A stretch of DNA of 64,000 nucleotides, taken from Centroberyx gerrardi (taxonomy: Eukaryota > Chordata > Actinopteri > Beryciformes > Berycidae). The DNA lies in the NCBI RefSeq assembly GCF_048128805.1, contig NC_136012.1, forward strand, positions 11,593,725-11,657,724, given 5' to 3'. Each line of letters starts with the position of its first letter. Position 1 is the stretch's first letter. The notes below the pieces were generated by a model. The model was not told the origin of the DNA. It did not search any database and saw nothing but the letters and a program-made list of their open reading frames with translations. A program made the position numbers and the translations under genes. Positions 1-64,000 of the stretch are shown piece by piece.

Positions 1-39
1 CTCTCCTACTGTCCTCGCCCTCTGTACTCTGTCCTGCAG

Positions 40-5497
<5,458 letters not shown>

Positions 5498-7132
5498 AGT
5501 GGTGAAAGAGATGGAAGACAATGGAGGGACAGAAAGGAGGGGAGGCCTGTGGAGGCCTGTGGAGGAGGCAGAGAGGAGTAAATGGATGGTGAGGAAAAGA
5601 AATGGTTCTGAAATGATATGATATCCGAGTGTTTTCTGCAACTGCTCAAATGATGAATATGGTTGTCACATGCCAAGATATTTATATAGCGATACTCTAT
5701 TGCTTGGCTTTGCATTCTATTTGATTATTTAAGGATGATGCAAGTTTTAATGTATGTGTTGCAGGTCTTGTATTGCACAGCTCTATTCGTAACTGTTAGG
5801 ATTGATGGCTCACTGTTGATAAAAGGATTTTGTACTGTTGCAGTATTGCGATACCAGATCAGTGAAGTGACCGTTGCAAGCATATCTGGTGGCTGAAGTC
5901 ATTATTATCTATGTACATTTGTATTTATAGTTTATTCTGCTTTTATTCCACCACATACAGATGTACAGGTCTCTCCCTCCATTCAGCATCCTCTCTCTCT
6001 CTCTAGACCTCCTTTTCCCCTCGTACCATCCCTCTCTCCGCTCTCATTTCACCACTCCATAGTTGATCAAATCTATGCAATTACTGTTGCAATGTATTTT
6101 TATCTCCTCTGTGAATGTGAGGCTGTATGCTGCCAGTCTGGGTTATTAAGTTTTAGATTAGTATTTCATATTCTCTCTTATCAAGTCTTTTCTCACAAGA
6201 CTTAAATTATTTACAAATGGGAGATTTTTTAACATGGATGACTTTATCTAAGCTGTGCATTATGGACCAAGTTGGGGCCAGTTCTATGGCACAAGCCTGT
6301 ATGCCAAACAATGTATTCCAACGTGCCAACGAATATTTAAAATTGAAAACAGAAAATGCTGAAACGGTTTTCAAATCAGTACATCAAGAACCAACGTTGT
6401 ATTTTATTTTTTAATGTCACACATACTAGCTGTCTGGGCTACATGAAACCTATCCTTGCTATATGAGTGCCTTCAACCTGAGACTAAGACGGCTGTCTGA
6501 AATGCAGCTCTATGAACCATGTATTTATAAAGTGTATTCACTATGAGGTGGCGGCTGCAGTATGTATCTTGGACCGTTTCTCACTTGGTTGGACTGCAGT
6601 ATAAACTTACTTTACGAGTTATGCATGCATGAGAATACATTTTTATTTTCTTTTACACACAATAGCTGATGAACTGAGTGCATGTTCGTGTCTGTTTTTA
6701 TACCTACCTGTGAACGAGTGATTTCAGAGTGTTCAGGATTTTCCCATGTATTTATATTGGTAGTGGATCAAGGTAAATTATTCAATATGTTTTCAGATTT
6801 TTGGACATTTGATTCTGATGTGGATCACTCTGTTTTTCATGCTGGCATTCCTATTTATCCAGTTCATCCTGGCTAAAGCTAACGTCACTTCACTGGGTTC
6901 CATTTATGGCATGCTCACCGTTTTAAAAAAAAAAAACATCATGCACTTTATAATTTCTCATCGCACACGACTTCCACCGCCTGAGCCAACGCAATGTAAT
7001 GCTGTACTACGATCAAATCGATCAATGATTTTTTTTTTTCTTCTTTTAAATCTTAATATTTCCATGCATTCATGTGTTGAACTCTCCACCACACTCTTGT
7101 TTACAGTGTGCACTGTATGAGTGAAAAATAAA
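5498..7132 (+). other. Slingshot 3' UTR with poly(A) signal
   Basis: No further coding exon is visible after the stop at 5495-5497. The AT-rich stretch ends in an AATAAA signal at 7127-7132, which I take as the slingshot poly(A) signal. The small open frames inside show no recognisable protein. Confidence 0.65.
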
Positions 7133-7162
7133 TGATTATCCTCAGACCAACTATTGTGTTTC

Positions 7163-7168
7163 TTTATT
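7163..7168 (-). terminator. mrpl18: Probable mrpl18 poly(A) signal
   Basis: AATAAA on the minus strand, 265 bases beyond the mrpl18 stop. It lies about 30 bases past the slingshot signal at 7127, so the two convergent transcripts probably overlap at their 3' ends. Confidence 0.6.
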
Positions 7169-7432
7169 CAATAAAACACCAGAGTAGAAATGATTACGTC
7201 CATAAACATCCAGAAGAAGAGAAACAGCACAGGGACAAGCAGTTCTAACTTTCATCACATGCTCCTTTTTATTCTCTTCATATTGTCATGTAATGGTTAG
7301 CTCATCCGCCTAGCATGTGATGTGAGCTGATGTATTGTCAGAGTTCAGAACAAAGCGATGAGTTGGGGCAACACGATCTTTACTGAAACAGCTTACAAAA
7401 TAAAATAGTGTGACAGACAAAAACAGCTAAAT

Positions 7433-8768
7433 TCAGGTTTCAATGTACTTCCTTCTGGGTTCGCTGAGGATGATTCCTCCCTCTTTCATGGCCGTCCTGA
7501 AACACTGAACCTGTAGAGGAGGAAAACAAGGGAGAGAGAAACATGGCAGGCGATGAGTGGAAGGAAGAAAAAGTGACGCACAAATCGGACAGTATAACTC
7601 TGAAATCAGCCCCTGTGTGTACTCACAGCGTCGGAGCGGTACTGCCAGGGAATCGCCCTGTAGACCATTCTAGTGATGCCGGCCTGGACGCATCGCTGCG
7701 CCAGCACCTCGCCCACCGCCTGACACGCTGCCACGCAGTGTGTGGAGGCCAGCTCCCGCTTCAAAGCCCACTCCTTGGTCGAGCAGGACAGCACCGGGAC
7801 AGGAGAGCTGCTGGAGAACACCTCGGCGGTCACGTGGTGCTGGGTGCGGGAAAACACCAACCTGGGAAGACAGGAGAGACAATAGTTAAAGAGAGAGAAG
7901 AAGACGAAAGAGGCAGAAGGGGGTATTCTACAAGGCCTAGGTACTCAGTTCTGGTCCTCGAGGTCCGGTGTCCTGCAGGGTTTTGTTCGCCCCTGGTGGT
8001 TAAAGAGACACACCTGGTCTGCATCTATTTGTGTGGCTCATTAACTATCAGAGAGGAACAAAAACCTGCAGGACACCAGACCTCAAGGACCAGAGTACCT
8101 AGGCTATAAGAGATCACACAGGAAGGGGGGAAATAAAGGGCAATTACAGATGTGAAGCAGAAAAGCCTTGCATGTACATTGTGGCCAAAAACAAAAACAA
8201 ACACACACCTATGGTAGAACTCTCTGTGGGGCCAGGTTGTCTTCCAGCCCCTGTCTTTCACCCCCAGCGCCATTTGCTCCAGGTTACGCGGGTTTCTGTT
8301 CACAAATGTCGGGTTCACCGCTTCGTTGTCATCGGCGCTGGGCTCCGGCTGGGAGGCCGCCTGGCTCAAACACCGAGCTGGGGACAAAAATAATTAGTAT
8401 GGACAGGAAGTTACATATGATTAAACCAGTTTGTTATGACACAACCTAGCCCCGTCGAGCACCGTATAAAGTGTAGGTCCTGGTCTGCTATGAGCAAAGT
8501 CCCGAGACAGTCATGTATTAGGTAAAACTAAACACAGCCTACACTGCTGCATATGATAAACCATTTCTTAGATAAGCTGCAAGTAGATAAGCTGTTGACA
8601 GAATATTAGTTTCAAAAGAGTATACATGCGTGGTGTACTGACTAGTTAGATACATCAATATTAGTTACCTGATTTCAAAGACTGGTTTGCAGCCACAATC
8701 TGACGGCATCCTTGGATTTGACCTAACAGCAGCCGCACATTTCGACTCATTTCGCCCCAAACCGCCAT
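7433..8768 (-). CDS. mrpl18: Mitochondrial ribosomal protein L18
   Basis: Component of the large subunit of the mitochondrial ribosome (uL18 family). The family also has a reported role in 5S rRNA import. Four coding exons on the minus strand, 8669-8768, 8209-8377, 7627-7861 and 7433-7510, join in frame to 193 residues; the human protein is about 180. Recognisable blocks are NRNPRNLEQMALG in exon 2, then RTQHHV, the REL..CVAACQAVGEVLAQRC region and AMKEGGIILSEP near the C-terminus. The start chosen is the first Met in frame (MAVWGEM); the second Met six codons on is also possible. The N-terminal segment rich in Arg and Gln would suit a mitochondrial presequence. The gene is tail to tail with slingshot. 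The intron between exons 2 and 3 carries a fold-back element. Confidence 0.93.
7936..8103. mobile_element. Fold-back MITE-like element in mrpl18 intron
   Basis: Two arms of about 48 bases, starting at CCTAGGTACTC on the left and ending with its complement on the right, are inverted copies with a few mismatches. About 60 bases of spacer separate them. The structure is that of a small non-autonomous DNA transposon. I cannot assign the family, and no clear target duplication is visible. Confidence 0.75.
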
Positions 8769-10392
8769 CAGCTCGGCTCTTACTTCTTCATAAATGAAAT
8801 GAAAAGTTCAGTCGATTTGGTACAATCCGGTCAAGCGGTATGGCATAAAGAAAAATGTATAAATAACGTTACTGTGCTATGAAATAAATAGTCGCCTTGA
8901 CATGTGCGGCGCCATCTTTGACATTCGGATAACATCCGTTTCAGATTGTGCGATTTAAAAGGAGCACTGACAGGAACAGACGCCAGCGGGTTAAAAGTTC
9001 CGCTTATTTTTCCTTAGCTAGTCATTATGATACTTCCATGAGCTACACTAACAAATGTAGCATTTCCGTTGCATTTCATTGTAAGTACTCAACATTAATT
9101 GATCATACATAATTTACACGACAACTTGCTACAAAACCAAACCCCTTAATTTTATCCCAGAAATTTCCTTAATTTCTCATTACATAAACATTAATTAAAA
9201 AATAACACAGCTTTAAAAAAGTAAGGTTAGTATCATGGGTTTTTAAGGGATTTATTCATGGGTTGGTTCGTGGACACATTAGAAATTAAGTTTTTTTTGT
9301 ATGCCTTTTGTGCATGGTTTACATGGTTACTAATGAGTTATTAATGGAAAGCTCCTGTCTCCCTGAATGTTACATTAAGTTAGAAAGTAAACAATCAAAC
9401 ATTAAGGGGTGTTTAAGGTGCGTTTTATGGGGTCTCCTCCATTAATAACTCCCTTAACTCATTTTAAGGGGATTTTGCATGAATTAAGGTAAATGTAAGG
9501 TTATTTTAAAGGACTACTGGTTCATAGAGTAATGTGACTAACATGCAGTGGTAGCCTATTCAGTGCATTAAATTCCATACAATTAGACACAAGATGAAAT
9601 AAGAAAATCATCTTTAATTTCATTTCAATCCAGAATTGATCACTTTGACAGTGCAAACTGGCAAAAAGAGACAAACCAAGGTAGTAGTTTGTTCAAAGTT
9701 GTAGTTCGATATTTGATCTGTCCCACAGACTTAATGGATAAACAGGCACTCACTCCAAATAACCAACAAGGCACCAGAAAATCCTTTTCTACTAATAAAC
9801 ATCTGTCGTTTGTGCTGGGAAGACATGAGAATGAGGGACACCAATAATCATTGTGATATCTTTGGCTTATGGAAATGATTCAGATAATTCCCTGCTATCA
9901 TTTGGAGAATCCTACAGGATTACACTGTACTTCAAGCACAATACACCAATTCAATAATCATACATTCCCTTAAACTGTAGAACAGACTCATAATTAGTGT
10001 GCTTCCCTTTTCATATTTTTTTGTCTACAATCCAGGCTCGTACAGTGATAAGCAAATGTGATTAGTAACCATTTCTTGAGTGACAGAAACATACATCCTA
10101 AAAGACAATGGGGCATAACACAAGATTGATACAAAAGTGGGGATACAAAAGTATATTTTTCATTGGCCAGGGACATTATCCTTGTACTGAAATGCGAAAA
10201 TAACAGTCTGACGTAGTAACAGTGCAAGTGAATTAAACCATTTCTTAACCTACAGCATATACAGAAACACAAAAGTAAGGAAGAAAGGGGAACAAAATCA
10301 TTTTGAAATGTGTAGGGGTGCTGTAAGTGCTCAGTAAGATACATAAATTAGCAAAACGATTTGGCAATCCCGACTAATTATCATTTGACCAA
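8769..10392. other. Intergenic: mrpl18 promoter side and tcirg1 3' UTR side
   Basis: No coding exon seen. The part next to 8769 is the mrpl18 5' flank. The part next to 10392 must contain the tcirg1 3' UTR. AT-rich sequence at 9130-9520 repeats TTAAGG-type motifs in both orientations and may be a decayed transposon, but no clean ends are visible. Confidence 0.5.
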
Positions 10393-13300
10393 TCATATAG
10401 GAGCTGATGCGTTGATCAGAGAGGAGAAGGAGAAGGGGCTCAGCTTGTAGCCCGTCCCACTGTAGAATTTATTCTGGAACTCCACCCTGAAAGAGAACAA
10501 CCAGAACGTCAACATACAACAATAAGTGAAAACCGTCCATCCTGTCCCATCTGGTGTAACCCCATCCTTTCAGCTGGAGGATGCACTTTAAGTAACAAAA
10601 CTTGGCAGAGGCATGGCATTACAACAGTCAGACAGATCTTTAGCGATAAAATCTTACCATTTCAACAACTTAAAAATCAGTTTGGTTTTTTGGATTCTTC
10701 CTTTTTAACATATGCACAACTATCGTCTGTTATAAATAGGAAATGTAAAGAGGGAGCTGTGCCTGCCTCATGCTCGGGGTGGGATCAGCTTTTTAAGAAG
10801 GCAACCTTGTCAAGAGGTGTGGTCTCATATATTTACAGCTTAATGTTTAGGGCTGCCCCTAATGCATATTCTTCTGTCCAGCTGGCTTGGGAGCATGACC
10901 TTAATATATCCTTGACTGCTTCTCAGTGGAATACAATTTGGAGGTCGGCTTTGAGCTCTTCTAAATGTGTGAGATTTAGGATTATACAATACAAGATTCT
11001 GAGTAGAGCATATATTACCCCTGTTAGATTATCCAAGATGGACGACAAACACCAAGGTTTATGCTGGCACAATTGTGGCAATCGAGGTTCATTACTCCAC
11101 CTGCTTTGGGACTGTCCAGCTGTTAAAACACTCTGGTTAGAAGTAATATCCCTAATGTCAGAGTTTTTTAATGTTAATTTCCCTGTATGTCCCATAGCAT
11201 GCCTGCTGGGCCTAAAACCAGACAATAGTGTTGGAGTTACTGTTGACCAGCTCTGGACATTGGGTTGCTTGTCTACTAAAAGACTAATTCTTTTAAACTG
11301 GAAGGAACGTAAGCCAACCTGCTTCTCTAGGGATTCGTGGCTGGAGGACTTGCTGAATATGGAACGGGCAGCCTGCCTGTTAAAAGACTTTGATAAGGGC
11401 CTGCAGGACCACTGGGACACTGTCCGCAAGTTCCTTGTTTGATTGTAAACAGTAACTGATTACATCCGCCCTAGCAATTAAGACTTGTTAAGTAACACAA
11501 CCCTTCTTTCCCTTCTCCTCTCATTTGTTTTTTTTGTTTTTTTTTCTCTTGCTTTGTGTGGCCTGTAGTACAACCCTTGCTTATTCTCTGACCACTTTCT
11601 ATATCTCAGGTACCTGCCTCCGCTTGAGAAGGCTTGTATAAAGAATGTATAAGAAAGAAAAACCTGTTGAATGCTGTTGCGGGCTCTGGGTGTCACCCTT
11701 GCATCTCAACCCCCCCCGTTATCTTTATTTCTGTTTTGTTATGCAGTGTTGTCTTTTGAATTTCCTTTTCTATTGTGTGTTTTGTATAATGGTGAAAATG
11801 AACAATAAAACTCTTAATAAAAAAATAAAAAAAATAAGTGAAAACCGAACAAGATAATCCCTTTTCACATTCTTCCACCCCTCTCTCCATGTGTCCATCC
11901 ACTATATTTTTCTATATTCTCCATCTCTAACTATTCCATACAGTTCACTCCAGAGGCGGCAGACTTTTAAGTTTAAATCAATACCAGTTTAATTTAAATT
12001 TTAAGTTAAAGCTCAATTACTACTGGCTATATCTAGTTTACCCCCTAGTTTGCTTCTTCTGGAGGGAGGAAAACAAGCCCAGATATCTCCAGCTACGCTG
12101 ACTGTGTGCAGACACTACTGAGAATTATATAAAGGAGAGGAGAAACCTGGACAATTGGCACAAACTTTAAAAAAAATAAAAAATAAAAAGAAAGGTACTA
12201 TTTAAGCAATCGATCTCTTGGGAACATCTTTCCTCTTTCTGCCCTCTTTCCTCCAATCCCTTCCTCTCTCCCTCCCTCCCGTCCTCACCAGTGCAGACGG
12301 AGCGCGTGCAGGAAAGCTGACAGGCCCTCCATGACCAGCAGGATGGAGACGGTCAGCACGGCGAAGAAGAAGAAGACCGGGACGAGGACCGCAGCTCCCA
12401 CGTAGCCCTGCCACCTCAGGGCGATACGCATCACCATCACCCACAACACCTCCGACAGCTCTGTGGGGAAACAGACAGTCACCGTCAGACAGGAACGCAT
12501 CATGTGTGTATGAATAACTGACTGAAGAAGAATGTTTGAGTGTTTCGGCATTATAGAGGAAGTTTGTCTGGGTGTGGGCATCATATGAGGATGTATGTGT
12601 GTGTGTGTGTGTGTGTGCAGAGCTGCATGCCACTGACGTGCGTGTGCCAGACTGAGAGCCCAGAGTCGGAGGTAAGAGGCGGTGTTGGAGATGCAGCCCA
12701 GGCAGTACTCTATGGTGTGGATGGCCTGATGCATGAACACATCTGCAGCATCAAACTCCTGCAGACAGGGGAGTTACCGTGGTTACAAAAGAATGACAGT
12801 ATGTACTACGTATGAGAGGTTTAAAATGTTACTCGAGCTTCTCTTTTCACCTCCTCTTCCTCTTCATTAGCTCCTCCCTCGACCTCCCCTTGGTGAGCGT
12901 TGATGGAACCGTTGTCGGACATGATGGGACGTCTATCTTCCTCCTTAATGTGGCGGAGAATCAGAAATATGTCAGAAAATGCAGCCGTTTGATGAAGAAA
13001 AGAGATTAAAAAAAAGTACAATCAGACACAAACGCAGCCTCACCACATGGCGTCTTCTCCTCTTGTGTGTGATGTATTCATAGGTGGGCTTCCCCAGCAG
13101 CAGGACTGGAACAGCACACAGAGCCAGAACCACCAGGACCTTCTGCACTATTATCTACACATAAGAGAGTTGGGCAGACCAGCTGTTATCTCACACATAC
13201 TCACCCTAAGAAGGCCGTCTTAAAGAAATGAACACACAACACACACACACACACCTGTCCGCTGTAGAGGGGCGGGTTGTCGGGGTTGTCTGTGAAGAGG

Positions 13301-16300
13301 AACATGTCTATGAAGTGGATAAGTATACTGGGGGCTATTTTGGACTGGGCGGGAGTGTAGGCAATCCACTTGAAGACCACCATGAAGACCAGGTAGCCAA
13401 ACAGACACACCATGAAGAACAGCTCGGGGATTAGCACGAAGAACACACTGCTTATCTGGCCAAAGTGCCTGGAGAAAACAAGAAAAGGACGAAGGAAAGC
13501 ACAATAGGTAAGTCAACAAAATGTGGAAACAAACAAAAGAGAAGTGTAGAAAAAGGAATTATTGAATAGAAATGATGGCATACTACTTATATGGTCACTT
13601 ACTTGTAGTTGAAGAAGGACAAGCAGACCCCAAAAGTCATGTGGATGACACCGATGATGACAGACATCTTCATCTTATAAGAGTTGAGGAAGGTTAGTTT
13701 GTTGTTGGACAGGCCCCAAATCTGACAGGGACACAAAAAAAAGGACAGAATGAGTATGGATGCGGTGACAAAAGAGATGAGAGGATGAAAGAAAATGAAG
13801 AGACCGGGATCGAGACGGCCGTACCGGGTCGATGCCGAATGGGTAGGGGCTGGTGAACACGCCAGGCACAACAGCGTCCATGGACAAGTACTGGGTCTTT
13901 GCCAGGACTGATGCGCTGAAAGGGGGTAAAACACAAGTATGTAAGATGGGATTGGAGAGATTGGAGAAAAAAAAAAAACAAAAAAAAAACACAAATCATT
14001 TTAAGTTACGTGTGAAATGTCCTCACTTCCACTTGTTGCTCTCAAACATGGGGCCAACATGCCACGCTGAGCTGAAGGGACTGAGGCCCCTGCTGAAGCA
14101 CTCGTTGTAGATGGCCCCCGTGTAAACAGAGAAGAGTCCCATCAGCAGAATCAGATACCGACCTCCAAACATCATCTTCCAGATCTGAACCAGAGAGAGA
14201 GAGAGAGAGAGAGAGAAAGAGGACAGAGAGATCGATTCCATATTCAATGTGCATGGGTAAAGATTTGTGTCAGCATAAAACATCTGAACAATTTTGTTTC
14301 AGTCTTTGGCGGAATCGATCGAAACAATACTCCAAATTAATTTATGCAAGACAATACTGTGATTAAAAAGTGATTAAGATAGCAATTGTTCAGCATGAGT
14401 TTTATCCTCATGTGTGTGTGTGTGTACTTTGCATGTGACCGTCCTCCAAATCAAATTACCTCATTGTTGTTATTCTTGAATTTGGGGTCCTTCTCCTCCA
14501 GCACCATCCAGAGGGCAGCCAGGGTCATCAGTAAACCATGACCCACGTCCCCAAACATCACCGCAAACAGGAAGGGGAAGGTAATTATGGTGTACACCGC
14601 TGCAGACACGGACGGGCAGAGAGAACAGACTGGTGTTAACCAAAAGACAAACGCATAAGGGCCTGAGCATTCCCCGACGCATTCTTTTGTGCACCGTTCA
14701 AAACTTTTATCCCAGACATCAATGAGGATAAAAAAAATGATTTGCGTGTTTTGTGATGCACCTGGGTTGACTTCGCGGTAGCTGGCCACTCCGTAGGCGT
14801 CCACGATGCTCTGGAAGCCGGCTGTGAAGGAGTTGATGGGGAACAGGGTGGGCGGAGGGGTGGTGGAGGGCAGGCGGTTGTAGAAGGAGTCCACCCCACT
14901 ACCGCTCTTCCTCTGGGGATGGAGGGAGGAGGGTTGGATGAACATGGAGAGAAACAGAACAGGAGATTAGGCTCACCAACCTTCACAAACCACAGTATTA
15001 AAAGATCTAACTTGAGGCGGTAGCGATTGTGGCATCTTTGGTGTTCTGAAGGCAGGACAAACCAGCTCTAAAAAATGAAATTTAATTTAAATAAAAGATT
15101 TCTTAGTAGATGGCAGTCTGCCAAAATGAGTAATGGAGTCTTAAGCAAAGTTCTACTACGTATGTGAGTAAGGAAACTTTGAATTGACAAATATCAGCAT
15201 CCGGTTTGACATGATATTCTCTCCACCATAAAGAGAGCAAGATGCAAATTAGTGTCAATATCTGCCCGTCTGTCCTTCTCCAATCACTCCTTCTGTATTT
15301 ATCATTTTAATCATTTCTCATCCACAACTCCTCCTGTTTTCCTATCCTTGCTTTTCTCCCCTCCTCTCCCCTCGCTCACCCCTCCCTCTCTCAGAGCGCT
15401 CTGCAGTTCAGGCAGCTTGGCAACGGGACACCAGGCCTCGGCGATCAGGCATTTGTCGGTGACGGAGGGGCTGCAGAGGTTCAGCACCATCTGGACGGCC
15501 TTGCACTTCTGGACGCGCACCTTCCACTGGGGCAGCACAGCCACCGCCCGCATCAGCAGCTGCTGCAGGAAGGCCTCGGTCTGGGACAGCACCTGAAGTG
15601 GATGGAGGTGGGGGGGATGCGGTAGTTTAGTTTAGAGTAGTTCTTTGGAGAAACTACAAATCAACTCATTCCTATCTCAACTCATTCTAGTCTCTTCTAG
15701 TGTGATGAGGCTGTGAGGCAAATGCTGCATCAAGGCTGTATCAATAAATGCCGTCATTGTGCTTTTATATACAGGCGTTACACTTACCGATTTGATATCC
15801 TCAATTCTGCCTTGGAGTCCCTGCAGAATCTCCTCCCTCTCTGCAGTGCTCTCAGGGTACGCAAATGTCTGTGTGCGGAAGCTGTGTTTGTGTATGAGAA
15901 ATCAAAAGTTATTCAACAGGTTCAGCACAGCAGTATGGAAGCCTGCAATGTGAAATATCAAACTGATGGACAGGTTTACCCACCAATCACATATCTTCTT
16001 GACTTTCTGTCCAATCTGTTCTCCCCAATAGGAAATAAGGAACACCGTCCATTGCACCATCTCCCCCTGCGAATGAACAGCAAGCAGCCATGAAATGGCC
16101 ATAAATCGCATTAGATCATGTGACAAATCATCAGGCTCTATTGCTTTAACAGAACTGATCTCGATTTCTATCTCTTGATCACGATCCTCTCTGTCCGTCT
16201 CCCCTCTTCTCACCGTGTCTGGGTGCTCGAGCCGTTCCTCCATTTCTCGGAAATCCACTATGATGTAACCGCGACACGCCCGCCACAGCAACCGTTCAAA

Positions 16301-17785
16301 CGACGGGACCTTCCAAGGATGGACCACTCCTGCCACAAAACTGTACAAGAGCAGATGGGGTGAGACATGCATTAAAAAAAAACAATAATAATAAGTACAC
16401 ATAGATTGGATTGTAAAAATAAAGAAATTAGGTCTACCTGAGGTGGACATCTTGCCGATTATCAAACATGCCTTGGCTCTCCAGTACAGGTGGTGGTGCC
16501 TGTGAGAAGAATTTAAAAAAAAAAAGAAATAGTTGGCATAAAATCTTTCTAATCTGTGACCCACTAAGTAAGATTAATGAAAGAATTAGTAATAAGAGAG
16601 GCAGGGGTGTTGGGAAATTCTCACCACCTGCGAGGCAGTAAGAGAGTGCGTTTGGCTCAGGACTCCTCGGTACTGGCAGAGCTGGGTCAGCTGGGCCCGA
16701 AGGCTGTCTCTGTTCCTGGACACCTGGAGGGACACACACACACGCAAAATTATCTTGCTAGTAAGCTCAACCTCTTGATAGCACACTGATGAGAGAACAG
16801 AGGATCTCTGGCTTATCAACACAGCTCTGTTTTGAGAGCCCACCTCTCTGAGCTCTCTGGCCAGCCTCTCGCTCTCTTCTTCTATGGTGATCAGCTCACG
16901 GGGCTGAGGGGCCGAAGGCGTCGGGCAAGGAGGAGAGAGGGGGGCGTGCAAGGGCGGCGACAGGGAGCGATTGATCTCCTGCTCCAGGAAGGCTGAGGGA
17001 GAGATAGAGAAGATCAGAGAGGGCAGACAGAGGAGACAGAGAGATGGATAAAGATAGATGGGGAACAATGGGTCAAATATTTTGATTTGAGATGCTTACT
17101 GAAAGTCTTCTCCAGCTCCTCGCATCGTCTCACCTCCCCCACAAATTTCCTCTGGAAGGCGTTCACATTGGGATTCAACTGATTCAACAGAGCAGAGGGG
17201 AAAAGAGAAGAGATGGGTTACTCATACTCATCTGATCAAAATGTACACCTACACAAACATTTGCTAAGTGTTGCACTGATTAAAAGCAACCATCAGTTCA
17301 CCATTTCAACAAGGCTCAACAGATTTACAAATACCACAAAGTCCAATGTTAACTTTACATTAGATATTGACTGGTGCCAAACAAAAAGCCCTCAAATTTC
17401 ATTAGAAATAATCATCACTCAAATACTTTTCTATTATTCAGGATATTTTAGCATCTCCATTGTGTGACCTGTGTAAGCCGGAGTGGATAGTGCAGTGGAT
17501 TGTTCTGAATAATGATCAGAGGGCTGCAACATGAGCCACAGTACATGAAAACAGTAGTAGTAGTCCTTTGTTAATCCCACACTGGGAAAGACGGGGTTAA
17601 ATTCAATTGTGCCTTTTCACCACAAGATTGTGAACCAAGAGTTTGGCTAAGTAACTGCAGTGACTCACGTCTCTGAACTCCACCAGGCCCAGCTCCCCGA
17701 GTTCACTGACACAATTGTAGGCCGAGTCGGACTGAAGGAAGAGCTGCACCAGGCAAACCTCCTCACTGCGGAACATGGAACCCAT
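10393..17785 (-). CDS. tcirg1: V-type proton ATPase 116 kDa subunit a3
   Basis: The a subunit of the membrane V0 sector provides the proton half-channels of the V-ATPase. The a3 isoform acidifies lysosomes and the osteoclast resorption space. Twenty exons join in frame to 828 residues (human about 830): 17669-17785, 17100-17178, 16844-16992, 16625-16723, 16438-16499, 16214-16340, 15984-16066, 15788-15881, 15380-15592, 14762-14912, 14460-14599, 14027-14184, 13825-13915, 13603-13721, 13255-13468, 13044-13154, 12851-12943, 12638-12758, 12289-12460, 10393-10486. The N-terminus [10 protein letters not shown] is the a3 form; a1 has a different second and third residue. Conserved blocks include [48 protein letters not shown] with the essential Arg of the channel, and [20 protein letters not shown]. 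The acceptor of the acidic-linker exon (12851-12943) is the least certain. Confidence 0.96.
10521..11847 (+). mobile_element. 5'-truncated LINE in the last tcirg1 intron
   Basis: The insert runs 10536-11832, flanked by perfect 15 bp target duplications AATAAGTGAAAACCG at 10521-10535 and 11833-11847. It reads on +, opposite to tcirg1, and ends in an A-rich tail with several AATAAA motifs. These are the marks of target-primed reverse transcription. Only the end of ORF2 remains (see 10690). Confidence 0.95.
10690..11442 (+). pseudogene. C-terminal fragment of LINE reverse transcriptase ORF2
   Basis: A 250-residue open frame ends at a natural stop. It carries a Cys/His segment ([17 protein letters not shown]) typical of the C-terminal region of L1/Tx1-type ORF2 proteins. 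Endonuclease and catalytic polymerase domains are absent because of 5' truncation. The frame is still open, so the insertion is fairly young. Clade assignment is by motif impression only. Confidence 0.8.
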
Positions 17786-20700
17786 CGCTGCCAACAAAAC
17801 GGGAAGGAAACAATCAGGTTTAATATTTTCCTCTGATAACACATTAGAGGATGACGAGGCAAACCACGGTAGCCTCAGCGGAATGAGGAAGAGAGAAAAT
17901 AAGTAAACTATAAAAATCACAAATTCATAGACCGTGTTGATTTTCAATGAGGACAGAGGAGGCCCACAAAAGCATAGTGCAGCAGCTGCTCTAGCTAGTG
18001 GAAACAGAAGAAAGGGGAAGCATGAAGTTCTTTCTTCTCCTCCTGACTAAGATGATCAGTGGGATTTCCATTCTTGCACGGGCACGTCTGCCAATATGAA
18101 TCGCTCACATTTAGTTCACTAGAGTGTGTTCAGTAAAATATTACTACAATACACTTAAAACCAGGGCTAGACGTGGGAATAAGTAGTGTAAATCAAAAGT
18201 TAGAAAAAGAAATACATTCTGAGAAGTATAAACAAAGCCCACACTATGAAGCATCATCCGAGAACAAACTAAACTTCAATGAAACTGCACATTGCAACAA
18301 TTGCAAATCATTAAACTGTTCTATTTCTAACCATACCTCTACAGCTCCTAACATTAGGCTCTACAATCTTTATGGAGCAAAAAAAGGAAAGGAACTAACT
18401 GTAATTTCATAAGAAAGTTTACCAGTTTTCTCCTCAAATGACCCAAACTGTTTCACAGCTATGGGTATTATACATAGATATATGATTGGCCATGCCATAT
18501 GCTCGACCCTACTAATTTGTTTAAGCACATCAGTGAACAGCACTGGGGCAGAGTTTCATTTTCTAGCACATGCCCAGTTAGACTGTGCCAGTTTAAGTGC
18601 TAGCTACAACATTTGTAAATGTCCAACATTATTTCAAATACCCTACTTTTTTGATGACATCTTTGATATTAAAAAAACAAAAAAACAAAAGAGGTCAACA
18701 ATAACACATAACAGCAACATATTTTTTGTCACTGGTAGAACAGCCCAGACGGTATTGTTGGATATGGGCTGAAAACAGGCAATTCCACTTGGTTTACAAA
18801 ATGTAGCTAAATACTGGATCAATTCACCTGCCCGCCTTCATTCCAGAAAACACTTACCTGTTTTCTTTCAGCCTGTCCAGTCCCACACCGATGGACAGAC
18901 CGGTAACCGTTGGAGAAGCAGTTTGACGGCGTCAAACATGAGCTGTTTATGAGAAGTTATCGGTGTGACTGTGACTCGCACTTCCCGTTTGTTTGCGCAG
19001 GTCACGTTACTTCACTCTCACGTGACAGTTGAACGTTGTTTCTCTTTTGGCCACGAGAGGCCGTGCTTTACATGATTAAACGGCGATAACATAATACTTT
19101 CATGGCGGTAACGCGGAATTGTATTATAAAAAAATAACGAAAATGTTAATTAACTTTAATTTTTAACGGGTAATACTTAAATTCTAATTGTTTCGTGTTA
19201 TTCTTCCGCGAAGCAATATAGTTCCTCAACAGCAGCGGAACAACATGGTTGCTAAGCGACACACAAGTAATGGAATGAACAGCATGATTTTCGGTTAGCT
19301 CATTAATAATGGATTTTAGGAAGAGGACATCTCGGGGACATGCACGAGACCAAACCGTGCCCTTGGTTTTGATGCCCAACATTGTATTGTAGATTAAAAT
19401 GTACACAAACCAGTGTTAAGAGTAGTTAGGTTAAATTATTAAGTGCAAAAGCATTTTGCAGTAGTTGGGAGTGCAGCCCAACTATAAGAACTTTTCAATA
19501 GTTTACTACTTTTGGCCATGTACTTGAAATAGAGAATTAAAAATTACACATTTCTTTAAGATGTTTCCATCTTTGCTGCCTTAATCTCCCCGTTCCCCTA
19601 GTAAAATAACCCCAGGCATGCCTAAGGATTTGCATGCCTGAGCCACTAAATCACCCATGTTTTACTTTGTTAGTATAGTTGTTGCTCCATGTACTATATG
19701 CCAATCCAGACACAGATTTGATGACTTGCAGAAATGTAATTTTAATGTAATTGAACTTTTTCGAAGCAGTATTAGTTTGAAAAAAAATAATTTTGATAAT
19801 AGTTGATATGTAGTATTACTTATATCATTTACAAGTGTTTGGTAGTTTTTAATAAAGTAGTTTTAAACAAGTCTCCCTAACACTGCTTTTGACACGGTCC
19901 CTTCTGGCAAATCACATTGCTTCGGACAAAGCCTTCCATTACAGACATTAAATGTAGCACAGCGCACTGTGCACAAGTGTTTACTGGGATCAAAGTCTTC
20001 AAATTGGCTGCAGACACCTGACCTGCTCTTAAAAATGACAGGAACATACTGTACATTTCATTGAACCGACAAATGGTTGAATGGCATTACAAAAAGATAT
20101 TTTATTTTGTTGTAAAAGGGCAGAGATGCAACAGGTAAAAGAGGAAGTAATAAGAAATGTACAATTGGAAACAAAAAAAAACAGCAGACAGAAGCTCAAA
20201 TGGAACAAATGAAAGAGGAAATTGAGGGGAGGTTAAATAAGCCTTCATTATTTACTGAAAATAAATGAAATGAAAGTGGCAAATCTCATACATCTGTTCC
20301 TTTGCCTGGCTGCACATCACTACAGATATATTTTCATCTTAGCCTACAGGTATTCATGGTGGCCTATATTAAAAAGCAAAGCAGATTGTTGTAACACACC
20401 AATTATAGTTCTCAACAGTATACAACACTTTGGAGCTGTATTACAAGCAACTTGGACCCCCTCCCAACCCCCACAAAAAAAAAGCAAATTCTACAGTAAA
20501 ATCGCCACTGCTGGCAAATCTGACAAACATTACACTGGCATCTGCATCTCATTGCATTATGACAGAATCATCATTTAGATTTCAAACCCACAATCCCAAC
20601 AAACACCCATCATCATCCGAACCACGCCACATGGGAGGCTATTTGGTCAAACGCTTCACAGGATCTCTTTCCTGGACATTAGGACTAAGACACTAAAGAA

Positions 20701-20866
20701 GCAGACCAACAGGAGATTTTTTTTTCTTCTTTTTAAAAAAAAATTACAGGACTATACTAAATCTGTGTCCAGGATAATGAGTGCTCAGAAGTATTTTACC
20801 ACCAACCCACCCACCCACCCACCCTCGGCCTGTCAGCTCTCCTCCCATCCGATCCTCCTCTGCGCT
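17786..20866. other. tcirg1 5' UTR and promoter; prpf19 3' flank
   Basis: The first tcirg1 coding exon has an acceptor just upstream of the ATG (about 17787). A good donor (CAG/GTAAGTG on minus) at 18857 marks a probable non-coding first exon from 18858 to about 18950. From 19000 to 20866 I see no coding exon. This should hold the tcirg1 promoter and the prpf19 3' UTR; minus-strand AATAAA-like signals lie near 20100. Confidence 0.5.
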
Positions 20867-23800
20867 CTACAAGCTGTAGAACTTGAGGCTTCTGTCCATT
20901 CCTGCAGAGCTCAGGAACTGAGCGTTTTCTCCGAAGGCCACGCCGGTCACCAATCCAGAGTGTTCTACGAATAGAAAGGGAAGAGCAGTGTCAAAACCGG
21001 ACACCTCTTTGCAACAAACACACTATGTGGCATGCATACACCGAGTGAGCAGCTAAAAGAGACTGGTGTTTTTTTTTCCCCCCTTACCAGAGAAGTTGAG
21101 GACCTCGGACCACTGCTTGCAGATGTAGACCCGGATGTCAGATCCTCCCACGGCCAGGTAGGTTCCACTCTGGTCAAACACTAGGGACTTAACCTGAAAC
21201 AGAGGCACAGAGGCAAATAGTCCTTACATATTCAGAGGCTTCCCACACATCAAATTAAAGGACTTTTCAATGACCTTTAAGGTCTTGTTTGGTTCAATTA
21301 AATTAATTTTGGGGTAAGACACGGTATTGCTCAAAATTAGACATCATAAAGGCCTCATTCCTTTTAATCATGATGTTGTCAAGTCAAGAAAGCATGGTGA
21401 AATGAAAAGGCCCGTGGGAACCCTCTTGTTTAGTTTTGCATTTTTAACACACAGACAGGATATATAAATGAATTAACCAAATGCGTTCGTCAAGCACATC
21501 TTTTCTGTTTATATTTCAAACCTCTCCTTAATGTGAATAGATTGATGATTCAAATACAACGTGGAGCAAGTGACTATTAAGTGTCTCTCTTGTTGAGAAT
21601 TTAACTACAACAAAGATTACTTTTCAGACTCTTAGCTTATGTCGTCTAAGCAATGAAGAGATGATGTGAGGTTATAAAAGCTCCAATAGGAGCACTCAAA
21701 AATAACTGCTGTTTCTCACCTCATAGTTGTTGTCCAGAGCGATGGTCTTGAAGTTCTTCAGTTTCCTCAGATCCCACAGCTTCAGAGAGCTATCCTGAGC
21801 ACCTGGAGTACAACACCAGACAAGGATGTCAGGCCATTTAAATCAAACTCAATCCAACACAGATTCACAATACAGTTCTGAACCATTTTCATTCAAAAAC
21901 GGGGTGAGTGTGCTGGGGTTAACGACAGATTCTCAATATCTACGGCTCCTACACATCTTACATTTCAAAATTTGTGCAATTCCCAAATGTTCAAGACCAA
22001 GAAACTATCCCCATACATAATTTCCCATACATTTCCAAACGTGTCTATCAAAGATAGAGGAACAAAATTCTGTTTAAAAAAAGCTTTTAATAGTTCTCAC
22101 CTGTGGCCAGGTAGTATCCGTTCTCAGAGAAAGCGATGGAGGTGACGGGGCCGGAGTGGCCGGGGAAGTTGGCCACGTTGGTGCGCTCCTTCAGATCCCA
22201 GATCTTGATTTGGGAGTCAGCCGTCCCAGTGCCAAAAATGAGACCATCAGGGTGGAACTGAGCACAGGTGAGAGCTGCGGGGAGAAGATACAAAGGTTAC
22301 CACCTGGAACGGGACTCTTATTGAGATTGCCATACACACAAATTATTACACACTTACCACAGCCGGCACTCTCATCAGTGACTTTGGTGAGGACTCTACC
22401 AGTCTGGATGTCAGAAAAGGCCCAGTACTGCAGCGGAGAGAGGAGAGAAAAGAGGTGAGTGAGGAAGATGTTCAGACATGAGATAGATTTTTTCATCATC
22501 CACCCTCTGCATAATTACAGGTCATAGTCGTTATCTTTAATAGGGAATAAGTTCTGCCAGTATTTTGGTTCAGCTACGCGCTTGGCATACCTGGTCCTCG
22601 GAGGAGCTGAGCAGGTAGTCCCCAGTGGCGTGGAGGGAGAGCCCGGTTACGCCCGCCTCGTGGGCACGCACCACCTGGACGCAGTTGCCACCGGTGACGG
22701 ACCACACACGGATGGTGCTGTCTGGAGATGCAGAGAAAACCACCGACTGGAGGGGGAAAAGAGAGCGGGGAGCAAGGGGTGGGAAAGAAAGCGAACAACA
22801 ACGGATAAGAATTATGGATCATATCTCTTTCTGAAAAGTACTATCACACATACTATCAGGTTGTTGACAGTGATTCTGACAGGCTGATGTTTAACGCTGG
22901 GACAGGAGATGTTACCTGGGATGGATGGTAGATGACAGAGGTGACCTTCTTGGTGTGACCCTTGAGCGTGGCCACAATCTGCTCCTCGTTCTTGTCAAAC
23001 ACCACCACATTCTTATCAGCTCCACCTGGAAGAATGGCAGGATCGATGTCATATAACAGATACTATCAAACAATTTAAAGTGTCTTAATGAATCTCAAAT
23101 GTATTTTGAAATTGAGAGATGAGCATGAGATGGATCAGTGTACCGGTGAGCACTTTGTTGGTGTCTGAGGGACACAAATCCAGAGCCAGGATGCCAGGGA
23201 CACTGGCACTATGGAGGCCCTGAGAGCAACAGAGAGAAAACATGGTGAATCACTATATGCACAAAAGCAGTTGAATTCCTCCTCATTCAAAAAGAAGAAA
23301 GGTAATCCATTCCCAATCAAAATGGACAGAAAGCAGTACTTACAGCATGGGAGGCCACCTGGCGATATTTGCTCAGATCCTCAGCTCTAACCAGCTCTTC
23401 TGGAACAGTCTTTCCTCTCTGGGGAAACAAACAGGAAAGGAGTTATAGGAGTATGAAAATATATTACACTGTATCACAATGTACAATATATGTAGGTTTG
23501 TGGGAGAATGAATGAGTGCGTAACCATATAATCGCTAAGAAGCGTGAATAACAGCTAACTAAAAGAGCTAAAAAAAATATTACCTTCTTTCTCTCTGTGG
23601 TGAGGACAGTGGCTTTGTCTTGGAGCTGCAAACAGGAAAATTGACATTATTTAAATTACACATTTTAGACCCGGAAATGAGCAGCTCAACATCAAATAAT
23701 GATTCATGTAGCTAGAAGCCAGCCTTACCTTCTGGATGATCTCAGGGGTCATTCCCACCTGTTCGCTGATCTCCATCGGCTCTCCACCAGCGCCCTGAGA

Positions 23801-25784
23801 GACGGAGGGCAGAAGGGAGAGATCGTGAGGAGGAATGATGGGAAAGATGCTGATGTAGATTTACTGATCAGTATTTCATGCATAGGAATAAAAGTCAGAT
23901 CACTCACCACTGCAGCCGGCTGAGAGGCGGGGACTGCCTGTGGCGCGACCAATCCAGCTTGGGGTTTGAGCGTGGCGAGGGCTGTGAAGCGGAAATAAAC
24001 CCCATGAGAAAAACACATACAACCACCACAAATACAAGGGACAGAGGACGGCATGAGCTGGCGTCAACCTACCCTCTCTGGCAGCGGTGACCTCTTTGGT
24101 GAGTCGGGCGATGACTCTGCAGGCGGCATCATGTTGGTAGAGAGCGTGAGAAAGCTCCTGGCGGGTGGTCTGCAGCTGCTGCCTCAGAGTGAAGCTGTGA
24201 AGCATCACCGCATCCTGGGAGAGAAAGGAGGCAACGGGATGAGGGAAACTTATTTACCAATCTGACAGAAAAATAATAAAGTACAAAGGAAAAAATCCAG
24301 CCTCGGATACTCATCAATCTGTGATGTCCAATGCATTCTTTTATGGTGAAGTGTTAAATTTACTTTTTTGGTGTACCCACTTTCCCTCAACCTGCCTCAT
24401 CTAATTCGGTTAGTGATTTCCTACATTTCCCAGAATGACTTTCAACAACCTCCACCAAAACTTATACATGCAGTTGGAGAGGGAAATTGCATAGTAAGAG
24501 CAAGAAAGTGAGTGTTTTTTCAGTTGAGAAACAGCAGGAGTTGTGCCCCTTAGGCAAAACAGAACCCATCTTGAGGCTGCATGCTTTATGGTCTACTGAG
24601 GCTACCCTCAGTGGAGAAATTTGTATCTGTTGGTTCTGCAATGGATTTATCTCTGTATGATTGTTGAACATTGGTGCAAAATGGTGAGTCTAGACAGAAG
24701 CCTTCGCTCTTTAATCCTCAGACTGACACCAAAACCCCATGTTTACTGTTGATGTTTTAGATATTTTTTTCTGCTATCAAACCCCACTGTAGTTACGTCA
24801 TCTACATTTGGCCACTTGTCCAAGGGATTAAGAAAAATACACAATCAAAATGGGCCCAGATCAGGTTCATGCAGGGTAACATTAACAGTTAGTGTTTCAG
24901 GGTTGATCAGGTTACTCACCCATTCATCTTGAAGGGACTTGAGTATGGCAGGGATGCTTGTTGCTGAGGGTGCCTTTGGTCGAATAGGATGAGACACTGG
25001 GGTGGAGAAAAGTAATGTTCAGAGGTAATACAGTGTCATAAGGTGTTAAAGTTAAGCCAAATATTAAGACCTTATTAATGCTACCTGGAACTGAGCGTTG
25101 TAAAAATCAAAATAAAGACACAAATTTCTGATTTAACATAGCTAATGAAAGTTCTGAAACTATGAATGGGCAGCATAAGAAAAAGGAAATTACTTGGCAA
25201 AGGACATAAAGTCCAGTTGTTTAGTGAAGTAGATACTATGCCCATTGTATCATTGTATATTGACCATGCAGCGCAGAGAAACTTGCTATTGCATGGTGAA
25301 AAATGAAGACATCCAGACCTAACATTTAGATTTTAAGACTTTTTCAGACTTTAAGGACCCGCGGACACACTGCTCGGTGCAAAATAGTAGTGCAAGTCCT
25401 ACATTACTCTGCTGCCACTGGTTTACCTTTGATGTCTATGAGCTGCTCCTCAGACAGAGGTTGACCGTTCATCGGGTCCGTCCCATTCTCTGCGATGTAT
25501 TTTTCGATCAGCCTGCGCTCGAACACCTGGTTGGACACCGGGGAGACGCACGGATGCTCCGGGACCTCGTTGGAAACTGGAAAACCGCAGTTAAAACTTA
25601 ATCACATGATACCGATAGTCATACAACCTTCAACTAGCTGGATATGCCGTTATTGCATCAAGGCGGCACTGCATGGCCGCTAACGTTAGCCGGCTTAGCT
25701 AGGCAGCTAGCGTTAGCGCGGTGCCTAGCTTACTTTGCCTCCTCATATCGCTGCTTTCAACTTACTTGCACAAACCAAAGACAT
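20867..25784 (-). CDS. prpf19: Pre-mRNA-processing factor 19
   Basis: Core of the Prp19/CDC5L (NineTeen) complex, a U-box E3 ubiquitin ligase of the spliceosome and DNA damage response, in the nucleus. Sixteen exons join in frame to 505 residues (human 504): 25766-25784, 25427-25576, 24920-24996, 24073-24214, 23908-23981, 23729-23794, 23584-23625, 23344-23418, 23144-23219, 22916-23025, 22591-22746, 22358-22427, 22101-22274, 21720-21802, 21088-21193, 20867-20964. The protein begins [20 protein letters not shown] (U-box, about residues 1-70), then has the coiled-coil tetramer region ([19 protein letters not shown]) and a C-terminal seven-blade WD40 propeller ending [10 protein letters not shown]. 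The first coding exon is only 19 bases. Very high conservation leaves no doubt about identity. Confidence 0.98.
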
Positions 25785-26950
25785 CTTCCACGCGCACTTC
25801 TACACGTCGCTTCTGAAGATTTTAATTATGTGCGCCTTTTACGATGATTGATATTATAGCTAATCTGTACTTTATTTATGTTTTGCTCAAGTTGGAAGTG
25901 GCACGCTGTCCTTTCATTGCCGCTACAAATCCCAGTGCATGCTGGGACAGTTATGGTCAGCTAGTGAGTTCTTCTTCTACGCTTTATTTTCCTTTGTGTT
26001 CATGCCTCAAAGGCACTTGACTGCCCTCTCCCGGTCAGGCACGACACATTTACACTGGAGACAAGTCAAGTACAAAGTTTTGTGTTTTTGTTCTTGTTAA
26101 ATTTTATTTATTGACAAGTGAGAAGTGCTTGAACATTATGCTATTGCAAAAATATTACGGAAGGCTAACCTCCTAAGCCACTAGAAAGATTCAGTGATAA
26201 AATTTAATCCTGTACACAAAGTTCATAACCACACATGAATAGGCTATTGCAATATTTGGTGGAACGTATAACATTTAACATTATAACTATAACTACAATG
26301 ACTTCGAGGGTAAATCATTGATTAATACTATATAATATCACTGCAATTAGACTAAAGGTCATAGAGCAGACATTAAAAAAGATAAATATTATTTTGTGGT
26401 AAATTATTTAAGTGGTTAACATGTATATGGTGGATTGGGAAAACTTGAAACTGAAACTGAAACTGAAAAATACTTCAAATAACTGTATCTATTAATGTAC
26501 TTTTACTTAAGAATTCCCTTTTGCAGCCTTATCTATCCCAACTCCAATTTCTATATACCTTTCTATATACCTCCATCCTCACATAACATTAATAAAAAAT
26601 CTCATTACACACATACACACACAGCAAATATACAGTGCAGATCATATTGGTCCTGAGGGTCCAGAGGTAGGTAACAGCAGATTTTAGAAACACCATCAAC
26701 CAGTGTCAATATACGGGTAATATGGAACAGGAAGGCTATTGCTCGACTCATGCTGAAGAAAGATTATCATTTACATGAAAAAATAACATGCAATACTGAC
26801 ATCAAACAGTTTGAAACTAGGTTCAGATGTCAAAGGCACAGGTGAGGTTTTGTTTTTTCCCATAACGGTTTCACTACATCTGAGAAGTCTACAGTTTTAT
26901 CCATGCCTGACACTTCTACTTCCCTCATGTTAGCTCCGCTCCTCTGCCTC
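25785..26950. other. prpf19 promoter; IGA 3' UTR
   Basis: No coding exon. The prpf19 5' flank lies next to 25785. Two overlapping minus-strand AATAAA signals at about 26103-26112 are good candidates for the poly(A) signal of the receptor gene whose stop is at 26951-26953, giving a 3' UTR of about 850 bases. Confidence 0.55.
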
Positions 26951-27240
26951 CTATAAGAAGTTGAGTTTGTCTGAAGTGTAAACGCTGCAGGATTCCGAGG
27001 TGTCCACATCTAGCGGCATGGTGGAGAAGTACTCTTTCGCTGTGCTCCACCTCTCTTTATCCCCCTCTTTCTTGATCTGGAACTGAACGCAGTCCTCGGA
27101 CGAGTGGAGGCAGTCGGAGGCGCCGGGCATCGAGAAGGAAATCTTCCTCGCCGTCTCATTGGACGGGTCCTGATAGTGAGGAAGAAGGACATACGATACG
27201 GTTTTTAGTCAGTGTGCTGGATCCTGTGTTTCTCCAGATG

Positions 27241-27289
<49 letters not shown>

Positions 27290-30212
27290 CTGGAGCGTAG
27301 TAATATTACCTCAGCAGTGGAGTCGTGAGCAGCGGAGCTCCCAGCTGCCAGTCTGTCTGCTTCCTGGTTCTCAGATCTCACACCAACTGGGGATAACTGA
27401 GCTCCCGTTTCTACCATGACAGGAGTGTAACCCTGCACACACACAAACACACACACTCACTTTGCAGCAACGAAAAAAAGAAAAACGACGGGACTCGTTT
27501 CAAAGTGGATCAGCCCTACCATGTGAGTGGGACTGGCTCTTGGGCTCCACTTGCTTGGCGTCCCAGGCTGAACAGAGTGACTGTAGAAGGCCGAGGGCTG
27601 AGGACTCGGCTGGCTGTAGTCCTGCAACACAAACACAAGACATGGCAGCACAAGAGGATGAAAGGGAGATAAAGGAGAAACGGAAGACGAAACACAATTG
27701 GCCTCATTCATGAATCTTGCGTACTAAGAGATTTAAGAGAAAAAAAATTAGCATTCATCATTTTTTCCTTACTTGACCTTTTTCTTTGGTATGAACAAAA
27801 GTCACGAGTCATTTGAAACATTCTTACAATGAATCTCACTCAAGAAATTTATTCTTTGCAGGCTTTATGCTGGATGTATAACAATTTTGTATGGTTAAAG
27901 ACCTAAAATTAACAATCACAACTGATTTACATCAATATATACAATCCATATATGAATCATATGATGAATCAATGTCGCTCTTTGAATTAACCTCAGTTAA
28001 TTAATGGTGGCACTTTGGCATCTTTGGCAACTTTGGCTAAGTTATCAGCATATCCTGCATGTACTACAGAAGCCAATCACTGTGTTTTATTTTGCTCTTT
28101 AAGCATCTTATTGTTTTGCGCCTCCAAAGCAATCAATAAACTTTCACCCTCTGCATTGAGGTAGCTTCCACCCTTTTCTTTTTGTTTGCTGCGGGCCTGT
28201 TGGAAGCCCATATTTTCCCCCACTGTTCTCTTGTGGATATTTTGGCATCAGCAGTGTTTTCTGTGTCTGCGGTGGAAGCCTCGGTCAACATGGCTTCATT
28301 CAGCATGTTCCCTCACCTGTATATTGATCCTGGGAGGGTTAGCTGGAGGAGTGTGGTTTGCTCGGAGGCCGGTGAGGATCTGCGAGAGGCTGCAGTTCGG
28401 GTAGCGCTTCATGAACAGGATGAAACCGGCCAGCGACACGAACATACCGGACGGGACGGTGATGGACTTGAGGACCGCTCGCCATTTACCCGCCTTATCT
28501 GGAGAGGTCAGAGGCAGAGAGAAGGGATGAAGATGGAAAGAAACAAAAAACATCCAGATACAAGCGACACCTAAAACGCGTCCTGTCACTCACCGATCAC
28601 CTGCAGGGAGGTGGAGGACACCAGGTTGCCGTCCCTGTCTCTGATGTCGTACGTCCCATCGTGCCTCGCGGTTAGCCTGGCGATCACGACCTCGGTGACG
28701 GAGCCGTTCCTGCCCAGAGAGACGAGGCCGCGGTACCGCATGTCGTGGTCCATGACCTGGCCCTCCCGGATCAGCTGCACGGGGCCGCGGGGGGGCCTGG
28801 GGTCAAAAGGGCCAAGCGAGGATTCGTCCGGGTACCGGGTGGGGGTAAAAATGAGGTGGGCATGAGGGACAGGGAGAAAGAGGGGCAGGTTTAGAGACTC
28901 CTTGGAGAAGCGGGTGACATTGAAGGTGTGTCCTGCGGGGGGCCGTGTGCGGGATTATGAACAGAGAGAAGGATGGAGGATGAAGGAAAAGTAAGGAGAA
29001 GGCATGGGAAGGGGTGAGGGGGTGCCAGGTGGAAAGGGAAAGATAAGATATAAGCATTACCTTTGATAGGAGCCTAAAATTTAAGATGCCCATAACAAAT
29101 TTCACCAGCCTCTGTTCTCCCTGCCTCTAAAACCTCCCGTCCCCCTGCGCTCGGCCCCTGCTCACCCTGGACAGTGAGGGTGCTGCGGGACAGGACCTTC
29201 CCGCTCTCGTCCCGGACGGTGTAGTTGCCCTGGTCCGCCTGCGTCACCCTCTCGGCCACCCAGGCCTTCCCGTCCCGCTGCAGCCGGCCCCGGCCGCCGG
29301 CGTCGGCGTCGGTCCGATTCCACAGCACCACCGGCTCTGCCTCGGGCGGGGCACCCCGGGGCGAAAACTCCAGCAGGGAGCCGTCCTGGGGGATGCCGTG
29401 CTGAAAGGTCTCCCCGTAGTTTCTTCGGTAGGATTTGATACATTCTGAAGCGGGATGAAGGGGTGGAGGGAGGGGCGGGAGGAAATCAAAACATTCAATT
29501 TCAAACCAATCAGAGAGGAGGGCCGTAGAGAACACTTGTATATTAGGAAAGCAGAGAGGAGACTTTTCTACCTGAGACGGTGAGGCGAACTGTCTCATAG
29601 GTGAAACCGGACGACAGCTTGATGGCGTAGAGTCCCTGGTCACCGTGGGTCACTTCCTTCAGCACCAGCATCCGATCTCTGGTCCACTCAAACCGCGGGT
29701 CCTTCACCTGCATATAAAGGCTTTGCTGAACCTGTTTGAGCTGCACTGTACACAAGCAAACGCACACATGCACACTTTGACTCACTGTGTTCTTATCCAG
29801 CAGGACGCGCCGCGGGCCAGGAGGGGCGTTCGGTGTAAAAGTCACAATTCTTGACGCCGAGTACACCGGCAGGCGAAATTCCTTCCCGGCACACACAATC
29901 TGGAATTCTTCATTTTCACCTGTCAAAAAGTGTCAAAAAAACAAAAGCGGTACAGGGTCAACAAGCTCTTGCTGTCCTGGGTTAACTGACACAGAGAATA
30001 TTTGTAGGTGTGGGTGGGATGAGATGCAATGTCGCTCGCTGCTGACTCACCCAATGGGAAACCTGTTGGAAAAGACAGAATATGTAGCCCACTGGCAATA
30101 TAACAGTCCAAACATGTATTGAAATGAATTTGTACAGTGCAAATAATCTTGAAGACTTACCCATAGTGAGAGGAAGGGTGAAAAGGGCAGCCAGTAGCAC
30201 ACGGGAGAGCAT
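26951..30212 (-). CDS. IGA: three-domain Ig-like membrane receptor
   Basis: Ten coding exons join in frame to 525 residues: 30161-30212, 30051-30062 (12 base microexon), 29786-29919, 29572-29707, 29166-29444, 28594-28932, 28317-28498, 27520-27621, 27310-27432, 26951-27169. Layout: signal peptide MLSRVLLAALFTLPLTMG; Ig-like domain 1 over two exons (GENEEF to LTVS); domain 2 (CIKSYRRNYGE to TLTVQ) with VLWNRTD; domain 3 (HTFNVTR to LQVIG); one membrane span near VPSGMFVSLAGFILFMKRY; and a tail of about 160 residues ending SVYTSDKLNFL. Each domain has DxGxY (DQGLY, DQGNY, HDGTY) without the following Cys. I do not recognise a named family. It pairs head to head with IGB and is a paralogue of IGC in domains 1 and 2. 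Its ligand and signalling are unknown. Confidence 0.85.
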
Positions 30213-30959
30213 CTTGTAAAGTGAAGAGAGACCAAAGCGGGATTGTTTCACCTATAAACAGTCCGCACAGGGGACAGGGACGCACACGTCATTATCATTC
30301 ACCCCCATCCTCCTCTAAAGCCAAGCCAGCTAACGAGGATAGGCTGTCATCAATCAACAAGCTACACAAGGGGGTGCTGCAAGACAGCCGTGACGAGGTT
30401 TCTGCAGCCTAATGACGAATAAATACTTTCCTCAAGCATCAATAAAGAGCCTGATGCACGCTGCCTGGCTAGTCGTTACAGTCATGTCCAGTCAGGTGTC
30501 CAATATGCTACTTATCAGCCACAGAAGACCACGCACTGCTCTATTATCGCGATTAATTGATAATAATTTATTAGAAATGAACAGTCTGTCACGCATCTAG
30601 TCTGGACTCACCTGGACGACGTGTGGAAAATAAGTCCACCGCTAGATATTAACGACTATTTCTCTGAATGAGGATAGGAGAATAAACAACGTCCCTTGCT
30701 CAGTGCGCATGAGCATCCGACCTCACTTTTATTTATGGCAACGGGGCTACGCTGTATTCTCGGCGGCTGCTGCGCAACTTACGTCGCGCTTTACTCCTCG
30801 GTAAACAATACGCTGCTGGCGCACAGAAGCGGGTCGTTATGAGGGGTGGGTGGCTCTCTGGTGCTCTACGTCGAGATTAACCTTCAAATGTACCGTGGTG
30901 TTTAAAAAGAAAGAAGAAAGAAAAAGACGTGGCCGTGGCTGGGCTTGTAGCTCATAAAG
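30213..30959. promoter_or_regulatory. Shared head-to-head promoter region of IGA and IGB
   Basis: The two divergent start codons lie about 750 bases apart. On minus, an acceptor (CTGTTTATAG) near 30252 and a donor (CCAG/GTGAGT) near 30611 suggest a non-coding first exon of IGA upstream of 30612. That leaves under 350 bases for both core promoters. No TATA box is obvious. Confidence 0.55.
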
Positions 30960-33419
30960 ATGTTTGCTGTAGTGAAGAGATTGCAGTTTTGGGCATATGT
31001 GCTGCTGGTTACAGGTTGCGCTGGTGAGTACGAGCTCTACTCACTGTCAGCCACTATACTATACAGGCAGGATGGACAAGAGCAGGGCCGACCTCATTCT
31101 GTCCAGACCGTCCAGACCTTGGTCCAGACCGGTGTTGGGAAGATGCTGTGAAAGTCTAGTTTGACAAGCTGCAAGTTATTTCACACTGGAAGAAGTAGAT
31201 CTACAGCCAAGCTGCAGTGTCACTTGTAATCAATCACATGACTGCAAAAAAAAAAAAAAGACACTGAATGCATCATCTGGGCCTTCACAGCGGTCAGTAG
31301 AGAGAAGGGGAGATAACTTCAATAAACAAGATAATATAAAAACTTCTTTAAATGTATAGCCAAAATAGTGGGTATCAAATTGAGAAAAAAGTATAAACTA
31401 TAAACAATACCCACATTTGAATTTAGTTGAACTGCAACTAAGTAAGTGCAAACTATAGTTAAACTACTGGTTTAATTTCATGTAGTTTTAAGAGCTCCTG
31501 TATGATATTGATGACACTGATGAAACCAGGGGACTTTTTCTGGCACAGTTGAAACTACACATTTAGGTGAGAACATCCAAAGTTGTAAAATCATTTTGAT
31601 TGGTAAAGATTAAGAATCATTACCCAACACAACTTTTTTTTATCAGGTGTAGTTTGCAGTGTTCTTTCTTTATATGCCAATTCAAGAAGGTCTCTCTCTA
31701 AATGTTTTCTGTTTTTTTGTGATTCTCAGATTGTTCTGATGAAGTAACCAAGTTGTACGGGCAGACGTACTCCTTGAGGGTACCCCAAAACGCCTATTTC
31801 TTGGAGTTCTCCTTCATGGGTGAGGATGAGTCAGTGCTCCTTTGGGATCGCACAGACCCTGGAGTCAGTGAGGGAGACAGAGGGCACATGGATGGAAACT
31901 GGTGGGTTATCTATAACGTCACCCAGCATGATCAGGGCCGCTACAGCCTCAGGGCCCAGAACAAGAGGTTGATAAAAACACATGAGCTCTGGGTGTCAGG
32001 TGAGGCCAGACAGTCCGCCTTCATCTTTTAAGTCTTTTCATCCTTAACTGACTTTTCATTTCTTTTTGCCATTACTTTGCTGCATCACATTTTAATATTA
32101 TGCCCCCTCCCCCTCTCTTTTCCTCCTTTAGAATGGGAACAGTATCACAGCAAAATGGAGGGTCAATTATGAGCTGTCAGCGATGACTTAATCTTTTGCC
32201 TCCCCTCTCTAATAGCTGATGATCCTCCGTACTTTTACATCGGTGTTGGAGTCGGCATTCTCCTCATGGTGCTTCTCTGCTGCTGCTGTGTGAGGAGGTG
32301 CTGCTGTAAGAAGAGCTCCTCTAAAAGGGACGACTCTGCTCCAGAGTCTGCAGCAGCACCCGCTGTGTATTACCATGATGTAAGTACCATCGCAAACACA
32401 AACACTACCATCTGCTACCAACTATTCATACCAATCTGCTGCATCACAGTTAGAAGGGAAGGGACGCTCTTCTCTGTTGCAGCCCTACATCATGATTTAG
32501 GCTAAGATGGGTGTATTTTTACATAAAAATCTTGCCTAGTGCAGATTTAATACTCTTTAATCTGATGAATGTCTCTGATACAATTGCAGAATACCAGCCT
32601 CCCCTCAGGCCCAAGTACCTGTCCACCAGCTTTCCTCCAGCAACCTTCAGGCCCAACAAATCCCACTTATTCCCCTGGCATTGCTTGCCCCAGCCAGTCT
32701 CCAGGTCTAGCTCGTCCCAGTCAGCCGTCGGGTCCGGCGTACCCCAGCCAACCTACTGTTACTGTTCATGATCCACTGGTAGGTGTAGTGACTCTGCATC
32801 CCATTTTTTTTGTTTCCGTTCTCCGCAACCTGAGGCATGAACTTGTATCCCTTCCCCTTACATACACACACAGACACACATGCAAAAAAACCACTCCACA
32901 CACACACTAACATTTTTTCCTGTTCTCTGCATTCTCCAGGTTCCAGCTTCAACTTACACTTACACTTATGAGCCCACTGGTCCCCTCACTGCTAGGGAAC
33001 CTGAATCCAGGTCCCTGGAGCCACCGGTAGGTGTTGTATTTTTATCCATGTGAACTCACCTAAACCTGAGGGATGCACATACTCTTAAATGCATGAAATG
33101 TAAAGGCACCAATGTCTCCTGGCATAAACCCAAACATTTAAACAAAGTTATAAGAAATTGCTCATTTCTTAAGTGTTTTTTGGTCCTGCAAAATCCCAAG
33201 CAGACCCGTTTCATCTTTCCTGTTCTCTGCGTCCTCCAGGTTCCAGCTTCAGGAGGCCCGGCAGCCGCTCCATCCGTCTCTCTCGGCTCTGACTGTCCCT
33301 CCTCGGACCCCGGGCCGCGGTTTGAGCTGAAGGGACTGAGCATTCCCTCCGCTCCCCCCCTCAGTTCAGACTCCACTCACTGTGACATCTACACCTCAGA
33401 CAAACTCAACTTCCTCTAA
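30960..33419 (+). CDS. IGB: one-domain Ig-like membrane receptor
   Basis: Six exons join in frame to 317 residues: 30960-31023, 31730-31999, 32216-32379, 32590-32778, 32940-33026, 33240-33419. Layout: signal peptide (VKRLQFWAYVLLVTGCAG); one Ig-like domain beginning DCSDEVTKLYGQTY with VLLWDRTDPG and DQGRYSLRAQ but no F-strand Cys; membrane span FYIGVGVGILLMVLL followed by CCCCVRRCCCKKSS; a proline-rich tail with PSGP and PSQP repeats; a YTYEPTGPLTAREPES exon; and the family end CDIYTSDKLNFL. The second-domain exon found in IGC has decayed here (see 32132). The Cys cluster next to basic residues would suit palmitoylation (inference). Not a family I can name. Confidence 0.87.
32132..32175 (+). 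pseudogene. Relic of a second Ig-domain exon in IGB
   Basis: After an intact acceptor (TTTAG) the frame reads EWEQYHSKMEGQ and then stops. It aligns with the start of the third Ig exon of IGC (EYTESYEKLVNEN) and lies at the matching place between the first domain and the membrane exon. The rest of the exon is gone. Splicing it in would end the protein early. Confidence 0.65.
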
Positions 33420-35824
33420 ACAGCCTTGACATGCCTATGATGAGTAGATGTTAGAAATGACATGATATTAGAAATAATTTAATTTCATTCTATTACTAAT
33501 GAAAATATGAGAAAATTAAGCACGGTGGGAGATGATTACGATAACTATGTTTGGAAAAAAAGTTCGTTTTTTTAAGAGAAAATAACAAAGAACGTAGTTT
33601 CTATCGTCCAATCACAGACATGCATTTATCGTAGGAGAGTGCATGCTTATCATTGGAGAAATAGTTTATCATAATCTAATCACAGAGATTCATTAACATA
33701 CATATTGTGATGCCTGCTTGTAGATGTTGCAGGCCAAAACAAATTTAAACAGTCTCAAAAATATCAGACAGCTCTCACATCGACAGAAAAGTTGGGAAAT
33801 GTCTAAATATTGCAGTGTAATCTACATAAATGCAGCGGTGCTATTTTTTCCCAATATGTTAAAAGAGCTGCTGCAGTAGCTGTATTTCCATCGACTATAA
33901 TCAGTGAGTAAACGACGTAATTGAATCAATACGACATGACCAAAATCTGAGTTCATTTAAAGGATGAACCTCGTTAAAAGGCTAACACTGTGACTCAGTC
34001 TAAAAATATGACAATGAACACTGCTCAGCCTGATGAACGCTGTGATATTATAGGTCCCCGAGGTCTCAGGGAAATGTTCCGTTGATTCTGTGCATCCTGT
34101 TTACTCAACTTTCCAATACCTCATCTAATTGTGCCTGTAGTTTTCGATCTGGAATATGTAATGTAAAGCAGTGAAGTTTAGAGAATGTCATTTATCCATG
34201 TATCTGTAGGTGTAATTTAGGTGCTGCTGATTATACCTATATCTACCTCAGAATCCGTATTTTATGGTCCAAGTGCTGGCAGCTACACAGTTATCACAAG
34301 CATCAGACAAATGACTTGTGAGCTTCCCTCCACCTGCCCACTGTCGGCTGGATGTGACTTTTTAAAATAACTCTTTACTGTCGGTTACAAACAGGCATTT
34401 TTTTTTAAAGATGGAAAAAGTCACTGAAAGTATTATCTTAATTTTTTAGTTTTTATGTGTACTGGTAGTATGATTGATGCAATAACCTCAGGTCACTGAC
34501 ATAGACAATATTGGGATATGTACGTGCCAAAAATGAATCTAGCATGTTTGCTCTTTTCTTGTAATACCTTGGTAGTGTGGGACACACACACACACACAAA
34601 CATACAAACCTCCATGCATAAGTGCACACACACTGACTTATCTAGTGCAACCCCAGTGTTTCCTATAGGAGCTCTTCAGGAAGGTGATCCTTAAACTGGT
34701 GACACCGCCTCAGGCCCAGTGACACTGATCACAAACCTGCTCCTCTCCATGTGCCTCCATCACTGCACAGGTGATGATTTCATATCAGATTGGATGTGTA
34801 GAAGGAGTACAAGAAGTGTAGTGTAGAAGTGCAGCTGTAAGAAACACTAAACCAGACTTGGGCAAAAAAATATTTTTTAAGAAGATATCAAATATTCCTT
34901 AAACCTGAAGTGCAATTATTTGAACTTGCCAAACCCTTTAACAGTGTGAACATTACTGAAGATAAATCAAGTATGTTTAATTTTACACATGAACAGTTTT
35001 GTTGCAACATGTTTTCTATTATATCATGTTTTTTATATTATACTGTATGTGCAAAATGGCTTTACTTTCTTTTCTACCAATGGATAACTTTATCTAACAC
35101 TACGATTATACTCCTGGTCTGTGTTCCATAAATAAAAAATGTGTTTTATTATTGAGATATACAGTACTCTAGCCTACATGTTTTTATTATTATTATTATG
35201 CAGTCAATACATGCAGAAAATCAATGGGCAAGATAAAAAAAGATAAAAATATTACATAAAATATATATACCAAAGCAGATAGAAAATATAATAATAATCA
35301 TAGTCTAAAACTTGAATAAGTGTTATTATGACAGCCCGCCCTTACGAAAAACTACAGTAATCCTATATATATTTTTAAGAATGCTACACAGGTGATGGTA
35401 TTAGGAGATTAAATACATATACATATACCACAGACACACTGGGTCCCTATAGGAATATTACAGTGATGTTTCGGTAGGGGTTATCGTATCTAATATTACC
35501 AGCAGGCTGGGTGGTAGACTGGGTTTGTGGTAATAAATTGTGGAGACTATGCGCAGATGTGGCGCAGCTACGAGGAAAACAAAGTATGGAGGGAGGGAGC
35601 CTCGCCCCGTAGAGAAGGTAAATGTAGCCTGGAGACGATCTCTGTCCTGGGACTGTAAACGCAAACTGGCCGCCAACTGGGAGGGAAAACATCTTTTTTC
35701 GCAGTGAGTACCTTACTTCTTACCACTTTTTAGCTCATGTCCAGTACTTTTATCCAATTATGTCCTCTTCTAACAAGTAGGGTTAGGCGAGTTATAACAT
35801 GTTAGTTCCCTTTCCCTGCAGGAC
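33420..35824. other. IGB 3' UTR and IGB-IGC intergenic region
   Basis: No coding exon. AATAAA at 35131-35136 on + is a candidate IGB poly(A) signal, which would give a 1.7 kb 3' UTR. The last few hundred bases before 35825 should hold the IGC promoter; an acceptor-like CCCTGCAG sits five bases before the IGC ATG, suggesting an upstream non-coding exon. Confidence 0.45.
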
Positions 35825-38800
35825 ATGTTCTGGTTACTTCCCCTCCTGGCTGTTTGTCGTTTCTCCGTCGGTGAGTAACCCAGTCTACCTATTCACCTAA
35901 CTAACGTTACCCAGTCCGACAGGGACAATGCAAGACGTGTAGGTTTCATAATACTTGCCATTTTAGTTTCATTGCCGCTACATAGTCGTAAGTGAGTAGT
36001 GAAACATGTTATAACGTTAGATATTTAGTATGTGGAATTGACACAAACGAGACAGGCTAGATTAGTGTTTATATCCAACACATTCTACCGTTGTTACCTC
36101 TGATCTTGTCATTATGCAACAGACAGTTTTAAACAGAGTTTGTTTGCCCCTGTAACTTTAGCACAAGCCAAGCTAACGAGGAATGCAACGAGAAAACGTT
36201 AGAAGGTGCTGCGGATGAGAGCAGTCTGAGCTAGCGACCACCTTGCTCGGTTCAGCGTGAATCATATTAAGTGCTTTCCTAAACAACGTAGAGTTTGCCA
36301 AAAGTTTGAAGCTAGCTAAAACGGGTCAGTTGAACAACTTATTTCCCTCTCCCCGCTACAAGCTGCTGCGCCGTGCTCAGTGCCTAGCAACGGCAGCTTC
36401 TTATTCACGGGAACAAAATGATGGGGAAACGTTAATAACCCAGTAAAGCATGTCAGTACACACATTTTTCACTTTCACTAACATCACTCAGTTGACTTTT
36501 GTACAGCTATATCAATAACTGTGTAATATGAGATGATAGTCAAGTGTTTTCACTCCATATTATATGAGTTACATTTTGGGCCACCGATGCAACTTGATTG
36601 CGCTAATTTTTCAAAACAAATTGTCTGTAGCCTGGCCCCAAAGATTTCCTACAAAGGGAGACAAGCACTGTTACATAGCATTAATTCGTATTTGCTTGTA
36701 GGCTGTTTAGCCCTTGAAAAGTCTGGAGTCAGATTCCTCACAACACCGTTTTGACATCTTCATGGATCTGTTCTGCATCTGCACATTTAAGAAGTTAGTC
36801 TTAAGCCCAAAGTGTCTTGGCAGGGTTAGGTTAGGGTTAGGCAGGTGCAGTATGGCACACTGGGGACTGAACATGAGTCGCTCTGGTTGGGACACAGCTT
36901 CCCGGCCACAAGGCCACTCTGCCGCCTATATCTGGACTGGTTAAATATGGAGAGAGCAGCCTGCCTACTAAAATACTTTAATAGGGTCTGAGTGGTCACT
37001 GGGACATTGGGACAAATTAGACTTGAGCTGGTTTCTATCTTTTTATTATGTCCCGCCACCATGCTACATGGTATGACATGATGTCATCATGGTGGCGTCT
37101 GTGTGTGTGTGTGTGTGTGTCTGTTTGTAGACACATTCTTGTGAACACAATAACTCAAGAACAACACATGATAGAAAGTTCATCCTCACACCATTGATCA
37201 TCTACTCCCTATAGAGTAGATGATTCATTTTCAGAACACCTTGCTGCTGCTGATAAATTTGCATATTAATCAGAAGGAATTTCTACTAACTGATGTTACT
37301 CCTTAATGTTTTACGATACGGAGTTCATATTAATACCACCCACGTGTTATGAGAAGTATGTTGACATAGAAATAATTGCTAATTAATGCATTAATTAGTG
37401 TAATTGGCTAGGTGGATGTATTTTAACCCCTGGAACAAAACGTAAATGGCATACAAAATGACCAAAATGATGACTTCTGATATAGAATTTTATGTTCTTT
37501 AATTTGCGAAATGTAAATAGTGATAGTGAAATGATACGTCATTTTATGAATTGAATAAACCAATTCCTATTTTTTCCAATAAATTAAAAGATGTAGATGC
37601 TTATGAAACCCTTTCAAAACCCAATTGGATAAACTCAAAAATGCATGGTGGTCAAACTGAAAACAAGGCTGTTTTTCTTAGTTCCTGAAAAGTTGATATT
37701 TTGGAGACACAAGGTTCTCACCCAACAGTGATGATATATATGTTATATATGTAGCACATCAGTCCATGTAAATAAATAGCTGAAGAACCCACAAGTACTT
37801 TCTGTGCTTTCTGTTGTCTGATGTGGTAAATTTAATATGAGGATTATGAGAGTTGTGTGAAAAAGTTACATTTTCATAACAATACAACTTATGTTACCTT
37901 TTCATCAATTAGATACTGCTCAGTAAAGAATACATGATTTCTAAAAAGGGGTTTTCTGTATACTGATGAAGTTTGATAGTGCCAAAGTACAGAGGAGTGA
38001 AGCGTCTCACCCTGACCGACTGGCATGAAGTTATCTCTTGATTAAAGTAAAAATAAAAATGACACATGCAAAATGTATTGTTTTCTTCAACTACTATTAC
38101 ATTTGTTTACAAATGAATTCACATGTTGTGAATCTTTCCTGTGGTATCAAATTTAAAACACAGGGTTTGCAGATATGTTCTGTGGCTACAAATTCCAAAA
38201 CACAAGTTTCTACAGTTTCTTCATTTTTTTCTACATGTTCTCAAATGTTTTGGGTCTGATTTTACTTATATTCACCAAATCTGTCTCCTCTTCACTTGTA
38301 TCCTTTCTTTTCAAGGTTCATATGCACTGCAGACAGAGGAGGAATGCTATGGCGGAATTTTCAAGTTACCGTTTGACAAAGTATCCGCTATGTTCACCGG
38401 AAAGCTGTTCTTCACTCCAACTAACCCCAGAGGTCCCAGGAAACTAGTGATGGAAAACAAAGAGGCGAGTGACAATTAGATCCCATTCAAATCAGGGCGA
38501 ACCAGGTCTCGATTGAATTGCCGCCGATTACAGGATAGAATTGTAATCTACTGTCGACCCTGAGTGCATGTATTTGTGTTGTCTACATATTCAGGTGAAG
38601 GACCCGCGCTACAGGTCGTCATATTTTATAGTTTCTCTGCTCGATGTGAGGGAGAGCGATGAAGGAATTTTTTCGATCAAACGCGATGATCATACGGAAT
38701 CTAATATCTTCAAACTGAAAGTTTTAGGTGAGAGCATTGTAATGTCACATTTAAAGGCACTGCTGTTATGGTGGTGGACTGTTTCACCTAAATACTTTTG

Positions 38801-40518
38801 ATTTAAATTTATTCTTCAATAGAATCAGCCAATATTGTTTTTTTTCTTTTTCTATACATGCTTTTTTAGATTGTTCTGACAAGGAATCAAGGACCTATGG
38901 GGAAAGGTACTCCACAAGTTTTTCCACAAGGGTAAACTTCCTGGAATTCACTCCCTTGCACAGCCTCGATCAGCCAAGGATCCTGTGGAATCGCACCGAC
39001 CCTCAAGCCAGTAGGGGAGGCAGGGGGAAGGTGGACTATAATGTCTGGGAGATGATGAAAGTCACCCAGGCAGACAACGGCTACTATAACTTCAGGAAAA
39101 AAGACAACACGATGGTATCTAGGAAGAAGCTCACAGTAACAGGTGACGACGTAAACTTAGAGTTGTAGAAATCGCCACTGTTTTATCACGCATAAGCCGG
39201 TTAGAATCGGGATACGTTCAGTTCATACGCCTGTCAGTCTTGTTCTAATGCAACCTACTCTTTATCATACACAGAGTACACTGAATCGTATGAGAAACTG
39301 GTGAACGAGAACCTACGCATCACTTTTGCTCTGGAACCCGCACTGTGCACCGTGAGCTTTACTCCCTGGTCGGAGATAGAACCCATACTGGTGATGAAAG
39401 CAGGGAGACTGATGGTAGATAGTCATGATTGGGGAACAGAAGATGACTTATTTTCAGGGAGAATTCGAATGCTAACATCCGTTGTACCCAGGTTGGGGTT
39501 AGAAATTGATCACCTAAAGGTCTCAGACGCTGGCCACTTTGAGGTCCGAGACCTGAATGACAACCTGGCCCTCGTTGTCAAGCTGAAGGTGAAGGGTGAG
39601 TAATGCTGAGGTTTTCCTTATGGGGGGGGCGGGGGGGCGGAACAACCCATCGCTTATGTTTCAAATCAACATAAACCACATCCATCTCTATGCTCTTACA
39701 GAATCTGCTCCTCAGTTGATCTATATTGTTATTGGTGTCGGTGCTGTCTTCGTGGTGGTCGCCTGCTGGTGCTGCGCGAGGAGGTGCTGCTGCTGCTGTA
39801 AGAAGAGCTCCTCTAAAAGGAACAGCTCTGTTCCTCAGACTGCAGCAGCACCCGCTGTGTACCATGATGTAGGTATCTCACCAAAGGGGCTTTCTGACAC
39901 TCGTATCGGGGTCACACATCTCTAGCTTGCAATATTTTGGGGCTTAAGGCGACTATCCGTTTTCATAATGTGCCGCTTTTTCTCATTTCAACATCCTCGG
40001 TCAACTTGCAGGATGCCAGTCAACCTTCACGCCCGAATTACTCGACTCCCCTATATGTTCCAACTTACACTTATGAGCCCACTCGTCCCCTCACTGCTAG
40101 GGAACCTGAATCCATCTCCCTGGAGCCACCGGTAGGTGTTGTATTTTTATCCATGTGAACTCACCTAAACCTGAGGGATGCACATACTCTTAAATGCATG
40201 AAATGTAAAGGCACCAATGTCTCCTGGCATAAACATTAAAACAAAGTTATAAGAAATTGCTCATTTCTGAAGTGTTTCTTGGTCCGGCGAAATCCCAAGC
40301 AGACCCGTTTCATCTTTCCTGTTCTCTGCGTCCTCCAGGTTCCAGCTTCAGGAGGCCCGGCAGCCGCTCCGTCCGTCTCTCTGGGCTCTGACTGTCTCTC
40401 CTCGGACCCCGAACTGCGGTTTGAGCTGAAGGGCCTGAGCTTTGCCTCCGCTCCCCCCCTCAGCTCAGACTCCACTCACTGTGATGTCTACACCTCAGAC
40501 AAACTCAACTTCATTTAG
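35825..40518 (+). CDS. IGC: three-domain Ig-like membrane receptor
   Basis: Eight exons join in frame to 462 residues: 35825-35870, 38316-38464, 38595-38727, 38870-39142, 39275-39595, 39702-39868, 40012-40131, 40339-40518. Layout: signal peptide MFWLLPLLAVCRFSVG; domain 1 over two exons (ECYGGIFKLPF to VKDPRYR..IFSIKRDD), the direct equivalent of IGA domain 1; domain 2 starting DCSDKESRTYGERY with ILWNRTDPQ and DNGYYNFRKK; domain 3 starting EYTESYEKLV with DAGHFEVRDLNDN; membrane span IYIVIGVGAVFVVVACW followed by a Cys/Arg/Lys cluster; and the tail ending CDVYTSDKLNFI. To align with IGA, the donor after exon 2 must be a GC donor (GAG/GCGAGT at 38464); a GT site earlier in the exon would also keep frame. 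Family not recognised. Confidence 0.85.
36905..37020 (+). mobile_element. Fragment of the same LINE family as 10536
   Basis: Sequence around 36930-37010 in IGC intron 1 resembles the ORF2 end at 11340-11430. The shared stretch encodes the equivalents of [11 protein letters not shown] and GLQDHWDT with frame damage. It is an older, degraded copy of the LINE in tcirg1. Confidence 0.7.
37601..37680 (+). repeat. Dispersed repeat R1, copy in IGC intron 1
   Basis: About 70 bases (TTATGAAACCC to AACAAGGCTGTTT) recur at 44086-44158 in the same orientation and at 44640-44710 in the opposite one. Probably a terminal part of a DNA transposon; class unknown. Confidence 0.7.
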
Positions 40519-42678
40519 GGAGCATGCTGGAAAATTCATTTGCTATAGAATTTACTTCAGTGGTCGCTGTGTGACTTGGCACATAGCCAATTAGATTCTT
40601 GATTGGATTAATACACACACACACACAAAAATTAGATGCGATCAAGCAAAACTTGAAGCCAGCGCAGTATTGATGTAATTAGCTCCTTTTGCAAAGTTAG
40701 TATCTTTTTTTATTTATTCTGCTCAACTTCACATACAATCCTCATGACTCAAGACCATCAGTTGGTGCTGTGGTTGTAGTCGAGACCAAACCAGTCGAGA
40801 CTAGGACTAATACCAAGACCAGAAGCAATTTAACTCTATTCTGAGGAATGAGACTAAAATAGTGTGCAGATTTTTTTTTTATGTTTTTAATTTCTCTCTC
40901 CTCTTTCTCACTGTCTTTCTCTCACTCTCTCTCTGTATATGGAAATATATGCCATAAATGTTCTACTCAGAATGTATAATGAATACGCATAGTAGCCTAT
41001 TTCCTGCTGCCAAGGAAATCAAGGGCAAGAGATAGATTAACGAATAGAATAACGACCAAAAGGGAGATGGCGTAGGAAATTAGAGAGATAGGAGACCCAA
41101 ACCAGAGACTAAGATGGGACTGATCTAGAGAACAGCAGCACTGTTTTGTATCATTTGAATTTGTTTTTAAACCCACAAAGCTGCCTTCCACAGTCAGGGA
41201 ACAACACGCTATCCTCAGCTATATAAAACCACTTTTGCAGGTTTACTAGTGATTGATATGTATTTTTATATGGGTTGTTTTAAAACAGTATTGTGCCTTC
41301 AGCATCTTATATCAAGGTGTATGTTTTGGGGTGGCTTTTTATCCTGACATTTTATTTGTGAAATGGTGTGTGTGATATTTTTTTGTTTTTGAATGCATTG
41401 TAAAAAATAAGATCCATACCTGGAAACTGTTACACTGTGTATCTCTCAGCACTTCTGTTATATCCACGGAAAAAGTGAACATTTCTATTTGCAGTTCTTT
41501 TTTAAGGCCTTTTTTGTGGCTCTGAGAAACTGGCCCGATCTTTAGGCCATGAGATCGATTTAAAAATGTAGATGCAAATGTGAATCAAACATATTTCCTA
41601 ATTATCTGAATGCAATATTAATAAAGTTGTTTTTAATCAAGGTTGTGACTGAATGCTGCTCACTTGTATCCTGTACAGTCTATATCCTAAATGTAATAGG
41701 TTAGGTTTAAATTGAAACTCCTCAGTTGAGGTTTGTTATGCTGTATGATGCCTTCACGTGCTCTTTGAGTTCTCTCTGAGTTTGGAAGTCGCAAATTGAA
41801 CTTGTCGCGCATTCAGTTACTTTTGGTCAGAAATAGCAAAAGTAGGGTTTTGGTGGCTCCTGTTTTAGAAACGAAGCGGCACAGAGCTTCTTCTTTGTCC
41901 TGCAGCGGCAGAATGAAAAGAAGAACATGCATGTAAAGCATGTAATTGATGTTTAAATTATTTAGCCAGCTGTAGCCTACATGACTACAAAATTAAGCAA
42001 AGACTGAAATTATAAAGATAAAACAATACTAATTATTTATATAGAATGTCAGACAATAACGTAGAATGACAAAATACATCATTTTTTACCATCAGTTGTT
42101 GACACTTCTTCGATGCTCTTGGCTCCTAAAGGTCACATCTCGGCAACTTGGGTATCGGAGAATTCAGATTTTCACAGTGACATTTACCGCTTTCACACAA
42201 TGACCAGAACCAGGGCAGGGGCGGCACTCCAACTGTCAAAAAAAAACATTCGGTCACTTCAATTCTTCATTTCGTTTTTTTTTAATTCTTTTTTTCTGAT
42301 CGTTTTTCGCCTCTATTCGGTCTGATTTTTGCAGCTTTCCTCCGAACATGATGATTTCCCATCAGAATAATCGACTGATAGTGATTGGTTTGTGGCAGAA
42401 CACGGCCCATAACTTGGAGAAGCGCATTCGATTTTTTCCCCCTTGTACATTTACCGCTTGGTTGGGCCGTTTGTCCATAATTGCGATATTTCCGACAGCA
42501 CTTGAAGGCAACTGGGAACGCCCCGCTTGTGCCCCATGATGTGAAGATGTGGACCAGACAAAGCCCCTCGCTGACGTGATGTAGCGGGACAGACAACGCT
42601 GTTAATTATAAAGCATACGTTATCTCCTCTGTTATTCTAATTAAACAAGTGTTGATCGGAGGTGCTAGTGTTGTTTAT
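40519..42678. other. IGC 3' UTR and IGC-IGD intergenic region
   Basis: AATAAA at 41620-41625 is the likely IGC poly(A) signal, giving a 3' UTR of about 1.1 kb. The rest, to 42678, shows no coding exon and should contain the IGD promoter. Confidence 0.55.
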
Positions 42679-45220
42679 ATGGGACTAACTGCCCGGGTCA
42701 TGAATTTCAAATCAGTGCAGATCATGATACTGTTGGTGCTGCTGGGTGCCTGTGTGGGTGAGTAGCTAGTGTGATGGTGAATCCTCCTTCACTTTCATTT
42801 CATTTTCATTTTACTGGATAAACAACATCCTTCCCTCACCATTATTCCTACATGGATTTATTGTGTATCTGTGGGGCTCAATAGTGAGTCCAGTAGGCTA
42901 CTTCATAGCAGTGACTCTCAAGCTTCTTCATATCAAGTACTCCTATTTTAGTCCATATTAGCGCCACGGACCCCCATTTGATGAGATTTTGTCTCTCGGA
43001 CCCAAATCTGAGGATATTTTTAGTGTCAGATATGATTTTGATTTCTAACAATTCATTTTCAATTCATTTGCTGGGGACCCCCTGGAACCTCCTCAAGTAC
43101 CCCTGGTGGTCCCCAGACCCACGTTGAGAACCACTGCTTTATGGTATCTACTATGGTATAACCAGAGGCACTTGTAGTTTTGATGTGATATTTGTGTGTC
43201 CCTCTAAAATGATTCCAGGATTACTACAGTTATTCTTCATAAAAGCTGATATACGTATATGACCATATCTGAAAACGAGAGATTTTGGATTTTATTCTTT
43301 TCTAGCCAAACTTACTGAAAGAAGTGTAAATCCTGTTGAAAATGTAAGGGAGAACAGGGCATTTATTCATTGGTGTATTTCTCAGTAATGCCTTAAGAAA
43401 GTAAACATTTTTGTAATTGGACTTTTGGCTCTAATATTTAATTTCAGCAATAAAGCCACTGAGACAACTTACTCACGTGACAATTTACCCCGCTCTCCCC
43501 TGCTTAAATGCTCCAAGGCTATAAGGGAGTGTTGACAGTGACAGAAGTTTTCATGTGTCCAGTCATTTCTTCCCCCTCAGCATCCTCAGTGTGTGTGTTC
43601 ACTCCCTCTCCAGGCCTCTCCAGTGACACATATGAGCTGGAGCAGCGTTATGGGGACCGCCACATGTTGAGGCTGCCCAGGGATGCGGAGTCCCTGGAGT
43701 TCAGCCCTATGTACGGCCCGCGACAGCTGGTGGTCCTGTGGAGACGGGACGAGCCTGTGGCCGGCGAGGCGGGCAGGGGGCAGCTGAAGGGGCACCTCTG
43801 GGTGATAGACAAGGTGACCCAGGCGGACAGCGGCCGCTACACAGTCAGAGGGAAGGACCGCAGAGTGATACTGAGCAAGGTCATCACGGTATCAGGTAAA
43901 GGTCCTCCTTATAGCTCTCATTTGATTTAATTTCCTGGGGAATTCTGACCCTTGCACTGCTTATAATTTTAATTATCTAAGAAATTGAGTTTATTCTACT
44001 GTTGAACTCACTGTAAGTCATTCTGAATTAGAACATCAACTCAATAAACATCAATTAAAAATGTGTAAATCCTACAATCCTCAGGTTTATGAAACCTTTT
44101 TAAAACCAATTGGATAAACTCAAAAATGCATGGTGGTCAAGCTGAAAACAAGGCTGTTTATCTTTTTGGGAACACAGCAACACAATATGTGAAAATGAAT
44201 CGACATGTCATTTCGTGACATTAATAACATCCTCTTTCTCGCGCTTCCTCTCTTTCAGCGCACACAGAGTCCCATGGCATGATGGTGGGGGAAGATCTCA
44301 AGTTCTCCTTCGATCTGGACCCCGCCTCGTGCCGCCTCACCTTCTTCCCGGAGGATGACGCCGATTCGTACGAGTTGGTCAGTGAAGGCAGCCTGCAGGA
44401 TAATTTCTTTCACAGCAGGATTCAGCTGCTTCGCTCCTATTCGTCCACGTTTGTGGTTTTGATCGAGAGCCTCCAAACCTCGGACTCCGGACGCTTTGAG
44501 CTCACAGATCAGAACGGCAACCTGGCCCTGATGGTGAACCTGGAGGTGATGGGTAAGTCCTACTAAGTCCTCTCTATCATATTGTCGCCGTCAGGGGGAA
44601 ACCTAGTATCTCTGAAATGTCAGATTTTCAGAAGAAGAAGCCTTGTTTTCAGATTGACCACCATGCATTTTTTAGTTTATCCAAAGGGGTTTGAAAGGGT
44701 TTCATAAGCCCAAGGGGTTGCAACATTTTCTCAACCTGTAGAAGACAGGTGTAATGTAATCCTTCAACTGAAGTGAAAACATGAGAATTAGTTAGAAAAA
44801 CAGTTAGGGGGTGGAGTTAGGGGTTTTTCACATGACAACAGTAATATGTATGTTCTCTGTAAAAGAACAAACACATGAAAAAAAGTTTGAAGTTTTGATC
44901 CAAAATGAGACATCCAACATTTGAAAAAAAAACCCTGCTCTTATCAAATGATTGATATCACAAAGTTAAACCAGTTAATAAAGTTATGATCACTTTCAAC
45001 TTCCATGATTAACAAAATAAAAGCCATTCTACAGACTGTCTTTATATTTTAGAGATGTTGAATGATGAAGTTAAGGAATGGCTTTTCCATAATGGAATAT
45101 TATAGAGCATTTTGGAATAGAACTCTTCACAAACATAAGAGGAAAGACATACAACACATGCACATGGATGAGTTAGACGATGACTTACGAGTGGCACAAA
45201 CGCACTGTCTTTCCCACCTG

Positions 45221-45259
<39 letters not shown>

Positions 45260-48200
45260 CCTCACTGTCCTCCAGCACCCGCTCCTCTGTCGTTCTACAT
45301 CGGCGTCGCGGTGGGCGTTCTCTTCATGGTGCTCCTCTGCCGCTGCTGTGTGAAGAAGTGCTGCTGCGGGACGAGCCCCTCCAAGACAGACGACCCCGCT
45401 CCTGCTGAGCCTGACGCCGCACCCACTGGGTATTACCAGGAGGTGAGAATCTGGGTTAAACCTGTATGTGTGCACAGTAGTATACAAATCGTTTGACTAA
45501 AGCAAGTTTAAAAGTAGCTGTTATGCTGTTGATATCACATTCCCATCATGCTGCATTCAAACTGCAGAATACCGCCGAGCCTGCTGGACCGAGGTACAGC
45601 CAGCCCACTGCCGTCAGTGTGCCCTCCCCTTATCGTGAGGTATGAGCACACACACACACACACACACTCACACACACTCACACTCACACCCACACACACA
45701 CACACACACTCACTACTCAATAAACAAACTTGTTCTTATGGCTACCTTGGAAAAATGTTATATTAGTAAGAGTACACTGTAAATGCAAAAATTTACTTCA
45801 CCCGTTGTGGGTCAAAATGACTAAGCAAGGTTCAAAAGTCTTCTGTGGATTCTTTATTCAGACATGCATGGTTCAGTTCAGTGTTCCAAACAAGCAACAA
45901 AGAAGTGACCAAGAACGGAGTTCAGGATCCACTTATATAGGTTAAAGTAAACAAAACTATAAATCTTGGCCCATAGCCAAACCTACTTGGCTCAAAACCA
46001 ACCCACTAGTTCAGACTTTTAACTGCATGTCCACCTATAGAATCACTCAAAACCACACATAACCATATATAGTGATCATGCATGCATTCAAGCACTGATT
46101 ACATCATTATAGTAAGCAGGACAAAAGACACTCCACTTTCCAGGACAAAGGAAAGCAAGAACAGAGTGTACTATCCATATAAAAAAGCACAATATTAATT
46201 TTATTTCTTACATTCCTCCCTTTTGTCACAAGGTGACAACTAAGATTAAAATAAAATAACACCAGATACATCCTACTCTATGTATACTTCACTTAAACAG
46301 TGAGGAAAACATCTCTTCTAAGAGTTACAAACAAGCTTCAATCAACACGAATAAAAACCCAAAATAAAGGAAAACAAAAAAGGAATAAAAAAAACCCTCG
46401 TCTTCAACCCATGAGCTTTACACTCAGTAGAGGGCTACCACTCTGGAGAGGTTTACTAGCACATTCGATGCAGAGTGGTTTCCCCTCGTTCATCTAAGAG
46501 CTGCTTCGTCGTTGTCACTATCATCCTAGAAGACAGATGCATTTTGCAAAATGGGAGAGACAGGGAAAAAGAACAGCAGCTTTAGCTGCAGCATCAGCAA
46601 CAGCATTTCCCTATGAAACTGGATCAACACCACTTGTATGAGCCTGACAATTACAAACAGCATGAAAATTATGACACATTGAAAGCATACTGAGAGTCTG
46701 CATAGACCATGATATCTTCTCCAGCACCTAGAATAAAAGCACGAGTTAAGGCAAAGAGTTCTGCTGCTTGCGCAGAAAGATGTCCTGTTGAACCCTCTAC
46801 AAAGAAAACAAAGTCAGGGTTAGTCAGTGGTATGTTAAACAAGGCATCACAAAGTTTGGTAGCAATGTCAATCACTTGCAAACAGCAGTGGGGTTCACTT
46901 TCCTCTGCTGTAGGAAGAAGTATGGAAGGGTTAAGGACAACACTTCAAAGTAACATAAGACATAGTAAATAGAACATTCTGCCAATGCAGCATCTTCGCA
47001 GGAGTCAGGTAAGCAGTCTTAGCCTAAAGGATGAGAGAATGAACAGCATATGGAACATGTACAGTTAAGGGACACATAGCAACAAGGTCAGCAGTTGCAA
47101 GGACAGCTTCAGTAGCTGCAGCAACAGACCTTAGGCACGAGACCATTGCTCTCTCAGTTGTAGACAGATGTTTAGAAAAATAACCAACAAGGCGTTGCTT
47201 GTCACCATGGGACTAAGTTAAAACAGCTGACATAAACCCATCTCGTTCAGAGACAAACAGATTAAAGGGTTTACTATGGTCAGGGAGTCCTAAACAGGGA
47301 AAATTAGAAAGAGCTAATTTCAAGTTAGTAAATGCTTTGTCAGCTTCAGTAGTCCAAGTCAGGAAGTCAGTCATGGCCAAATGTTTACCACTGTGCACGA
47401 TGTCATACAGTGGTTGAGATATCTCTGCATAGTCACGTATCCATGGGCGGCAGTAGCCTACAAGACCCCAAAACAACATAATTTGCTGTTTTATTTGAGG
47501 TTTTGGTACCTCCAAAATTGCTGTAACGCATTCGGGACCGAGTTTACGACCTTCAGGTGTGACTATATGTCCTAGATAACGTACGGACCGTAAAACCAGC
47601 TGGATTTTGGTTTTGAGACCTTGTGTCCGTTCTCTGCTAAGTAACAGAGAATGGAGACAGTGTCTGTTTTGCAGGCCTGCTCAGAAATGGAACACAACAA
47701 CAAATCATCCACATGCTGTATCAATGTACTACCACAAGGAACCTCCCAACCTGAGAGGTTCTCAGCTACAGCCAAAGCAAACAAAGTGGGGCTGCTTGAG
47801 AAACCCTGAGGCATACGAGTCCATGTGTAGCACTTACCATTGAAAGTGAAAGCAAACCAGAACTGGAAGTTAAGATGCACAGGAATGCTGAAAAAAGCAT
47901 TAGCCAAATCAATCACAGTAAACCAACAAGAATTAGATGGGACCTGAGACATTAAAGTTACCACATTTGGTACTGTGGGCGCTGGATGTTGCACAGCGTC
48001 ATTTACAGCTCTCAAATCCTGAACAGGTCTCCAACCACCATTAGGCTTCCTAATGGGCAGAAGAGGGGTATTACAAAGAGAATGAGGACGCTCCACGACG
48101 GCACCTTGTTTTTTCAGTGACTCAATATCAGGAGCAATTCCCTCCACAGCCTCTAGGCTGAGGGGATATTGCCTCTTACATGGTCTGAAAGAGGATTTAG

Positions 48201-51200
48201 GTTTTACCACTACAGGTGTTGCAGTTTCCTACAACCAAAATCAAAACCGCTAGTAGCCCATAGTATAGGCGGAATCATGGAAATCATATTTTCTTCTTCA
48301 GTTGTTAAAGGCATATGAACAAAAGAGGTGGTGTCTGGTTCTTGGTGAAGAAGAACATCCTCATCTACATGCTCTTGAGATCCTAAAAATAACCCTCATA
48401 TGTTGTCATAGTAAAAATACCTAGCATCTTAGAAGAAAGAATGATACCTTCCGGACTGCAGTACATATTTATTCCCAAAGCACACATGAGATCACGCCCT
48501 AACAAATTCACTGGACAAAAATCTGTCAACAAGAAAGGATGATCTCCTAAGTAATCACCATAAGTGACAGAAAGTGGTTCAGAAATCGGTTCTAACACCG
48601 GAACTCCTAATGAGCCAACTGTTTTAAGAAATTTTGTCATTTTGGGCGCATTTGGGAGTAATTTGGACTGCACAACGGAAACATCAGCACCAGAATCAAC
48701 CCAAAAAAAAAAAAGGGCACCACTACATTTCCTACTTTCAAACTTAATTTAGCTGCTTTCTGTTTCCTTGGGTCTAATTTAGAGTACTGACCTTGAGTTA
48801 TAATAGGGTCAGTGTCTGCCTATCCATCTGAACTATCCTGTTCACCTATCTGACCTGTCCCCGCTATCTCCTATGGGTTAGCTGGCTGGAATCCTGGAGC
48901 ATTCACAGACAGGCTTGAGGGTTGCATGTGGCCAGGATCCATCAGGTGCATTCTCACGTCTTTGTATGCCAGACCTGTGATCTGATGAACAATCACGAGC
49001 CATATGACCATACCCCCCACAGTTGAAACACCTTAGACGTTGCTGGTTGTAAAACTGTGTGGGTGGCCCTCTTCCATAGTCTCTTCCTCCACGTCCTCGT
49101 CCTCTTCCTCGTCCTCTGCGCATTTCATTGCCCCAAGTTCCCGTCTGTTGATAAAACATTAACTGTGCAGATTGGATCTTCTTACTGTGTCTTTGCTCGA
49201 TGTCAGTCTGGTTCCTTTCCGCATGGAGGACATGAGCCCAGACTTCGCTGAGGGGTTTGGTTTCCCAGGCGATGCACGTAGTCATGGTCTGATTCTTCAG
49301 AGTTGGATGGAGGCCTTGTATCAACGCAGTCTTCAGCAGGTTGTTGTAGGCATCATTATCCTGGTCAACACCAGAATGGGCAGCAAACACAGATTCCATT
49401 CTAGCACGATAATCAGTAGCAGACTCACCATCATTCTGCTTGGTCCTGTAGATTTTAGGCCAACTGGTACGCAGGGAAAACGCGGTTTTCACAGCAAAGT
49501 AGAGCTCATCCACCTGGTCTCTGTATTTCTGGTAGCCTGGATCATAGATTGTGTCCCAGCTGGCTGGCTTGATGTTCGGCCATTTTAACAGAAAACACCT
49601 GCGACATACTGCTTCCACCTCTGCCAACGTAGGATTATACATTATCAACAACTGTTTCATTGCAACCTCCCTTTTCTCACCTCCGGTTTTGTGGGGATCC
49701 AGCAGATCTTTGGAAACTTCCTTCAGCTCATCAGGTTGCCATGGCCTGTGGACCAGGACATGCGATTGCCAGAGGCCTTGACTGTTATCTGATTGTGGAT
49801 TTGGATACATCATCATAGGCATCTGGTACACTGTCTCTGTCTGTAGGTTCGCTGCCATGCTACGAGTCTGTGGGCGGTGTGAAACAGAAGTACCAGAGGC
49901 AAAACCTACATTTGAAGGAGGAGTTAAAAGCCCCAATGAAACCTCCTTCTCCTTGAGCTCAGACCCTCCCACAGTTTGTAGTGATGGATAAACAGTGGAT
50001 GGTTGAGGTGGAGCCTGAGATGTAGGAGGGGCTGAAGCTGCCATCTTTAGGACCGCCCCCTTGTTGTCATCTTCCTCATCATCACTCTCGTCGTCACACA
50101 TTCCTGATGGTGGAGTTGTGCGAGAAAGAGCATGGGGGGAAGCAGGTCCCTCTCTCTGTCCCTACTTTTCTTCTTCTTTTTCCTTCTGCTAACCCTTTCT
50201 TCTTCTCTCTTAGTCATCTCTTCTGTCCCTTTTGAAAGCATCACATTAGCTATGAACTTTACTGCTTTAGCTTCTGCTTCTCGCTCCCACTTTTGGAACG
50301 CATTCCAATTTACCTTCTGTTTACTCTCCTCACTCACTTTCATCTTTTCCTGCTCTTCTTTTTCTTCTAGCATAACCCTACATCTAGTTAAACAGTTTAC
50401 GCTCAGAGTGCCTCTTATTGGAAAAACACCTTCAGTAACGTAGTGCCAAAACGGAACATCCTCAACCACGCTTTTTCCCCATTTTTCTTCTATCACTTTT
50501 ACAGGACCTGCAAGTGGGTCTGAAAGTAGTTCTACTTTTCCTAGTGTGCTTTCCATCTCGCTCTCAGTTGTGGTTGCTTTCTTTTGTTTTTAGAAGGCCA
50601 GTGTGGCCTCTTCCCTAGACACAATTTATGATGCTGGTGTCCGGCACCGACAAGCTACCTCCCCTCTTTGCTCTCTCTGCTCTGCAACTTTACTCACTTT
50701 CTTTTTTTTTTTTTCCACTCGGACCACACAATAAAATCCCCCTGGACAAATTACTATGTCAAAAGTCTTTTACACTAAATATCACAATAAGTATCTATTT
50801 TCTAAATTTTATAGGCGATGACTCCTCTATACCCGCTATGATAAACATATATCATTATTATTATTATTATTATTCCAACATACACTATTAATTTCGGTAC
50901 CTTGACAACCACTTCACCCTACTCTATTACACACCCATCACTCATTCACAACTTCATTCACACAATGCCAATGAAATGAACCATGATATCAGCCAGGTAG
51001 TTTGTACGACACTTTCGTTCAGAGCAACGTACCCTTTGTGTGGATAAATACCCACAGGACACTGATATCACCGCTTCATTCCCATCCACTCACAGTATAT
51101 CACAAACAATATCTCCCCTTAAAAACTTTTTTTTTCCTCCTTTTTTTTTCTTTTCTTTTTTCACTTAGGATCCCTTTCTACCCCCTGGGCTATTTCTCTT

Positions 51201-52089
51201 TCTACCCCCTGGGCTTTGTCCCTGACAATCTTCCTTATCTAATAACGGCAACCTCCCTGAGGCCTAACTATCCTCCCTGAGCTAAAATTTTACGCCCCCA
51301 TTAACTACCTAGGTTTTTTCTTTTCTCTTACTTGTTGCAACTATGAGAATACCTCCCTGAGGAAAAATGTTTTACTCCCTCCCTGAGGAAGAGAAAAAAA
51401 ATTCACAGAAACTCACCACTTGCTCTTTAAATAGATGGACGACCCACTGAACGCCACCCGTGCCTGACTTTGGGCGGGATCCAGACCTCCTTTGCTGGAG
51501 CGGAACTATCCCTGAGTCTCCTAGAGACTCCTGCCGGCAGTTGACCCTCAGTCTAGCCCCAGGCGTCGCTCAGTGCTGTGTCCATCCCATCCTCGTCGCC
51601 AAACTGTAAATGCAAAAATTTACTTCACCCGTTGTGGGTCAAAATGACTAAGCAAGGTTCAAAAGTCTTCTGTGGATTCTTTATTCAGACATGCATGGTT
51701 CAGTTCAGTGTTCCAAACAAGCAACAAAGAAGTGACCAAGAACGGAGTTCAGGATCCACTTATATAGGTTAAAGTAAACAAAACTATAAATCTTGGCCCA
51801 TAGCCAAACCTACTTGGCTCAAAACCAACCCACTAGTTCAGACTTTTAACTGCATGTCCACCTATAGAATCACTCAAAACCACACATAACCATATATAGT
51901 GATCATGCATGCATTCAAGCACTGATTACATCATTATAGTAAGCAGGACAAAAGACACTCCACTTTCCAGGACAAAGGAAAGCAAGAACAGAGTGTACTA
52001 TCCATATAAAAAAGCACAATATTAATTTTATTTCTTACAACACAGGTAAAGTTTGTTTATTCATCTGCAAATTCATCTCTCTATTTCTC

Positions 52090-52140
<51 letters not shown>

Positions 52141-53415
52141 AACAAAGCCCTTGGAGCTAATCTCCTGAGCTCCTTGGCTTTGTTTTGTTTTGTTTTTTTC
52201 TCAGATCATATGTTGGCCTTTCTTGTGTATAATTAACTTGCACCGTCTTTTTACCTCCTCCACTGTAATGGGAAGATCTCTCACTCAAGCCTTCTGCCTC
52301 TGTCCTCTGTTGCACAATTCTTTGACACTTTTGTTTCTTTGACAATCCAGCAAACGACATTGCAGTTAGCCCGATAACTCATAACAACTTCTGATTTTTA
52401 ATACTGTAATTGAGGATCCAAAAAACAAATGACAATAAAATGTACTTACTTGCGTTACTGTAATCACATTACTTTTTCCTGTACGACTTTTTCGGTCGTT
52501 ACTTGCGTTACATTTGAACCTTTTTATTGGTGTAATATCTATGAAAAATTCCCCTTGTCTTATCCTGCCTTCAAGTCATGTTGGAAATAATCAGAATTGC
52601 CAGTAGAGCAAACATGAACGAGCCAAAAAAGTGGTAAATACTCACTGCAGTCCCGGACGCCGGAGCTTCCCACCAGCACGTGAACGCATCAGAAGACCTA
52701 CAGACTTTTCAGATCAATGTGCAGTTTTATCTAAATTATCACGCAAAATAACTGAAAAAAATAAACCCGGGGCAGGAGCAAGTTTCTCGTCTCTGCAAGT
52801 TGATTTTCATGCTGTAAGGAAAGTAATGGCTGCCTGGGAGGAAAAAAGTATGATATACATGCTGTATATATGCAAAAAAAAAAGAGCTATACAGTCTGAC
52901 AGGCCCCACACTCTTTTTAAAGGCTGTACTGTAGCTCTCTCATCACACTACAGTGCCTGTCCTCTTGCACAATTCTTTGACACTTTTTTTTCTTTGACAA
53001 TCCAGCCAGATAGACACTGACGATCCTCTGGTCTCGTTTGTTTATGACACTTATGCTTATGTATCTAAATTAATGTGGTAGTGATGTTAATATACTACTC
53101 ATGGCACGTTTAAAAGCAGCTCCAGCAAGCGATAATATCAGTCAGTATTTGGGGCTTCTGTGTTCCGGGCAGTGCTGCATCAGTGTGCGGGCTTGCCTCT
53201 CACGCACAGCGACCTTTTTGTGTTTTTCTGTCCAGGTTCCAGCTTCAGGAGGGCAGGCAGCCGCTCCATCTGTCCCTCTTGGCTCTGACTTTCTCTCTTC
53301 GGACCCCGGACCGCGGTTTGAGCTGAAGGGACTGACCTTTCCCTCCGCTCACCCCCTCAGCTCAGACTCCACTCACTGTGACGTCTACACCTCAGACAAA
53401 CTCAACTTCCCCTAA
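42679..53415 (+). CDS. IGD: two-domain Ig-like membrane receptor
   Basis: Six exons join in frame to 357 residues: 42679-42757, 43614-43895, 44259-44552, 45276-45442, 45568-45639, 53236-53415. The ATG at 42679 is used; an in-frame ATG at 42700 is equally good. Layout: signal peptide around VQIMILLVLLGACVG; domain 1 (YELEQRYGDRHMLRL, VVLWRRDEP, DSGRYTVRGKD); domain 2 (HGMMVGEDLKFSFDLDP, DSGRFELTDQNGN); membrane span FYIGVAVGVLFMVLL followed by CRCCVKKCCCG; a short tail exon (SQPTAVSVPSPYRE); and the family end CDVYTSDKLNFP. The last intron is 7.6 kb because a retrovirus inserted in it. The domain pair matches domains 2 and 3 of IGC. Family not recognised. Confidence 0.85.
42909..43136. mobile_element. 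hAT-like MITE in IGD intron 1
   Basis: Begins CAGTGACTCTCAA and ends TTGAGAACCACTG, an inverted pair of the CAGTGGTTCTCAA type common in fish hAT-derived MITEs. The flanking 8-mers CTTCATAG and CTTTATGG match at 6 of 8 positions, as an old target duplication would. Confidence 0.75.
44086..44710. repeat. Inverted pair of repeat R1 in IGD intron 3
   Basis: The copy at 44086-44158 matches 37601-37680 directly. The copy at 44640-44710 is its inverse and the arms face each other. The domain-2 exon 44259-44552 of IGD lies between the two arms. Confidence 0.75.
45230..45257. repeat. (CA)n microsatellite before the IGD membrane exon
   Basis: Short CA array ending about 18 bases before the acceptor of the exon at 45276. 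Confidence 0.9.
45645..45712. repeat. CA-rich microsatellite
   Basis: Imperfect CA array with CT interruptions just after the IGD exon ending 45639. Confidence 0.9.
45778..46212 (-). repeat. ERV 3' LTR
   Basis: 435 bases with TGTAA...TTACA ends. On reading both copies by eye I find no difference from the 5' LTR. Confidence 0.95.
46213..46224 (-). promoter_or_regulatory. ERV polypurine tract
   Basis: On minus the sequence AAAAGGGAGGAA directly abuts the 3' LTR, the expected position for priming plus-strand DNA synthesis. Confidence 0.9.
46669..48673 (-). pseudogene. ERV pol remnant (protease, RT, RNase H)
   Basis: Separate open segments on minus carry a protease-like piece (48383-48673, near LLGRDLMCALG), reverse transcriptase (47572-48210; LPIRKPNGGWR, the DLANAFFSIP region and a VDDLLL catalytic box), the connection region (47213-47515) and an RNase H piece (46669-46881, with a YADSQYA site). 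They lie in at least two reading frames with stops between, so no full pol can be made. Integrase is missing. Confidence 0.88.
48878..50556 (-). pseudogene. ERV gag remnant, frameshifted
   Basis: The N-terminal part (50047-50556, MESTLGKVELL) is matrix-like and Lys/Glu rich. The second part (48878-50101) has a proline-rich stretch, a capsid-like region and an Arg/Gly-rich nucleocapsid with one CX2CX4HX4C zinc knuckle (CFNCGGYGHMARDC). The two parts are in different frames and overlap near 50047-50101. A single frameshift has probably split one gene. The stop near 48878 separates gag from pol. Confidence 0.85.
51584..51601 (-). promoter_or_regulatory. ERV primer binding site, tRNA-Ser(GCT) type
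   Basis: Three bases inside the 5' LTR, 18 bases starting TGG on minus are complementary to the 3' end of vertebrate tRNA-Ser(GCT) as I recall that tRNA. The position and the TGG start are diagnostic of a primer binding site. The tRNA identity should be checked. Confidence 0.85.
51605..52039 (-). repeat. ERV 5' LTR with promoter signals
   Basis: 435 bases. On minus it contains a TATATAAG box (about 51759-51766) and an AATAAA signal (51680-51685) some 80 bases downstream. This order defines U3, R and U5. The promoter would read away from the last IGD exon and against the IGD transcript. Confidence 0.93.
52083..52140. repeat. (CT)n/(CA)n microsatellite
   Basis: CT array passing into a CA array just outside the right end of the retrovirus. 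Confidence 0.9.
52301..53006 (+). repeat. Dispersed repeat R2, copy A
   Basis: The body 52452-53006 matches 62390-63055 in inverse orientation. It starts GCGTTACTGTAATCACATTAC and ends CTTTGACAATCCAGC. The last 50 bases also occur as a direct copy at 52301-52351. Short protein-like stretches (RRPTDFSDQCAVLSKLSRKI) are shared by both copies and may derive from a transposase. Confidence 0.8.
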
Positions 53416-56165
53416 ACAGCCTTGACTTGGAGGTTTAGACTCAACTTGGCAAATCCAGTCCATTACTGTGACTCTGAAGTTCTTATCCAGCCTTTTTAGT
53501 GTCTTGTTTTTATATTAGAAGCATGCAACATACAGTAGTAGTAGTCTAACAGAACTGTCCTTAGACGATCCTTTTGTTCATATTGTGAAGTTACAGCAGA
53601 ACCAGCTGCATCAACACATATCTACCTCAGTATCAGTACTTTATAGTGAGTGTGTTGACAACTACAACGTTATGACAAGCATCTGACACCGGTTGCCTTT
53701 TCTCTTATGCACATTTTCAAGGTTGCAATTGCAAGGAGAGCGGCACATGCATAACAAAATGAACCAGATAAATACCTGTGTGTGAAGTCAACTTTGTGCC
53801 TTAAGCGCATCAAACCTGAAACTCAGACTTTACGTAATTTCATTCTGTGAACACTTTATGACTTCTGCACACCATCCAAGAATTACACACACACACACAC
53901 ACTAGTAATAAACCTGATGACAGCTGCAACATGTGTGTGCTTGTTTTGCAGATTTTGTATTTGTCATCATTTTTGGATTCACTCTCACTTTCATTCATCC
54001 CACAGTCTAACACGCAGCACTCAACAACGAAGAGCCTTTTTTTGAGGTTTTTTGATTATTTATTGTATAGATTTGAGCTACTTTCCACCTTATTCTTTTA
54101 AGTTATGGAATGAATTGTTTACGATTCTATTGTGTGAGTATGTTTCTTTTTTTCAGAAACATGATATGCAGGCATTAAGGCATGTAAATCTCTGTGTGAT
54201 CATCTGAACAGTGTTGTTTGTATCTTACCATACTGTGAAGCCACTATTACTCATGTCAGGTGCATAAAAGCTATGAACTCTGTGTGGTTTCTGTTTGTAT
54301 TTGTTCCTCGATCTTCTCAATATCTTCAGGGGGAAAAAAACAACAATCCCTCCAAACTCCACAGGCTTCCAACAAGTCGCCACAAAGCTAAAAGCGTTTT
54401 CAACCATACAAATTCCTTCCAACCACACCAACAAGTTCTCTAGGAAAACTCACTTGAGCGGAAGTTACAGGCTCATAAATAAGCCAACACCTTTTGTGTG
54501 TGGTGAAGAAAGACTAAAGCACCGCAAATCTACTGGGAGTATGAGACGGTTTCAAATCTGGTGTCAGTGATCCTAAAAATCCCTAAAAATCTTTCTAAAC
54601 TGGAAGAAAACAGAAACAGATTTAAATGATTAGATTACATTATTTGGGGGGATTCTCCATTCTCCTGTCCAACTCCTCTACAAGGTATAGAGTCATATAA
54701 CCAGGCTGTACCATGTAATGAAACTATATGAATGACAGGCAGACCCAGCTTTATTTATGTCACTGTCACAGCTGTTATGGACTGTATTGTCATTTCCTAC
54801 TGTATTGTTTTATGCAGCAAAGTTGCACCCAGGACAAGTTTCCCCACAGGTACAATGAAGTAAACTTTGCATTGTGGAAGAATGACTTTCCCTGCAGCCT
54901 ATATAAAGTTAAGAATTTAGTTTTTTTTTGGTTTTTTTTAAAGCTTCCTTAGTGAGTTCCTTACCTTTGTGTCTCCAACAGGTCCAACCAGACTTGTGAA
55001 TGGATCTATTAAGTCCAGAGTTATAATGGATACTTATTGTTAATACAGTCAGGCCCTAGGCCCTGTTTGTGTGCATGTTTTGCTGCGTCTCTATTTTAGA
55101 TGATTGACCCATAGCTCAAGAGAAGTTACCCATTATGCCTTTGGAGATTCCTTATGTCAAAAGGAATGCGGCCAATTATTTCGTCCTGGGCAGATAAGAA
55201 AATGTTATTGTTGCCACCGTTCAAGTCAAAGGCTCCATTTTACATGTTTGTGTGACTCGCATCTTAAAACTTGTATTTTTACAATAAAATCCTTGTAAAA
55301 TATTTGATAAAGTAAATAAACATATCAAATGCCATCTAGAATCCCAATGTCGCTGCTAACTGCCACTGTTTGATCCATGTCTGGCCTGCTTGACAGCAGC
55401 GCGGCTTAGACCAACAGGGACTTGAGCTTTTTGCTGCGGCAGGGTGAGCTAGTGAAGAATGAGCAGTCTGGCATCAGGGTCAAGTTGTTCCACTTGGCTG
55501 GGGCGGCAGCGGGGGTGCAGATCAGCGGCGTGAACCCAGAGGATCAGAGAAGCTTCCAACTGACGGAGCAGCGGGCCCAGGGGAGCCAGCAGACTGTCAA
55601 CAGACCAGGCTGAAGATAACAAGCCTGCTTCAGTGAGTAGAAACTCAGACCTCAAAGAGGATCCTGCCCACTAAGTTTTTGATAGATGTGAATATGAATT
55701 GGCCTCCACCAAATCCAATTTTATTTCTGCGCGATCATGGAAAAGAGATACATAAATGGGACAGTTCAAAATGTGATTTGTGGAATTATTGCTGTCTGAC
55801 ACTGAGGCCATTCTACTCATTCTGTACAACTATCCTCTGTGACCTTTGTTGTCTTGCTATTGCAGCATTTTATATTAAGCTCAATAGCTTTGTCTGTTAT
55901 TGATTACAATAAGTATTTATCGTTATGTTTGTAAAAAAAAAAAAAAAAAAGTCAATTCTGTGTGGTTTGTCTGTAATGTCAATATTCTGGAGGCGAATAA
56001 AAAGAGCATTTCCAATGAAAAATCCCAGAGATTACTTTATTTCCCATAATAGTCTTAACACACGCACACACATATAGAAACCATCAACATTACCGTTGCC
56101 TTAACCAACAATACCATCACCCTTGTCCATCTGAACTCCTCTCCCTCCACCTCCCCCCTCACCCA
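53416..56165. other. IGD 3' flank; tmem109 3' flank
   Basis: AATAAA at 53907-53912 on + is the likely IGD poly(A) signal. On minus, AATAAA at 56036-56041 lies about 130 bases beyond the tmem109 stop and is its likely signal. Between them I see no exon I can support. A 63-residue frame at 55422-55613 and a + strand AATAAA near 55997 leave a small transcript possible. Confidence 0.5.
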
Positions 56166-57077
56166 TCACTCCTCCCCCTTCCTCCTCTCCACCGCCTTCA
56201 CCCGGCCCTCCAGGCAGCTCAGCCGGTTCTCCACCGTCACAGTCTTTTCTGAGCCGGAGGCGGCCAGACCCAGCAGGACGCATCCCAGCACCAGGCCGGC
56301 CAGCCGCATCGCCGTGGTGTCCGCCGTGGCGCCGGCGTCGCTCACGATCAGTCCGAAGAACCAGAGCGCCATGACGGTTTTCAGCACCCAGAACACCCGC
56401 CTCAGCACGCCGATGGCCAGGCGGAGGACGACGGTCAGCAGCCAGTAGCCGATGAGGGCCAGCAGACCCCACTGGGCCACCGAGGTCACGCCCTCTGGAG
56501 TGAAGCGGGGGAACGGCAGCGTCACTGTGAGGAGGGAGACAGCAAGACACAAAATTTAAAAAAAAGTTACAGTTAAGGTTAATTTGACCTCTTCATTTCT
56601 CTCCATTCATGAAGACTAGAGCTCGAGAAAGACCTGTTTGGTACATAAGGGCAACAGCAGCACAAACACACACCTGCACTCCCACACCGAGAAGGGAGTG
56701 GCAGGCAAATGCAGTTTACCCCGAGGGAGAGGCAAGACGGCATATTTTCACTTGCACCTTTCACCGCCTTCCTGGCTCTTCCTCCAGACTGTGAGTGAAC
56801 TCTTTGTGTCAGTTGGCAGCGAAGCACAACGGTGCCACATATTTTAAATCACAAATACATAGAGAAGTATTGAGTCATGCTAAGGAGAAACAGTGGTGCA
56901 TCCATCTATATCCAGCACACACAAAGTCATACATACACACACACACACACGCAAGACTCATCCTGGTACCCACCATCGACTCCTGTGACCCTGAGGATCT
57001 CAGTGACGTAAACAGCGATGACATTCAGGCCGCTGGCAGCTCCCTCAGCCAGGAATCGGATCACCATCCCCACAAAC

Positions 57078-57135
<58 letters not shown>

Positions 57136-57395
57136 GAGAGAGAGAGAGAGGTGTTTTACATCATTTCATAAAAGAACAATGGAGAGAGACAGCATTCAGT
57201 TCATATTAATAATCTTTAAAGGAGAGAGGATTAAAGGAGAGATACAGATCTTGGCCTAGATTTCCCTTCGTTGCTTCAATGCACAGATATGATTCACACC
57301 ACCGGCGCTGTATATAACCGCAAGACTGATGAGTGACATTAAAATAGAGTGGGAGCAGCTGTTGGTACGGACTTGACGATTATCTGTACTAATAG

Positions 57396-57433
<38 letters not shown>

Positions 57434-57886
57434 GGCGCTACTGTTGTTTCTGACTCAGTCGTCTCATTCGCTCACTCATCCTTGATCGGGTTACAGTCTA
57501 TGGAGGTGACGGAGCTATCTGAAGGTCTATAGCATGACTTGCTAAATACACAAGTTACAGCGACTTATTTCGACATATTTCCTCATGATACAAGGCTGGA
57601 CAAGTGCAGAGTGTCGGCAGTCACACTGCTGCATTGTTGACTCTGGCAGACAGTTGTGCATGCGTGCGTGCGTGCGGGTTTGAGTCAGCCGGTGAAGCTA
57701 TGCTCTCACTTCAGAAAAGTGTGACAGCTGGACAGCTCCCACACACACACACACACACTGAAGTAGCCTCTCTACTGCTTTCCAGTCCCTCTAACACCCC
57801 CCTCATACACACACAGTTCAGCCTCCTCAGGCGAGGTCAAGGGTAGCCTCATAAAGTTGGACACGTATCTTCTGCACCTGTTGCTA

Positions 57887-57918
<32 letters not shown>

Positions 57919-59710
57919 GTGAGCACTGTCCAGTATGTCAGAGCAAGGCACAGGCATCTGTTGCTCCATGTCAACGTGTGTTTAACTCAAAAACACTTTA
58001 CAGTGATTTACAAGATTGTGTTAGGAATAATAAGGTTCAATATTTGAGTGTTTTTTTAAGCAAAATTGAGTTATCCACATATTCATAATCCTTGAATGTT
58101 ACATTATGTGTGGTGTTATCTTTTAGAAATAAAGTTCTGGACAGAAAGTTCCATCTCAAAAAGCACATTTCAGCTTCTAAGGTTCCATTTCCCATCCAAT
58201 CACAAACTTCAATATTTCAGTCAGGACATAGCTTGTTGTGATATGAATATAAATTTAATTTACAAAAGACCTGAATAGATACTGGTAAAAAGTAAATGCA
58301 ATTTTACATAATGGTGTCTTTCTGGGCTCTTTCAAATAGAAAATAGGACACCATAATTGATTTTATTTGATGCAATCTAGTCCTTATACTTCAAAACTGC
58401 CTTGATGATTACATTTTACCATTAAATCATATTCATCCAGTTTCCCATTGAAACGGAGGTTTCCTCATTGCAAACAGTCCAATAGAATCATTTAACCAAA
58501 CCCAGATCAACCTTGCAGAACGATAAGGTTCCATCTCTGTGTGGGTCCTCCTAAAAATCCAATTTATAATTATTATAGGATTTTCATATTTTGCATCCAA
58601 AGCACCTTGGGGGTGCAGACTTTGTTGAGCTATAAATATAGATTTCACTACGTAACAGTTTTGACAGCTGGGATGTCAAAACTTTGATGCTCAATATCTC
58701 AGTATCTATCAGATAGACCCTAATATAACTCCAAACTCACAACATGTAGAGAGCATAGAGATATAACACTGTTATATCTCTATATGTGTTATATCTCTAT
58801 GGCAGAGAGTCTGTTGTGGCCTCACACACAAAGATCTCAGTGTGTATAAGTCTAGAACCCATAAAACACACACACCGCTCCACTATGGTCATGCTCCTAC
58901 CCTCTGCACTAGCTATGGGGTGACATGGGCTAAACAGAGCCAGAGGAGGGTGGCTTTGTTTGAGGGACCATGTCAGGGTGGGAGAGATGGAGGCACCCAA
59001 GGGTTTCTTACCATGGCCGCCGTATAGACGTTCTCCTGACCGAGAAATGACTCTAGAAACAACACCGCACGCTGAGGGAGAGGGGAGCCGGAGCCACGGC
59101 AGAGTGGCAGCAGGGACAGGAGGGGAGGTGAGATGCATGGATATAAGCAGACATGAAGTAAGGGCAGAGAAGATCGAGGGGATCAGGAGAGAGATTATCA
59201 AGTTGAGGGGCAAGAGGAGAGAGAGAGAGGGGGGGAGGAATTAGGGGTTTGGGGGGGTCAGAGAGAAAATAGCCGAGGATGGAGAGAGATGACAGGGTGA
59301 GAGGTTGGAGAGGTAAAATTAGTGATCAGATACACAGTTAAGCAATGATCAAGGGTATAGTGAAGGAGCCAACTTGGAAGTTAGATCAGTAGTGAATATT
59401 AACAAAAGGAGGAAAGAGCATTTAGTGATGCAGGTAGGGAACAGGAGCAGCCTCCTCCAAGCACTACCTCCACAGCGGACTGGATCACGCTGGTTCCCAC
59501 GACGGACTCCGCGTACCGGTGGATCTCCTCGCAGGTTCCCGTGATCAGGGTGCGGAGGGTGACGGTCGGTGAAGCCGACGGAGGGCTCTCCGCCGTGGCC
59601 TCCCCGGCGCAGCGCGCCGCAGACAAGCCGAGCACCAAAACATATGTGGATAACAGAACCCGAGCCGTGGCACACCCGCCGCGCGCGGAGCCAGACGCGT
59701 AAAAAGTCAT
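56166..59710 (-). CDS. tmem109: Transmembrane protein 109 (mitsugumin-23)
   Basis: TMEM109 is an ER and nuclear membrane protein that forms a voltage-sensitive cation channel in reconstitution studies and is linked to DNA damage responses. Four exons join in frame to 254 residues (human 243): 59468-59710, 59012-59071, 56974-57076, 56166-56524. An N-terminal signal-like hydrophobic stretch (LLSTYVLVLGLSAARCAG) is followed by a Ser/Pro-rich lumenal part, then FVGMVIRFLAEGAASG, then three hydrophobic segments beginning WGLLALIGYWLLTVVLRL, and a charged coiled-coil tail (SCLEGRVKAVERRKGEE). Divergence from human is high in the N-terminal third; the membrane part and its neighbour prpf19 support the call. 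Confidence 0.88.
57077..59011. repeat. tmem109 intron 2 with GA, CT and CA microsatellites
   Basis: GA array at 57080-57150 (directly abutting the acceptor of the exon at 57076 on minus, where it reads as a CT tract), CT array at 57400-57430, and CA arrays near 57740 and 57890-57917. A palindromic ATATAACA-type stretch lies at 58755-58800. No coding exon is seen. Confidence 0.75.
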
Positions 59711-61399
59711 TGTTGAAAATTTAAGAAAGATATAAATCCTATTAGAAAATGGATAAGGGCTGTATAACGCTGTAATCCAGCACGATAAGCAGATCTGCAG
59801 CCTGTGTTGAATCTGACTCAGGCGTGTAAATCAAAGATTTAAAAATGGCTTCTGTTGACAGCAGTCATACAAAGCGACAGGAGAATATTTTACACTACAC
59901 ACGACATGCTGCAGTTGACAATGGGCAATAAAAATGTGAGACGAACCCCACTAACTTCTTCAGATAACACCAATTAAAAACCTCTCGTCCAAGTGACCAA
60001 TCAACAAATTAGACAGCTCGTGCTGGAAAAAAGGCCTGGACGACTCAAAATGATCTGAGCGACTCTTTAATTATAAACTTTGGCAGCGCTGCAAATATCC
60101 AAATCTAGGACCGCTCCGTCAAGGACACTCCGGCGTTAACACTGGCTATATTAGGTAATAAACTGCTCAGGCTTCGACCCAGAAGCGGCCGATAGATTAT
60201 CTCATCATTTAAGATGCGGCAGAAAGTTAGGAGAACCGACACAGTGTAGCAACGTCTCCAAAAGGGATTTTTCTCATACAGCTTTTGCGCGTAAAAGGAA
60301 ACGGGTGGGAAAAAACGCGATGACGTTGGAGCTGACCACGAGCCTCCCAAAGCCTCTTATTTCTGCTTTGAGCTCCACGCCAATTTAGTTCCGTATTCCC
60401 TTTGTCTGTGGACTTGCATCAGACGCGCGACTGCGATGGATTATCTCGCATAACCTTTATGAAAGCAAAAAAAAATAAAAAATCCTTGTTGCGGTTTCTG
60501 CAGGGCGCTCCCTTCCTTCCAGCGTTTCTAACGACTGTTTCCCCTGTCAGCAAACACGGCTGGATCATAAGAGGAGGAGGAGGGAGGGGAGGAGAGGAAG
60601 GGAGGAGGGAGGGGTGGGGAAGCCCGGAGGAAGGCGCTGTGCACAAGGATAAACCGAGATTTGCACACTGGGACTCCTGCTTTGTTATTCCGGGTCAAAT
60701 GTTAAGATTATTCACATGGTCTGTTGAAGATTTTTTTTTTTTTAAGGCAAGAAAAAAAATATTTTTTGATGGCAGTTTAATAACTAGCAGAGCAGCAATT
60801 ACACAGCATCAAATCAAGATATTGTGAGAAGATTGAAGCCCGGAGAGGCAGTTTACAAATAAAAAAAAAAGAAAAAGAAAAACAATGATGACATACATAT
60901 ACACCAACATCGTACAAATATCTACTACAGAGGGAGGAAAGTGTTCTATCTCACTACTGATCTGTTTCTTCTCCATGTTATTGGTTGTGTAACGGCTTCC
61001 CTTTGCATGCATACGCACACACGCACGCACACACACTCACATACACACACACATCACAGAACTCAGTATGCTATGCAAATTTTGGCAGAATCTCAGGTGT
61101 CTAGCTTCTCCTTGGACCAGCAGGCTAGAAGTAGCGAACACTGGATGGGAGAAGGTGAATTCAGTCGATGTTTTAAAAAAACAACAGTTCAGAGCATCAC
61201 TGCAGCCCCTACAAGGCTGGAATCATCAAGTGACTTTCACACCGGTGGTATCCATTACACACCGGAGGAGGGGGAGGGCTCAGATTCACAGAGGGGGAAA
61301 CCAGTGAGCGCAGTGGTGAGTCTTGTTCCCGGCAGTTCTCTGTGCTACTGTACTGCGCCTCACCGCCCTCCCCTCTACTCCCTGCGGGACATCCCGGCT
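59711..61399. other. tmem109 5' flank and rnf20 3' UTR
   Basis: The tmem109 promoter and 5' UTR lie to the right of 59711; the rnf20 3' UTR lies to the left of 61400. An 81-codon minus frame at 60105-60350 is unsupported. A CA array sits at 61009-61050. Confidence 0.45.
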
Positions 61400-63242
61400 C
61401 TAGCCGATGTAGATGCGGTGGAAGTCGTTGGCCCCGAAGGCGGCGTTGCACTTGGGGCACTTCCTCTGGCGCGTGTCGTAGCGCGTCTTCACGCACTCGA
61501 AGCAGAAGACGTGGAAGCACTTGGTCAGCACGGCGTCCTTCACCCGGGAGTTGCAGCACGGGCACGTCAGACGGGCCTGGGACAGAGAGGGGGGAGGGAG
61601 CCGGTTAAGAACGGGGCGAGGGAAAAACTGTGAAGCCGTTTTGTTTTAAGCCGGATAGTGCAAACCAATGTTTAGGGCGGCAGGGAGGCCTTGTGGTTAG
61701 AGAGACTGGCCTTCAAGCATCAGCAAACATCCAACCTGCTCAACTGTCCTTAAGTGCAAGACTCAACAGTGCAAGACACTAAGGGTGTGATCACACCCAC
61801 AGTTGGTTTTCTTTGGTACAAACCAGAGTGGAAACGTTTACTTTTTGTATTTGCTTCGTTTAGCTTCACACTGCCCAATTACAAGTGAACCAGAGCTTGC
61901 AAACAAAAGTCACATGACTCACAAGTAGCTTATTTATTAGACCTGTCATCCCGCCAGGTTAGAGATTTTGGCGGTGGAGGGAGTCAAAACAAATCCGCTT
62001 CCAGTCCCTTTAACTTTAGCTAAGCATGATGGACTTGTCTGAGCTCTTTGTAATTTACCCTGGTCTCCATACCAGGTAAGATAAGATATCACTTTATTAA
62101 TCCCCTTGAGGAAATTCGGGAACATAAACACATGAAGAAAACTGCAGGCTATCAGATGTCAACATCCATCTCCTTATACCCATGAAAACCGTATGATACA
62201 ACAGTCGAACAAACAACACGCGACAACAAGCAACTAACATACTGCACTGCAGTTTGCCTGGGAGAGGACCGACACTCGTATTTTCAGGCGTCTTATGGAA
62301 TGCATTTTAGTCATTTGTACTTTGGCTCTCCAATTACAGTATTTTAGTTTTATATTTATGAGCTATCTGGCTAACTGCAATATTGTTTTGCTGGATTGTC
62401 AAAGAAAAAAAGTGAAAAAAAGACTTGTACAAGAGGACAGGCACTGTAGTGTTATGAGAGAGCTACAGTACAGCCTTTAAAAAGAGTGTGGGGCCCGTCA
62501 GACTGTATAGCTCATTTGTTTGCGTATATACAGAAATATCATGCTTTTTCATATGTTTGAATGTGTTTTCCTCCCAGGCAGCCATTTGTTTCCATTAATT
62601 TCCTTACGGTATGAAAATCAACTTGCAGAGACTTGCCTTTAGATAGGTAATGCAGTGAAGATCCTGCCCCGGGTTTATTTTTGTCAGTTATTTTGCGTGA
62701 TAATTTAGTTGAAACTGCACATCGATTTGACAAGTCTATAGGTCTCCTGGTGCGTTCATGTGCTGACGGGAAGCTCCGACATCTGGGACTGTAGCGAGAA
62801 TTTACCTCTTTGTTGGCTTTCATGTGCGCTTTACTAGTAATTCTGATTATTTCCGACATGACTTGAAGGCAGGATAACACAAGGGGAATCTTAAATATTA
62901 CACCAATAAAGAGGTTAAAATAAGGTTAATCCAAGTAACGGCCGATCTGTTAGATCAGTAACTGCAATGTTACTAATTACTAAATTACTGAAATTGGAAC
63001 AGTAATGCCTTACTTTACTCCATTACAGGAAAAAGTAATGTGATTACAGTAACGCCCAACACCAGTCTGTGTTATCAGATTATTTTCCAGGTTAGGGGGG
63101 CCTCCAAAACTCAAGATTCGCCACTGCATAAACTCACCTTGTATTCATTGATTTCTTCATTTAGGATCTCATCTCCGTTGCTGATTTTCTCAGCTGGTTT
63201 CTTGGCCTTCTCGATCTTCCTCCGAAGTTTGGAGATGTCCTC
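61400..63242 (-). CDS. rnf20: E3 ubiquitin ligase BRE1A, last two exons (partial)
   Basis: RNF20/RNF40 is the BRE1 ligase that monoubiquitinates histone H2B during transcription. Two minus exons, 63138-63242 and 61400-61576, join in phase 0 and give the last 93 residues: coiled-coil end ([28 protein letters not shown]) then a C3HC4 RING finger ([40 protein letters not shown]) and the C-terminus [12 protein letters not shown]. Reading from memory, [18 protein letters not shown] and the final Gly fit RNF20 better than RNF40. The rest of the gene lies beyond 64000. Confidence 0.93.
61785..62110. repeat. Possible MITE or SINE remnants in rnf20 intron
   Basis: A palindrome GGGTGTGATCACACCC at 61785-61800 resembles the end of small fish DNA transposons. 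A CTTTATTAATCCCC..GGAAATTC stretch at 62092-62120 is a widespread fish repeat motif; a relative occurs at 17566-17590. No complete element can be outlined. Confidence 0.4.
62390..63055 (-). repeat. Dispersed repeat R2, copy B
   Basis: Inverse counterpart of 52452-53006, lying in the last rnf20 intron. It ends AAAAAGTAATGTGATTACAG towards 63055. It is somewhat longer and more complete than copy A. Confidence 0.8.
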
Positions 63243-64000
63243 CTGAAACACAGTTGGAGCCAAGTTGAGAAGAAGAGCCTTGAGAAAAGAACCACAGCTC
63301 ATAAAGTGCCAGTGTGTTGGTGAGGAGGGGGATGTCGCCCCGCTCTGATGGCTGTGGCCTCCATTATACCAGGCATTAATATGTGTTTCGTTTCCACAAT
63401 GTGTCTAGATATGAATTAAGTTGATTACATTTACACCTGATTTTAAAATGTATCTCCAGTATATACTATGAAAACATATTTCTCTGTCTACACAAAATGC
63501 AGATTCCTCTTGTAATATTTACATCCTTTAAAACTGACAGTTGTTGAGACAAACCTGTAAACACATGTATTACTCTTGCTTTAGCTTAGTCTGAACTCAG
63601 TAATTTTCCACTGTCCGCTCTGTATTTTGAGTCATAGTAACATTCCGTAACAGCCAGTACCGATCACACAGGTTCTAATTAGCCTCAGCTCACTCTCTTA
63701 TCAGTGTCTTCCCATGGACTTGTTTATTCCACTGTATAAATGGTTTTGCTCTCTCCTTTTCTGTCTGTTCAGGCTACTCAGACAGACTAGTATCTCTGTA
63801 CACCATAAATATACAGTATATATGTATATATATATACTACCCAGCTGACTGCTAAGTGTTTGATTTGCATGTGCAAAAATGTATTTCCATTTACCCAAAG
63901 TATAAATGCATCACCAGTCTCCATACTGTACAGTATGTAGACTGCTGACGCATTCCATTTATACTTTAGTATAAGTAATAGTAAAATAGTAGTAGTATAA
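63243..64000 (-). other. rnf20: rnf20 intron
   Basis: No further rnf20 exon is recognised before the window end. The sequence is AT-rich, with a TATA dinucleotide run near 63813-63838. Confidence 0.5.

Follow-up and report, generated by a model that had tools for sequence, protein, structure and literature searches.

The window, a 64 kb stretch of DNA from Centroberyx gerrardi, carries four Ig-like genes between prpf19 and tmem109, with IGA on the minus strand and IGB, IGC and IGD on the plus strand. Gene models were rebuilt from the window sequence via exon borders. As shown below, they lie at the position and on the strands claimed in a preliminary description of this DNA, and their Ig-like domain numbers (IGA 3, IGB 1, IGC 3 and IGD 2, nine in total) agree with it. 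Both neighbours are on the minus strand. One exon of prpf19 matches the Prp19 WD40 model (E 5e-14, below the whole-domain cut-off) and gives a WD40 match above its Pfam cut-off, while tmem109 matches the BRI3BP family with E 1.2e-33. We take prpf19 and tmem109 to be close neighbours in human 11q12, an order that led the preliminary description to suggest an expansion in fish or a loss in mammals.

Gene models and other features of the window

26951..30212, minus strand: IGA, 9 coding exons, 521 aa, spliced in frame with AG/GT borders from ATG to stop; signal-like exon 30212-30161; D1 29919-29786 and 29707-29572; D2 29444-29166; D3 28932-28594; transmembrane (TM) exon 28498-28317; tail exons 27621-27520, 27432-27310 and 27169-26951
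30960..33419, plus strand: IGB, 6 coding exons, 317 aa, in frame from ATG to stop; signal-like exon 30960-31023; one D2-type Ig domain 31730-31999; TM and Cys-rich juxtamembrane exon 32216-32379; tail exons 32590-32778, 32940-33026 and 33240-33419
35825..35867, plus strand: weak candidate for the signal-peptide exon of IGC, MFWLLPLLAVCRFSV, the only candidate in 33451-38316
38316..40518, plus strand: IGC, 7 coding exons found, coding for 446 aa, with the start missing; D1 38316-38464 and 38595-38727; D2 38870-39142; D3 39275-39595; TM exon 39702-39868; tail exons 40012-40131 and 40339-40518
42700..53415, plus strand: IGD, 6 coding exons, 350 aa, in frame from ATG to stop; signal-like exon 42700-42757; D2-type domain 43614-43895; D3-type domain 44259-44552; TM exon 45276-45442; tail exons 45568-45639 and 53236-53415
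45778..52039, minus strand: LTR retroelement, about 6.3 kb long, that lies within the final intron of IGD with its coding strand antisense to IGD

Exon phases are common to the family (Ig exons 1-1, TM exon 1-0, tail exons 0-0), and a phase-0 intron splits D1 in both IGA and IGC. Intron borders are AG/GT in all four models save for one GC donor (IGC, 38465), and the resulting GC-AG intron separates the two D1 exons of IGC. The modelled exons contain no stop and no frameshift. A first exon that is signal-like, a label given by position and hydropathy, is present in three of the four genes. The earlier statement that all four models close in frame held for IGA, IGB and IGD, which read from ATG to stop, and failed for IGC, whose first exon is unconvincing. 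Once an upstream exon provides the first base, the IGC frame stays open from the first Ig exon through to the stop. The filter that picked the candidate at 35825-35867 was, however, also passed by 15 of 100 shuffled sequences, each with at least one candidate, and so we do not regard this signal exon as established.

The two LTRs of the retroelement (45778-46212 and 51605-52039) are identical (437/437) and ACAC stands at both flanks, from which the element is judged to be a very recent insertion. Its Pfam matches comprise a gag-like zinc knuckle and a reverse transcriptase above the cut-offs, and RNase H-like matches below the cut-off. Integrase and env appear to be missing, since the gap that separates the RNase H region from the LTR near 46212 is short. 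A separate dispersed repeat occurs in opposite orientation at 52492-53006 and 62390-62945 (80% identical over 565 columns), and the ORF in the first of these copies gave no Pfam match to E 0.01. A short dispersed repeat, 83-94% identical and present in both orientations, is found at 37599-37716, upstream of IGC, and at 44084-44164 and 44600-44710, in IGD introns. Further away, the ORF at 17603-18046 (minus strand) resembles, by eye, the N-terminus of a tcirg1-like V-ATPase a subunit, and a 39-aa piece of it gave no Pfam match. The exon at 61400-61645 (minus strand) encodes a RING finger (zf-C3HC4, Pfam), which we take to resemble RNF20/RNF40.

Ig domains, predicted fold and cysteines

The D2 domains are 37-43% identical in pairs, with blastp E-values of 6e-18 to 4e-22 (13-sequence set, composition correction off) and tblastn E-values of 3e-15 to 6e-19 against the 64 kb window; IGC_D3 against IGD_D3 gave E 8e-20. 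Across the six D2 pairs dS was 0.82-1.89 and dN 0.53-0.70, with dN/dS below 1 in every pair, and across the three D3 pairs dS was 1.19-2.70, values that are saturated and rough, with dN 0.52-0.89. Given the D2 E-values and the excess of dS over dN, the sequences indicate that IGA-IGD are coding paralogues and exclude chance frames. The paralogy advanced in the preliminary description is thus borne out by domain sequence, exon phase and C-terminal peptide. When the window was searched by tblastn with all nine domains (E ≤0.05), the matches fell on the modelled exons and, at the intron inside D1, extended for a few codons into it or read through it; no further Ig gene of this family was found outside the models.

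For the shared D2 domain, AlphaFold2 predicts a V-like Ig beta-sandwich with confidence (pLDDT 90.5), whereas the model of the D3-type domain is weak (pLDDT 65.9) and was unfit for fold search. The best Foldseek matches of the D2 model include JAML, CD2/CD58 and CEACAM, and CD84, CEACAM15, CEACAM1 and pIgR domains were also matched. VIA-align returned 2B4, NTB-A and pIgR domains among the 50 matches listed, and CD2, CD58 and CEACAM entries were absent among these 50. None of the four proteins reached the Pfam gathering cut-off for V-set or I-set, or for any other Pfam family. IGB scored 16.1 of 23.7 bits for I-set (its domain alone 19.9 of 23.7), IGC scored 18.7 of 26 bits for V-set, and the other single domains gave E 0.039 or worse. 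The best Pfam matches of IGB were FAM163 and TMEM52 over the TM region, also below the cut-off. Because standard Ig models stay below their cut-offs on these proteins, the family could be under-annotated. Sequence profiles overall rank Robo, contactin, titin and VEGFR highest, and the best match of the D3 profile is pIgR (E 3.9e-5). Together the fold model, the Ig profile matches, the signal-like first exons of three genes, the exon phases and the TM segment support well the description of the locus as an Ig-like receptor cluster.

A canonical B-F disulfide is usual in the immunoglobulin superfamily but not obligatory. What is new here, and the most unusual feature of the cluster, is that no domain among the nine has the canonical disulfide pair. 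Seven domains have a single cysteine, two have none, and none has two. Where the strand-F cysteine (DxGx[YF]xC) would stand, the residues in the nine domains are I, I, V, L, F, V, I, V and L; the DxGx[YF] motif itself is present in eight, IGA_D3 having H for D. Using a loose pattern, the strand-B position is hydrophobic in eight of nine. For the remaining domain, IGA_D1, the automatic pattern chose an earlier stretch and gave C, the residue read from the alignment is V, and the domain has one Cys whichever strand-B register applies. With at most one Cys per domain and a hydrophobic residue at the F-strand position, a canonical B-F disulfide is impossible within any domain. The lone cysteines, which are close to the domain start in five domains and at position 25 in two, could form bonds between domains or chains.

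Membrane segment and tail

C-terminal of its Ig domains, each protein has a single hydrophobic segment, with hydropathy 2.65 in IGB, 2.68 in IGC and 2.33 in IGD, and a weak 1.76 in IGA (aa 325-343). Cysteine runs adjoin this segment in IGB, IGC and IGD, where the poly-cysteine juxtamembrane stretch is a likely palmitoylation site; IGA has none. The tails are proline- and tyrosine-rich, and YTSDKLNF followed by a single residue (L, L, I or P) closes all four. None of the four contains an ITAM, and an ITIM-like pattern is found in one (IGD, SPYREV), a doubtful match that spans an exon junction. Because ITAM is absent and the sole ITIM-like match lies across a junction, an immune role for the cluster is something that we infer rather than observe. 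The earlier reading of the genes as adaptive receptors is rejected, as nothing observed backs it.

Compared with D2, dS is intermediate in the TM exons (0.31-0.73) and low, at 0.14-0.19, in the final coding exons of IGB, IGC and IGD. Two homogenised stretches were delimited:

32958..33413, plus strand: 3′ tract of IGB, partner IGC 40063-40512, 94.3% over 456 columns
53231..53429, plus strand: last exon of IGD with a little flanking sequence, 92% identity with IGB 33235-33433

The last introns of IGB and IGC are identical at 202 of 207 aligned bases (98%), plus 6 gap columns; outside the tract, likeness is about 40% in both the intron that follows the TM exon and the 3′ flank. Since the intron (5 differences in 207) is more alike than the last exon (15 in 180; Fisher p 0.011), protein constraint cannot account for its similarity. 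Recent gene conversion or a similar exchange can explain the intron likeness, and older exchanges, or constraint, among IGB, IGC and IGD may have preserved the likeness of the last exon. A single recent conversion of the whole tract is the less likely account, since the exon is less alike than the adjoining intron and its differences are scattered from base 33 to the exon end; two or more events, or a tract boundary close to the exon start, are more likely. The last exon of IGD is identical to that of IGB at 165 of 180 bases, with flanks about 50% alike. In the penultimate exon, IGB and IGC have dN 0.23 above dS 0.17, a comparison over 29 codons only. Ectodomains that diverge and tails that stay alike form a pattern pointing to gene conversion.

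Interpretation and comparison with known systems

These data allow us to propose that IGA-IGD form a small type I membrane protein family whose members work like CD2/CEACAM-type adhesion or recognition receptors, a reading to which we assign a probability of roughly 0.6. Each protein would carry V-like Ig domains, one to three in number, together with one membrane span and a cytoplasmic tail with the fixed tyrosine motif YTSDKLNF, and hydrophobic residues replace the B-F disulfide in all Ig domains. The proteins would be located at the cell surface and be expressed in leukocytes or epithelia; their ligand-binding domains would have diverged, and gene conversion would have kept the tails alike. 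Given diverged heads and like tails, the paralogues probably differ in the ligands they recognise and signal along one route, through the tyrosine of the conserved tail. The resemblance is one of mode of working. Membership of the CD2 or CEACAM families is not claimed, because cysteine pairs are present in the later domains of CEACAM and CD2 and absent from IGA-IGD.

Surface Ig receptors usually depend on a B-F disulfide in one or more of their domains, and the disulfide-free exceptions, CD2 domain 1 and the CEACAM N domain, adjoin disulfide-bonded domains. We put forward, more tentatively, that the prpf19-tmem109 interval holds a receptor family that is absent from mammals and has only disulfide-free V-like domains, fast-diverging heads and gene-converted common tails. 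If true, this would be a recognition system that is stable without oxidative folding of its Ig domains. The lack of the disulfide pair in all domains would test the stability and diversification of Ig receptors outside the cell, and a common tail combined with diverged heads makes the signalling motif testable.

It is quite probable, and compatible with the CD2/CEACAM-like mechanism, that these are already catalogued fish Ig-domain proteins, present in public databases under another name or as uncharacterised loci, and that the cluster is ordinary for fish. The paralogues are old (D2 dS 0.82-1.89), and the family is therefore expected in related fish. Counting for the same explanation, zebrafish has many uncharacterised putative Ig-like receptors and membrane proteins, and for some Ig-like membrane proteins no orthologue has been detected outside teleosts (both from PMC5340972). 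Against it, a search of the open-access literature with guessed terms found no paper tied by title or abstract to an Ig cluster at prpf19-tmem109; PMC11599192, in the portion available, mentions neither gene. A search of viral contigs for sequences related to the D2 alignment gave 49 pattern matches, of which none was confirmed, and a PDB sequence search with IGD alone gave no match up to E 5.

We consider it unlikely that the genes encode structural or adhesion proteins of epithelium or nerve (contactin-, Robo- or SCN-beta-like) with no immune role. The nine-domain sequence profile does find its best matches in Robo1/2, axonin/contactins and titin, and VIA-align gives sodium channel beta-4, JAML, nectin-1, IgLON5 and NEGR1 as structural neighbours among the matches listed. 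Matches of the Robo, contactin and titin type, however, reflect the general Ig fold, and it is immune families that more usually show clustered paralogues, a variable number of domains and converted tails. Slightly less probable again is that at least one model, IGC and IGD first, is a decaying copy that is not expressed as modelled. The signal exon of IGC is uncertain and its model requires a GC-AG intron, and IGD must splice across a young antisense LTR element, but the exons are free of stops and frameshifts and D2 dN/dS is below 1 in six of six pairs. That the cluster represents named inhibitory or activating teleost immune receptors (NITR, DICP, NILT, CD300/pIgR-like) that have lost cysteines would fit its clustered paralogues, variable domain number and pIgR matches (Foldseek, VIA-align and the D3 profile), but is improbable set against a cysteine pair missing in nine of nine domains, no ITAM and one ITIM-like match, CD300 domains having mostly two pairs and the carp SITR C-proximal domain two plus WCR in strand C (PMC3031540).

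The NITR, DICP, NILT and CD300-like (SITR) proteins of teleosts resemble IGA-IGD in belonging to fish families that carry Ig ectodomains, and many of these families are multigene. NITR and DICP Ig domains carry cysteines. Compared with ITIM/ITAM receptors of the NITR/DICP type, members of which may lack both motifs, the IGA-IGD tails are ITIM-like in one of four and have an ITAM in none. CD300-type Ig domains have one or two cysteine pairs and a WCR motif, as defined in PMC3031540, in contrast to IGA-IGD domains, which set themselves apart from CD300, SITR and pIgR-like proteins by having no pair at all. JAML and sodium channel beta-4 are among the best fold matches of the D2 model, at about 17-21% identity, and such likeness of fold proves no function.

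The preferred comparison is with the CEACAM and CD2 systems. The CEACAM N domain lacks the canonical disulfide and the A/B domains have cysteine pairs, whereas the later domains of IGA-IGD have 0 or 1 Cys, and their tails hold a single doubtful ITIM-like string. On the side of likeness, the D2 model matches CEACAM15 and CEACAM1 in structure, the nine-domain profile matches CEA, CEACAM1 and CEACAM6 with E 3e-7 to 4e-5, other Ig proteins scoring higher, and D2-profile matches to CEACAM1/3/6 are weak (E 0.072-0.92), again below other Ig proteins. CD2 domain 1 is without the canonical disulfide and CD2 domain 2 is disulfide-bonded. CD2/SLAM proteins thus have a disulfide-bonded D2 after a disulfide-free D1, unlike IGA-IGD, which are without any pair; the comparison of their tails with those of IGA-IGD covers ITIM and ITAM motifs. 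What IGA-IGD share with the V domains of CD2, CD58 and SLAM is the predicted V-like fold, consistent with the matches to CD2-CD58 and CD84 in Foldseek and to 2B4 and NTB-A in VIA-align.
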